A stretch of DNA of 64,000 bases from Flammula alnicola. Its lineage: Eukaryota > Basidiomycota > Agaricomycetes > Agaricales > Strophariaceae. This document shows, in pieces, positions 1-64,000 of the stretch; position 1 is the first letter of the stretch; each line of letters begins with the position of its first letter. Made by a program: the position numbers and the translations under genes. The DNA is taken from positions 1 through 64,000 of the forward strand of contig JADNRV010000007.1 of NCBI GenBank assembly GCA_015499995.1. Direction: 5' to 3'. Below the pieces are notes generated by a model that was given only the letters and a program-made list of their open reading frames with translations, ran no database searches and was not told the DNA's origin.

Positions 1-774
1 AGCCGGTGCCATTGCATCCTCTGCCCGGGAAGAAACCGCTATGGATCTCCTTGCCGGTGTGTAACAAACGAATATATGCAAATTCACGTTTGTGGCTGAC
101 TCGAAAACAGAACAAGGACTCTGGCCAAACATCATCATGCTTTTCCGGTACGTTCTTAGACTTCATGCGTATGTACATCAGCTGATATTTGTGTCCATTC
201 CAGGGAAGCATTTAGCGTGCTCAAGGAGGCAGGATGCTCAGATGAAGCACTCTGTTATGAGATGTATGTTTTACGATTATCAAGATTCCTTTATAACTAA
301 CGTCGTTCAAGGTGGATGTCCAAAGAGCCTGCAGAGATTTTTGAACGTGCTGCCGAAGACGGATTCGTCGGTCAGGTGCGCTTTGCTTATTCCTTTCATC
401 GAAGAAGATGACTCTTAAATACGACGATCATTAGTTGAAGCATCACTCGATTGTTTCACAATATGGCCAGCTTAGTGGGGCGTTGGCGCTGGATGGGGCT
501 TCCTCTCGTGCCCATTTCAAAGATATTCTCTATAACCAGGTTTGTGGTTTCTTGTTGAACTCGTCGAATCGGAGCTTATTTAGTGGCGTATCGCAACAGG
601 TTCTTAACGGGAAGTTTTGTCGTAATCTTTCGAAAATTGAGGCAGATCTCGAGTTGGACGGTCTCCAGAATCCTTTGAACGAACTCTATCGCAGGGCAGA
701 GGAGACAGAGTTGGTGCAAGCGGAGAAGCGGGTCCGACACAGGTTGGCGGATTTGTTGTCATCGCAAACACCTT
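1..774 (+). CDS. 3' end of an unidentified multi-exon gene (partial)
   Basis: The window opens inside a gene. Exons can be followed as short blocks separated by GT-AG introns: one ending near 57, one near 106-147, one near 204-263, one near 312-375 and one from 435, with a stop at 774-776. The predicted peptide reads ...LWPNIIMLFREAFSVLKEAG... then WMSKEPAEIFERAAEDGFVG and LKHHSIVSQYGQLSGALALD, which looks helical and has no membrane segment. The last part is uncertain because an intron may lie between about 539 and 660. I do not recognise the family; a helical-repeat scaffold protein is possible but unsupported. Confidence 0.5.
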
Positions 775-887
775 GAAAGATTATGTAGCGGATGGACGGG
801 TACTCTAAAATACTGTACTCCAAGAGCTTGCAGGAGCAAATAGTCTTAGAGCCACTGTACTACACAATTTATATGCTAACTTGCGAT

Positions 888-1484
888 AGGACCTCCGAAA
901 ATACCCTATTAGGTCAGATACCAGTTCACCCGAAATCACAGCCTTTGGCTGTGAAGGTCAGATAATTTTTGGCTGTGTTCACCCATCGAGAGCCAAAAAT
1001 TTTCACTCAGGTAAGGTGCTATTGTTCACCCAAAAGTCGGCCCTACCGTCCAAGGTCAGATGTTGTTCACCCGACTGCCGTCGACAACCAATGACCGGAA
1101 CTCCGGCACCGGCAGGTTATTAATAGGTTTGGGCCATTGACCCATATGCAAAATGTACTTGGTGGCACCGTCCTCCTCTGCAAATTGTTAGAACAATGCA
1201 ATACGTGAAAGAAGAAGAATGTCGAACAATTTGTAGACTAAGATAATGATAAGAAGTGTGTGAAATGATGAGGCTTATGATTAATAAATGATTTAAAATC
1301 ACCAATTAATTATACGAGCAAAAGCGAGGTCGGATATTTTGTTCACCCGAAATTGCGAAATTTTGGAGGTCAGGTTGGAAATTCACCCGAAATCAGGCCC
1401 TAAAACGAAAAATTTTGTTCACCCAAAAACCCAGAAATTTGTGGTTTTTTGTATTTGACCTACCAGGGTATTTTCGGAGGTCCT
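888..1484. mobile_element. MITE-like non-autonomous DNA transposon (597 bp)
   Basis: The ends form a terminal inverted repeat: AGGACCTCCGAAAATACCCT at the left and its exact reverse complement at the right, continuing with TAGGTCA after two mismatches. The element is flanked on both sides by the identical 8-bp sequence CTTGCGAT (880-887 and 1485-1492), a perfect target site duplication. An 8-bp duplication is typical of hAT-type elements, but the terminal bases are not the usual hAT CAGGG, so the superfamily is open. There is no coding capacity. It sits between the stop of the upstream gene and the start of the RBM39-like gene, about 160 bp from the latter. Confidence 0.88.
910..1432 (+). repeat. 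Iterated GGTCAGAT...GTTCACCC motif inside the MITE
   Basis: Inside the MITE a two-part motif recurs in one orientation: (A/G)AGGTC(A/G)GAT followed, after a few to about 20 bases, by (G/A)TTCACCC(G/A)AAAT. Copies are visible near 911-937, 953-985, 1049-1070, 1328-1350 and 1367-1395, with further single TTCACCC copies near 1023 and 1418. They cluster in the two end thirds, as transposase-binding subterminal repeats do. Function is inferred. Confidence 0.7.
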
Positions 1485-1647
1485 CTTGCGATGGGCGCCA
1501 ACGATTCAGTCCTCCCGGGTAGTCCGGGCCGGTGAAAAGCAACAACCTTTGCAAACAGGAACAAGCAAATTTAAAAGCAACGTTTTTCGGCCACCTCATT
1601 TCAAACTCGTGCAACTACGTCTATAGTCTACCATTATACACCAGAAT

Positions 1648-3999
1648 ATGGCTTCACCAAACGGCAGAATGGAAATCGACAAATCTCCCAATCGTCATTC
1701 GTATGTCTTTAGTTCGAATGCATACTTCATGAATCATTATTGATCATTTCATTTCCAGCTCTCGTAACTTGTCTACTGACACTCTTCGTACCAGACGTTC
1801 GCATCGATCTGTATCAAGAGACCGCGAGAAAAGGGATCGAAGGAGAGACAGAGGTGATCCAGACGAGAGGAGGAAGCGAAGCCGTAGTCACGATAGAAGT
1901 GAAAGAGGATATCGTGATCGCTCGCGCGACAGGCATCGGGATCGCGACAGGGACCGAGAACGAAGACGAGAAAGGGATGGGGATAGGCACCGCAGCAGCA
2001 GGCATGATGGCCCCGATAATAGACATGGTCACCGGGATCGCGACCGTGATAGAGACAGAGACGACAAGGAGCGCGACCGCAGGCGCAAAAGGAGCGATGA
2101 CTATGACGGCTCCGAACGCGACCACGACGACAGAGTTAAAAGAAAAAGAAGCGAGGTTCTTGACGACATACCACCACCACCCCCTTCAAGTTTACCGCCA
2201 CCACCACCTCCTCGAGATAGTCCTCGTTCAATTCGTTCCACTGACCGAAGAAAAGGTGACAGGCTTGATCCACGAGATGAGTTCGACGAACCGAGAGCTG
2301 GCAGGAGGCTATCGGATAGCCGACTTCCCGTCGTCGACGACGAACCCCTGACCACGAGAAGTCCACCTCCACCAGGAGTCAGGTATGATTACCTCTTGTT
2401 TATTATCCATATGCATGAAATTTTTCTAAATCATACCTAGCCGCGCCTCTCCTTCTTACCCCTCATACGACAACCAGATGGAGGACTATAATCCGGATGA
2501 ACCTAAGGAAGACGACTCTGAAGCACGATCAGTTTTTGTTTCGCAACTCGCTGCTCGCTTGACTGCTCGAGATCTAGGTTACTTTTTCGAAGACAAACTC
2601 GGAGAAGGAACTGTGATGGATTCAAGAATTGTGACTGACCGGCTATCTCGTCGATCCAAAGGGTCAGTCCTCATCTTTCCTTTTTTATACGAAGATGCTG
2701 AACTTGCATTTGTAGCATTGGCTATGTTGAGTTCCGATCCATTGACCTCGTAGAGAAGGCCCTTGCTCTTTCAGGAACAGTCGTTATGGGTTTACCCATT
2801 ATGGTGCAACTTACCGAATCCGAAAGAAACAAGCTCCATCCTGGAGATGGGTACGTATGTTTAACACTCTGCCCATCCTCTGAGCTGATGTTTTGACAGG
2901 AGTCTCAACCTTCCTCCAGGTGTTACGGCCTCTCATGGATCAATGCAGTAAGCATCTCTGGACGTCTTACTTCAACTATTTGTTGACAATATTCATCTTA
3001 ATAGATTATATGTTGGATCTTTGCATTTCAACCTCACGGAATCGGATATCAAACAGGTCTTTGAACCCTTCGGGGAACTTGAATTTGTCGATCTTCACAG
3101 AGATCCGATGACTGGGCGAAGCAAAGGTTACGCATTCGTGCAGTAAGTAAGTCTATCTTGTAATGATCAATGTCTGACTTTAAGTCAGGTATAAACGATC
3201 CGAGGATGCTCGAATGGCTCTTGAACAAATGGAGGGATTCGAATTGGCAGGACGCACAGTAAGATTTCACTATATATCTTATTATATGCCAAGGCGCTTA
3301 TCCTTTGTTATAGCTTCGTGTTAACACCGTGCATGAAAAAGGCACAACCAAATACACACCGCAAGATTCTTTAGACGAGGCTGGCGGTGAGTTTCCCACC
3401 ATGTCGCAAAAAGTTAAATCAGATTAATTGTTTCTTGATAGGTGGTAACTTGAACGCTGCATCTCGTCAAGCGCTGATGCAGAAACTTGCTAGGACTGAA
3501 ACTGCCCCTTCTCTTCCAGAGCCTGCGTGAGTCTAACCTTGCAACACGCAACAGCTCCTCACTGACTTGGACATTCTTAGACCGCGTCCAAACATTCCTC
3601 AATCAATGCAATCTCGTTCAGTCTTATTGAAGGATATGTTTGATCCCGAAGAGTAAGTGATTTTCCGTCGTTGAGAAAACAATCTAACAGTTTGTTCCTC
3701 TATCACCAGAGAGACAGAACGAGACTGGGACAAGGACCTCGCTGAAGATGTCAAAGGAGAATGTGAGAATAAGTATGGTCCTGTTCACGCTATCAAGGTC
3801 GAGAAAGAGACACAAGTGAGTAATGTCGTCGCGGCTCGTGTGCATATCTTACATTTTTTTTCAGGGCGAGATCTATGTTAAGTTCGACTCCGTTGAGACT
3901 GCGAAGAAGGCCATCCAAGGTCTGAATGGACGATGGTTCGGCGGAAGACAAGTCTCTGCGGCCTTTATATCCGATGCCATCATGCAGGCACACCAGTAG
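1648..3999 (+). CDS. RBM39/CAPER-alpha (Rsd1)-like splicing factor
   Basis: This encodes a nuclear SR-like RNA-binding protein of the CC1-like/RBM39 family, which couples U2AF/U2 snRNP contacts to splicing. The order is an RS/RD-rich N-terminus (HRDRDRDRERRRERDGDR), a proline run, RRM1 (SVFVSQLAARLTARDLGYFF), RRM2 (LYVGSLHFNLTESDIKQVF and GYAFVQ), a linker and a C-terminal U2AF-homology RRM ending GLNGRWFGGRQVSAAF. That last string is the family hallmark. About ten small introns split it (for example 1701-1758, 2383-2440). The first ATG gives MASPNGRMEIDKSPN. The protein is about 560 residues and looks intact. The MITE upstream may lie in its promoter. Confidence 0.92.
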
Positions 4000-4483
4000 G
4001 ATCCTCACCTAGTTCGGCCAACGTCAACAGGGATTTAGCAGAGAATGCCTCACTGAAAGTTCTTTTTTTTTTCTCCTTTAAAACAGATCCCATAAAAGAA
4101 AAGAAAATATTCGTTTGATCACCTTTCTTCTTCTGATGTTACTACATCTCAATTCCCGTAATGTCCAGATTCACATTCCCTCCACCCGGGGTCGTCGTTC
4201 CTGGTTATAGCAGAAGGTGACAGACAGACTCCACGTGGATGCTCTTCGAGAGTTTCTTATGCTTTACCTCAAATGTTTTTCTGCGTTAGATTATCAACCC
4301 GAGAATAATGAGACATCTTGTCGCCCTCAATGGCACCTCAAAAGCACATGGTGTATATGGTTTGGAGCTCGACTCGGATTTCCAAACAGAAGAACTAATA
4401 CATAAGCCGCAGGTTCTTACATGTAATACCTATCTCGTTAGCAGGTCAGTTCATATAATTGTGAACAAAGATGACGGCCATCT
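4000..4483. other. Convergent intergenic spacer
   Basis: This spacer lies between the ends of the RBM39-like gene and the broken transporter. It contains a T-rich stretch near 4063-4078. I see no gene; it probably holds the two 3' untranslated regions. Confidence 0.5.
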
Positions 4484-5573
4484 CTAGTACATATAACGGA
4501 AAGACGGGGAACGCGGACCATCAGCCAGAGCTTCCGTGTCCACATCTGCGGCTGTAATGTCTACGCCCTGAACCTTATTTCTCCTACGATTCTCAATTCT
4601 CATATATATTCCAGTGCTAGAATATGTCATGTCAGCATCGGCCACATCACCAGCACGCTGTGACAATAAACGTACGATGCGACGAGCAACAAACACAAGC
4701 CACCAAATCCAGCTGCAACAAGGGTCAGATAAATGCATGCCATAACAACAGTTTGAGAAATACCAGATGTCGCAAGAGCTACGGGCAAATATTAGATTTG
4801 GAAATTCCGGAATACTCTGCTTCTTACCAGGTATGTATTTCGGCTCGTCTTTTGCTCTGAAAACATTTGTGGATATCAATCCAGAAGAGTTTGCGACGGC
4901 CACTACAAAAACACAAGTTAAGGAAGGGTGTGTGATCGATTGACACGGAGAAAGCGAACCCATCACTGCGGCCACCACAGCACGCCTCGACTCGTTGGGG
5001 GTATTGTTGGAATACCATGCGCTAACTAGCACAGAGGGCGCAAATGCCTGAGAAGGATATTCGGTGAAAGCAGTTGATGAGGTATGTCTGAGGTGCTTAC
5101 GCCACTTGTCAACAGGAAACATGCGAAATATGCTACGTGTCGATGTGCGAGGACATCAATAGACCCAAGGATAATAAATCCTACTAGCGCCGTCGCCAGA
5201 GGGATGCATCTACGTTGGTCAATATAGATATGCCCGAGAGACATTGAAATACCCACATATGGATGGATCGCTCTCTAAAATAATCAGAGGAAAAGGTGAG
5301 AAACAGTAACGCGACAGTGCCGACGATATTGGGGGCTACTGTTAGCAGATTTGTACGGATGGTGGAATATCCGAGGCTTGCTACTATTTGCGGAAGGAAA
5401 TTATTGACGCTTGCGAGGGGTACACCAAATGATAAACTAATGATTGCCCATAACCTATCCATGCATGTCAGTATGCAGCTATAATGAATCCACATTCGCA
5501 ATGAACATATTTCATACCAGTACATGGGATCCGCGAATGGACGAAAAGCGTCGCGAATATTGAGCCTTTCATC
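4484..5573 (-). pseudogene. ACS-family MFS transporter, C-terminal half (split by the 20.7-kb element)
   Basis: Exons on the minus strand encode the second half of a major facilitator of the anion:cation symporter (allantoate/nicotinate permease-like) family. The reading starts DERLNIRDAFRPFADPMYW and goes on through GVPLASVNNFLPQIVASLGY, PNIVGTVALLFLTFSSDYF, FAPSVLVSAWYSNNTPNESR and NSSGLISTNVF, ending SPSFRYMY. The N-terminal half lies 20.7 kb away at 26270-27734 on the same strand. The coding halves adjoin at the duplicated GATGAA (Asp-Glu) in the central cytoplasmic loop. No stops are evident in the exons, so the gene was disrupted recently. A spurious open frame runs from the element into this half. 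Confidence 0.88.
5568..5573. repeat. Left target site duplication TTCATC
   Basis: The 6 bp next to the left end of the 20.7-kb element are TTCATC and match 26270-26275. On the coding strand both copies read GATGAA, the Asp-Glu codons of the transporter loop, so removing the element and one copy would restore the transporter's frame. Confidence 0.9.
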
Positions 5574-5693
5574 TATGAGGGACCTCATTGGACAAAATTC
5601 AAAATCCTTATTTTCCCAAAAACCACTGACAAGACACAAATTTCCATGTTGTATTTCCCTTGAATTTCTTATATCATTGGAAAGTTCTCTCAC

Positions 5694-5855
5694 TTGAATT
5701 CTTAAGTTGCTCAAAGTCCTTAAGTCCCTTAAAATCCTTAAGTTGGTCAAATCCTTAAGTCGCTCAAAATCCTTAAGTCGCTCAAAATCCTTAAGTCGCT
5801 CAAAATCCTTAAGTCGCTCAAAATCCTTAATTCCATTAAAATCCTTAAAAGCATC
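5694..5855 (+). repeat. Left subterminal array of 18-bp units
   Basis: About nine units of an 18-bp repeat occur here, four of them identical (AAATCCTTAAGTCGCTCA, 5749-5820) and flanked by degenerate copies. The array begins roughly 120 bp inside the left end of the element. Because 18 is a multiple of three, it opens artefactual frames on both strands. Read from the end inward, the unit matches that of the right array. A role as transposase-binding sites is inferred. Confidence 0.92.
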
Positions 5856-6056
5856 AAAAAGTGCAAATCCCAAATCTCGCAACAGCTATCACTAAATTCA
5901 CATCACCTGACCAAAACACGGTATGTTCAAAAATATGATCAGACAGGATTCCCAACTCCCACTTATGGAGGGCCATCAGCATGGTCCAAGCGCCTTCAAC
6001 TTTTTTTTCTTCATCTCTTTTCACTTCACTTTCTCTATTTATTTTATATGGCCAGC

Positions 6057-9000
6057 ATGAGCTCGACAACTGCCCCCACCGCAGCGATTACTGAAACACC
6101 CTGTGTTCGCTGTCAGGAACCGGGGTGTGGCTTCTTCACGGAGCGCATGAATGTGAGCATTTTTTAATGCGCAATTGGCTCTTCTCATTTTGTTCTCTCT
6201 CAGGGCACCTGTTATTGTGGTCATTCCCAGGCAGACCACCAACACAGAGTAACAGTTTTTCCGCCTAGGGGAGGCTGTCTACAGACACGCTGCACCCGCT
6301 TTGCTGTTGTTGGTGTCGAAAGACAGGTATGTTTTAAGTGGTTGAGAGTCGTTGATCTGATATTCAAGTAAACAATCTAGATTACCAGTTTTCATGAGAG
6401 GTGCAACTGTAGTGCAGCTTACAGTCAACACTACCCTCTCCAAGCCTCTACCAGTCGGAAGTAAGTTTGCGAAATTGAATTGTTGAGAGGGGTTCTGATT
6501 TATTTTTCTTTCAGTAGCGTGAATCAAATGGCAGCGCCACCTGCAACCCAGCCAGTTCTGGTATCGCTGCCTACCCCAGTCCTTACTCAGCCTGCACCCA
6601 CAATGCCAACAATTACTCCCTATCAGCCGAGAACGGCCACACCCAGCCAGAGCACACCCTTCGGTGTTCCTATGTCACAGCCTCAGGGTCAAGCTGGAAG
6701 CTCGCGTCAACCTAGAGCAAGAACCAGGACCAATCAAGAGCCTGCGGCGATGCGCAACAGACGTCTGGCATTAAAAATAATGATCGTTCTTTTTCCCCGC
6801 GATGTGAGTTGGAAATATTATAGTCTCATTCTTAAGCTGACCGAAATTCTTTTTAGCTCAATGGTTCTAATCAAGATGATCATGGCCTCCCAAACATCAG
6901 TCGCCTTAAAACAGGAGAGCAACATAATCTTGATCTCCAATTTCTTGTTGAACAAGGTCTTGCTACTACCGTCGAACTTACCGCCCAACGTGCCGACCAT
7001 ACCCTATTACCCCAAATTCAACAACATTTTGACAGCATGATCGCCAGGGCTGATTATCAATACCCGACCATCCACCTCGCCGACATGGATTTGGCACCGA
7101 CAGCAGAATGCAGAGAGTCCAGACTTGCATTCTCAAAAATGATCTTCCGCCTTCTCAAAGTCGGCAATCTTTGCGGAACAGGACCTGCACTCACAGTTGA
7201 CAAAACTGTTACTCACAGTTCCTTTACCTATGAGGCGCTAAAGACACGCTTTCACCGCCCAGTTATGAAGCACCCGATGGATACCTCTATTCAAGGAATC
7301 CTTTATGTTTGTGAGTTTCTAATCTTTATTCATACGTCGTCAGTCATGATTCTAAATTGACCATTGACAGCGCCAAGGAGGAAATTGCAACTCGTTGGTC
7401 CTGTCGATGAGAACAAGGACGTGATGCATCATTGCTATACGGACTTTATCCTAGCACATCTGGAAAAATCTACATACCAGGTGGATCTTGACGATGAAAT
7501 CGCAGCACTCTCGCCAGAAGAACGTGAACAGACTTGGAGAAGCGAGTACCCACATCCCTGCCGCACTACCTGTCCTCGCTCTGTCCAATCTAATGTATGG
7601 CGTGAAGAAGATGGAGTGAGCGATGACGACGATCGTGATATCGAGGGTTCATTTTTGATGGGCCTGGCTCAACGGCCTTTGCGAATTCCCCCATCTGCAT
7701 CTTCATTGACAACACTCTCTCCTCTGTTCGGAAATTTGGACGTTGGACCTGCACCCATGAATCAAAACCCACCGAGTCCAACATTGCCACCAACATTGCT
7801 GCCAACATCGGTCCCCTTTGGACCTCCACTTGCTCCTCTCCCTCAATCTGCTGGTGACGCTCACCCTGACAAACCTGTTGAATATCAGCCTTCAGACGGG
7901 CCTCCTGAATGGATGAATTTTCAGTTCTTTGAGGCGGCAATCCATCGCACACGCATGCCCATCATTCTTGACACCGACGAAGCCTTTTGCGTCTCTGCAA
8001 ACTCGGTCACTGCAGCTGCAGTGGGCTTGGTGAATGCCATCAAGGGCGTTAGACAAGACAAAAACGCAAGACTAGTTACTTCAATTGTAGATATTGCCGA
8101 CCGTACTCCAGATTTTACTGCAATCGAGCCAGTAGAAGTTGAACTCTCAAACATGTTCTCCTGGTGTCATTGGATATTCCGAGCGTAAGGATGCTTTTTA
8201 CTCCCACTTGTCTATAGTTGACCTCATTTTATTTTCGCTTTAGTGGAGACCCAAATGATGATGATAACATCGGAAGTGCGGTCATGCGTGAGGTCCTCGC
8301 AGAGGCTCTTGTATTCTGCCAGAGTGCAGAAAATGATATAGTGGAACACTTGGGAAATTCTGACGATTATGTCGGTCTCAAGATATCTGCTGATGGTATT
8401 GTCCAGCAGGATACCCTGGACCTTTACTATGCTTTTGGTGCATTATGTGCTATCTTCATGATCAAAACACATGCCGCCCCAGAACCTTTCTCTCCTGCGT
8501 TTATTCTGGCTGCTCTCCGAGGCATTGATTCCATTCTTGAACCAGCCTGGATCGCATCTATATCCCCAGCAGTCTCCAAGATTCTCTCTTTGCTGCCTGC
8601 CAATCCTGAAGAGCCAATACCCAATGATCGTGCCTTGCGTGGCTTCGTTGAAGCCAACCTTGTAAACTCCAGAGTACGTTCATTACTCTTTTACTAAACT
8701 TCCTTTTTTTAACAAAATTTCCCAGTTCGAATCCATACAAAGAAGTCCTCCAGAGCAAAGGGCTCAAATTATCCGCATGCTTACCATCAATGCCCTCCTA
8801 GGGTCTTCGGAAAGGGTTGTTACTTCGTCCCCAGAATTTGCTGCCTTCTCTGCAGGTTTGGATCTATACTTAACTCCAAGCTTTCCTTCGTTTAAAGAGG
8901 TGCGTTCAATTTCAAAGTATGAGTTTCAAACGCCTGATAAGACCCTAGGCAATCAGTTCTTCTTCAAAGTACCTCCTCTCGCAGTGCTATAATCGCCGTA

Positions 9001-9627
9001 TTACATCTGGCGAACAAGTCATCCCCCACCTGCACTTTTCGTACCATAGATCTGCGACACCGGACATCATTCAGAGCGCCCAACATCTAATTCCACAAAT
9101 TACTGCTGCCGTCAAACGCTACTTGCTGGGTAAAGGCCATCCCTTCCCTGATCGTGTCCATGGCCTCGCAAATCCAGATACCATTGGACAGGAAATGACC
9201 GATTCAGGTTTCAGGGCTCGGAGATTTGTCAAGGTTCTCAGCGGACTGGACATGATGCCCGTTGCTGACAAGCGATTCCAGGTCAGTCTTACAAACTTAA
9301 AACACTACTCTGTCCAATATCTGATGCACAGTTGCCTTAGGTGTCGCTTTATGAAGACATACGTGAAAAGGCACTCTTTAATGGAGAGTACAATGTGCGT
9401 TTTTTCCCCTTGTTCAAAACTAAGTTGCCTAACTTGAGATTCAGGCCACTACTGACTTCGTCCCACCTTTGCCCCACGCTTGCCTATACGACATTGACGT
9501 ATGGGTTAACCAACCCCTCATTGACGCCCTCGCAACAGCTGATGCTCCTCTTGGCGTGGACACGGAATTTGACTGGGCCCTCCATCTTGGAATAATGAAA
9601 ATGGGAAACGATGGATTCAACGCATAA
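6057..9627 (+). CDS. Large unidentified cargo protein with N-terminal Cys/His cluster
   Basis: I do not recognise this family. The gene has about ten introns with good GT-AG signals (for example 6151-6201, 6804-6855, 7310-7370, 8186-8243) and ends at a TAA at 9625-9627, giving roughly 950-1000 residues. The first 120 residues hold a Cys/His cluster: CVRCQEPGCGFF, then CYCGHSQADH, then C-x4-C and CNC, which resembles a zinc-binding module. A Pro/Thr/Gln-rich linker follows with a basic patch (RQPRARTRTNQEP). A large globular region contains YQYPTIHLADMDL, SFLMGLAQRPLRIP, WCHWIFRAGDPNDDDNIG and HLHFSYHRSATPDI. There is no membrane segment or recombinase motif. It is the first gene inside the left end of the element, reads inward, and shows no disabling mutation. 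Confidence 0.78.
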
Positions 9628-10149
9628 ACATCAGCCCATCCCACACGACACTGTTCTGACTCAAAACCTCAAGTCTGTTTTCACCTGCACAGCCTGTACC
9701 GCAAACACGAACTCCAGAATTTCAACCTGCATAATGGACTTTTTCTGACTCATCGCTCCATGTAGACTCTTTTCCACCAGCTGCAAACTTCTTTCGCCAT
9801 GTATACATTATCCGAATGCTCAATGCTCATGCTCATGTACTCCCAGATATCATAACTGCTCAAGGGCACTTTAAAAAGCCACGTAGATTTCACTGTATAT
9901 TTTTGCACGATTGCTGTATCCTCAAAAGCTTTGTATTTATTCACAACCAATATTACTCCTGACACTCTTTATTCTATGTACTGAAGTACAAATCCAAATT
10001 ATAGCCGCACCACCAACAACAGGCGTATTTTCACAGCCTGATAGTCACGTCGGAAATCCGAGGAGAAGGAACACGATTGGCGGTGTTCGTAGGCTGTCAT
10101 GGCGCCTCCTGGTGTCGGCATCGGTGGCTTACGCTTGGAGGGCGGCAAA
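9628..10149. other. Spacer after the large cargo gene
   Basis: This is a convergent spacer between the large cargo gene and the kinesin relic. It presumably holds a 3' untranslated region. No gene is recognised. Confidence 0.4.
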
Positions 10150-11330
10150 GCCATTCTGAGACCCAGAGAATCGAATTTGGAGACGAAGGCTAGAGCGCCG
10201 TTCTTCCTCGAGTGTCTGCTTCGCCTGCAAAAAATCAACGTCTCAGTAAAATCCGAGTAGTTCATATGTGATCCAACGACAAACCTTCTTCTCCTTCTCC
10301 AAAGCCTTGGCGACTTCCTCTGCCCATCGTTCGCTCTTCTCGCTCTTCTTCTTCTCCTCCTCGAGCTTCTCAGACTACTCCTTCACCACATCCTCTTTAA
10401 CCTTCCTCAATGGCTTGCCCAAGTTCTCCTCGTACCCACCCACCGCAATTTCAAGCTCGCAAATGGTCTTCGTCTGCTCAGCAATCAACATGTCCTTCTC
10501 ATCCGATGATGCATCCGCGGGCAAGGGTGGTCGGGCAAGCTGCAGGCGCGCAGCGAGGAGCTCTTGTTGCAGCTGATATGGCGACATTTCAAAGTGGATC
10601 TTGACCGGCCTGACAGGCCTGCTCTCGCTGTCGCCTTCCTTGCTCTCATCCACTGCGGCGCTGGTAAGGATGAGCTTCGTCGATCGCGCATCGCTTTGGA
10701 TTCGTCGATTTGCTGGAGATGACAACAATGAGCATTTTCAGAAACAGGATATTCAACAGGCAGACGAGAGATTTTACCTCGCGTGGAGAGTCGACGAGAT
10801 CGGGCAGGCACTTCAGCCTCGCGTTCTGTGAGTCGGGCTTTCAATTCCTCGATCTCTTTGCGGTATCGTTCAATAAGGGCATCAGTGTCGACCACCTCTT
10901 TCTTCTGGGCATGGAGCTATTCGCAGGCAAGGGTCAGCCTTCTACTCTTTGGAGGAAGAAACCAGAAGAAAAGAAAGAACCAGACATACTTGTACGCTCT
11001 TGATCCTCTTCGCGAAGAGTAACGTGCTCATACTTTCAGAAACAGCAGCGTCAGGATTAATTGTGCAAATCACACTAATACGTGCGTTGCCTGAGAGCGA
11101 AGGCTGCAGCATGCGCGTCAGCTCGAGTTGCGGTAGGGTACGTGGTCTGATTTCTTGTTGTCTGCTAATGTGCCGATTGTCGTTCCGACTGCGAGCAAGC
11201 TGTTAAAGAATTTAAAAAAGTGAGTTGATCTGGTGAAAATATTTGTTGATGATATTACCAACCTTGTATTGATATATTTTCCTTCTCGCTTTTTCTGAAC
11301 CAGCAAGATCGATCAGACTCTGGAAGAAAC
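10150..11330 (-). pseudogene. Kinesin motor-end and coiled-coil fragment (decayed)
   Basis: Minus-strand pieces match the end of a kinesin motor and its neck: SLIDLAGSEKA, then REGKYINT, then IGTLADNKKSDHVPYRNSSL, then LTRMLQPSLSGNARISVICT and STLLFAKRIKSVQV. The coil follows: ALIERYRKEIEELKARLTER and KTICELEIAVGGYEENLGKP. The pattern resembles kinesin-7/CENP-E-like fungal motors. Two faults show decay: the SEKA and REGKYINT segments are in different frames with intervening residues missing, and a TAG interrupts the coil between VKE and SEKLEEEKK (near 10375). I could not find the P-loop half of the motor. It lies antisense to the element's intact genes. Confidence 0.75.
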
Positions 11331-13978
11331 TCGTTAAAATGACTCCTGCATCAAGTTATTATGGAGACTTACAAGGACAGAAGTCTGTACGCTTTGTCCT
11401 CCCTCTTGCCTGTAACCTTGACCCAGCTAACCCAGGTGTCTGCCTGCCCGTTAAGTCCTGGTGTTCGACTTCCTCTCGCAGCGGGTGAGGATAACATCGC
11501 CGCCAGCACCGCCTTGAATACAGCACCGCCTTGAATATGAACTGGAGTCGCCTCTAGAGAAGTCGGGGTCGAGTTTGAGTGGCTTGGTGGAAGGGTTGGG
11601 AATCCATGCTGAAGTCGAATCTGTAGGCCGTATACTGCAGTAAAAAAGTAAGTGCTCATGCCATTAAATGGGAAGGCAATTTAATAATTACTGAATAGAT
11701 ACCATAACATTGTCCTCCTTGCCATGGTCGAGCTCAGCAGCTCTCAACCAGGCCTCATCAATCTCGCCGCTCATATCTCCGGGTTCAACTGTCTGGAAAT
11801 CTACAAGAACTTGCTCCGGATCGACGTTGCTCACATCAAAGACAGGCTTTCCGCGCCGCGTCTACTCCTTGGCTTATTCGCAGTTCTTGGACGACTCCGC
11901 GGACTCCGCGAGCCATCTTTCTTTGTTGGCGTGCCAGGTACTGGGGCTAGTGTCAACTTGGGCTTAATAACGAGGCCACGACGTTGGGCTTATGCGAGAG
12001 GATCTCAATGCCTATGACCTGTGATGACCAAACTTCGTCAGATCATAAAGAGAAGGGAAAAAATCTGCCTGCGTAGCTTGCCTTGCCATAGGTCAAACCC
12101 CAGGCCATAGCAGTGGGACATTCAGTAATATCAGTGGGATGAGTGCAACCTCCGCAAGTCCACCAGCACCTTGAAGTGTTGGCAGGTGGTGGTGGCCGCC
12201 GTTGAACGACAGCAGTCGCGGTCGCGAGAGTAAAGGCCGGGATAGTAAGCAATAGGTAGCCGTAGCTGCAAAAGCGCGGTTGAACTGTGAGTACTGAGTG
12301 TTGAAGCGACACTCTTGGACACACGACATAGCCCTGAGAGCTCGTGGCCTCTTCCTTGTCGACGTCAATATGCACAGGCCCGGACGTAGAGAGATGCATG
12401 CGAGGTCTGTCACTTTTGTGGTTTGGGTTGCAGAGAGGAGCATGGATTGGCGTGTTGAGAGAATTCTTGTAGTATTTCCGGAACGCTGCTAGATTAGGGA
12501 TGATGTTATTTGGCATGAGCCTTACATTTTCTAGATCAAGCTGAGCTTGAATTTCAAGTGATTCCTTCACGGTCTCTCGATAATCTACGATGTTGCTAAT
12601 ATGTTTTGCGAGAGGTTTTGCCCATGTTCCTCCATAACTATAGTCTCGGAATTGTACGGTGAGCACTTATATTCCTCTCAGTTTTTATTGTGTTTGACAT
12701 TGTTGTTTTCAGATGTCCTTGGCAGACATTGCTGGTCCTTTCACCTGACTCTTTCCAGCTTGCAACGCCTCTGCTTTGCGCCGTGTGCCCCTCCCCTCAT
12801 CTGAGGGATGTGGAGCCGGTGTTGTCGACTACGATGGATTGCAGGGGCTCCGTGGAGCTGCAAGGGGAGACCCACGAATTGGGAGACCCGCAAGGTACGT
12901 AGACAGCTTCGTATCCTCGTCGTCCATCTATGTTTACATCACCGACCTCGGAATCCCTGTCGAAATCGAACGACCTGCCACAAGTAGCAACTGAAGTGGC
13001 GAATACGTCGACGCGTAGCTCATGGATGTGAATGAGAGCCCCAAAGGCTCAAGAGGGAAAGAGAGCGACACGAGCTCCTCTCTCCGGTTAGTGCACGACA
13101 GACAACTGCAGCGTTAGCGCCCACACCTATGTCAGTCGATACAACAGCCTCCACATCGTCCGTCCCACCTCCACCTCCACTTAATGCTAATGCTGGGCCG
13201 AGCAGTAATTGAAGCGGCACCGACTTTCCCAGTAACAGACATCCTCCCCTCCATCCCGTAACGGAAGCTCAAGCAGCCTCAGATCTACCCGCACTATGAC
13301 CCATACAGCATGGATTCGACATGGGCTCAATCCACCGATGCCTACAACAGGTGGCAGTGCATGCGCTCCCAACTGGAACGGGATGGAGTTGACGCGTTTA
13401 CAGACGACTTTAGCTTGATGGGCCTGCCCTGGCAACATCGTCGCATTTCCCACACAGTCGCACTGCCAGTCTGGCAGCGAACGTTTTCGCTTCGCAGGGA
13501 TTGTCGAGCGGGACAGGCATGTCGCCGCCCATTTATCGCGATGGGTTTGTTCACCTTTTCGTTCGCCTTACACCACCTTATATATGTCTTTTCTAGCTCC
13601 CAGCATATCCTCAAGAACTTAAACACCATCTGACGTACTATGGCGCCGCGGTAGCAAATGGCCTAGCCCGCCACCTGTTGCCCTTCTGCATGATGGAATG
13701 GTGGAGGAACATCGCTCGGTACAGTGCTGGCTTGGATGAACAGCCCGACGTGGGGAAGTCGACAGCGTACAGTAGACTCCCCAGAGATAGTGAATATGCA
13801 CATATAATTGAGTGATTTAATGAAGTTCAGAACGTTTACAGCCCTCAGAATCACTCAGATTGAAGCAGATCAAACCAGATTGGACTGAATATACTGTACA
13901 TCTGAAAGGGATCGTCCCAGATTTGACCGGGTTTCTCACACTGGAACCGTTCTCAAACCGTTCTCACTGGGCCTGACA
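11331..13978. other. Unresolved stretch inside the element
   Basis: No intact gene can be supported. On the minus strand two exon-like pieces are visible, one containing KPVFDVSNVDPEQVLVDFQT (about 11700-11870) and one containing DYSYGGTWAKPLAKHISNIV and LENVRLMPNNIIPNLAAF (about 12450-12650). Neither could be assigned to a family. They may be further host gene relics or belong with the kinesin fragment. The upstream exons of the AT-hook-like gene may lie in the right part. Confidence 0.35.
12781..12812. repeat. Dispersed GC-rich hairpin repeat, copy 1
   Basis: The sequence CCGTGTGCCCCTCCCCTC, then AT, then CTGAGGGATGTGG recurs at 21260-21291 with two or three differences. The core TCCCCTCA..TGAGGGA is self-complementary. 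The surrounding sequence differs between the copies, so the 32-bp block itself is the shared unit. Function is unknown. Confidence 0.7.
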
Positions 13979-16011
13979 GCCTCTTGCTCCTCCCTGTCAA
14001 CTTTGCCGACGTTGCCAACATCGCACTTCGCTATGCCCGAGTATCAGGTTGTGAAAGGGTATGAATGCATGATCAACAGGGCTAAAGGTGTACCTCTGCC
14101 AAGGAAAATTTCTCAACGGTTGCTCTGTGAGTGCTCTATTCAATTGTCGCTTATCTATGCTTAACTATTTCGAAGATTCCCTTGAGATTGCTCCTGTAAC
14201 GCATTCCAAGCGTATGGGTACTCTCACTGCAGAGTCTATGGACTTCACCGCTCCTGCTCGTACTGCAAATTGGAGCTATGCGCCCACTCATTGGATTGAT
14301 CGCGCTGACGAGGAAGGATGGGGCTATCTTATGGCGCGGACACCACCATCCCCGTTGATCTGCCGCTCACGTGGAAAGCTCTTGCTCATGGCCGCTGGCC
14401 AGCATGCCATGGTCATTTGCTTTGCTCTTGAAACCAGCATCATAGGCATGTCTGTCAACAACTATCGCCGAATCTTGAGTGCAGATTATCCCGGTCCAAA
14501 CTTCGATGGTTCGAAAGCAGAACATTTACGGACATTTCATATTCCAAATGACCTTGTTGTTGCTAACTCATCCCCTAGCAAACCTCGAACTATGAAAATC
14601 GTCGCAGCCTTTGTTTCCGACAGTTGGGTCTGGACCATCAACGACTGGACTTCATTGGTTCGTTTGTATGTCCTTAGTTCCGACGTACATTGGACTCCGG
14701 ATCTTGTTTCCAAGGTTAGTCTATCTTGCCTTCATTCTTACATGCTGCTATTTGATCAAATAGCATTGGGACACCCTATTTGATCGCTTTAATGGTGGTC
14801 CCGACTGGGTTTTAGAAAAACATTTGGCTATGAGCCGACTAGCAGAATGGAGAAAGTTCATATTGGAGGATGATAAGGGTCGAAAGCGTCAAAAACGAAT
14901 AACAAATTTTTTCAAGTGTGTTTTTCTGTTTAGATCACCATTATTTTTCCTCTTTTATTTAGTGATATCCACAGTAATTCAGCAACAAATCAACCCATGT
15001 CCTACGAGGTATACAAGCCTATTGTCCAAGAACTGCAGGCCAATTCATATGGCTGCTTCGCTGGCATTGGGCGCTATTCCGCTAGCGATCTCCTCCACCT
15101 TCTTTGCTGGTTTCCAGGAACTCCTTCTTATGTCATTTGCTCTGACGACAAACTTTTCAATGAACTTGCGGATGGAATATATCAATATCTATATCAGTTC
15201 ACCCTTAGATCTTTCTTGGACATTGCGTCGTCTGTTCCGAACAGTGACAATCCCTTAACTTTCAATGAATATTGCAATACTGTATACCTCCGGAAGTGGG
15301 TTCTTGTCTATCGAAGATCTATGGCTCAGTTAACACTGGATTTATACAATGACTACGTCTCCAAAGGCTTGATGGATGATGGACACACAGTTGGTATGTT
15401 CTAATTATCCTGATTGTAGCAGATCAGCTGTTCTAATTGAAAGTTTTGAAGGTCTTCCTTACAAAGTTCCATCTGGCCAGTTGCTTGGTTCGAACCGTCG
15501 ACACCAAAGTACCCCCGTGTATTATTATGACAAGCCCCTGTGTGCTTTTACCGTCATTAGAGCCAGACCACCAGAATCATGGGGTTATGTTGGAGAACGT
15601 GTGAGTAATTTTAACTGCTGCACTACTGTTCCTTACGGAGTTTTATCATAGAGTATCGTCGAAGATGATATAAAGCAGTTCCAGTACAAGACAACAATAG
15701 GGATGTCACAGTTTAGAGTTCAGTTGCAGAATCGGCCTGATTATCGGCGAGCTGAACCAGGGGCTGTAATAAATGGAAGGCCGAGGAAGGTAAGTAATAT
15801 AAATATATACTTAAAAATCTGAGTGAAGCTGATGGGCACCTCAAAGTTTCGAACAGGGAAACCAGGGAGACCTTGCGGTGGTATTACCAAGAAGAAAATT
15901 CTGAAATTGAAAGATGTTCAGACAGGGAGGCGACAAAAATTTGAAGAGATTTATATCGACTCTGATGAAGAAGATATGGACGGCGACGAGATGCGAGATG
16001 GATCTGGCTAG
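13979..16011 (+). CDS. Unidentified cargo protein with C-terminal AT-hook-like motifs (5' end not resolved)
   Basis: The first supported exon follows a TGACAG acceptor at 13978 and encodes a Cys-rich stretch, PCQLCRRCQHRTSLCPSIR. The next exons give AKGVPLPRKISQRLLYSLEI, GWGYLMARTPPS and SMSRLAEW-type helical sequence, then NSYGCFAGIGRYSASDLLHL. The C-terminus has two minor-groove-binder-like motifs, NGRPRK and GKPGRPCGG, followed by an acidic tail with a TAG at 16009-16011. The Cys-rich plus AT-hook design suggests a nuclear DNA-binding protein, which is an inference. I do not know the family. No stops or frame breaks are evident in the exons I could join. The true start probably lies upstream. 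Confidence 0.7.
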
Positions 16012-16329
16012 CTATGTACAAGTACTGTGCTAACAATCACTTGAAGTGGAGAATAATTGTCATCAGTTACACTCACTGTCATCAATTCAATGCGCAGATC
16101 TGAGCTCCGCAGTCGACAGCTGCCTCGCCTCCATTATCTTCACGACATATCTATGTGATTCCACGGTCAACACACTTCTATGATGGCCCGGCTACATTCA
16201 TGCCTTTGTCCTTGCAAGACTAACTCTGTCCATCTGGAGAATGCTTCCAGAGTGTGAAATACTACGAGAAACATTTATCTATTGTGTTGCGGAGTATCTT
16301 GGCTGAACCTAAATGCGCAGTCGTACTCC

Positions 16330-17390
16330 AGTTCGACCCGTGGCTGCTCGTCTCCTCACTTCAATTTGTGGAATGTATGATTTTTCTAGATCTTCCCATT
16401 CTTCACGTGTAAAGGACCCAAGGCAAATACTCGAACTGGCCTTGCCGTTGCGCGACTTCCAGCTGATACTTGGCGTCTTCCAATCTCTGCTTGGTTTCCT
16501 TGATCTTCTGCAACCGCGCCCGTTCTGAAAGCAAGAAGAAGAAATCATAAATATACATGTCAAAGGCATGTAGATATTCAGTATGAAGACGCACCAGCTT
16601 GCCACACGGAAGTCAACGCAGACGCTTCCTGCCGTTTCACGAGCAAATCATTTTCGACCTTGGTCCGCCTTTCGACGCTGAACATGTCCGTCTCCTTCTT
16701 CAAACTCTCCAGCTCGATTTGAAACGTCATGATTTCCCGGTCAAGAGCCTCGAGTTCATCAGGTTTAGACTCCTGAGTGAGACGCAGCAGAGCCGAAGCT
16801 GCTTCGTCAACCAGGTCGATGGCTTCATCTGGCAGGTACCGATCTGAGATATAACGTGCAGACTACACAGCAGCTAATTCAAACAAAAGAAATTAGTGAG
16901 ACAAGGGGTCCATTCTCGGCAGTCGTTGTGAAGAAAAGACTAACCTGTGACCAGAGCGCTATCAGCGATGTCGACTCCATGATGAACCTCGTGAGTCGTA
17001 TCTCGATTTCAGACCACGCAAAATTGATATCGTAGACGCGACTGTGGGCTCGTCGATAGTGACAAGTTGGAACCTCCGCTCGAGGGCCCGTCTTTGCAGA
17101 TAGTTTTACGATATTTGTCGGCTGTCGAGTGGGAGGTTGGTTATTAGCATTTGCACAGGTCGGCGCAAGGACGAAGAAACTTACGTGTGGTCGCTCCTAC
17201 TAGTTGGAGGCCCCTCGCTAAGGCAGGCTTGATCATCTGTCCTGCGTCAATGCTGCCCTCTGCTTTGCCCAGGTTGAAGAGTGTGTCTGCGCAACAATGT
17301 TAACAATGTCATCGATGGCATGATGGACCTAGTTAGTACTCACGAACTTCATCTATGAAACAGATGACTTTGCCACTCTGTGGATGGAAG
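16330..17390 (-). pseudogene. Mitochondrial ClpB/Hsp78 fragment (NBD1 end to middle domain, decayed)
   Basis: Minus-strand pieces match the Hsp100 disaggregase in order: the Walker B strand [31 protein letters not shown] then [83 protein letters not shown] and the coiled middle domain (RLQKIKETKQRLEDAKYQLE, then VAQRQGQFE). It is non-functional: KDG and LERRF are out of frame with each other, extra bases break RY from VHHGVD, and both the N-terminus with its Walker A motif and the second ATPase domain are missing. It is antisense to the neighbouring cargo genes. Confidence 0.85.
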
Positions 17391-17706
17391 GACAAGTTTA
17401 TTATATTATAGAACAAACAAAGTTGAAAACACACCAATGGCCACATCGCCGATGCAGTGTAATGGAGTGCGAGTTGAACGTTGAAGACGAAGACATAGAT
17501 ACTTACTAAGAATAGATTTCAATTTGTCTGACTGGAAAAACACGCTCATGTGACCATTTTGTACATACTTCAAAAATTTTCCGACTCTGTTGATCAATCA
17601 TCAACTACTCTGCATTATCGTTCCCAAATCATTCTTCCTCCTTTCTTTCGGTTAGATACAGCTTTAATTTTGGTATGTCCTTAGTGTCATATATTCTTTT
17701 TGTTCT

Positions 17707-17990
17707 CAGTGCAGAAGGCCATGCCTCCGCCATGCTACACCTTTTCCTATACATGAGAAGAGACTGCGCTGATGCAGAAAGTCGCGCCTCGGCTACGCTG
17801 TATCTCTAGCATGGTGCTCTGGATTGTATTTAGGGTTTGGATATCATCTCCTAATAGTTCCAAAATTCTCCTCAGTGCAGAAGGCCATGCTGCACCTTTG
17901 CCCATACATGATAAGAGACTCTGGCTGATGCAGAAAGTCGCGCCTCGGCTACGCTGTATCTCTACCACTGTGCTCTGAAATGTATATAGC
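17707..17990 (+). repeat. Two-copy direct repeat upstream of the dioxygenase gene
   Basis: A segment of about 118-126 bp starting CAGTGCAGAAGGCCATGC is present at 17707 and again at 17873 (period 166 bp). Both copies include the identical run AAAGTCGCGCCTCGGCTACG. The second copy is followed within about 70 bp by the start region of the dioxygenase gene, so the repeat could be part of its promoter. Confidence 0.85.
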
Positions 17991-18055
17991 ACTCAGAAGC
18001 TTTTTATTTCATCGTGTATATCTCCAAAATCTTCTCTAACAGCATCATTGATCCT

Positions 18056-19679
18056 ATGTTTAGTTTCGCCATGTCTATTATCTCCGAGGTAGAGCTTCCT
18101 AACGTCGACAGTGCAGTAAGTCTTTTCTATCTGAAGAGACACGTAGATAAATTGGAGAATTGGTGCAATAACACACTTGTGTTATAGGTACCATCCGAGC
18201 ACATTCATGAAGTCCTTGAAAATGTCGATTGGAATATTCTCTTTGAAACGGCACTACTGTCGGAAGCAGATCCTGGCGCTTGTCAATCTAGCATTTCCGG
18301 TAATTCTAAATTGAACACCACCTCCAAATTCACTTTGGAACCCAATCATAAAACCCATGGGCCTCAATCACACAGGGAGAGTGTCAAAGAGAGGCGAAGG
18401 CAAAAGCGTCTGAATAATTCCGAGAAGCACGAGGCTCGCAAACTCTACTTGAAAGAAAAAAATCATGGAAAAGCAGAACACATATCGCTGGGTGACCTTG
18501 ATATCGCTGAGCTGCCTCATTCAAACCAAGCATATATTGGCCGCCGGGGTGATAGCTACAAACTTGATGAGACGCTGGAAAGCCTGCTGTCCAAAGGATT
18601 TCAATTAATCGAGTCGGATGGGTATGTCATCATATTTTATTTAACGAACTTGGGAATTTACCACTATCAATCTGTAGAAAACCACACTCCTTTGGTGATG
18701 CACATGGCCGTGTCCATGTTGCTTTCGCACCATGCACCAAAGGGATGTCCGATGTCAACAGCGCGCTCATTGAAGACATGAGCACAGCGCAGTCGCAAAT
18801 TGATTTTACAGCCTCCAATGCAACGCAGCCCAAGACTGATGGCTCTGATGAGCCTCGTCGTGGTGATTTCCCAACAATATCAGTTGGGATCTCACATGGA
18901 CAAGGTCAAAGTGTAAGTGGTTCTGTTTCGAGCCCATTCAGCAGAAGCGACATATATTTACATTATCCAACAGTACCCGAAGAATTTGGAGCAGACGGTG
19001 CAAAACCAGAAAGCTTTAGATTCCCTTCTCGGAAGTACTAGCGTCAAACGAGTTGCTATTATGCAAAGCCGTATGTGAATCTCTCCAACCTTATGCAAAT
19101 TCATTAAACAAATCAAATATAGAACTGTATAAATCATGGATGCCACAACTTCATGACGCCTCAGAAGAGCTTTTGGATAAGCTCGAAGCCTGGAAGCCTA
19201 CGCGACCGAAGAGGAATTGGAAACCCATCCATCGTAATTTTCAAGGCAGTGTTTTCGCTGCAACAACCTTTAATTTTGGTCCAGACGTTGTATGCCATGC
19301 CCATCGCGATCACCTCAATTGGGTCATCGGCGGTTGTGCAATCACATCTGGTGGTATTTTTGACTACACAAAAGGAGGCCACCTTGTCCTTATCGACCTG
19401 AAGCTCATTTTCGAATTCCCACCTGGCTCAACCATTATTATCCCATCTGCGATGGTCACCCATGCAAACCTGCCAATTGCACCTCATGAGCACAGAATTT
19501 CTGTGACGCAGTATACAGCAGGGGGTTTATTCCGGTTCGTCGACTATGGATATCGAACTGCGAAGACATTTTTGAAACATGATCGAAAGGGAAAGGGGAA
19601 GAAAGATCGAGAATGTGAGCAGCGCTGGGCAGAACAGCTGAGGATGTATGAGACAAAGGAAGAAAAGCGCAGTGATTAA
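18056..19679 (+). CDS. TET/JBP-like 2-oxoglutarate/Fe(II) dioxygenase (2OGFeDO family)
   Basis: The protein is about 460 residues. After a basic, low-complexity N-terminal half (SVKERRRQKRLNNSEKHEAR) comes a C-terminal double-stranded beta-helix dioxygenase domain. Iron-binding candidates are the HxD motif in CHAHRDHLNWV (about residues 336-338) and the distal His in IPSAMVTHANLP (about 389). The Arg in HEHRISVTQYTAGGLFRF (about 400) suits 2-oxoglutarate binding. The GGHLVLIDL and FEFPPGSTI strands are typical of the agaricomycete group related to TET/JBP enzymes, which oxidise 5-methylcytosine or thymine. Four introns show good signals (for example 18621-18676, 18913-18973). Two in-frame ATGs exist (18056 and 18071). 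All key residues are present. Substrate is inferred. Confidence 0.85.
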
Positions 19680-22600
19680 CAGTCTGTTCAAATATCTTAG
19701 GATAAAGTCTCGATAAAGTCTTGATGTCAGAGAAATGGCAAACAATTTCGACAGGAGCCAGGTATATTATTGATAGACAAAAATTTCAAGGCTACATGTA
19801 AATACAAAATGAACAACGAAGAGACTGGGCACGACATCTCGGAATCGAGAGAAAGCAATATTTCCGTTGGGTACGGGCACTATCTAAAGAGACTATTGTG
19901 ATAATCCTACGAGTCTTAGAGGTCTTTCAAGAGCAAATCCAGGCCCTCCAAAATAGCAGCCCACTTGAGTCAACTTATCCTAACATCATGAGTTACTGCA
20001 AACAGCAGAGCGACGTGGCGGCCAAAGGCTGAAGGGCATAGAGTTCTGTGTCAGAATACAGATTTTGCAGGATGAATAGATACAACATACAAAAATATGG
20101 CGAGCAGATGAGCCCAGCCACCAGGAGCACCATACTTACAACTGAGCAAGTTCATTCTACCTTCCGTGCTGCTCTAGAAAGATAAAATGAGCCTCAATGT
20201 TGAACGAGCTATGTGCAGAGTGAAAACTGTTGACGTACTGAGCATGCCGATGATCTGCATTGGCAGTGATGGCCTCAGTCTTGAGGATCAATCGAAATGG
20301 AAGGGCTTAGACCCGTTAACAGCTCTATTATTACCAGGGTCCAACCTGATCTCTTGACTCGATGCTTCAGTGCTGATGAACGAGAAGTAGTGCTGGCAGG
20401 ACTTACCTAGGGGTCACGATCAACCACATATCTTCCAGCCCATGTTGCCATCATTATCTCTCCTAATAGCAACCATGCGGCTGCTAGGCGTTAGTTCACT
20501 ACATGAAATGTGAATCATGACGGTAAGCTGGAGATAACATTGAACAGGAGGGCGATTACTTACCAGAATTGCATTGAGTAGCTTTGACCGGTCGAAATTT
20601 TTGATTAATGGGGAGTGTCAGTGGCAGCGACATACCACATTGTTGCATCGCGGTCTTGACAGGTCCTTGTACCCGCCATCCCAGACTTGCTTGACAGGGA
20701 AGGGGGCATTCTTGTTAGATGATGAGCATGAAAAGCAGGGCGGCTGGGATTCCGCATCTACCAGTGAAGGTGCAAGTATAAGAGATGCCACTTGACTTCT
20801 GAAAATTCTACCTGGTGCATGAGATGGCGCGAAAAGTTGAATCAGATCACTCCCGGACAGAAAGAATCAACAACCCTTGAACTGTTGTGCGAGGTCTGCG
20901 TGAGGGTAGTTGAGAGGGATAAAGATGACAGTAATTACCTAGCGTCATTGCGTGGGCCCTTTGTCAGCTTGCTGGAGTCCGGCGGTGCTGGTGTGGTACA
21001 AGTTCAAGTTGTCTCCAGCACCGGAGTTGAGAACGTTGAGATTCAATGTTCAACTTTGATCGACAAGGTCACGTGCTTCGGCTACACCACCACAATTCTG
21101 AATTGTCGACGGTCGCTGCCATCCAGCCCCATCCTCGCAACTGTTCTTCACCCCTCCATCGCCTATTTCTACCTCGAATATTTTCAACCAATATTTCTGA
21201 GTGTTAGTTATTAGGTGTCTTCCTACAACTCCTCCGTGTGACTAAAATCGCTCTCGATGCCGTGTGCCCCTCCCCTCGTTGAGGGATGTGGGCTGGCTAT
21301 GGACTGAAATAGGTGAGGCATGAGGGGTAAAAAAATACTTACCAGAGGGAGAGCCAAAACCTGGTACGTAATAATTCGAGTCTTATGACGCCGTTCTCTG
21401 AATTCTCAACCTATCATAGTCAGATGAGACGACAAACAGCTGTCATCTCCCTCGCCCTCCTTTCATGCGCCGCTGCCACTGATCGCTGCCTGCCATGTCT
21501 GTCAACAAATCCCCTCCCTGCGCCTCACCATTCCCTGTGCGCACACATGTTGACGTCTCCTGGCTTGCTCCCCATGACACTTGGGAAATAATGCGAGGAG
21601 ACGACGACTGGCTTGGGGTCATCGTTCAAGCCAATATTGCCATCCTGGGCCTCATTTGCATCAGCTGGCAGTGAGAGCAACTCTGAGCAGGGCGATGCGC
21701 CCAGGGCAAGGATGGTGACCAACAATACTAACCTCGAGAGGCAGCATAGCCATGTCAATCGACATCGGCTCTGCCCTCGCGAGGTTTACTGTTTCTGCTA
21801 AGTGTACAATCGTCAGACCAGAGAAAAATGGATGGTTGATTATGAGACTGGCAATAAGGTATCGTGATCAAGACAGAGTGCGTAGGTTCTTTCTTGTTGT
21901 CTTTGTCCTAGGATTTGACCTGCTGACTAGGCCTTTTGGCTATGGATTTCCGAAGTTTAGGTCGATACTTCGATGCCTAATGCCAATGTCAATGTGAGTT
22001 TACCCTCATTATTTCTTCTTCTCAATTCTCGTTTTCAACGCTTAGTTTATATCACTCCGTCGAACTCGCTAGATAAATCAGTACTCATCTAGAGGCTGCA
22101 CCGTGACCTCAATCTCTGTGCCGTCTATCACGATAACGCCTCCCCCCCATCATGATGTCGATGATAAGGGAGGAGGAAATAACGAGTCTTGTCCTCGCAC
22201 CATATCAATGCCCCTCTAACCATGATACCTAACCTGTTGGGCTGATGGACGGTATCTTATCGAGCATAGCGGCAGACCTCTTGCGGGACGTCTATTCATA
22301 CCCAGTCAAGAACCCAAACTAATCATCTCTCATCACTTTTATCAGCCTAGAAGAACAACAGCTCTCTCTATTTCTCCAGCTGCTCAAATTATCTACCAGC
22401 ATCGCCGTGTACCCTCGAGGGCCAAATCCTTTCTATTCTCATATTCACTCTATATCTGGATTTTTCGTGAGCAATTATAAAGTTTATGACTGTGAACTAC
22501 CTCTGGACAGACTGTAGACTGGGCCTCGTTAAGACAAGTGGTAAGTTTCCTGGAAGTTCTTGGTGTCGTACAAGTCCAACTTTGAACAAATAGAAATCAG

Positions 22601-22812
22601 GCGGCACAACAGATTACGATGATACAAGAAAGTTACCTCGCAAAATGATTGCAGTATTATCAAGTCTAAAGGTAATCTGCGCTTCAGAGGAAGGGGTTTG
22701 CCAGTTATCTGACATTGTGGTGTATTTGAGAGAATTGTGAGCAGCGGCTTCTCAGAAGCTCAACGGAAAAGAAGCACTGCAGAATTGAACCGTCTCCCTT
22801 TCTCTCACCAAC
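19680..22812. other. Long spacer inside the element, no intact gene seen
   Basis: This 3.1-kb stretch holds only short, scattered open frames. On the minus strand a peptide GGVIVIDGTEIEVTVQPLDE ends in a stop near 22080 and could be the tail of another relic; near 20420-20480 a piece AAWLLLGEIMMATWAGRYVV is seen. Neither is identified. A copy of the GC-rich hairpin repeat lies at 21260-21291. The last 100 bases should hold the integrase promoter. Confidence 0.4.
21260..21291. repeat. Dispersed GC-rich hairpin repeat, copy 2
   Basis: This is the second copy of the block found at 12781-12812 (CCGTGTGCCCCTCCCCTC, GTT, GAGGGATGTGG). The complementary arms CCCTC and GAGGG are kept although the loop differs, which hints that pairing is conserved. 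Confidence 0.7.
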
Positions 22813-24652
22813 ATGGCACAGGTGCATGCAACTATCCTTACTACTATCGCTGCTGCCTTCAACCACCTCAAAGATGATGTTCACACTGCTCTTCTTACTC
22901 AGCTTGGTGATGCAGCCCAGTTGGAACAGCGAATTCAAGCTTGCTCACGTCTTATGCTGCAAATTAGTCAGGTAAGCCGTATCATTCAAATTTTCCAACT
23001 AGTTCTAACAACCATCCAAGCATGTAAATATTATTCCAGCTGATCAATTTGACATTATTCGAGACAGCATCAGTATGATGATGAAGGACCTCCACGATGC
23101 AAAATTCCTGTCTGCAGATCTCCCCGATGCAGATCCCATTGAACCTGTCACTCTGGAATACACTGGACGACCAGGTCGCCCTCGTGTGGTCATTGATGCC
23201 ACCATTCTGGAAACCTCATACGGGATGAGGGGCCCTACTGAACTTGGCCGTGTTTTCAACGTGAGCTCAAGGCTTGTTCGCCGTCGCGCACTAGAGCTTG
23301 GAATCGTCGAACCTGGCCCACCTGTCTATGTCGAATTTATACAAGAAGACGGATCAGCTATGCGCTACTATTTATCCTCTACTTCATCTCAATCCACTCT
23401 TCCTGACGAGGATCTGGATGCCATCATGATGGACATTCTCAACTCGTTCCCTTCCTTTGGACGGCGCATGATCGATGGTCATCTTAAATTTCTTGGCCAC
23501 CATGTTCCTCGAGCACGCATTCAAGCATCATATGCTCGTGTTCATGGTCCTCCTGTTTCAGCTTTTGGCATTAGGCGCATTGAACGTCGTGTTTACAATG
23601 TACGTGGCTATAATTCTCTATGTCACCACGACGGTCAACATGGTGTGTACATCTTTCATGTTTCTTCACAATTTTGCAACTTCTGATTCTCGTCATAGGT
23701 TTGATTAGGTATAAAATTGTTGTCCATGGTTTTATCGATGGATATTCGCGCTTTGTAACTGGTATCCGCGCTCACAACAACAATCGATCGGAAACTGTAC
23801 TCAAGCTTTTTGAAGAACTTGTCAAGGTTCACGGGCTTCCCAGTCGAGGTCGCGGAGATCATGGAGGTGAAAATGTTCTGGTCGCAGAATACATGGAGAA
23901 TATGAGAGGACCAAACAGGGGTTCTTATATTTGGGGCAGGCAAGTAATCATAATTACACAGTGGTTATAAACGCTAACTAATTCTCAAATCCTTCAGAAG
24001 TGTCCACAATATTCGCATCGAGCGTCTGTGGTTTGATTTCACTTCAGGCGTCGGTGCGAAATGGAAGCTGTTTTTCCAGGAACTCGAATATCAAGCAGGC
24101 CTCGACGTCGACCTTGCCAGCCACATCTGGCTCATTCATCACCTTTTCCTTGATTCCTTGAATCAAGACATCATGGATTGGGCAAATGCCTGGAACAACC
24201 ACAAGATTTCCATTGCTGGCCAGCAACCTGGCGAAGGATCCAGATCTCCTGCAGAGTTACGCTGGTTCAGTATGTTGCAGGATGGAGCGCGAGGATTCAG
24301 TCCCCTAATGGCAAATCAATTTGAGCCCGTCGAAGATGATATCGAACAAAGCAACATTGATGAGTACGGAGTTGACTGGGATGCATACCACGATACACGT
24401 ATTCAAGAGCATCACGCTGAGGCCAACCCCACCGATCCCTTTCCACAGAATCCATTTGTCGCACACCAACCAGAAAGTCTGAGCATGGTGCATGTGGATG
24501 AGTCACGATGTCCGTTCTCAGACGAGGAGCTGGCACTTTTCCAATACAATCTGATGCTGCTTCCAGAGGACATCCGTACTTCGCGAGATATGGTGCATCG
24601 TAAGCAGATGTGGAATTGGGCTCTGAGTCTTTGTAGGGAAATTATGGGATAG
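22813..24652 (+). CDS. Integrase-fold (rve-type) DDE transposase
   Basis: This is the probable transposase of the surrounding element. The four exons are 22813-22971, 23021-23642, 23699-23939 and 23998-24652, about 558 residues. In order they encode an N-terminal helical region, an AT-hook-like GRPGRPRV, a helix-turn-helix-like [20 protein letters not shown], then the integrase core. Acidic residues fit a DDE triad: Asp in [10 protein letters not shown], Asp in [11 protein letters not shown] and Glu in HNIRIERLW, with [15 protein letters not shown] between the first two. The tail is acidic. The third intron begins GCAAGT, a non-canonical GC-AG intron. No disabling mutation is seen. The core belongs to a family common in agaricomycete genomes and distantly like retroviral/IS3 integrases. 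It reads toward the right end, which is 1.6 kb away. Confidence 0.9.
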
Positions 24653-24887
24653 AAATACATATCGTCCTGTCAATGTATCTTACATTTAGAAATGTGTACC
24701 CTTAAGTTCAAGTCGGGTTTCAAAGAACTCATCTTCTGCTCGGACGGAGGTGAATTGGTGGCTACTACCCTACATAGCTATGCAATGAGACAACTGTCCT
24801 ACTCATCACTACATACATCACATGGCGAAAAGAGAAGACAGGAAAACAACGTACATTCACCTGACATAGGGTAAATAGCGACTGTAT

Positions 24888-25430
24888 CTAGATCATGCTT
24901 CCCCGCGTCCATCTTGACAGCACCGCGAAGCCCTGAATGACCTCGTCACTGCCCATGCCGATGATGTCCAAGCTGACCGTGCGCTCTTCTGGTCCAGCGC
25001 AGATAAGCTTGTAAACAGCGGGATCTTTGTGTTCTTCTCGCACCATGGAGTAGAGGGCACGGAACGAGGATTTGTCTGGTTAGAATAAGATTTTAAAAAA
25101 AGTTTTAGAGGCCACGCAAAGAAATAGAACGCACGCGTGTGATCGCCTGTTTGCTCGTGCAGGTTCAAGCTGGTCTTTTCCATCCATGGCATCAGTGTCT
25201 CCTGCAGGACCAGGTCGAAGGTACGGAGGACGGTGGTGCCCTGGATGAGCAGGTGCGTCTCCGTGCTGAGCGCGTGGAAGATCCCTGCGAGCTCTACAGC
25301 GATGTATCACATGCGGATGACCGCCACGCCTTTGGGCTGGTCCTCAAGGTCAAAGAACCCGTGCCAGAGATGCTCCTGGAAAGGAGAAGATGGCCATACA
25401 ACAAGCAAGGAGCTGAAAATGAGAGGTTAA
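24888..25430 (-). pseudogene. Glutathione reductase fragment (decayed)
   Basis: Minus-strand blocks match the NADP-binding and later domains of glutathione reductase: HGFFDLEDQPKGVAVIRM, then a stop, then YIAVELAGIFHALSTETHLL, TVLRTFDLVLQETLMPWMEK, NLHEQTG and, after a gap, VYKLICAGPEERTVSLDIIG then MGSDEVIQGFAVLSRW. The glycine before YIAVELAG in the family is a TGA here, consistent with one base change from GGA. The central part of the protein and the C-terminal catalytic His region are missing. It ends at a TAG at 24888-24890. It lies antisense to and just downstream of the integrase. Confidence 0.82.
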
Positions 25431-25960
25431 CCTGGTTAAGATTATTCAGAAAGTGAAAATATTAATGACATACCTCATGTGTTCATCGCTAAAGCTGCCA
25501 GGCAGCAGCAGCATAGTTTTGAAGGGCCGAACACTAACCATTGTTGCAGCAGAGGAAGGATCTGGGAAACAGGATGTTAAAAGGGTTGCAGAGAGAGAAC
25601 TATGAAGGACATACCTGAGCAATCCCACCCTTTCCGTTCGTTGTCAAAGCATCTGATGACTCGTCGCGGTCCTTGCTTAAATCCTTGTCGAGTGTGAGGT
25701 TGAGCGCCATCCACGCCATGGAGTTTGTGAGCCACAGATTCGATGTGCAGGTTGCAAGTTGGTGAAGGATGATGATCAGACTGCGCAGGAAGGAGATTAA
25801 ATGATGGTGACCTCATAGTGGTAGGACAAGAGGAGGGTTCGTGACAATTCATTGTCAACCTTGAACCTGCAGCTGGCGTCTGGGCCGGATAGAACCCGAT
25901 CCGGAGCCATCAATTGCAGCGACAATAAGTATTACTTACACTGGAAGTTATGTAACGGGA
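25431..25960. other. Spacer between glutathione reductase relic and right array
   Basis: No gene is recognised. Short minus-strand open frames (for example around 25577-25858) may be further upstream pieces of the decayed glutathione reductase gene, but I could not match them. Confidence 0.35.
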
Positions 25961-25964
25961 AGCT

Positions 25965-26195
25965 GGAACTTTGAAGGATATAAGGATTTTCAACAAAATA
26001 AGAATTCTCGAGGGAATAAGGACTTTAAAGAGAATAAGGATTTTCGAGGGACTTAGCCTTTTAGAGGAATAATGATTTTGAAGGGAATTAGGATTTTCAG
26101 CGAGATAAGGATTTCCAGCGAGATAAGGATTTCCAGCGAGATAAGGATTTCCAGCGAGATAAGGATTTCCAGCGAGATAAGGATTTTCAATGAAA
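25965..26195 (-). repeat. Right subterminal array of 18-bp units
   Basis: About twelve units of an 18-bp repeat occur here, four identical (AAGGATTTCCAGCGAGAT, 26107-26178). Reverse-complemented, the unit is ATCTCGCTGGAAATCCTT, sharing AAATCCTTA-x2-TCGCT with the left array in mirror orientation. The array ends about 75 bp from the right terminus. It opens an artefactual minus-strand frame encoding repeated NPYLAG. Confidence 0.92.
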
Positions 26196-26269
26196 TACAA
26201 ATATGTAGCTGACTTGGAATTTTCAGGAAATTTAAGAGTATTGAATATCGTCCAACGGGGGCTCTCATA

Positions 26270-26275
26270 TTCATC
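26270..26275. repeat. Right target site duplication TTCATC
   Basis: This is an exact copy of 5568-5573 and directly abuts the right end of the element (...CTCATA). The duplication cannot be extended in either direction, so its length is 6 bp. Confidence 0.9.
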
Positions 26276-27734
26276 GGCAGTTACGGATGAATCTGCCAGA
26301 ATTCTTGCCTTCGCTATGGCTTTCTGGCGGTCGTTGAGTCGCCTCCAGGTTGATGGAGACTTTGGTAACCAAATCAAGGCTAAAATCGCGAAAGACACAG
26401 TTCCTGCACCTTGGAGGTGGACAAGGTTTAGCTTCACATGTGCGAGTTAATTACAACCTTAAACTTGCCTTCGATCCAGAATAAATATTGCCATGAATGG
26501 TACTTAGGGTTTTGAATATGAAAAACTCCGTAAGCGATAAGCCCTGTGTTGAACTGTCAATCTGTATTCCATGAATCAAGCATAAATGGAGACTCTTGTT
26601 TACCCGAGAAGGCGCCAGAAATTGATGAAGCAGCTATATAACTTGTCAGAAAACGTTGGTCCCTGTTAAGCGGATTGAAGATAACAGAACCATAAAACAA
26701 CCCAACCCGCGATGCAAGCTCATTTCTCTTATAGAAGGTCGACAGGTAGAAAACGACTCCTGGCAGCATGGCGGACTCAAAAATTCCTAGGAAGAACCGG
26801 ATGGCAAATATTTCTAATTTTATGGTCAATGAAATAGAACAAACGGTTGTGGGATATAGAAACAGCAGATACCTGAGAAATTTCTTGCTATCCCTGCGAA
26901 AAGAGACCTACATTCGGAGAAAGCCAATTAGGATGCAAAAGAGCGAAAACGTGCAAAGAAGTTCACATCGAGCCCTAAAGATCAGAGTCCCCCGCCCATT
27001 CGTTAGCATTGGAAAAGGTTTGGCCGCATAGAAAGTCACTTACGAAGCCTATCATCATCAAGGGTAAAACACGCGCCGCGGAGAATTTCTTGACCAATAA
27101 AGATATCGGAGTCCCGAAGCTAGTAAGCATATATTAAATACGGCGAATGCAGGACAATCTAAAGGACTCCATCTCACAGACAGAAAGGAACCTGCAAAAT
27201 GAGACCACGCGGTACATTAGAAATATAAGCGGAATATATGCTGCCGGTATAGCGGTCCTCACATAAAAAATCATGACAAGGAGATAATACTGTGCCAATA
27301 TATAGTTGAGCACTCAAATTCGCCATGTATATTATGGGTCTACCTGGTTTCCTGTGAGATGGATATCCTAGACGGATGTCATTCAGCTTCTAAGACAAAA
27401 GCAACAGAAAAGGCATACCGACGAACCTTGTCCCATCCATCAGTCTTAGCGTTTCCGACATTGCCTTTATCGAGTGCATTGCACAAGTACCTGAAGAGTA
27501 CCGTGAAGACCAAGAAGATGAAGCGATTATTATCCTTACCTAGAAAGCGATGTTAGACGATTCATCGATAACGAGGAATGTGACTGACATAAATGCCAAA
27601 GGAGGCAAAAGGTTGATATCAAATATCCGACGAAGGCGACTCTCTTCCTGAGGCGAAACCTGGGACAGCTCCAAGGTGATCTCACTACCATCGATAGATT
27701 GGACCTTGGTGTCTGAGGTAGGAATGGCATCCAT
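26270..27734 (-). pseudogene. ACS-family MFS transporter, N-terminal half (split by the 20.7-kb element)
   Basis: The minus-strand start is MDAIPTSDTKVQSIDGSEIT. The hydrophobic exons follow the fold of the anion:cation symporter family: FDINLLPPLAFMYLCNALDK then GNVGNAK (helix 1 and the D-x-N-x-GNA signature region), KNFAGLLAVRFFLGIFESAM then LPGVVFYLSTFYKRNELASR, AAASSISGAFSG, and TGTVSFAILALIWLPKSPST then WRRL. It ends in the central loop at ARILADSSVTADE, where the element begins. About eight introns interrupt it. The remaining half is at 4484-5573. It is divergent from RidA with 331 bp between starts. Confidence 0.87.
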
Positions 27735-27980
27735 GATGAGTTCCGGTAGACAAAGCAGACGAAATGGACTTCTCGGTGTTCTTTAAGGATGAAATCCATA
27801 GGTCCTTTTGTCACGGTATTCATGCCCGTGCACATCAAAGGTATCCACTCCTGAGCCCCGGTAGCAGATGCTAATTGCATATGGTTTGATCCAAAGAGCT
27901 TCTATCTAGCTTCTGCGTTAGTTCTGAATTGCTTCTGAGGAGGCGGACCGCGAGTCCGAGGTCATCTGTCCAGGAAGTGG

Positions 27981-27993
27981 GGTATATTTAAAT
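27981..27993 (+). promoter_or_regulatory. TATA-like element upstream of RidA
   Basis: GGTATATTTAAATA lies about 75 bp before the RidA start codon, a plausible core promoter distance when a short 5' untranslated region is assumed. It falls in the divergent spacer shared with the transporter. Confidence 0.4.
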
Positions 27994-28065
27994 AACAGTC
28001 CTCCATACAGATTAGATAGTAATCATACCTAAGCTCCAACTGCTTAAGCTCCAGCCAGTACCAAC

Positions 28066-28613
28066 ATGTCCGTCGAAAAGATTAACTCCTCTGAGAATGC
28101 AAACTTCAGCCACATTCTCTGTTAGTGGAACACATCGCTACTGATCTCACCTTTCTGACCTTCAAGTGTCGCGCATATAGCCCATGCAACCAAAGTACCT
28201 GGACTGATCTTCATAAGCGGACAAGTCCCCGGAGACAAGGATGGACAAATCGTTCCAGGAGGGATCAAGGAACATGCTGTGAGAGATTCTCCTGAATTCA
28301 TTTAAGCCTGTTAACACCAGACTATCATAAGGCTCAATGTATCAAGAATATCGGGAACGTCCTGGAGGCTGCAGGATCATCTTGGGAGAAGGTGGTGAAG
28401 GTCAATGTGTATCTGAAAGATATGGACAATTTCGCTGAAATGAACGAAGTGTATGAGAAGGTATGATCAGGAAATAGACTTAAAAGAAAGCACTCACCGA
28501 GATATATGTTCCACCAGCTCATCCCATCTCCGAAACCTGCACGGACATGCATTCAAGCTGCTAAGCTTCCGAACGACGTCGATATTGAGATGGAGGCAAT
28601 TGCAGCGGCTTGA
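28066..28613 (+). CDS. RidA/YjgF/UK114-family imine deaminase
   Basis: RidA proteins hydrolyse reactive 2-aminoacrylate-type enamines and imines released by PLP enzymes such as serine/threonine dehydratases. The exons spell [47 protein letters not shown] then [18 protein letters not shown], and [20 protein letters not shown], ending AIAAA. The Arg in PxPARTC, which binds the substrate carboxylate in the family, is present. There are three introns; the acceptor choices ATATAG (28176) and ATAAG (28331) are needed to keep the frame. At about 125 residues the length is normal. A D-serine dehydratase gene follows 2.9 kb downstream. Confidence 0.9.
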
Positions 28614-29290
28614 GGTCGGACCAGAGCGGAACTTGAAGGGTGTCGGGCTTGTAATACTCCTGCACACACGGTGCAGGAGATGAAGAGTATTCAAACTTTC
28701 AGAGTTCAAGCTTTTCAAGGGTGAACCAGTTGCAAAATTGCACGAGATCTAATCGAAGCGAGAGATGAGGTACAGTTCCCTGCAACTGAAAATGGCAGCG
28801 CCGCCCGAGATGTACGCGGCGTCAAAGACAGGACCTGAGGTGTGTCAGACATCTGCTCTAAGTTTGTTTGGTGATATGACTTGGACGCTTCAAGGACGCT
28901 TAGCCGCATCGTCCTACATAGTGTCAGACTAACAAAATTCGTAAGTCTTTTTTATTGTATTGATCGACGACTTATGATTGATGGAAGTAAAGGCGGCACA
29001 GAGGCAGCGTTCAGAACATAAATAAAGGCCATGTTTAGTAGATGGAAGTTCGGGATCAAAAGGTTAACTTGTCGAAGACAAATGTTGTTCTATAGGTGCA
29101 ACAAAAGTTCAAAGCACACACATTGTACAGGCATAAACTCAATGTAAGTAGCGCACACAAAACGTCTAAACAAAGTCGACTATCTAGATATGATAAATAT
29201 AGGGAAAAGGTCCAAAGAGCAAAATAAAAGAACGAAAGGCAAGTCGTACATCCGTACAGAATAAATAGTAATTGCTGTTCTAGAATCTCA
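28614..29290. other. Convergent intergenic spacer
   Basis: This lies between RidA and the kinase-like gene. It is AT-rich toward the right; no gene is seen. Confidence 0.5.
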
Positions 29291-30879
29291 TTAACGTGAA
29301 TTCACCTTTTCAAGCACTGCCTGAGTTTTTGGGAATTTAGGAGTCGGGTGAGAGATAGTATGCGCACGTTCCGGTTGGCTGGTCTGAAGAGGAGCAGAGG
29401 CCGTGGTCTCGAACACCTTCGCATCAAGAGCGCGGCAAAGAGCATCCAAGAGTCGACGGGAGTCATCTGCTGTGAAACCGCCCATTATCATGGCCTTGGT
29501 CAACGAACTGAGTTTCGGAGCGATTTGTGGGACCTGTGTCATAAGGATGGAATTAAAGAACTGACAATGGGCGTGCGTTAACTACTCACGTTTATGAGGA
29601 GACTGTTAAACATAGCACCGCAATCTTGGACGTCTTGCTTAAAAGGGCATGTGGCTCTTGCTAGCAGTACTCCCGAGGGCGTTGTCGGTGACGAGGAGGG
29701 GTATAGAGATTCTTTCCGGACGCGCACGGCGTTGGTAAAGTTTACGAAGTAGTATCGAACCGGGTAAGACATCCGATCGAATTGTATGTCCGGAGTGCGT
29801 GTTTCGTTTTCGGGAAGATCTGGAAATGGGGGTGCTGTTGAAGCAGGTGCGCTATTCAAATCGACCATGTACGAAGATGGTTCGGCACAACTCAACCCAG
29901 CGATGCATTGTTCATGAAGGAAGCAAAGGCCCTATATCATATCATAATGAGTTCATGTAGCGCCGTTAATTTGGAGACGTACCTCGAGTACTTGGCGGAA
30001 AAAATCAATGTAATGCGCTACATTGATAAACGGTGGTTGATTGTACTCCGAAAGGCGCTGCATGCACAAGAAAACGTAGTCCTCTCTTTCGACTGCTCGG
30101 AATATGTGCGGAGCTGCATTCCAGGGGTCCTTCCTGGGCTCTGGCCGATTAACATCCACGAGAAGGAGCAACTCGGGTGACGATCGTTTGAGACGCTTGA
30201 CCATGAGAGAAGGTGCCAAGTTGTGTTGCAGGCCAAAATCCGGAGGCGGGTCGAACATAACCTGTCGCAAAAAGTGAGCTCTATCTTTTGTCATCAAGGC
30301 GAGGAGAGATTACCAGGTTCCGAATTCCGCAAGACATGAATGGGTCAGGCTCCGAACTTGTTAAAAGATCAATGATTTGGTCACAACTTCTGATAGAAGG
30401 TTCAGGGAGTTACATGGGATTTAGATACGCCAAACGACCTACCCAGAATCGTATGTCGTAGACGACGAGGCTCTGGAGGAAACAGACTGCGAAGGGGAAA
30501 CATGCCCAGATGACTGAGTCGGAATCCTCAAAAGCAGATTTACGTCTTCGGAGGGGTCGTAGTGCAATCCATGGTCCGCACTCTTGAGCCTCGGCATTCG
30601 TTCTAATGGGTGCCCAAAATCTGCACGGTCTTCCACGTCGTCAAGGGTGGAGTCAGTGTGGTCACTGTCATCTTCGTCCAGATTGTCGTCTGTGTCGTCT
30701 GAGTCCGCTGGAGAGTCATATATTGCATTCCCAAAATAACTGTCACCCGAGGGATATATGGATCGATGCAAGGATTCAGTAGAGGACTCTGGGCTCGACG
30801 TAGGGCTCTGCGAGAAGGGGTGCGAATCAGGAGAAGCGATATTAAACGCCCATGAGGGATTTGTTGGTGGAGAGGACAT
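29291..30879 (-). CDS. Protein kinase-fold protein lacking canonical catalytic motifs
   Basis: The start MSSPPTNPSWAFNIASPDSH opens a Ser/Pro/Asp-rich N-terminus. After a short exon (SCDQIIDLLTSSEPDPFMSC) comes a kinase-like region: NLAPSLMVKRL (possible beta-3 strand), VEREDYVFLCMQRL (hinge), YIDFFRQVLEGLCFLHEQCI (helix E) and then GLSCAEPSSYMVDLN where a catalytic loop HRD-x4-N would sit. A following FDRMSYPVRYYFVNFTNAV is typical of a basidiomycete kinase-like family. HRD and DFG are absent, so it is probably a pseudokinase. The C-terminus is an LTKAMIMGGFTADDSRRLLD helical tail. It is divergent from the D-serine dehydratase gene with 610 bp between starts. Confidence 0.75.
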
Positions 30880-31489
30880 GGCCGGCCGGGTTATAGAGCG
30901 ATCGTGGGTGCATTCTCGTTATCTATATATTGTAATGGAGAGAAGATCGAGGAGAAACATATACATAGACTCATAGTGTGTCAAGACAGGGGTTTCATTC
31001 CGATCCTCTTCGTTGCTGTTCACCTTCCTAGGTCTTGAAGGCTGGCCAAACGCAGGCACCCCAGAAGCAGTTGGAACATAAGTGAATCACCATCCGTACG
31101 CGTCTCTTGAAAGACTTGGAGGAAAATGATTAAAAGACAAGTGGAACATTCAACACATTTCGTCACTGTCAGTGCCTGCCAAGGAGAAAATTTAACATTA
31201 TCACGTGATATGACTGGGGCTCGTGTTTCAACGTTATGTAACTTCATGTCGATGCACTGTTCGTCTTGTCTCTCACAAACTTGCCAATGCAAACGTCAAA
31301 GCTATGTTGCGTGACTCTATACTCTATCAACGGCACACACATTTGAACGTGAGTGCATAAAGCAGCGACTCCCATGACCAGCTTAACTTCCTGCCCACAA
31401 ACACGAACAAGCAGTTGAATATGGATAGGCGATAAGACAATCCTTCTAGAAGCTATGAATTTCTGCCCCGCTCTTCCTCTCACGAAAAG

Positions 31490-33068
31490 ATGCTATCTCA
31501 GTCGGAAACCCCCATCCATTTGCTCACCAAACCGAGCAAAACCCAACTTGTCGATGCTTTCCTAGGGAAATCTTTGGATGAACTGAGGACGCCTGCAATG
31601 ATCATCGACCGCAAGTTGTTCGCTCAAAATTGCGCGAGTATGCATCGGAAGGCACGGGAATGGGGTGCTCCTTTCCGTGCCCATCTCAAGACCCATAAAG
31701 TAGCCAAGATTCAGAGCTGAAAAGTCTGATGTCACTCACAATTTCACGCGAATGTAGACCGCAGAAGGGACTCGACTTCAGCTTATTTCTGAAGAGGATC
31801 GGACCCATGCGGTCGTTGTTTCAACTATGATGGAAGCTTGGGAGGTGGTCAAGGCTGGGTTGGTGGCCGACTCGACAGTGAAAGATGTCAGTACGACTTT
31901 CCGCGTATTCTGTTCCAGAGAATTTATGCCTTTGTAAACCAGATTCTTTATGGACTCCCTGTCGCTTTGAATAAAGTGGCCGATCTCTCAGCTCTGTGGA
32001 ATGAGCTTGAGAAATACGGTGGTACTGTTAGGCTCTTGGTCGATCACCCTGATCAAGTCAGGTTTCTGGAAGAATACGAAAGCCAGCAGGAAAAGCCCAG
32101 GCGTTGGTCGGTTTTTGTGAAGATAAACGGGGGTCAGAAGTAAGGCAGTTGCATTCCTCTATGTATAGGACGTTGACTGATTCCTTATCGTGTAGCCGTG
32201 CTGGAGTCGTTCCACAATCCGCAGAGTTTTCAGCTCTCCTCGAAGTCTTACTCAAATCGCCTGCGGTCATTCTCTATGGATTCTATGGACACGCGGGCAA
32301 CGCCTATGGGTCTACTTCCCTTTCTGAAGCCTCTATCTTCTTGTCGCACGAGGTTGAGTCAGTAAATATTGCAGCAAAATCTGCCCTGGAAATGATCTCT
32401 AGTTCGTACCCTGGAGCAGTGGTCTCCAAGCCTTTTGTGTTATCCGTCGGTTCTACACCGACGGCCCATGCGGCAAGTGCAGAAACGAGAAAACTTCTTT
32501 CGGAAGTTCTCCACGGGGTCCTTGAATTACACGCTGGTAGGGATCTTGACTGTTCAACCTATGGGCATTGACTTAGACAATGTTCAGGTAATTATCCCAT
32601 GCTGGATTTGCAACAGCAGCACACAGGAATGATCGATCATGCTCGAATTTCTCAGCGAGTGCGTGCAACCGTGATTTCGTATTACCCTGGACGAGGCGCA
32701 AATGGTTCAGATGAAGCCATGGTGGACGCTGGCGCCATTGCTTTCAGCAAAGACACTGGACCATCAGGAAGCTTTGGCGAGGTTATTGGACTGCCGTGGA
32801 CTTTATCGAGGATATCTCAGGAACACGGAACGTTAACTTCTAATGACAAGAAGCCGACTGATAACCCTCTGAAGTTGGGGACCATAGTCGACATTGTTGG
32901 GCAGCATGCCTGCCTAATCGCGGCGGTGAGCTATACTGGTTTATGCCCTTCTTTCATTCTTGTAATTGAAGAGTCCGGCAGGCATATCCGTGGTATTATA
33001 TTGTCGACGTTGATGTCGAAGACGGGAAGAAAGTTGTTGACGTATGGGTTCCTTGGAAAGGATGGTAA
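31490..33068 (+). CDS. D-serine dehydratase (Dsd1-like, PLP- and zinc-dependent)
   Basis: The enzyme converts D-serine to pyruvate and ammonia. It has the alanine racemase N-terminal barrel fold: LGKSLDELRTPAMIIDRKLF, the PLP-lysine region FRAHLKTHK, KYGGTVRLLVDHPDQVRFLE, YGFYGHAGNAYGS, VLSVGSTPTAH, and a C-terminal domain with the HACLIAA zinc-binding His/Cys and the ending VWVPWKGW. About six introns are present; an internal one at 32928-32974 joins HACLIAA to VRQAYPWYYIVDVD. Its stop is at 33066-33068. No lesion was noticed. The toxic 2-aminoacrylate intermediate of this reaction is a RidA substrate, and RidA lies nearby. Confidence 0.9.
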
Positions 33069-33407
33069 ATCAAGTGGTAAATAGCTCAGAAGATCAGTAG
33101 GATAACCCTATTTCTGTCGTATACGAGTCAAATCCATGAATTCTACGGGTCTAGATGAGACGAGTTTGAATCAAGTTTGCTAAATCCACCGCCTGGAGCT
33201 GCTATAACTTTAAGTTGCAATCCAAACTCGTACGTCAGTTAAAGTAGAAGAAGGGTAAGTGCACGTGACTCTGAATGGCCAAATTCATAAACGGACAATT
33301 CAAGCGACAGTGGGCATGAGGCGGTTCAGGTTTTAGATCCTGAATCGTGCTCTCTTTTCCAACTATATCGCCCTCAACTAGTATTCTCTCATTTATTGGC
33401 GTCTAAC
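33069..33407. other. Spacer upstream of Rab4
   Basis: No gene is seen. It should contain the 3' untranslated region of the dehydratase and the Rab4 promoter. Confidence 0.5.
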
Positions 33408-34540
33408 ATGCCTTCCAATGATTACGATGCAGAAGCAACCGAACTCCTAGAAACCTATGGCCAGTAGCTTTCTCAGACTTATCATAAGTGTAAACTGACT
33501 TCGAACAGACTTTTTGATGAAATACATTATTATTGGTGAGTTCGTATGCCTTTGAACTGCGCGCATGCTTATGTGCAATCTTAGGGGAAGCGGGGACAGG
33601 GAAATCATGTCTATTGCATCACTTTACCCACAATTCATGTTCGTCGACTTGCATGCCAATCAGCCCATGCAACACCATCTGACTCGAACGTAGTCAAAGA
33701 CCATTCGCAACACACTATTGGCGTAGAATTTTCAAGTAGGACGGTGAAGCTGGGAGAGAAGAGGATCAAGTTACAGGTCAGAATACACCGAGTTCGAATT
33801 CTCGGGTCGCATGCTTATTGTAATGTCGTCATTTAGCTATGGGATACAGCTGGACAAGAACGATTCCGGTGCGTACGAGTTTTATGTTTTGGTTGAAAAT
33901 TAATATGGAGAATTGTATGGCTTTCTCAGCTCTGTGACCCGAAGTTATTACCGCGGAGCAGCGGGAGCCATACTTCTCTATGATATAACAAAGTACGGTC
34001 GGGCTTGCCGTAACGAACTTACAGTCCATTGATGTTTATCTTCCAGCCGAGATTCTTTTACAAATCTTTCAAGATGGCTTGCGGACGCGAGAACATTAGC
34101 AAGCCCTCAGCTAGTGGTGGTGCTGGTAGGAAACAAGTCCGACCGAGAAGATGACAGGGAGGTTGAATGGGCCGAAGCAAGTAGATGGGCGGCAGAGAAT
34201 GGTACGTACACGTCACTTGACTTTCTGCGGTTGACAGCGGGCTCATTCTCATTCTCTCTCTCGATAAGATGTACACTTTTTGGAAGCCTCCTCGCTTACG
34301 GGAGAGAATGTCGAAGCACCGTTTCTTCTGGCGGCCCGCGCAATCCTCCTTGCGATTGAGTCGGGGACGTTGGATCCTGAGAAGGCCGGCTCTGGTGTAA
34401 GCTACGGGGATAGAGCGTTACGCAGAGTGAATAGCTCCAGCCGCCTAAGTTTTGGGAGTCTAAGCGGTTCGGCGCGGCGAAGAGGAGGAGCCGTCAAGCT
34501 CAAAGTCAAGAATTGGATTCCAGGATCCAAATGCTGTTGA
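33408..34540 (+). CDS. Rab4-type small GTPase
   Basis: This is an endosomal recycling GTPase. G motifs are complete: the P-loop GEAGTGKSCLL in DFLMKYIIIGEAGTGKSCLL, TIGVEFSSRTVKLG (switch I), [20 protein letters not shown] (switch II), VLVGNKSDREDDREVEW and EASSLTGENVEAPF. The C-terminus KVKNWIPGSKCC ends in a double Cys for geranylgeranylation. The KYIIIGEAGTGKSCLLHHF string is characteristic of Rab4. There are six or more introns. The first exon is uncertain: the ATG at 33408 opens MPSNDYDAEATELLETYG, but I could not join it cleanly to the P-loop exon, and a start at 33517 is possible. Confidence 0.88.
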
Positions 34541-35504
34541 CCAAAGGTCAGCAAACAATCTGGCTATTTTGTTATGCAACGTAATTCGCTATTGATCTCT
34601 CTCACATAATTAACGCTGATGTCTGTTTGTCTTTTTTTGTAGCATCCCCGTTGTCGTAGCATCCCGACCAACACCATCATGCCACTCATTTTTTTGCCCA
34701 TCCAGTCTTCATTCTGACCAACCATACCCACTCATCCAGTATATCTCCCACATGAGCCAGTGCCACATCGTGAGTGAACATATTCTAACCGTTAAATGCC
34801 TAGCATTACCGTTTCTCATGCAATCTGGACAGTCACACGCAGGCCTTTTTGCTCCAGTCTTAAATAAGTGCATTTACTTTCCTCTCATTTTGTAGACCAT
34901 CTGCATTCACCCTTCTTCATTAATGTTGCTCTCATCTACTATTGGATAATATGTACAAGTGACCTTTGGAATTATTGCTATCTTTACCTCATTTCTATCC
35001 ATGTGCACTATACGCATATCTACTTCTTGAGGGTTCTATCAGAGTCACCTTATGTCTGCCAGCGTGCATTCGGGATCCCTCTTAGGCACACGGGCCTTCC
35101 CAGCGAACGCATTCACCGGATCGGGAACTTTCCCATGCAGATCAAGTAGCCGGAAAAGGGTCCTTGAGCCATCTTCACAGTCAACTACCGTGTGCTCTGT
35201 CCTATTCACCAATGCTTCTACGGGGTATGGGCCCGGTTCGCGATTTTCTAGGCAATTGGGCCGAGGATCCTTCAGGTGCGTAGTGGCGTGCAATCTATCA
35301 AGTGACTACCGAATGACAGAAACGCGGGTTTTCGCTCTGTGACAGGAAATAAATCGCACACATGTCGGGTTGACACGTAGGCCTCACGTAGGCTATTTCT
35401 ATAGGCGACGATACAAAATTAGGATGGCCTTTTATCCGAGGTGTATTCCATTCTAATATCGATGGGTGCTCTCCAGAGAACATATGAGCCCCAGCTGAGA
35501 TAGC
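34541..35504. other. Intergenic spacer
   Basis: This is a 1-kb gap of AT-rich and then mixed sequence. I see no gene. It probably holds the promoter of the Ser/Thr-rich membrane protein. Confidence 0.45.
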
Positions 35505-37504
35505 TTGGTGAGTTCTCTCCTCTCCCATTCATGCACCTTCATGCTGTGGTCAGGATTGCGACTGCGATCTAACCCAGTGTCTCTTTCTTTGCTTTATCTC
35601 AATTTCTGTCTAATTGTTAACACTTCTTCTCTTTCTGTCTCTGCCTTTTCCTCTTCAGTGGTAGCTCCTACCCAAATACAGTCTAATTCCAAGCCATCGA
35701 CGTCGACGGCCTCGTCCAGAACTTTGACTGTTGTACGCTAGTCTTTGTTCTACCTCGGGCAGTTTGATGAATTAGAGCACAGTCTAGCGCAACATTTCCT
35801 ACTATACATCCTACTACTTCGACAGAGGTGGTCGTCTCGAATTCCACTGAAGCACCTATGCCAGTGCAGGTTTCCTCGCCTTCCAAGTCGTCAAAAACCT
35901 TGTCCACCAAATTTGGGTCCACCGCGAACGTCCCAGTAGTCGTAGAAACACCTCCGACTGTGCCACCACCGCTAACAGACGCGTTCGTTTTTTTTTTGTA
36001 CTTATATTTCGAATTTCATCTGAAATATAATTCCAGGATGCCTACCAGTCCAGCGGTGTCTACCGGCCCAGCGGTTACGCATAGTAGTAGTGGCTCTTCT
36101 TCGCGCCCGCCCGCCTCTGTCTCAACTAAAGATGCTTTGCCTTCTCCATCGAGTTCGCATCCTGCAACTTCACCGCATCCGCCTGCAACTCCGCCAAAGC
36201 CGACAACCGTCCAAAACAGTGCAACCCATACGTCGTCAAGTCATACCACGTCTACTACGACCTCTGGTAAGTGGGGACTATACAATTGGAAAGATCATCG
36301 CTAATTTCTTGAAACAGTCACTGTCGTTCATGCCACAGGCGGTCCTTCCAAAACAAGCACAGTAACTACCCAAGCAGACTCGACCTTCTCGACTCCTGTG
36401 GCTTTGACTACAACAGGCTCTAACGGAGCAAAAGTTATTACGACCCCTCCACTGGTCACTATGTGGAGTACCTCGACAGAGTCTGATGGGGTTCTTGCTA
36501 CAGTAACCCATGTCGTTGCAAATCCTGGTTCCAACAGTGGCCAGCAGCTGACCTCTAGTTCTGGGTACGTTTTGTTTATTTTTTTCTTCATCCGACCTGA
36601 TAATTGACTCGATTATCTAGACTATTCCACAAACAAGGAGCCGTCGCCGGCATTTTTGTGGTTGTAGGACTTGTCGTCGCGTCCTTGATTGCCGGTCTTA
36701 TTTTCTGTATTCGTCGCAAGCGCCGTGCTGATCGCCGTAGGCGCTGGCTTGCTGGCATGCAACAGCAACGGCCGTTGTCATTCCCCAGAGACCCTTTCCA
36801 GGATCCTAATGATGACCAAGACCGCGGAGGAGAGCCAATGATGCGAACCGTTGACTCCGGACAGTCTGGACAGTCTGGACAGGGCGACGTTCAGTGGGGT
36901 CGTACTAGCCCTGCTCTGTTGCTGGGAGGGGAGCCAACCGCACACGAATACCGCAACTTCGGTCATAGAGGCGCTTCACTTTACCCTGATCCTCATCCAA
37001 TGTTCAACCCTACCAACATGGTCGACTTCGTCGAGTTGGAACGCCAGGAACAGCAAAATGTTGGCCTCGCACATTCTTTGGATGTACCCAATCGTGCATA
37101 CTTCAGACATTCTATGGCTCCGTCTACCCCATCGATTTACCCGGCGACCCTGCCTCCGGATGAAGACGACCACCGGGAAGCCGAGGAGGCGATTTCCAAG
37201 CTAGCACAACGGGAATCTGTGGTCCCCGTTCCTCCGAGGCCACCCCGTTCCCACCTCCGAGAAAGCGCCAAAAGCCTCAACTACGGCGCTCCACCTACTC
37301 CACCTACATCTGTTTCATCCGCTTCACATTCAAATCCTCCGAGTCCCATCTCTGAGTCTCACCCTTACGATCTTTTTACCCGGAGAACGCTGTTAGATGT
37401 GGGTGCCTTTCCGTTACTCTTCTCCCGTCCACTATCTTTATGACGTCGACTTTGACTGACTTGATTTATTATTTGCACAGGTGCGCTCTCAGCCCCTGAA
37501 ATGA
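35505..37504 (+). CDS. Ser/Thr-rich single-pass membrane protein (wall sensor-like)
   Basis: A hydrophobic N-terminus that may be a signal anchor (SLSLLYLNFCLIVNTSSLSV) leads into a long Ser/Thr/Pro-rich, probably O-glycosylated ectodomain. One transmembrane helix follows (KQGAVAGIFVVVGLVVASLI then AGLIFCI), with a basic stop-transfer RRKRRADRRRRW and a cytosolic tail of about 270 residues. The tail contains proline-rich segments (VPVPPRPPRS, GAPPTPPTS). The layout resembles Mid2/Wsc-type cell-wall sensors but has no Cys-rich WSC domain. The start codon is uncertain. The last exon after the intron at 37398-37480 adds VRSQPLK. A paralogue lies at 41719-43808. Confidence 0.72.
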
Positions 37505-37730
37505 TTGAGAGCGCGTTATATGTATTGATAGTTGTGACATTGGACATAGTTCCCCTTAACCTACCTGGAAGGTTGCCATTGTTGCAAGATATGTACCACA
37601 TAGTTGAGTATGTATTTATAAATTGAGTTGTCCAGTTATTACAACTTTCTCGTTATTTGTTAAATATGCTTGATACACGTTACAGCCAGCCTCATGGAAG
37701 ATTTTTTCCCAGGAGTGACATTTTCTTTAC

Positions 37731-38974
37731 TCACTGTTGCGCAGCAGCTATCACTCTCTTCGTGTCGGTCACAAACCCATAACCCTAAAAGATAAAGTAA
37801 GTATGGTAAATCAACCTGTGGAAAGTATTTAACTCACATTCCCAGAATTATAGATCATATTCTCATAGCCTCCTTCGGGCGAGGTGGTTGCCGTCCCATC
37901 CTCGAGAACAATGCAGTCGTACCCACGATAATACGCGTCTACGAGGGTACCTAATACACACTAAAATCCGCAGTCAGTCCAAACCCAGAAGCCGGCTTAA
38001 ATTTTGCATGGCCATTCTCACCTGGTCAGTGTTGACTCCTGCGAAAAGCAAAGTAGTGATTCCATTCTCCTTGAGGAACAGGTCCAATGCGGTCTGGTAC
38101 CCCCAAATGCCGCTCATGCTGCGAGAAGGAAGAAGCCCGTCAGATATGTCGCCCATCTGTTTGCCAATCTTCTTGGAACGTACCGGTTCTTATGGATCCA
38201 GAAATCCGAGCCGGCTTTCTGCCCCTTGAGGTATTCCTCCTGGAGCGGGCCGTAGAGGTCCGAGTTGTACGCGTCGCGCATCAGGAGACGGCCAAAATTA
38301 CCGGGGAGCTCTGAACCAAAGCCGCCTCCGTTGTGCTTCCTGAACGAGCGAATGAGCGACGGCGGCAGGGTCTTGAGCTCGTGGTCCGTCAAACCCCAAT
38401 TTCTAAACGAAAAAAAGCATGGTAAATTCCCGTCCGGGCCCAGTTGGAGTGGGTATTTAATGCAGATAAGACTTACACCCAGAGAATCTTGGATCCGATG
38501 GACCGCAATGCTGGGACGACCTTCAGGAGCGGATCGACGCAAGCCAAACCCAATGGATGGGCGCGCAAATCAGGATGCAAGAAGAAACTAAAATGCAACA
38601 CAAGACATATCAGTAACGTTCTCGAAGTACGACGAACTACAGGCGCGAGCTCACTTCTGCATATCAATGATAACGATAGCCGTCGCCTCCTTGTTAACTC
38701 TTACTATCCTATCTCCATTGACCTCGATATCCACCTGGGTGGGCTTCAACGGCGGCGGCTTAGCGTCGGCAGCCGCGTTGGAGGGCAGACGGTCTGCGCG
38801 CGAGACGTCGACGAGGCCAGAGGGATACTCCACCCAGAACTCGCTTTCGTTCCCGTACTCGACAGGCGCCGGTACCTTTGGACGCATTGTCAAACCTAAG
38901 ATGGGGGTGTCGTGGATCGGCGTTGCGGCGGGCTCTGTGGTATCGCTTTCGAGCAAGGAGCGTGCGGCACCCAT
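37731..38974 (-). CDS. Isochorismatase-family cysteine hydrolase
   Basis: Minus-strand exons encode ATAIVIIDMQK (catalytic Asp), FFLHPDLRAHPLGLACVDPL, VVPALRSIGSKILWVNWGLT, AGSDFWIHKNRMSGIW (catalytic Lys) and TLLFAGVNTDQCVLGTLVDA (nucleophile Cys, split by the intron at 37967-38022), ending VIAAAQQ. The Asp-Lys-Cys triad is complete. Such enzymes hydrolyse amide or vinyl-ether bonds in small molecules; the substrate is not predictable. A long N-terminal extension, MGAARSLLESDTTEP onward, precedes the domain. It is convergent with the Ser/Thr-rich membrane protein gene. Confidence 0.88.
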
Positions 38975-41205
38975 CTACTGTGCTATAACCTAAGTAAGTT
39001 CTGTGCAGGGGCTTTCAAGAATCAAGCTGAGGCTCTCCACTCCCATGTGTACGTGCCGTTACCGAGACTATGTACCATGTTGCGATCATCCAGATTGTGC
39101 ATTATCATGATCAGAGATAAGGCGTGGAAGAAAAATGGCTGCACCGGGCCATGTTCCTGCGGCTTCCTTCCTTCTGCGGGCAACCGCAATGTGCATCTGG
39201 GGAAACGCAACTGTTCGAGGAGGCACCCTGGTATAAATATCCGGACCGCGAGAACGGGACGTTCAGATGTAAAGTCCACCTGGCACCAGCGCTCAGATCT
39301 CAGAATCCATGTGACTTGCATGGACAAACGAACTTTGAGCCGAACATGCGCCGATAGACCGACATGTATTGAGATTTGGTGAAGAGAAGAACTCTTGCTG
39401 ATATATGATAGCCCATCACTACATGTAGACCCCTATCTATATGCGCGCGTGTGTGCGCCACGCTTTTTGGATCTATTCGATCTAGCTTCATTTCAATGCC
39501 CCTCTTGCAATTAATTGCACTAACGTACATGGTCGACTTAACTACAAACTACACAATTACCATACCGCGCTAATTCACTGATTCGCTTTGACGCCGAAAG
39601 CCTATGGTGCAATTAATTACTAGTACCAGTTACTTGGCTTTAAAGACTCTAGCGTTGCTCTAGCAATAAATACTGTATTTCTATGGCGTACTTGGGCATC
39701 ATATGCATCGTGTATCCAATATTATGAGTCACGCTATCGGCACCCGGGCAACGCACGATAAAAGCCCACCCTTACTGCTTACTGTACTTACTCGAGTACT
39801 TACATACATTTCTAAAAAAACAGGTCTAAAGTTCTAGTCCATGCATGTCGTGTGTAATATGTACTACTACCACATATGTAAGTAATACAGAAAACAGATC
39901 ATCGTTTGTGAATGCAAAAAAAAAAAAAAAGATATGCAAAATGCAAAAATGCCGGCACAACATCGACATCGAGGTGCGGTCAAGGTCGGAGTACTTATAG
40001 TAGTAGTAGTAGTAGTAATATCCATTGTTCGTCAAGAAAAGATGCCTCGGTGTAAGGTGTAAGGTAAAGGTATGAGGGGTGTGGGGTGGGGGAGGAGAGA
40101 AAGACGAGGAAGAGGAAGAAGAGGATAGACAGAAAGATGAGTTTTAGTGTGGATGCAGAGTAACAAAGGATGAAGGAATTTTAATGCATGAACGACGATA
40201 CGATGTGTGGTGTGGTGTGATCATGGAGGGATGCATCGAAAAAAGGTCCTGATCCCATAAACAATAATGTAATGTAGCATAGGCGCATAGCGCAACATAA
40301 AGCAGCGTGAGAGTGTGACGAGTGAGAGTGGGAGAGTGCGGAGGGGCGGAAGGCTGAGGGGAAGGGTGGAGCGGAAGGGGGTGACGGCGCACATCGGCGC
40401 ATTCTTTTGCTTTTTTACCAAGACGAGTTGATGATGATGAGTCTATCCTCATAGGGGCGTGGGGGTTGTGACGGGGTCCTCTGGCTGTGTGGTAATGCAG
40501 ATAGAGGGTCTAGGCAGCTGAATAGCTGACGGCGGACGGTTATTTCGTGTATAAGCCGCGTTTAATTTAATTAATGCTAGTGGGCTGAGCTCTAGCGAGG
40601 CGAGGCAGAGTTAAGCTGATGGTGGTGGTGGTGGTGGGCTGAGCTCTATAAGGCGAGTGGAGCCAAGTGGGGTGCGGGATGTGAATGTCGATCGTGCGTG
40701 ATGTTGGTTGTGGTGGAAAGACAGGGAAAGTGCGAGATTAAGCAAGCAGCTGGACGTAATCATAATAATCGTGCGGCGAGGATATCGCACAGCAGAAGGT
40801 GCGGCGCGGTGCGAACCATGGAATAATCCTATTTGAGGATGAAGGCGGAGGGGGATGGGATGAAGAGCGGCAGGACAGGTCCAGACCAGAGGGAAGAACC
40901 AGAGGCATGGCAATAAGGTAACGGGGTAATCAGTGTTACTACTCTACCATTGCCAATAGGCTATATTGATGATGGCAATGATAATTTGGGGCAGGGCATG
41001 GATCGAAGATAACGGGCTTCGGCCAGCGAGAGTGGCGATAGAGCAGAAGCAGAAGCAGAATAGACCCTCAAATCTATCCACGCATCGACTTATGGCAGCG
41101 ATATCTGACTCGCCGCGTCGGGCAAATTACGAACCTGGATAAGGAATTGCGTCAGTTTCACATCTCACTCAAAGAGAGAACAAAAATCCAAAAGCCAAAA
41201 AAAAA
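38975..41205. other. Long intergenic region
   Basis: About 2.2 kb without a supportable gene. It holds an A run (39918-39931), a short (TAG)n microsatellite near 39999-40017, a (GGT)n tract near 40620-40637, and G/A-rich stretches around 40070-40130 and 40310-40380. Confidence 0.5.
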
Positions 41206-41718
41206 TTGAAAGAAAGAAAGAAGGAAAGAAAGAAGAAACGGAGCTTGAAGACCGAGGAAGGAAAAAAAAACCAAGGAATCAAAAATCGAGAAAGGAAGCA
41301 AAGAAAGGACAACGAAAACGAAGGGATAGAAACGTCATTTTCACGACAAATCTCTGCTCAAAAGAGAAAGCAGGAGCCAAAACGCGAAAAAAAAAAAAAA
41401 AAAAAAAGAAAGAAAGAAGAAGAAACGGAGCTCGAAGACCGAGGAAGAAGAAAAAACCAAAGAAACAAATCGAGAAAGAAAGCAAAGAAAGGACAACGAA
41501 AACGAAGGGACGGAAACGTCATTTTCACGACACATCTCAGCTCAAAAAAACAAAGCAAGAGACAAAACGTAAAAAAAAAAAAGAGGATACGGAACGCGGA
41601 CGAAAAGGAAAAACCAAAAGCAAAGCACAAAAACGCAAGCGAAAAATCGAAAACTCGCGCCAATACCATGGAAGAGTTTCGAAACTCTACCCATCTCAAC
41701 CAAAAAAAACAAAAAAAA
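41206..41718 (+). repeat. Polypurine tract containing a tandem duplication
   Basis: A strongly A/G-rich stretch contains two copies of a unit of roughly 165-190 bp. Both contain AAGCAAAGAAAGGACAACGA and GAAACGTCATTTTCACGACA, the first copy near 41300-41350 and the second near 41480-41535. Long open frames across it are low-complexity artefacts. It abuts the 3' end of the downstream membrane protein gene. Confidence 0.85.
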
Positions 41719-43808
41719 TCAACGCACCCCAAGCACAGGCCTCGAATAATCCTCCTCATCCCTCAACTCCCTCATCGACTCCCTCCCATCCCCATCCCCC
41801 CCATCCACCGCCACCAGCAACCGCCCCCTCAACCCCGGGTCCAAGCGGTCGTCCGGCGTCATGCTTTCGGCGTTGAGCGACGAATGCACAGACGACGCCC
41901 CACTACCCCCACCACCACCACCACCAATATCGATCAGAGGCTCCCCGGAGGCACTCGCGGCGGGGTCGAGGAGGCCCAGCGAGGACGCGTACGCAGGGGG
42001 TTGGGTTTGGGACGCCGCCTGCTGCTGCTGCTGCTGCTGCCGCGAGGCGTCGGACAGCCGCTGGGAGCTGCGCGGGGGCGGTGTAGGACCCGCACTTCCA
42101 TTCCCAGCGCCAGTTCCAGTCGCGTTGGCGGTTCCATCCCCGCCCGGGGCCGCGTTCAGCGGCACAGTAGGGGACTCGGGCGAGCCTGTCGAGTTGCGAT
42201 AATACGACGCGAGCAAGGGCTCGTAGCTGCCCGCGCTATCTTGCGGCGTATGCTGGCCTCTCCCACCCCCGCCCCCACCCCCACCAGCAGCAAACATCTC
42301 CGCCAACCCACCACTGCTCAAGCTCCTATCCCGACGCGAGCCCGCGAGGAACGCGCTGGGGGGGGGCGTCGTCGTGCCGGACACATGCCGCTCCCGCCCG
42401 CCCGCAGGGACGACGTAGTCCGTGTACGGGTTATACCCTCCCGCCTCCTGCCCCTCCCCACCACCCATCCCCGCCGCGGAGGACAAGCGCCCCGCACTCG
42501 GGACTAGGCTCATGGCAAGCGCCGAGCTCGAGCGGCGCGCCTGCGCGGCGAAGGGGTCGTCGAGGGGCGTCGAGGCGTAGCGCGAGCGGCGGGAGCTGCT
42601 GCCCGCGCCGGGGTCGTCGTCGTCGTCGAGGGGCGTGCGGTGGAAGCCCGCGGCGGCGAGGGTGGCGGAGACGGCGGTGTCGTGCTCGAGGCGCATGGTG
42701 CGGCGGCGGCGGCGGACGGCGAAGAAGATCCAGAGCATGATGGAGGCTGCGGCGAGCCCGACGAGCACGAAGACACCGGCGACCGCGCCTGTGTTCCGGA
42801 AGAATCTAGATGTGCGAACACGAGGTGAGTTCCAAGGTCGCAAAAAATTGGGGAAATTAGGGGAATTAACGCACGAAGAGCCTTTTGAGGTGTTGTTATC
42901 CGGGCTGAGGGTTGGGTTGGCGATGACCTGGGTGACGGTGACGAGGGCGCCATTGGACTGTGTGGATATGGAGATTGAGGTGATAACTGACGGGGCGGTG
43001 GAGGTGACGGCGCCTCGGCTATCAGTCGTGGTAATAAATACGGTTCTGGAGAAAGTGGTTCTGTAAAAGGGTAGGAAATTATGACATCGTTAATGACATA
43101 AACTATCAAAGATAGGACTCACGAAGGGGCGATGGGTGTCGGGGACGGCGAGGGGGAGGGCGTGGGGTCCGAGGGTGTAACGGGGGGTGTGACAGGTTGC
43201 GTGGACGACGGTGGAGGTGAAGACGGCGCAGCTGTGGTGGTTGGGGGTGGTGTTGAACTGGGTGGCGGCGAGGTGGGGGGTGGTGTTGAACTGGGTGGAG
43301 GCGAGGTGGGGGGTGGTGGGGCTGAGGTGGAACTAGACGAGCTGATGGAAGATGAGCTGGAAGACGAGCTGGAGCTAGACGAGCTGGAGCTAGATGAGGT
43401 GGAGCTGGAGCTGGAGACGGTTGTGGTTGAGGAGGACGACATGGGTGGCGGAGAAGAAGAGGAAGGAGAAGACTGGGAGGAGGATGAAATAGTGGATGAT
43501 GAAATAGAAACTATGGATGAGGAAGGAGGAGATGACATGGAAGAGGAGCTGGAGCTGGAGAGGAATCGTGAGAATGTGGCAAAAATTGAGCAACAAGGTT
43601 TTATTCACCTGGATAGAGAGGAAGGAGTAGAGTCAGATGATGAGGATAATGATGACATGGACCCAGACGAGGTCGGAGAAGGAGACAAGGTGGTGGACGC
43701 CGTGGTCGATGTCGTGGTCGATGCAGATGTGGTTGTGGGTGCAGAAACAGAGGTAGTCGGGGACGTCGTCAAGGTCGTTGGACGTGCATTGGAGGAAGAG
43801 GCAGACAT
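41719..43808 (-). CDS. Ser/Thr-rich single-pass membrane protein, paralogue
   Basis: The start MSASSSNARPTTLTTSPTTS lacks an obvious hydrophobic signal in this model, so the true start may be upstream. The ectodomain is almost pure Ser/Thr/Pro (SSPPPMSSSSTTTVSSSSST and TSPPPSSTPPPTSPPPSST), then SVITSISISTQSNGALVTVT. The membrane helix is RNTGAVAGVFVLVGLAAASI, followed by VRRRRRT and a glycine/serine-rich tail with a polyglutamine run (CTG repeat, about 42018-42040) ending YSRPVLGVR. The helix and its position match the gene at 35505-37504 (K/N-x-GAVAG-x-FV-x-VGL), as does the GALVTVTQVIANP versus GVLATVTHVVANP juxtamembrane segment, so the two are paralogues. Confidence 0.75.
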
Positions 43809-45135
43809 TCGGAGAGAAAATGGAGAAACGAGCTAGTTGGTGAGTAATATAATAGCCATGCCGAGACTTGCGGCGACGCACCTGAACTCGAGGCTGTCTG
43901 GCGCTCAATCAACGCGTCGATTCATTGCATTTCTTATACACAGGTCTATAAATAAATGAAATTTTTATTGTTCCCGTCATTTTCCAACCTTCACCTGCCT
44001 CCTTTCTTTCCCTCTCCTCGAAAGAGATGCGGGTGACATTATAAGGTGTGAGATGTCCGTAATGCATCAACGATAAGCGGGCGGTGGTGAGGCGGTTCTG
44101 CGGTTCTGGGTTCTCGAGGTGGAGAGTACTGCCCGCGTTCTGAACCGTTGAGGTGTTGATCGTGCGAGATGGTACGTATCTCCATGGCTCAGAGGAGACC
44201 TGTGCAATTGTAATCGGCGTAGAGGGGTAAAAAGGCGGCGGTGGGTGGAGCGTCAGGAGATATGCATATGGATACCGGCATATGCATCCGATCATCTTGT
44301 CTATGAGAGGCGAGTGTCTTCTTGTTTCTTGTGTGGGCGGCACACATCCAAACATCCAGTCGTCTTACTTCTAACGACTTACACCGCTCGCACCCAACAC
44401 TACACGGCGGGCACCCTCTCCGACTCTGATTTCTCCATCGATCTCAATGCTGTACGTCCTCGATACCTCCTACTCACATACTTACTGCATGAACCCAGAT
44501 TCGGAGCCCACTTTACTCTATCACGGCAGGCTTCCCGGAAGCAAATCACCATTCTAAACCAGATCGATATCCCAACCCCGCTACATACATCCTAGGGGCT
44601 CTCTTGCTGATAACGCGGAATGCTTGTGCGAAAGTTAAGCCAGGACGCTACCGCTGAATATACGATTCACACGTGGGGTGTCCGTCATGTCAAGCGCCAG
44701 ACGGCTCCCCGCGTACGGGACACGACGCCTTGAGCTGGGCCCAAGTCAAAGTCAAAGTCGCGCTATCAAAGTGGCGGGGCGAACGGGTACTCTGGGAGCC
44801 TAAGGAGAGGAATTCGTTTATGAGGAGATGTGTCTTAATCGTTCCATTTTTGGTCCCGTTCTATCGTATCCTATCGTCCCCGGCATCATCATCATCTTTG
44901 TCAAAGCCCCCATATCCCATGTCCCCATATTCCATCCTCGATCCTTCAAGTTAATCAGCCACTTTCCTCCTCCTCCTCCTCCTCCTCCTCCTCCTCCTCC
45001 TCCTCCTTCCGCCAGCGGAACACCGAGATAGGCCGGCAGATGGTCCAAGCGAGTCACAGATATGCACTGGCAGTACTCGTAACTGTCGGGCGCCTGCCGC
45101 GAGCTGCCTCTGCGAACTATGTAGCACGCATTATG
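43809..45135. other. Intergenic region with a (TCC)n microsatellite
   Basis: No supportable gene was found. A (TCC)n run of about 13 units lies at 44966-45008. The left part should include the promoter of the paralogous membrane protein gene. Confidence 0.5.
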
Positions 45136-45175
45136 CTCTGAGCTTGCCTTGTTTGAATACCGACGGGTGGAGGAT
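45136..45175 (+). repeat. Small duplicated fragment of the DUF2235 gene
   Basis: CTGAGCTTGCCTTG, two bases, then AATACCGACGGGTGGA resembles 50511-50545 in the last coding part of the DUF2235 gene and also the copy near 56518. It has about 28 of 35 matching positions and is a weak but consistent trace of the same duplication activity. Confidence 0.5.
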
Positions 45176-45535
45176 CGATTGGATCGTTTGTGCCGCTCGG
45201 CGGCGTCCTTGGATCATGATGATGCTGGCCAGTACAAACTTGACGCCCATCGCAGTCGCAGAGCTCCAGGCTTTTTCCCCTCATTCAAGCCCGACCCACC
45301 TTCCACCCCCATCGTTCCTCGCGCAATTCTTCTCTTTCACCCCAATTTCACTGACGGCTACTACTTGCAGCTGCACCCGCCAGCTGGGAAACATATGTAG
45401 CTGCATACACACATATGCCATGACTAGCTCATTCGCTACATAATTCAAAGAACATTGGGCTGGTGGCTAAGCGCTAGTGAAGACGTTGAAACTTGAACAG
45501 GTGCGCCGCCAAAGAGTTGCCAAAACGCGACCGAC

Positions 45536-45958
45536 TGTTACATCGTGATATATTAATTTCATAATGTGGTACGCATATGAATCCATCCATCCATCCATCC
45601 ATCCATCCATCCATCCATAGTCATAGAACAAAACGCGCACTACAAAACAAGAAGAAGAAAAAAAACAAAAAAAACAAAAAACAAAAAAGTCCGCCCAAAC
45701 CCAAACCAATCACACCACCACCAGCTGCCTCTGCTTAATAGCACTTGTCTGGACTCTGCGTTATACTCGCGGTAACAACAGCCTTCGCCCCACCCTTCCC
45801 CACATCCATCCACCGGCACATCCACCTGTTCCTCCATATGGCCCTCCGAATACACCAGCGTCCCCGAGTCTGTGTTGGTACTCCCACTCCCACTCCCACT
45901 ACTACTAGCTCGAACTCCTCGCGCTCCTCATCGATCCAGGTGCAGACCCACGCGCCGG
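45536..45958 (-). pseudogene. Copy of the 3' end and downstream flank of the DUF2235 gene
   Basis: This segment matches 49925-50295, covering the downstream flank (GATATATTAATTTCATAAT and an ATCCATCC run, expanded here at about 45583-45619) and the last coding part (minus-strand reading VYSEGHMEEQVDVPVDG versus VYSEGHTEEVDVRVDVGKAG). Small insertions and deletions break the frame. Its left edge as transcribed is joined to a fragment of the Ser-rich membrane protein gene. Confidence 0.85.
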
Positions 45959-46102
45959 GACGACATGGGTGGCGGAGAAGAAGAGGAACAGGAGGAGGAA
46001 GATTGGGAGGAAGATTGGGAGGAGGGTGAAATGGATGAAGATGAGGCAGGAGGAGGAGGAGGAGGAGGAGGAGGAGAGGACATGGAAGAGGAACAGAAAT
46101 GA
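45959..46102 (-). pseudogene. Duplicated Ser-rich exon piece from the membrane protein paralogue
   Basis: GACGACATGGGTGGCGGAGA and GACATGGAAGAGGA also occur at about 43435-43545 in the Ser-rich ectodomain exon. On the minus strand it reads MSSPPPPPPP...SSPPPMSS. It is fused directly to the DUF2235 fragment at 45958, making a chimera of two genes that lie on either side. Confidence 0.8.
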
Positions 46103-46590
46103 TTGCGAAGGCTGAAATGTACCTTGGCGTGTGGGCCATGGAAATACGTGCCTAGGAATTGTATCTTAGGCCTGAGGCGGGATGCAACGTATAGCTGGTA
46201 GAATCGCGACTGGATAGCTTTCCTGGGCGTGATTCCTGAATCGAACCCCATACGAGGTTGAAAGGGAATATATAATAATTGCCATCTTGGTGTTGCTTGA
46301 CGTTCCCCGTTCCGCTCTTCGGCGCTGGCTTCTAAGTACCTCTTCTTGGGAGTCATGATCAGGGTAGATATAAATTCTTTCGTTGGTTTTAAGTATTCAA
46401 TTTCGCCACGAGTTTTTTCTTTCTGCTTGGCCCACCATCAATGTCGAGTCTTCGCAGTAGGCAGATCTCATGGCATTTCGTATCTAAACGTTACATAGTA
46501 TATAGTATAGAATTCGTAAAGAGGACCCTCTTGGATCCAGCTTCTCAATGGTCGAGTAAAGAGCTGGCTGCTAACTCACCCTCAGCTGCA

Positions 46591-46619
46591 GATACATGGC
46601 GCTCTTAGCGCCATGTATC
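46591..46619. repeat. Perfect 13-bp stem, 3-nt loop hairpin
   Basis: GATACATGGCGCT, then CTT, then AGCGCCATGTATC is an exact inverted repeat. It lies in an intergenic spacer about 170 bp downstream of the membrane protein gene's stop. It may be a 3' UTR structure or a relic of a small inverted-repeat element. Confidence 0.85.
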
Positions 46620-46786
46620 GTTTCTTCTCAATTTCGATGCAGATATGTATATTTCGTACAAGACGGCTTTGATCGCCTCCAGGAGGCTGTTGCGCCCGGC
46701 GGTTTCCATAATTCTGGGGAGTGAAGTTTGACCGACTGAACTGCCATTGTCACTAAAATACATCACCCATCTACATACTACGGTAT

Positions 46787-48712
46787 TCACACTTGCTCGA
46801 TATCCCATTGCATCTTTTTCGCGTCTTCTGGCGTCACGATATCGGGCTTCTCCTGAACTCCGACATTGTAGGTGTGTTTCGCCGGGAATTGGCTACCACC
46901 TCGAGTAGTCCACGCCAATTTTGAATGTGGCGAAGCCCATCTAGCGATCTCATCAAATCCGTGGATCCGTGTCTGTGTCGGGGTCTCTGCTGCAATGATG
47001 AATTTTTTATCTTTCCATTCGCTCTCAGGGCGGGGCCACTGTGGTGTTATCCAAGGATCAGAATAAAATTTGACAGTGATCAATTTTGTTTCCTTCGAAT
47101 ATGAAAATGTCGGTAAAGAGTGAGACCATGGGTTTGGCCATGGGAGTGTTGGTGGACGGTTATCGGCGATAACCAGAGTGCTACCTAGTGAAGCGAATGT
47201 TAACTGGTATAAGTCGCGATCGAGCCCAATGTAGACTTTGCTCACTCATTATATCAACGTTGGCGCCCCGGTTACATAATTCACCCTTTGGGTTCAGGTA
47301 AAAGAGCTTCCCGAATTCAAGGAAGTGAGTGATGCCATGCAGCGAAAAATGAAAATTTGCTGGCGTACCTGCTCTGCCGTGATTTGAGAAGGAGGAACCA
47401 AATAAAAAAAATCTCCATCACCCGATTTAGAACCGTACAACATCCAATAGCGGTTGGTGTCAGCAAGACGAATGCGAAAGTATCCGTTAGGGAAACCAGT
47501 GCATTCCTGGCCTGTGATAGGGGCCGTGCCGAGATTGGAACTAAACGATGTGGTCCAATTGGGGATGGAGGTGTTTACGACCTTTCGAATGGGATTCAGA
47601 TTCAGATTGGCAATATGAACGAAAAATCTACCTGGTGATGCCCTAAAGATATTACGATATTTTTGACACCATCGGACTTGCTGACGAGGCAGGTGGATCG
47701 ATTTAAGTGCATTCAGATAGCTAGTAGACAGCACGTACAAGTAGTCTTGTAGATCTTTGAGCGCATTTGCGGCATTTCCCGCACCAGCCAGATCGTTGAT
47801 AGTGACATTGATATTTGTGCCTACGCGTATGATTAGTGAATCATATCAACTTCTCCGAGTCTCGTGGTAGGAATTCTCACCAGCATTAAACCCTTGACTT
47901 TTCGTCGAGGTCCATGGAACGAATTTCCCGTTCTTGATAGCCTCTTGATTCTCTGGCGTATTTTCCAGAATAAATAATTGCGTTCCTTGATCTTCGGACA
48001 GAGGTCGCAGAATTGCAGAATTGCTGAGGCTGAGACCTAAATCCGACTCTGGCACGGCAAGCCTTAGAGTAAGAAAAATCAGAGACCCCGGAATGACACA
48101 AGAATGAATCAATACGGACTTGTAACCCCCTCTGTCCTTGGAGATCTCCCAGTAGAAGGGGTGGTTCATGGAAACGACTGCAGCACCTTGATTATGACTC
48201 TTTAGGCCTACATAGGCCTTGTTGTACTTCGACCTGAGAGCGGCTCCCCCACTCTCGTCGATTTGGACGAGCCACTTTCACAGACCAATCAGTGACTTGT
48301 CTATCGGAAGATGTGTGCGCATACTGCACCTGCTGGTTGAGGCCGCCATCGAAAGGACGGGAAAAAACTGCAGACAAGTCAATAGCAGGCTACGAATTCT
48401 TCGCAAGAAACCTCATCGTACCTGATTTTTTATCAGACGTGGAAAGATCGAGCGATTTTCCATCCAAGTTAACGATGAATTGCGGACCGTCTTTAAACTT
48501 GGTTAGAAATACGCACAACGTCGCTAGGAAAGAGAGCATACAGAAGCCGATTGTTGTCTTTTTTTCCTCGTCAAAGTTCTCAGTACGATCATCAGATTCA
48601 TTGTTCCCAGCCTTTCCATCATTACTGGGATTACTAGAGCCTACGAAACCTCAGATGGCTATCACATGAGACTTGAAGAAGGCCCACTTAGTTCAGGTTC
48701 TTCAAACTCCAT
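46787..48712 (-). CDS. Unidentified type II membrane protein
   Basis: The start MEFEEPEL is followed by an acidic cytosolic segment (GNNESDDRTENFDEEKK), one transmembrane helix (TTIGFCMLSFLATLCVFLTK) and a long lumenal or extracellular part. Recognisable stretches are KDGPQFIVNLDGKSLDLS, NHPFYWEISKDRGGYKSV, PLSEDQGTQLFILENTPENQ, NLGTAPITGQECTGFPNGYF, NRYWMLYGSKSGDGDFFYLV and FGKLFYLNPKGELCNRGANV. The tail ends QWDIEQV. I do not recognise the family; the repeated aromatic beta-strand pattern suggests a beta-rich ectodomain. About six introns occur, and the exons read open. Confidence 0.65.
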
Positions 48713-49259
48713 TCTAGTAAATGCGTTAGAAGAGGCTTTAGTCTCGAACCGGCGAAGATTAGGGGACTGGAGCAGGTATGTACAGTAGCTGCCTTTGCAT
48801 TATATATGAACTCATCTTCTTATATTGACAGTTTCCAAACGTCGCCGCAGCAAGGAAGTCGTTGATGTCGGATCTTATTAGTGATAGGAGGATTGCCGGA
48901 ATTAAATATAGTGATAGTGATAGTGAAGACATAGGGTTCCTTACGGTTAAGCGCCCAGTATAGATGTCGATAACCGCACCTAAAGCGCTCCGCAAGATAA
49001 TCGCTTCGTCTTATCGTAGCCATCTAAATACATCATTGACAGGCTCTGACAGTTGGAATGAATCCTTGTTTTCGTTATTGGTATTCAGATCATGGGACAG
49101 TGATCTATAAGGAGGATCATCATCACAAGGTGAGCATGAGGCTTACGATGCGCTAGGTGTATCAGCCAGGATCTCACCAAAAGACGTTCGGCAGCGGCTC
49201 TGAGCGAAGTCCGATTCTGGTTGATTGAGTTTCAGACCACAACCTGTGACCTGTCCGTA

Positions 49260-49660
49260 TCTATATGACATGCAGAGGGCCGCTATTCGACCGTCTTCTA
49301 TTCATATGATATTGACGTCCAAGCTCTATTGATAGTAAATTTGCTCACGATTGAAGATGACAGCCTGTGATTTGTCTATTGAGATTTGTCAATGTTCACA
49401 ACCCTCAAAGACATACTTCCATTCATGAGACTTGGGCTTGAAGGCCGCTATTGACGCCCAAGGTCTGATACTATTAATAGATTTACTCACGTCTGTTTTT
49501 GTCTTAAATAAGTATGACATACGGAAGCCCTTCGGCACCGCTATTCGACCATTTGCTATTCGTAAAATTGACACGCAAGCTATTGATAATAGATTTACTC
49601 ACGATGTAAAGACGAAAACCTGTGATCTTTCTTCACGTATTCCGTATGTCATACTTAATT
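49260..49660 (+). repeat. Degenerate tandem repeats with an internal inverted repeat
   Basis: Three related units start near GGCCGCTATTCGACC (49269), GGCCGCTATTGACGCC (49441) and CACCGCTATTCGACC (49536). Each contains ATTGA(C/T)(G/A)-x-CCAAG/GCAAGCT and TAGATTTACTCACG or a close variant. In addition TAAGTATGACATACGGAA (about 49507-49524) and its reverse complement (about 49639-49656) form an exact inverted repeat. No coding potential is seen. Confidence 0.75.
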
Positions 49661-50068
49661 GCAATGCTCACTACGTGTAATGGAAGCTGATCATTCCTTC
49701 AAAGGTCAGTCACTATATTTTTTGCATCACATTGTCTTGTTGAAAATCATTGTTAAGTCACGAAAAGGATGGCTCGCGTTAATGGAGTTTGGAGTTCCCG
49801 TTTTCAGTGCTCTTCATACCACAGTCAACGAATACGCTGAAATTCATGCTATGGTTCTAACACCAACCAAGGCCCATGACCAGTTTATGCCCAGTCTTTC
49901 TGCGATTCCTCGATCACTTGCTATGTTATTGCATCATGATATATTAATTCCATAATATGGTACTTTCATATGAATCCATCCATCCATGCAGTCATAGACA
50001 AAACGCGAACTACAAAACAAAAACAAAAAATACAAAAGAAAAGAAAAGACCTGCCAAACCCAAACCAA

Positions 50069-52818
50069 TCACACCACCAGCTGCCTCTGCTCAATAGCAC
50101 TTGTCTGCGTTATACTCGTCGTAACAACAGCCTTCGCCCCAGCCTTCCCCACATCCACCCGCACATCCACCTCCTCCGTATGGCCCTCCGAATACACAAG
50201 CGTCCTCGAGTCCGTGGTAGTCCTACTCCCACTACTACTCGAACTCTTGGCGCTCCTCATCGATCCAGGTGGTGCAGCCCCCTCGCCGCGCGCCGAAACA
50301 GACCGCACAAGTGTGCGGAACCACGTACTCGTCATACTAATCGTCAACCTCCTCACCGAGCGCGCCTGCGCTTTAAGCTCGGCCGCATACACCTTGGCTT
50401 CAGGAGAGTTGGGATCGTACGGCCACTCCTTCTTGATCTGCTCCTCGAGCGGCATCAGCGCCGCGACGAGCGTCGGGTGTTGCGTGACGATCGCATGCAA
50501 CGTCGACGGTTTGAGCTTGGTTTGTTGGAGTACCGACGGGTGGATCGACTCGTGTGTATTGGGGTCATTGGGCGTGGTCGGCAGGGTCCGTTGGACGGTA
50601 CTGGCCAGTAGGAAGACGCCCGTCTTCGAACTTTTTTTATTTTTAAGAAAAAAAGAGAATCCTTGCGTCAATTTCCAAACAAAATCAGGGCGATATGTAG
50701 CAGGAACTCACTCATTCGGCTGTTGCTCACCCCAAGCCGCGACTGGCTTTAAAAGTTTCTGCAAGTATTCGAAATCCAGAGACAGGACATTCTCAATGTG
50801 GGCCTTGAAGAACAAAAAAAAGGTCAACAGCCATGCCATAACGACTCGTCGCGATAATGATAATGGGAGATAATAATACGCACTGCCATCCAAACGAGAG
50901 TGAGGTCTGCCAAGTCATGGTTTTTGTATCCGCCACCAATCTGTACAAGTAATTTAGTACTCGTATGCAAGCAAACAGTGGATACACGGCACGTACATCT
51001 GCATGACAACCTACGGGACACAGCGAGGACGCGGGGCATTAATGATTTGCAAGACATAATTTCAAGCAGGATCCAGTAGTACGCACCAGCAAACCAACAC
51101 TAAAACAAACGATTAGCAATTATTCAATCACTCAATCACCAAGATTTAGGTACATACCTGTTTCAAAGTCTGATGTTTGGCCTTCCCAGCGGGTGTCTGA
51201 TTAAACTTGTTACAATTCTGTGAACGAATTTCCATGAGAACATCAACCCGATACGTCACAGGCCAGAGAAACGCAGACATACGAAATCAACCCGCATCTC
51301 ATTGAGCGCCAAAGCTTGATACGCCGCTTCTATGTGGTCGCCCAGCTGGGAATCCTGGAAGCCAAATAGATGATACGTTTTCCGAGGCACGGGTATCTCT
51401 TCTGGAAGCCCGAGACTGCCCACAGTCTCCCATACGCCTAAACACCTATTGTACAAATGCACAGCGTTCACATTGACGACGACAAAGACAAGTCCTTTTG
51501 AGATACTACTTACTTGACCGTGAATTTTTCGTTTTCCAAGGCAGCACGCTGTCGTCCTGGAGAGTCCGGACTACGCCATCGAGCTAGCTTTTCTTCCAAT
51601 CGTATTTTTACTGCAATAAAAGAAATACAAGACGTTATAGGAACCGTAGACAGAGACGGAGAATGAGCACGGGTACACCTTTCGGGTTGGCACACGGCCC
51701 AAGCTTCTGGAAATCAATGAAGATACCAGCAAAGCTATCCATGTCCTTGCGATCCAGCACACCAATTTCGCCCTACAGTGGAGACGTCACTTGCGAGCAC
51801 CAAGAAAGCAGAATTTATGAAGCACGCACGATGAACGCTGCCACCATACGCGCGGTGTATGCGCCCTAAAGAGAATCGAATGTATGCGTGTGAGAAAGGA
51901 GTCGCTCGAGGGATCGAGGAAACGGATCGTACGCGAGAAAAGCCGAACAGGAAGATCTAAGTAAAGTTTATTAGAGTTCCGAACGTTAATCTAGTATTAG
52001 CGCGCACCTCGTCCCCGGGATTGAAATTACTGGAAGCGATGAAAGTGACATAAGTATGTCAACTAAGACCATCCCGCAGAATGAATTGCACTCACTGGGC
52101 AATAAATGCATAGGCTTCCTCGACTTTGTCGGCTGAAAAGACATCGTCATCAATACCGTTTCCGTGATAAAGCGCCGCGGGCCGACGAAGCACATACCCA
52201 GAGAGTTGCCCGTCGTTCCTATGCAATAGAATCAGTTCAGAATTAAGGAACAGCCGGAAAGATTCCGTAAAGGCGATATCTTCGACGCACCCTCTACGTA
52301 CTCGGAATACAAGTTCTTGTCCGAGCCTATTCCGGACTGGTAGAACACGACTTGCATTACTGGCGGGTCGAATCTTGTGTCTTCATGGTTAATCGACCTT
52401 GCCAACCGCTGCGGGACGCGAAGACGGTCAGCCAGCGAGTCAGCGTTGAAGGCGGGAAAGCGCCATGGGAAAAAAGGCGCGAGCGAAGCGCCCGTGGGAC
52501 GTACGAGGACGTTGGTGTACTGAGAGCGCTGCTCAGCGACGCCGTCTTGCCATGTCCTGCGTGGGTAAAAGGGTCAGCGTCGGTAAACTCGGTAACGAAA
52601 CAATGCCGACATGAAGGAAGGGTCGACGCTTACCCATCACAAAAAACAATGATTCTCTTAAATGCTTTGAATCCCGATTCGGTGGTGCTTTGCTCGCAGT
52701 CGGGGTCGGTGTGCATCCGGCGAGGCGAGCGAGGAGGGCTGCTCTTCGTCGAGTTCGATCTTGAGAGCAGAGACGAGCTGGGCGGGGTCGAGGGCTCAGA
52801 CTTTGGCGCCGCGAGCAT
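50069..52818 (-). CDS. DUF2235 (Tle1-like) alpha/beta hydrolase
   Basis: The family carries a Ser-Asp-His lipase-type triad and includes the catalytic domain of bacterial Tle1 phospholipases; fungal members are uncharacterised. Exons give FKRIIVFCDG then TWQDGVAEQRSQYTNVLRLS (family start), PPVMQVVFYQSGIGSDKNLY, NFNPGDEIFLFGFSRGAYTA (nucleophile Ser in GFSRG), CLGVWETVGSLGLPEEIPVP, and VHADVGGGYKNHDLADLTLV. The C-terminal part (HESIHPSVLQQTKLKPSTLH) is followed by a Ser-rich tail. At least ten introns occur. The start used is MLAAPKSEPSTPPS; an in-frame Met exists at 52944. Parts of its 3' end are copied at 45136-45175, 45536-45958 and 56418-56962. Confidence 0.85.
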
Positions 52819-53776
52819 AGCTGAACTAGTCGGTGGTGGCTGTAAGAACAGGACGGTATTGATTGGAACCGACCTTACTTTTATTGCATTTGGACCCTTT
52901 ATATTTAGCACCCGGTGCGGTGTGCATCTGTCTGCACACACCATCCAGTTACGAGGATCATGATGATCATCCCAGACGGCCGGAGTCTTCCCAGTGCGTA
53001 TTATAAATAATTGTCAAATGACCTTCCCTTCATCGCCTTCCGACACTCACGACTCGGAGGCGCTCTAAACCATTTCCGTTAATTAATGACATACCCTTCA
53101 TGGCCTTGCTAAATGACGTTACCGACGGTGGTCTGTTTTCTTCAAGGAGATTTCAAGGTTTGCTGGGAGTGCATCAACGTAACAAGCACCCGCACTGTCC
53201 GCCTCGACATCCGCCTCAAGCTCCACCTCGCCCCCAGAGGAAATCCAGTCCGACCACAACTCCGAGGACTGGGTCGACACCGACTCGTCGCAAGACGACT
53301 ATGCCGCGCACAACTTCATGACGTCGAAGGCGCGGACGAGGACCGGGACCAAGACCAGGACATGGACCACGATTATGACCATGACGACGAGGATGAAGAC
53401 GTGGACGACGGCATGGGGCGAGCGTGCGCTTAGTTGGGACGCGCCGCCACCTGGCTCGGTGTGGTGGGCGCGGGACAAGTTCGAGCGGAGCCGCTGATCA
53501 GCGGCCTGCCTTACGTCGCGTGCGTGTCGTGCAGGAAGTATTGATACGATAGTGATGTTAGACGAGGAGAGGGTTATCGGCACTTCCGTGCGTGTTTCTT
53601 CCTTTTTACTGTGACGCACTGCAGGCTGATGACTGTTTTTTTCAAGTCGAGTCTTACAACCGGGCGCATCGAGCATATTGAAATGCATCATTTTGGATGA
53701 GCGTTATTTTGAGTGGTCACCACAGCAAAAAATTTTGATTGCAAATAGACACCCTTGCCCTTGCATGTTACAGAGG
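52819..53776. other. Intergenic region with Asp/His-codon repeat
   Basis: No gene could be supported. A low-complexity run of GAC/GAT-rich sequence lies at about 53320-53410 and opens frames on both strands. Confidence 0.45.
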
Positions 53777-55395
53777 TCATGTAATGTTTGTGAATGGACA
53801 AGGATGAGAGAACCACGGATGCTGAAGCACCTCCTCAGCACTCGGCCGTGCTTGGGGATCCATCTTCATCATCCACCTCAGTAGTGCAACAAACTCTGCA
53901 CTGTCTGCCGCAGTCCAACCCTTTGTAGGATGGCTCACTAGCATTTCCCATTCAGCATCAGCACCCTCTGCAGAAATTGCTAGCATAAGTGGGTCAGACT
54001 GAGTATTTGGATATTGAAACAATAAAACACACTACTAGCCATATCTGGGATATGCTCCTGCCATTTGGGAACCATTTCGCCACACAGTTTTGCCATCTTC
54101 TCCAATAATGCATCATTGGGCCGAGCCCAGTGAAACAGGGATGACCCATGCACAATCTCATATAACTGGCCCAACGTTTCAGTTTCACATGTAATTGTAA
54201 AAGAGGGGAACTCACCGTGCATGCAAGAGACCAGATATCACTCTTAAACGTTGAGGGTGAGTTCACCGAGGTTGTCACCAAATTGAACATGATTTCTGGC
54301 GCACATACTGCTGGGGCAGTGCAAGAAGGGCGTGGATCCTCGCCAGCAAGTGCAGCTATATTATCTGTATCAGGACATACAGCACATGATGGCGGGGCTT
54401 GCTGACCGTTACCAAGATCCATGATCTCCACACACAAGGGTGATTCTGTGAAGGAGACATCTTTCTGTTTGTAGTAATACCCAAGCTCGATGGATGGTAC
54501 CTGGTATAGCGGCAATGACTCAGGTTGAGCATGTGGTTGGCAAGGCAGAACAAGGTGGACTTCTGGGTGACCAAAGTAATCGACAATGTCATCTTCTGAG
54601 TGCTCATCTAGGTTAGGTAGGCAGATCCCAATATTTCCAGCATGCAAATCTGTGTAGAAATGATGAGAAATGGGAGAATTGTTTGAAGCCCAGAATGTAA
54701 TAACTTGCCTCCATGTACCACACCATGACTGTGCAGGAAAGTAACACCTTGCACAATCTGGCGGCACAGCTGCCGCAACTGCTTTGGAGCTAGCATCGGA
54801 GGTTTGGTGTCTCGCAACGATCCGAGGACATCGTGAACGAGAACGACATGTGTTCCATTCGGACCTTGGAGAGAAAACGAATCGAGAAGCTGTATGATGT
54901 GGTTTTGGTGGGTGCGGGGCAGTCGAGCATGGACGGCAAGCTCGTGTCTAGGATCGGCATCTGCGACGCATATCTTGAGCGCCACGTACCGACTGTGAAC
55001 AATAAGTTTCTGCTATATGTTGGGAATGCAAAGACTCACCCGGAAGAGGATTCATGACCATCGTTGACGGTTCTGGCCAGCCACACAGTAGAGAAGGAGC
55101 CATGCCCAAGCTTATTGAGGACTCGATATGTTGCCTTGTCTGATCTGAATGTGTTTCCAATGTGAACGGGGTGGAAGCCTCCCGGCGCGTAACGATTAAT
55201 GTCTTCGACTCCATCGGCGGTTCCCCAATGGAAAGATAGCATCAGGGCTCGACTTGATATACACACCCGAGTAGTAGGTGCGTTTCTCCAAGCTCTGAAG
55301 AGTAGTTTAGGACGACAGGCAATGAGCGACGTTGTGGAAGAGATGCAAGAAGCGATTCCCGTGACATCGGGACGTGGACTTTGCTGATCGCGCAA
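53777..55395 (-). CDS. SRPK-like serine/threonine protein kinase
   Basis: The N-terminal signature GGFHPVHIGNTF precedes the kinase domain, as in SR-protein kinases. The order is P-loop LGHGSFSTVWLARTV, VALKICVADADP (beta-3 Lys), HVVLVHDVLGSL (hinge), FLHSHGVVHG then DLHAGNIGI (catalytic loop with HGD in place of HRD), VEIMDLGN (DLG metal-binding motif), APEIMFNL (APE), FKSDIWSLACT and MDPQARPSAEEVLQHPWF. The HGD/DLG pair is common in fungal members of this group, so the kinase is probably active. Several introns occur. Two candidate starts exist, at 55395 and 55242 (MLSFHWGTADG), the second being more like the family. Confidence 0.85.
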
Positions 55396-55821
55396 CTCTC
55401 AGTGTCTCACAAATTTGGGCGCTTATCTACCATCTCATAGCTTGCATCAGGAAACTGGTACTCAGTTCCGGGCGCTCTGAACCTCTCTGGAGCAGAGTAT
55501 TTACCTTTTTCCTGATGCTTGCCTTAAACCTTTTTCAGTCTTACCGGTGCGATCTCAGTGCCCGGTAAACCTGGGCATGATTTTCCAAGTACGTCTGATC
55601 GTGCACGGTTGGCACATGGTCAATTGTAACATGGCAGACCCGCTGATTAGATTCTATTTTGGAATCGAACGAGTTTCTTTGACCTCGGTGGTGCTACTTC
55701 GAGCTCCCTTGCGCGGATCTCTAGCCTAGAATCACGTACGCATACAAGCACCTCGCCTCTATCTCTATAAAACAAGGCCTTCCCTGTAACCCCCAGCATC
55801 CCAGAAACTTGAAGCACACCC

Positions 55822-56415
55822 ATGGCATCTGCAACTATTAAAGCAACGATTGGAAGCAGCACTGCATCCCTGCTTGTCATTTACCCCCACGCCAACGAAA
55901 TATCTAACACGGAGCTCAAGGCCGAGCTGCTCGTAATCAAAGACTGGTTCATCGCCTTCAATACCGACAAACCTGTAAGTGTTGCATTGACCGCTACCAA
56001 ATCTTAGCCTTGACACACATATTCCAGGATGTCAAGGGCAAAGTGCCAAGCTCTTCCAAATCCTATCCTGCCAGTGTCATGCTCACCACGTATGTAGTAT
56101 TTTTCGTGGTATTTGTCCGCTTTACTAATACCTCGAACACGTAGGAGCGACCTCCACGTCTCTAACACCAGCCCTGACGAGCGCGTACATATCACTGGCA
56201 GGCTCAGCACTGCCGCAGCATGGGCACTCGACCCAAAAGAGAACAACTGCTGCGTCCACATCTACGCAAAGAACAATAAGCTCTCAGACGGGTACGAGAG
56301 TTGGCTCTTGAAGAATAAGGATAAGAGCAAGTTGGGGAGCACATTGATCGTGGAGAAGGTCGAGGCGGCACTCAAGGGTTACCGTGGTACTCTCGGCGAG
56401 GGAGACCTGGCTTGA
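55822..56415 (+). CDS. Small unidentified protein
   Basis: Three exons (55822-55974, about 56028-56090, about 56145-56415) encode about 161 residues: MASATIKATIGSSTASLLVI..., KDWFIAFNTDKPDVKGKVPS, AWALDPKENNCCVHIYAKNN, then a basic helix LKNKDKSKLGSTLIVEKVEA and a stop. It has no signal peptide or membrane helix. The beta-rich middle and basic tail do not match a family I know. The duplicated DUF2235 fragment begins immediately after its stop codon. Confidence 0.65.
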
Positions 56416-56417
56416 GT

Positions 56418-56962
56418 CGAGGATCGTACGGCCACTCCTTGATCTGCTCCTCGAGCGGCATCACCGCCGCGACGAGCGTCGGTCGGTGCGTGACGATCGC
56501 ATGCAGCATCGACGGTTTGAGCTTGGTTTGTTGGAGTACCGACGGGTGGATCGACTCGTGTATCTTGGGGTCGTTGGCCGGGTGGGCAGGGTGCGTCGGA
56601 CGGTGCTGGCCAGTAGGAAGACGCCCGTCTTCGAACTTTTTGTTCTTATTTATAAAAGAGAATACTTGTGTCAATTTCCAAACAAAATCAGGGTGAAACT
56701 ATGTAGTAGGAACTCACTCATTCGGCTGTTGCTCACCCTAAGCCGTGACTGGCTTTAAAAGTTTCTGCAAGTATTCGAAATCCAGCAGTCTCCAGAGACT
56801 GCCTGACATTCTCAATGTGGGCCTTGGGGAACAAAAAAGTCAACAGTTGTGCCCTAACGACTCGTCGCGATAATGATAATAATACACACTGCCATCCAAA
56901 TGAGAGTGAGGTCTGCCAAGTCATGGTTTTTATATCCGCCACCAATCTGTACAAGTAATTTA
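56418..56962 (-). pseudogene. Truncated copy of an internal part of the DUF2235 gene
   Basis: This segment matches about 50415-50966 with introns included, so it is a genomic DNA copy and not a retrocopy. The minus-strand reading HESIHPSVLQQTKLKPSMLH and VAAVMPLEEQIKEWPYD parallels the parent. Deletions (for example CTT loss in the EEQIKKEW codons) and an altered 3' junction leave it non-functional. It lies directly behind the small gene ending at 56415. Confidence 0.9.
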
Positions 56963-57180
56963 GTATTTGTATGCAAGCAGCTGCGATGGCGGTTCATGGC
57001 AACGTAAGATTTAAGGAGAATAAAAATACTCGGTGCCCCATCATTACATGCCTGAGAACATTCACATTTTTAGAGATAAAAATGGAGGAGTGTCCAAGAA
57101 CTCGATACAATTTATAGAGATGCAGCTCTAAAGATGTATTGTAAATGATTACAAGGTGTATAAAAATGCGTACTATTTAT

Positions 57181-58422
57181 TTACCGAACCGCATCTCGGC
57201 AGACGCGAATTCGTCTAATGCTTCTCTGAAGCTGATTTCGTCTAGAGGAATGGGCGTACAAGGCTGTCGCCAGCTGAACCACGGCTGTGAGCTGCGGTCA
57301 CGAGGATGATTTTGGCTATAAAAGAAAAACAATTATGAGACGAAGCAAATCATCATGAAGGCGATACGCTCCGCTTACAAGATTTCGGTCAGTCTAATAT
57401 GCCACGGAGGAAATCCGTGGAGTTCCGGAGGTGCCGATGATGAACGCGAAAAGTCAATAGGATGGATGATCATGAAATCCGGAGACGAAAGCCCGCTTTC
57501 ATCTATTTTCGATTGAGGACGCGTTAAATTTATCCTGGAACGCGTAAAAATAAAAACAAAACGCACCCTCTAGTATTCGGTCAAGCTCCTCCACAGCAAG
57601 CTTGTATGGCTCGCGTTTTTCTAATGGGGGGCTGTTGCGCAACCGCCGACTCTCTGTTCGGGCAAGAGCTCGCGCTGCGGCTGCTATTGCGGGCTTGGAC
57701 GCCTCTGCAGATATCATGCAAAGAAGGAGGTCGCTTTTGTGGGCACTTTCGGTCGGTTCTGTGTGGAGACGGGATCAGCGTCGGCGACTTTGTGTGTTTT
57801 ACAATAAATCTTACTTTGTTGACGCCGTCTGATTGGCTTTTGTCCGTTCTGCATTTCTTTTCGAGAGCTGCGCTCAGATATGTGTAATCTGGTCACCGGG
57901 ACATGGTTCTCTGGAGCATCATTAGGTGAAAGAGGTCGAGATTCCGAGTGGTCCGAGGGAGGTGGAGTCAAAGGGTAGTCGATTTCGGACTCGCCGGAGT
58001 CAAGCTCTTGTCCCTGTGCCGGAAGATTGTCGTAGAGAGTCCGCGTGCATTTGGAAAGCATGTCTAGGGACGGGAAGTCAGTTCCGTTGGAGGGTTGGTG
58101 ATGTTTCGGAGCACGCACCTTTCTCCTCATACACCGTCAGTTTCTTGATGCCGATCGTTCGACACCATTCAACAGCGTTCAGAACGCTCTCTGTCAGCGT
58201 CTCTACTGCTGTTTCAACAGGAACGGACGGGTCCACCGCGAAAACGATTGCAAGGTGTTTTGGTATCCGCCGACGAGGAGCCAGAAGTTGCTGCGGAGGT
58301 GACGCGAAGAGTTGCTTCCTGAGTGAGCGAACCTTGAGAATGACGGCATAGACTAAATGAAAGATATGCAAAACGAATGCGAAGAAGATGCTCATGGCGA
58401 GGGAGCTTGGAAAAAGAACCAA
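57181..58422 (-). CDS. NUS1: NUS1/NgBR-like subunit of dehydrodolichyl diphosphate synthase
   Basis: This subunit pairs with a Rer2-type cis-prenyltransferase at the ER to make dolichol precursors. An N-terminal membrane helix (LAMSIFFAFVLHIFHLVYAV) is followed by RRRIPKHLAIVFAVD, VLNAVEWCRTIGIKKLTVYE, a low-complexity insert, AVEELDRILE, SPDFMIIHPIDF and ELHGFPPWHIRLTEI, then SSQPWFSWRQPCTPIPLDEI and the terminal MRFGK. The final R-F-G fits the C-terminal RxG motif needed for cis-prenyltransferase activity in this family. Five or so introns occur. An insert of about 110 residues after VYEEKG, rich in Ser/Pro/Arg, is longer than in yeast. Confidence 0.85.
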
Positions 58423-60248
58423 TGTCGGTGGGCGGGCAATTTATTGTCGACGTGTAGCGTAGGTCTGTCGTGGTTCTATTTCTGTGTCAGATCGTGGGAG
58501 TGCGATGGTCCGTTACATTCATCCTTTCTGTCTCTGAACCATTACTAGCCGCTCTGATAATTGGTCTGCATGCCTCTGTCGACCATAATCTCGCTAAGCT
58601 TAAGGAGATCTCTTTGGGCTTCCATCCAGTTTTTGAATTGGATTACTCTTCAGAGCAATCAGCAATCATTTTCAGCCATTCCAAGGAAGAAATCAAGGCT
58701 TGGTACCGAACTCGTAGGCTCTCCGTAATATTAAGGACGGAGCTTTGGAATCAGCGATACAACTCCCCAACTCTGCATGGTCTATCAACATTCTTCGCTC
58801 TGTCTAACCAGATATCCATTGAAGACTTTTCCAATGTTTATCGGAGCAGAAATTCCATCGCTCGGAGCTTTTCCTATGAGACCTAGAGGCGATATTAATT
58901 CTCTTCGGGTTCGACTAGAAGCTACTGTCTGATCTTGGAGGCCAGGTGATACTGGAAAATCGATCTGTCAAATACTTTGGGCTTCAATTTTGCGTCGCCC
59001 ACCTTGGTATTTTGCTATGCATATGTACGTTGAAATCTACTATAATGGTAACCATGCCGTCGAAACTAATTCATCGTCCGCAGGACGCTGCCCCACTTAT
59101 AAACAAGAGTAGACTAGGTCCTTTTTGTAAATCCACTCAAGAACATTGGTGTGAAGACCAGGCCTAAACTTTGGCGTGGATTCCATCCTTCAATATTCCA
59201 TAACTCATGTCTCTCTATTCGGTTATCAGAATTTTCCACCCAAACGATCTATTTCCTTTGGCTAGAGAAGAAGAGCTTCAGGATCAACGTCTACCTGGAT
59301 ACCACTATCCAAAAGATTGACATGCTCTAGCATATAGCTGCTCATAGCTGCTAAACCGTTTCAAGGTCTTCGTCCTTTATGAGGACCTTACTATCCAGAA
59401 GGATCTTGCAGTTCCAAATCGGATTCTTCTTCATCTATCTTTTGGAAATTCTGCGTATTGCTGAGGCCTTTCTCTGTAAGGTAGGGGTCATTATGATCCA
59501 ACCACCCTTATGTAAGCAGACAACGAGCTCGCTATTCCTCGGCAACAAAAACATATCCCACACTTTTGAAAACGTAGAATTGTAGCCTTTAATAATCCTT
59601 GCAACTCTCAGTTTACAGATTTGAAATTGATCAAGTTTTAATAGAGTTATTGACCATTCTTGGAAAAAACCTTATTTTTTTCCTGTGGTTTTTTTCGTGC
59701 ATTTCCATTCATCCTGCAACTTTTTACATTTTTGACCTCAAAGATTTTGCCGCAGGTTAGGGTTAGGGTATTATGTAAGCTACTATAAATGGACAGCGGC
59801 CTGCGCGGCATGGTCTGCCGACAGCCCCGCCGCAAACACCCCACACTTTGCACACTGTCTCAACGTATAGAGGGCAGAATTCTACATATATAAGGCATTC
59901 AAATATATTATAACACACCAATTGCCTTCCAATGCAAGTCTTAAAATATTTTCACCCATCTATAACTCAATTATCACTGAAAATACCGTCCAAAATTTCT
60001 ATTTTTTCTTGAAGGCCAGATTTTGCCGCTTATATAAGCGCTTACATAAGCTAGCTGGTTCCTGATGGCCCCTACCTTAAATACAGAAGTGAATTAAATA
60101 ATTCCAATGTCGACTACATAGTTTCATTCCCAGTGGGAGAGAAGCATGATTTCAGTCCATCAACGTGATCCCATTTGTAACGTCGTAGATATTGTTATAT
60201 GTTCGGTCCCACCTCTTCTCGTAGCTAGCGTACAACATGCCTAATCCA
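58423..60248. other. Intergenic region with unidentified ORF remnants
   Basis: A plus-strand frame at 58470-58886 (SLGFHPVFELDYSSEQSAII, IKAWYRTRRLSVILRTELWN) and pieces near 59220-59460 (RLPGYHYPKD, FKVFVLYEDLTIQKDLAVPN) look like protein sequence but show stops and no recognised family. They may be a decayed gene. The right part (59600-60060) is AT-rich, with a short telomere-like run and an inverted TTATGTAAGC pair (about 59772 and 60042). Confidence 0.4.
59755..59768 (+). repeat. Short interstitial telomere-like repeat
   Basis: GGTTAGGGTTAGGG contains two TTAGGG units, the common fungal telomere repeat. Two units can arise by chance or by repair of a break, so this is weak evidence for anything larger. 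Confidence 0.5.
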
Positions 60249-61296
60249 TCAAGTAAGGCGCACTTCATCACCAAACTCCCGTTTGATCTTCAGTAAAATG
60301 TTTGTCTTCCAGTTGTCCAGCTTCGTGACTTGGTCGAATTCGAACACGGCGCCAGTGAAGGCTTCGACGTCGCCGGCTTCGAAAGCCTCCAGCAAGGCGT
60401 TAATGAATTTGGCTTCGCGGGTGGAGGCGAAGGCCACGTCCTGGATGGTGTATTTCTGCATATTCCGTTTCGCCGTGACAGTATCCTAAGTACGGAACCT
60501 TGATATGAGTATCTGTTCATGTGAATCGGAGGAACGAGAATGCTTACGCCCATAGCTAGTGCACAGAGACCAGACCTAAGCCAGTACTCCTTGACACTGT
60601 ACTTCGTTAGAGCTGAGGAAAGGGAGTTGTCTGCGACCTGCTCGTAACGAGAGATGGCCTGAGGATATTCCTCGAGCTCGGCGTGGAGGTCAGCAGCGTC
60701 TTTGAAGCATGCATTGGCAGTTCTGCACTTGTCTATGAGCCCAGTACGCGAAATCGGGAGAGTAGGACATGAGAAACATACGCAGTAGCGTCTTCCTGGG
60801 CGTACCACTCCCCGCCCGCTCGTAACTCTCGCAAGCCTTCCGTAGGTCGTTGGATTCCTGCAGATAGATTTGACCAATTTCTTTCTCGCGGTCGGCGGCT
60901 TGCCTGAAGCGTCCTCCTTTCGTTAGGTGCACGATGGTCTGCGTAAGCGCCTGGATGGCAACTGCGGTGCGGCGATCAGCTAGGGTCCTATCCACCACCA
61001 CCACCATAGCGAAACTCACGATCAGGGAACCCCCTCTTGTACGCTTTGGAAGCATTCCACCAGGCATTAGCAGCCTCGTTTTCCTCCTTGCAGAGCTCTC
61101 TGCATTCTGCTTCCCGAGCGAATGCGTCGCCGGCTTCTTTGAAGAGCTTCTCAAGCTTGAAGGAGTTTGCCGCTTGCTGATAGAGATCACCCGCCTCCTC
61201 GAACTTTGTCGACGCAGATGTGAACCATCCGCCGGATGAGTTGGCTTTCTTATCTGCTTTCTCGAGGAGGGTCTGCGCAGGTGATTTGGGGGCCAT
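60249..61296 (-). CDS. SEC17: Alpha-SNAP (Sec17)
   Basis: This adaptor recruits the NSF/Sec18 ATPase to SNARE complexes for disassembly after membrane fusion. Exons encode MAPKSPAQTLLEKADKKANS, SASTKFEEAGDLYQQAANSF, KEAGDAFAREAECRE, EAANAWWNASKAYKRGFPD, QIYLQESNDLRKACESYERA, CFKDAADLHAELEEYPQAIS then RYEQVADNSL, YWLRSGLCALAMGD and the TPR-like tail ending GDEVRLT. The helical-hairpin repeats and the overall length (about 295 residues) fit the family. Introns are at about 60487-60546, 60734-60810 and 60955-61018. It is divergent from the mutase gene, with only 153 bp between start codons. Confidence 0.93.
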
Positions 61297-61449
61297 GTTG
61301 GTTGAGAGTGGATGGAGAGAAGGTTGTGACACAGGTTTTGGACGCAGTTCCTGATATCCCAAAAAGGGGTCATCTGATCACTTTGCCGAGTTTAGGTTGC
61401 CCATTTACGACGTCAGTTGGAATAATTATCTCTTTCTACAGCAACGACC

Positions 61450-63380
61450 ATGTCCCAGCTCCCTCTGAAATCTATCCAAGCCTTCTCCGATGCTCATCCA
61501 AAGCCATCCGACCTCCACTTTCAATACGGCACGGCGGGCTTCAGGACGTCGTGAGTGCCCCCTTCATCTTCTGCGCGATCGGCCTTCTGACCCCGTTGTC
61601 CAGAGGGAGCACGCTCGACTCGGTCGTCTTCCGCGTTGGCATCCTCGCGGGTCTGCGAAGCAAACGACTCGATGGCAAGACCATCGGCGTCATGGTCACC
61701 GCATCCCACAACCCTGAGCATGTATGCACACCGATAATCTCTTAGTTGGGCATGCACTGACGCGTCCGATGTCAAGGACAATGGCGTGAAACTCGTCGAT
61801 CCACGTGGAGAAATGCTCGAGGCGTCTTGGGAGACACACGCGACGGTTCTCGCTAATGCTCCTACTACAGATGCCTTCCTCGAGGCGCTAGAAGCATTGG
61901 TTCGAAACGCGAAGATCGATTTATCCAAGCCCGCCAGGGTAGTATATGCGCGAGACACCCGCCCTTCCGGACCTGCACTCATTTCCGCCCTGGAAGATGG
62001 TTTCAAAGCTTTGGGCGTGGAAGCGCGCGACGGCGGGGTAACGACGACTCCAATTCTCCACTACCTAGTCAAGGCGATCAACACAAAAGGCACCAGTGAA
62101 AGTTACGGCGAAGATTCAGAAGAAGGCTATTTCACAAAGCTCAGCGAATCATTCAAGAAGCTCGTCGTGCGTACTCTCTTCGTGAACTTTAGAACCATAA
62201 TTTCATTGTTCTGAATATCAGGTCGGTAAAGCGAAGCCGGATCCGCTTATTATCGACTGCGCCAACGGCGTGGGGGCACACGCTGGTGCAAAGCTCGTCA
62301 AATATCTAGGGGAAAGCTTTTCTTTGGTTCTGGAGAATACAGCCACTTCGACTCCTGGCGCGCTCAATGATTCTTGCGGCGCGGACTTCGTCAAAACAAT
62401 GCAAAGATTGCCTCCTAGCCTCGTAGAACATATGAAACCCGGCCAAAGGGCATGCAGCCTTGACGGCGATGCCGACCGTTTGATGTATTACTACCTGGAT
62501 GAGCGTGGTCAATTCCACATGCTAGATGGTGATAAAATAGCCACTCTCGTAGCTGCATTTATTGTGGAACTCGTCAAGCTCGCAGGTTTAGATTCAGAAG
62601 TCAAGGTCGGAGTGGTTCAAACTGCCTATGCCAATGGAGCATCCACAAAGTATCTCGCAGAGGTATGTACTGCCCTTAGTATCGCATTGCAGAAATTGAT
62701 ATTCGACGTAGCGACTGCCTGTCAAATGTGTCCCTACAGGTGTCAAGCACCTGCACCACGCTGCCGAACATTACAACATCGGCGTTTATTTTGAAGCGAA
62801 CGGCCATGGCACTGTCCTGTTCTCCCGAGCTACCCAGGACATCCTCGCTAGCTACGAGCCTTCGACTCCAGCACAGTCAACTGCCCTGAACCACCTGATC
62901 AACTTGACGCAGCTGATCAACCAGACTGTCGGAGATGCTTTGTCCGACATGCTTCTAGTCGAGGTCGTTCTCGCCCACAAATCATACTCTGGAGTGGAAT
63001 GGAACTCTCTGTATGCGGACTTGCCTAATCGACTCGTCAAGGTCGTCGTTGGCAATAGGAATGCGTTCAAGACAGAAGACGCTGAGCGTCGTCTTGTGAG
63101 TCCTCCTGGACTGCAGGCCAAAATCGACGAGCTCGTGAGGAGATACGAAGGTGGTCGATCCTTCGTCAGACCTAGCGGGACGGAAGACGTCGTGCGAGTT
63201 TATGCCGAGGCCGCATTAAAGGCGCAAGCTGACGGTGAGTAAAGATATTACTTTGCGTTCAAGGAGAAGTGCTCACAGGACTTCGCATCCTTGCCAGAGC
63301 TTGCTTTCCGTGTAGCTGGTCTCGTGTACGATGAAGCAGGCGGTGACCCATCGAAGCGTCCTAAGGAGTTCCTCCCGTGA
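61450..63380 (+). CDS. PCM1: Phosphoacetylglucosamine mutase (AGM1/PCM1)
   Basis: The enzyme interconverts GlcNAc-6-phosphate and GlcNAc-1-phosphate on the UDP-GlcNAc pathway that feeds chitin and N-glycan synthesis. Exons encode LHFQYGTAGFRT, VGILAGLRSKRLDGKTIGVM then VTASHNPE (the phosphoserine loop with its catalytic Ser), RVVYARDTRPSG, PLIIDCANGVGAHAGAKLVK, CSLDGDADRLMYYYLDERGQ (metal-binding DGDAD), GVYFEANGHGTVLFS (sugar-binding EANGHG), and FVRPSGTEDVVRVYAEA (phosphate-binding loop). Introns are at about 61552-61605, 61721-61776, 62166-62221, 62661-62712 and 63236-63296. All active-site motifs are intact. Stop TGA at 63378-63380. Confidence 0.94.
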
Positions 63381-63827
63381 TAACCCAATTAGATATCCCC
63401 ATGTACATTAGGTTTGGCCAGGCAATTTTGGCGCAAATGTGAGAGTTTTTTTTGAAGGCCGAAGTTTGAGCAGGGCGGTGAATAAGTAACTGCAAGTTCT
63501 TTTAATTTGAATCATGTCAAAAAGTGATAGAAGGGATGCTCGAGGCTACGAACAAAGCGAGAAGTAGGCCGAATGTCACCGATAGAAGTCAGGAAGGGAA
63601 TGATTTGCTGTCTCTTGACCTCCGTGTGTGTTCGGTATTTGCCTCCGTTCGGCGCTCACGCGATCGCACGTAATAAGGAGGCACAAGTTGCAACAAAGGT
63701 CCGCTCCAATGTTAGCTGCTATATCGGAGTCATGAAATATGATATTCAACCTTGAGTGCATCCTTTCCAAGTCATTTCAACCTCTCCCTTAGCCTCTATA
63801 CCCTCTTCTGCGCCTGCGACCACCAAG
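63381..63827. other. Intergenic spacer upstream of the Dug3-like gene
   Basis: No gene is seen. The spacer should hold the mutase 3' untranslated region and the next gene's promoter. Confidence 0.5.
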
Positions 63828-64000
63828 ATGTGCCGCTTTGTGATTTACAAGGGAACGTCGCCTGTGCAGTTATCCCATGTGTGTCATCGTTTGCGTTTGT
63901 AGCCCCGAATACACAGGCCGTTGCTGACCAGTTCTCTTTTCTTGCAGCTTCTTACACGACCATGCCATTCTATCATCAACCAAGCCTTCGATTCCCGTCT
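63828..64000 (+). CDS. Dug3-like class II glutamine amidotransferase (5' end only)
   Basis: The first exon gives MCRFVIYKGTSPVQLSH and the second, after an intron at about 63879-63947, gives LLTRPCHSIINQAFDSR before the window ends. Cys-2 after the initiator Met is the N-terminal nucleophile of class II glutamine amidotransferases, and the MCRF-x-IYKG start with LLTRPxHSII is typical of Dug3, which takes part in alternative glutathione degradation in yeast. Only about 34 residues are visible. Confidence 0.78.

What the first reader, a model, noticed from the sequence alone, without database searches (positions are those of the whole stretch)
5574..26269. 20.7-kb cargo-bearing integrase transposon with defined ends
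Borders are fixed by three independent signals: a 6-bp TTCATC duplication, inverted termini TATGAG...TTGGAC (16/20, about 33/44 when extended) and a transporter gene cut exactly at the duplicated codons. Inside are an apparently complete integrase, a TET/JBP-like dioxygenase, two unidentified proteins and host gene relics. Fungal cargo elements described as Starships use a tyrosine recombinase (DUF3435), which I do not see here. IS3EU-type elements, the closest named group I recall, are usually single-gene. A large element pairing such an integrase with a base dioxygenase and other cargo may be a new type.
Basis: partly seen in the sequence, partly recalled or inferred. Interest (0 to 1): 0.95.

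Follow-up and report, generated by a model that had tools for sequence, protein, structure and literature searches.

The report
Multi-gene IS3EU transposon carrying host fragments
A 20.7-kb jumping gene in a mushroom genome carries its own integrase, an enzyme related to those that erase DNA methylation marks, two unknown proteins and scraps of several host genes, and a matching chromosome site without it is present elsewhere in the assembly.

Summary
The element is exactly 5574-26269 (20,696 bp), flanked by TTCATC. A second copy in the same genome (16,720 bp, contig C1) has the same termini and its own 6-bp duplication, ATGGCG. A matching empty site with one TTCATC lies on contig C679. The genome is Flammula alnicola. 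The integrase is rva_4 (PF24764, 7.3e-56) with DD35E spacing; TA..TA ends and 6-bp duplications point to IS3EU. Four genes are intact in the window. Selection against amino-acid change is clear for the integrase and the two unknown proteins and weak for the dioxygenase. The host relics are a mosaic of fragments from separate loci (kinesin, Hsp104/ClpB-like, others).

It is not a new type: multi-gene IS3EU elements are known (Styx), and IS3EU elements with TET/JBP genes were published for rusts and a truffle in 2025. What looks new: a TET/JBP-like IS3EU element in an agaricomycete; a dioxygenase outside the CcTET-like (AG) and HxE (PE) types, whose relatives here often sit beside KDZ transposases; and host-fragment capture, which in C1 occupies the dioxygenase's place. 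Verdict: real, a new variant of a known kind.

The parts
5568..5573 (.). Target-site duplication, left copy, TTCATC
   Evidence: one TTCATC at the empty site on C679
26270..26275 (.). Target-site duplication, right copy, TTCATC
5574..5617 (+). Left terminal inverted repeat (16/20; 32/44)
   Evidence: same end in the C1 copy and a diverged one on C104
26226..26269 (-). Right terminal inverted repeat
   Evidence: same end in the C1 copy
5697..5848 (+). Left subterminal tandem array, 18-bp unit, about 8.5 copies
   Evidence: inverted match to the right array (78% over 82 bp)
25980..26188 (-). Right subterminal tandem array, 18-bp unit, about 11.7 copies, inverted relative to the left one
6048..9627 (+). 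G1: 1012-aa unidentified protein with a Cys-rich N-terminus, 11 exons
   Evidence: database protein P0121 (F. alnicola) equals it from residue 4; window vs C1 dN/dS 0.16, p 7.9e-10; only F. alnicola hits (2)
10036..11965 (-). Captured host fragment of a kinesin gene (source locus C479:56968-59621)
   Evidence: 86-87% over the two long stretches; a piece of the source locus has Pfam Kinesin 6e-24
11975..12087 (.). Captured host fragment (matches C335 and C61, 90%)
12089..12138 (.). Captured host fragment (matches C566 at 96% and C667:240449 at 94%)
14033..16011 (+). G2: 555-aa unidentified protein, 7 exons
   Evidence: window vs C1 dN/dS 0.10, p 6.9e-5
16322..16419 (.). Captured host fragment (matches C834:148061-148158 and C209, 94%)
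16421..17423 (-). Captured host fragment of an Hsp104/ClpB-like gene (matches C834:62092-63084 and C405, 92%)
   Evidence: the source locus has Pfam AAA_lid_9 5.4e-20; the gene name is recalled from the sequence
18071..19679 (+). TET/JBP-like 2OG-Fe(II) dioxygenase, 455 aa, 5 exons; H331, D333, H384 and R395 present
   Evidence: 98% identical block at C520; dN/dS 0.32, p 0.035
22813..24652 (+). Integrase/transposase, 558 aa, 4 exons, rva_4 (PF24764), DD35E spacing
   Evidence: window vs C1 dN/dS 0.07, p 3.7e-12
26276..26446 (-). Interrupted host transporter-like reading frame, upstream part
5184..5567 (-). Interrupted host transporter-like reading frame, downstream part

Best explanation
A cut-and-paste DNA transposon of the IS3EU superfamily. 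Shown: exact termini, 6-bp target duplication, a second copy with the same ends, an empty site, and an intact rva_4 integrase with DD35E spacing. Inferred: the integrase binds the terminal repeats and the inverted 18-bp subterminal arrays, excises the element and inserts it at staggered cuts 6 bp apart. Shown: two unidentified proteins (G1, G2) evolve under clear purifying selection and the dioxygenase under weak purifying selection, so they probably serve the element. Inferred: the TET/JBP-like dioxygenase oxidises methylated bases to relieve silencing of the element, while G1 and G2 help transposition or its regulation. Shown: the space between the genes holds fragments of several separate host loci that abut with gaps of 0-27 bp. 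Inferred: these were copied in by error-prone gap repair after excision (Pack-type capture). In the C1 copy, pieces 97% and 100% identical to host loci lie where the C520 copy has the dioxygenase, which suggests that the same process removes accessory genes.
For: second complete copy, ATGGCG duplication; terminus statistics; empty site, one TTCATC; rva_4 7.3e-56; rve 4.8e-4, under its cut-off; D257, D314, E350; 35 residues between the last two; dN/dS: G1 0.16, G2 0.10, integrase 0.07 against C1; dioxygenase 0.32 and G1 0.17 against C520; Fisher p for dN<dS: 7.9e-10, 6.9e-5, 3.7e-12, 0.035, 7.9e-9 in that order; third, partial copy on C520 with G1, host fragments and dioxygenase in a row; host fragments and their sources; 4, 5 (subterminal arrays).
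Against: The integrase was not compared with Repbase IS3EU entries; linking rva_4 to IS3EU rests on recall plus the terminal features. The dioxygenase is missing from the C1 copy, and its selection signal is weak (8 amino-acid-changing and 7 silent differences, p 0.035). The C1 G1 carries a single-base gap and may be broken. Gene order differs between copies and that rearrangement is unexplained. Around two other integrase loci whose long flanks I scanned (C656, C99; 2 of 6 other contigs with integrase matches), neither gave TA..TA termini at 14/20 or better with an exact 6-bp repeat.
Confidence: 0.88

Rival explanations
1. The dioxygenase is a passenger: part of another transposon (such as a KDZ element) nested in, or recently captured by, an IS3EU element.
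For: The C1 copy lacks it. Related dioxygenases sit within 10 kb of KDZ transposases at 16 of 40 loci in this genome. TET/JBP genes are reported to move between transposon superfamilies (PMC12730594). Its selection signal is weak (p 0.035).
Against: No KDZ match on C667 or C520. In the window and in C520 the gene lies shortly downstream of the same captured Hsp104/ClpB-like fragment, so the association predates the split of these copies. Coding sequence intact in both. In C1, pieces 97% and 100% identical to host loci follow at the point where C520 departs towards the dioxygenase, which fits secondary loss.
Confidence: 0.25
2. G1, G2 and the dioxygenase are ordinary host genes carried as cargo, as in Starships.
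For: The element demonstrably carries host fragments.
Against: The clear host fragments have source loci elsewhere whose pieces hit Kinesin and AAA_lid_9, while the ORFs I scanned in those window stretches do not. In this genome G1 matches only C667, C1, C520 and the diverged element end on C104, and in the protein search only F. alnicola. The integrase and dioxygenase belong to families that are repeated in the genome.
Confidence: 0.06
3. A Starship or a Polinton/Maverick rather than IS3EU.
For: Large size; Polintons also have 6-bp duplications (PMC10045372, passage read) and an integrase.
Against: No tyrosine recombinase, DNA polymerase B or capsid domain among Pfam hits of the four full proteins or of ten further ORFs; TA..TA termini; rva_4 integrase.
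Confidence: 0.02

Closest known systems
TET+ IS3EU elements of Pucciniales and Tuber indicum (Kojima 2025, PMC12730594; Results and part of Discussion read)
   Same: IS3EU superfamily, 6-bp duplications, TA..TA ends, TIRs over 30 bp (the last two stated there for the Pucciniales elements), and a TET/JBP-type dioxygenase inside the element.
   Different: The Pucciniales elements end in TAYGG..CCRTA, and the paper says all TET+ IS3EU families have the TET gene between the transposase and an oppositely oriented alpha-kinase gene. Here the ends are TATGAG..CTCATA, the four genes run the same way, and no kinase domain was found in the four proteins. Their dioxygenases are PU type (rusts) or PE type (HxE, Tuber); this one is HxD and not CcTET-like. 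In the sections read, the TET+ elements named for Agaricomycotina are Kyakuja, Zisupton, EnSpm, Plavaka and Helitron2, not IS3EU.
Styx of Zymoseptoria (PMC10853768, passages read)
   Same: IS3EU-like transposase, 6-bp duplications, 36-bp TIRs, four ORFs, accessory proteins of unknown role.
   Different: Styx is 7.9 kb and ascomycete; [quoted passage not shown] no dioxygenase or host-gene mosaic is mentioned in the passages read.
Kyakuja/KDZ elements with AG-type TET (CcTET relatives)
   Same: Agaricomycete transposons pairing a transposase with a TET/JBP-superfamily dioxygenase; both dioxygenase families occur in this genome near KDZ.
   Different: Different transposase; the dioxygenase here is a distinct, distantly related family (hhalign 92.5%, E 4.8e-7).
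Pack-type transposons (Pack-MULEs and similar; recalled)
   Same: Host-gene fragments from separate loci abutting inside one element.
   Different: Classic Pack elements are non-autonomous (recalled); here the fragments sit in copies with an intact transposase gene, in an IS3EU element.
Starships (recalled)
   Same: Large fungal element with several genes.
   Different: Starships use a tyrosine recombinase; this element has a DDE integrase, TIRs and a 6-bp duplication.

Membership tests
IS3EU | TA..TA termini | tested here: met
   TATGAG...CTCATA in 2 of 2 complete copies; criterion from PMC10045372, passage read
IS3EU | 6-bp target-site duplication | tested here: met
   TTCATC and ATGGCG in 2 of 2 complete copies; one TTCATC at the empty site
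IS3EU | IS3EU-type DDE integrase | tested here: inconclusive
   rva_4 PF24764 7.3e-56 and DD35E spacing. Equating rva_4 with IS3EU is recalled; no Repbase comparison was possible
IS3EU | No HHCC zinc motif upstream of the core | tested here: met
   Only two Cys (44, 254) before the first catalytic D, 210 residues apart
Pucciniales TET+ IS3EU subgroup | Ends TAYGG..CCRTA; TET gene between transposase and opposing alpha-kinase | tested here: not met
   TATGAG ends; order G1-G2-dioxygenase-integrase on one strand; no kinase hit in the four proteins
AG-type TET (CcTET-like) | Clear sequence relationship to CcTET | tested here: not met
   Profile A3 gives no CcTet hit at E up to 10; control profile A4 gives 1.2e-38
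PE-type TET | HxE in place of HxD | tested here: not met
   H331-R-D333; H and D invariant in 15 of 15 aligned members
PU-type TET | Grouping with Pucciniomycete TET/JBP proteins | not testable with these tools
TET/JBP superfamily | Homology to TET/JBP oxygenases with HxD...H...R | tested here: met
   hhalign to the AG profile 92.5%, E 4.8e-7, aligning HRD, H and R. Of 15 members 5 hit Tet_JBP (best 1.7e-4) and 9 hit 2OG-FeII_Oxy_3 (best 8.7e-4) at E up to 1; the window member hits neither. The link is distant
Starship | DUF3435 tyrosine recombinase | tested here: not met
   No such Pfam hit for the four full proteins or ten further ORFs

The most novel reading that the evidence does not exclude
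A fourth type of transposon-borne TET/JBP-like dioxygenase exists in mushrooms (HxD, not CcTET-like, under the cut-off of Pfam's Tet_JBP model). In one genome it is shared between KDZ elements and an IS3EU element, so base-dioxygenase genes move between these transposon superfamilies in agaricomycetes too. The IS3EU elements that carry it also copy in fragments of separate host genes, and in one copy such fragments have replaced the dioxygenase.
Probability: 0.45. Interest if true: 0.65.

Novelty: new variant of a known kind. Interest (0 to 1): 0.55.

Why it matters
Fungal transposons that carry DNA-base dioxygenases are a natural test of whether mobile DNA erases the methylation that silences it. 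This element adds a superfamily/host combination not mentioned in the parts of the 2025 survey that I read, a dioxygenase family outside that survey's AG and PE types, and an intact copy with an empty counterpart site in the same assembly, so methylation with and without the element could be compared. It also suggests a route by which IS3EU elements gain and lose genes.

Tried and rejected
AlphaFold on G2 homologues (A2, 6 rows) gave mean pLDDT 33, and on the dioxygenase catalytic exon alone 34: both useless, so no fold search was run. Pfam found nothing credible for G1, G2 or the spliced dioxygenase or for ten exon ORFs given singly. A PDB search with G1 gave one chance-level hit (E 1.9), and with the spliced dioxygenase none. 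I suspected a HECT-like C-terminus in G1 by eye; no tool supported it, so it is dropped. TA..TA/6-bp termini around the C656 and C99 integrases: none. A right end for the diverged C104 copy in the 30 kb fetched: one candidate by its duplication, without the terminal motif. The dioxygenase tree (15 rows) joins the window with C520 and C8 (100/100), but deeper forks are weak, so it does not say whether KDZ or IS3EU had the gene first. Earlier reports: one search found 35 papers that hold IS3EU (20 listed, 3 opened), one search found 12 with Kyakuja (1 opened), searches found 1, 2, 1 and 1 (of these only PMC12730594, opened), and searches found none. None of the text I saw describes a TET/JBP-carrying IS3EU element in Agaricomycetes. 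Iyer 2014, which first linked TET/JBP to KDZ, and Repbase were not consulted.
Full report
What is there. The element spans 5574-26269 (20,696 bp). Its ends, TATGAG...CTCATA, are flanked by TTCATC on both sides. The window holds 569,916 pairs of identical 6-mers at all distances; among those at least 1 kb apart this one has the best inverted 20-bp termini: 16/20, with three others at 15/20.

Independent proof. A left-end query found 3 places in the 74.4-Mb assembly: the window, C1 (97%) and C104 (78%). A right-end query found 2: the window and C1 (86%). The C1 matches start and stop at window bases 5574 and 26269. They bound a 16,720-bp element with ATGGCG on both sides. C104 holds a diverged left end followed by the first part of G1. 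The joined host flanks match C679:73313-73812 over all 500 bases at 98%, and the 321 bases read there contain one TTCATC. Several host loci occur twice in this assembly, so C679 is probably the other haplotype; paralogy was not excluded. The flanks join into a 186-aa open frame with a weak MFS_1 hit.

Host. The protein predicted for G1 is named as Flammula alnicola, on a contig of 679,364 bp, the length of this window's contig C667. Proteins on contigs with the lengths of C520 and C1 carry the same species name.

Genes. Four spliced genes, all on the + strand, were modelled by hand with GT-AG introns and one GC-AG intron. The integrase (558 aa) hits rva_4 at 7.3e-56 and rve at 4.8e-4, the latter under its cut-off. 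Its triad is D257, D314, E350, with 35 residues between the last two. At least 497 proteins match it at E<=0.001 (7,995 candidates scored, best 120 listed; the named ones among these are agaricomycetes as far as I recall the genera). G1 (1012 aa) has 2 hits, both F. alnicola. G2 (555 aa) has 7 hits: F. alnicola 1, Gymnopilus dilepis 4, Psilocybe cubensis 1 and one without a name. These searches see only relatives sharing short exact words. The dioxygenase has 455 aa.

Selection. dN/dS, window against C1: G1 0.16, G2 0.10, integrase 0.07. Window against C520: dioxygenase 0.32, G1 0.17. Fisher tests of dN<dS on codons with single changes give p 7.9e-10, 6.9e-5, 3.7e-12, 0.035 and 7.9e-9 in that order, so the signal is clear for G1, G2 and the integrase and weak for the dioxygenase (8 changing, 7 silent differences). 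Read in the window's frame, none of the 5 partners shows an in-frame stop. Gapped codons were dropped: 1 in G1 of C1 and 75 in G1 of C520, whose start is not on the contig. The gap in C1 is a single base, so that copy of G1 may be broken.

The dioxygenase. Alignment A3 (the window plus 14 of the 22 other loci fetched; near-duplicates and partial ones left out) keeps H, D, the distal H and R in 15 of 15 rows. At E up to 1, 5 of 15 members hit Tet_JBP (best 1.7e-4) and 9 hit 2OG-FeII_Oxy_3 (best 8.7e-4); the window member hits neither. A control profile, A4, from 6 of 11 fetched loci that pass the Tet_JBP cut-off, hits CcTet at 1.2e-38; A3 does not reach CcTet even at E 10. A3 and A4 align by profile comparison at 92.5%, E 4.8e-7. 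It is therefore a TET/JBP-like enzyme outside the CcTET-like AG group. HxD also excludes the PE type as defined in PMC12730594. The PU type could not be tested.

Where its relatives sit. From I took 40 loci of this family, 26 loci of the AG family over the Pfam cut-off and 82 KDZ places; such lists are lower bounds. Within 10 kb of a KDZ place lie 16 of 40 and 16 of 26 respectively; about 0.9 of 40 would be expected by chance. Only the window copy has an integrase match on its contig.

Other copies. C520 is a 24.4-kb contig with a third, partial copy. After a duplicated inverted start it runs G1, kinesin fragment, further host fragments and the Hsp104/ClpB-like fragment, 96.7% identical to C1 over 7,030 bp. 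It then carries a block 98% identical to the window's dioxygenase region over 2,013 bp, followed by long frames that look like retrotransposon gag and pol by eye. No G2 or integrase match was found on it. The C1 copy has G1, G2 and integrase but no dioxygenase. Block order also differs: in the window G2 precedes the Hsp104/ClpB-like fragment, in C1 it follows it. I have no explanation for that.

Host fragments. About 3.2 kb of the window copy matches other loci in the parts I searched, 9700-12138 and 16050-18060: a kinesin gene (10036-11965; Kinesin 6e-24 at the source), two small pieces from other contigs (11975-12087, 12089-12138), a 50-bp repeat (16272-16321), a piece of C834 (16322-16419) and an Hsp104/ClpB-like gene (16421-17423; AAA_lid_9 5.4e-20 at the source). 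Apart from the G2 block, gaps between neighbouring pieces are 24 bp or less. In C1 the run is C834, C834 again, the Hsp104/ClpB-like gene (also on C834, about 85 kb away), C667:240900, C1:1020124 (97%) and C112 (100%), with gaps of 0-27 bp. C520 departs from C1 exactly where the 97% piece begins, and its dioxygenase block starts 122 bp later. This fits replacement of the dioxygenase in C1 by recently captured host DNA. Gap-repair capture is inferred; the mosaic is shown.

Known work. Kojima 2025 (PMC12730594; all Results and part 1 of 2 of the Discussion read, supplements not) reports TET+ IS3EU in seven Pucciniales species and Tuber indicum. For Agaricomycotina it reports TET+ Kyakuja, Zisupton, EnSpm, Plavaka and Helitron2, and says that the AG type shows no transfer between superfamilies (it does report transfer for PE-type genes in Agaricus bisporus). 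Kojima 2023 (PMC10045372, passages read) gives TA..TA ends and usually 6-bp duplications for IS3EU. Styx (PMC10853768, passages read) is a four-ORF IS3EU-like element. The finding is therefore a new variant of a known kind. None of the text I saw describes an IS3EU element with a TET/JBP-like gene in Agaricomycetes; the library is partial and most listed papers were not opened.

Results against the reading. No IS3EU-like termini were found around two other integrase loci (0 of 2). The dioxygenase is absent from one of two complete copies and its selection signal is weak. Both structure predictions failed. The dioxygenase tree is unresolved at depth. The functions of G1 and G2 are unknown; that they serve the element is inferred from selection and from their recurrence in copies.

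Noticed in passing
Own genome: 26 AG-type loci and 40 loci of the window's dioxygenase family: Two separate TET/JBP-superfamily families coexist in this genome, each often beside KDZ transposases (16 of 26 and 16 of 40 within 10 kb).
   Followed up: partly
C520:1-1205 (L014): The contig starts with a 1.2-kb inverted self-match (94%), either an assembly hairpin or a real inverted duplication inside the element copy.
   Followed up: no
window 24893-25306, minus strand: ORF with a marginal Pyr_redox hit (3.9e-4, just under the cut-off), possibly another captured host fragment; the region is shared with the C1 copy.
   Followed up: no
window 19694-22378: About 2.7 kb between dioxygenase and integrase with no match in the C1 or C520 copies and no identified gene; origin unknown.
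   Followed up: no
window 12139-16321 against C1: The G2 block lies before the Hsp104/ClpB-like fragment in the window and after it in C1, same orientation; the mechanism of this rearrangement is unexplained.
   Followed up: partly
C8:137889-139254: A dioxygenase about 70% identical to the window's over its catalytic part, with no KDZ or integrase match on its contig.
   Followed up: no
C104:8519 onward: A diverged left end (78%) with the first part of a G1-like gene, and a short dioxygenase-like match (52 aa, 42%) about 11 kb further on the other strand: remains of an older relative.
   Followed up: partly
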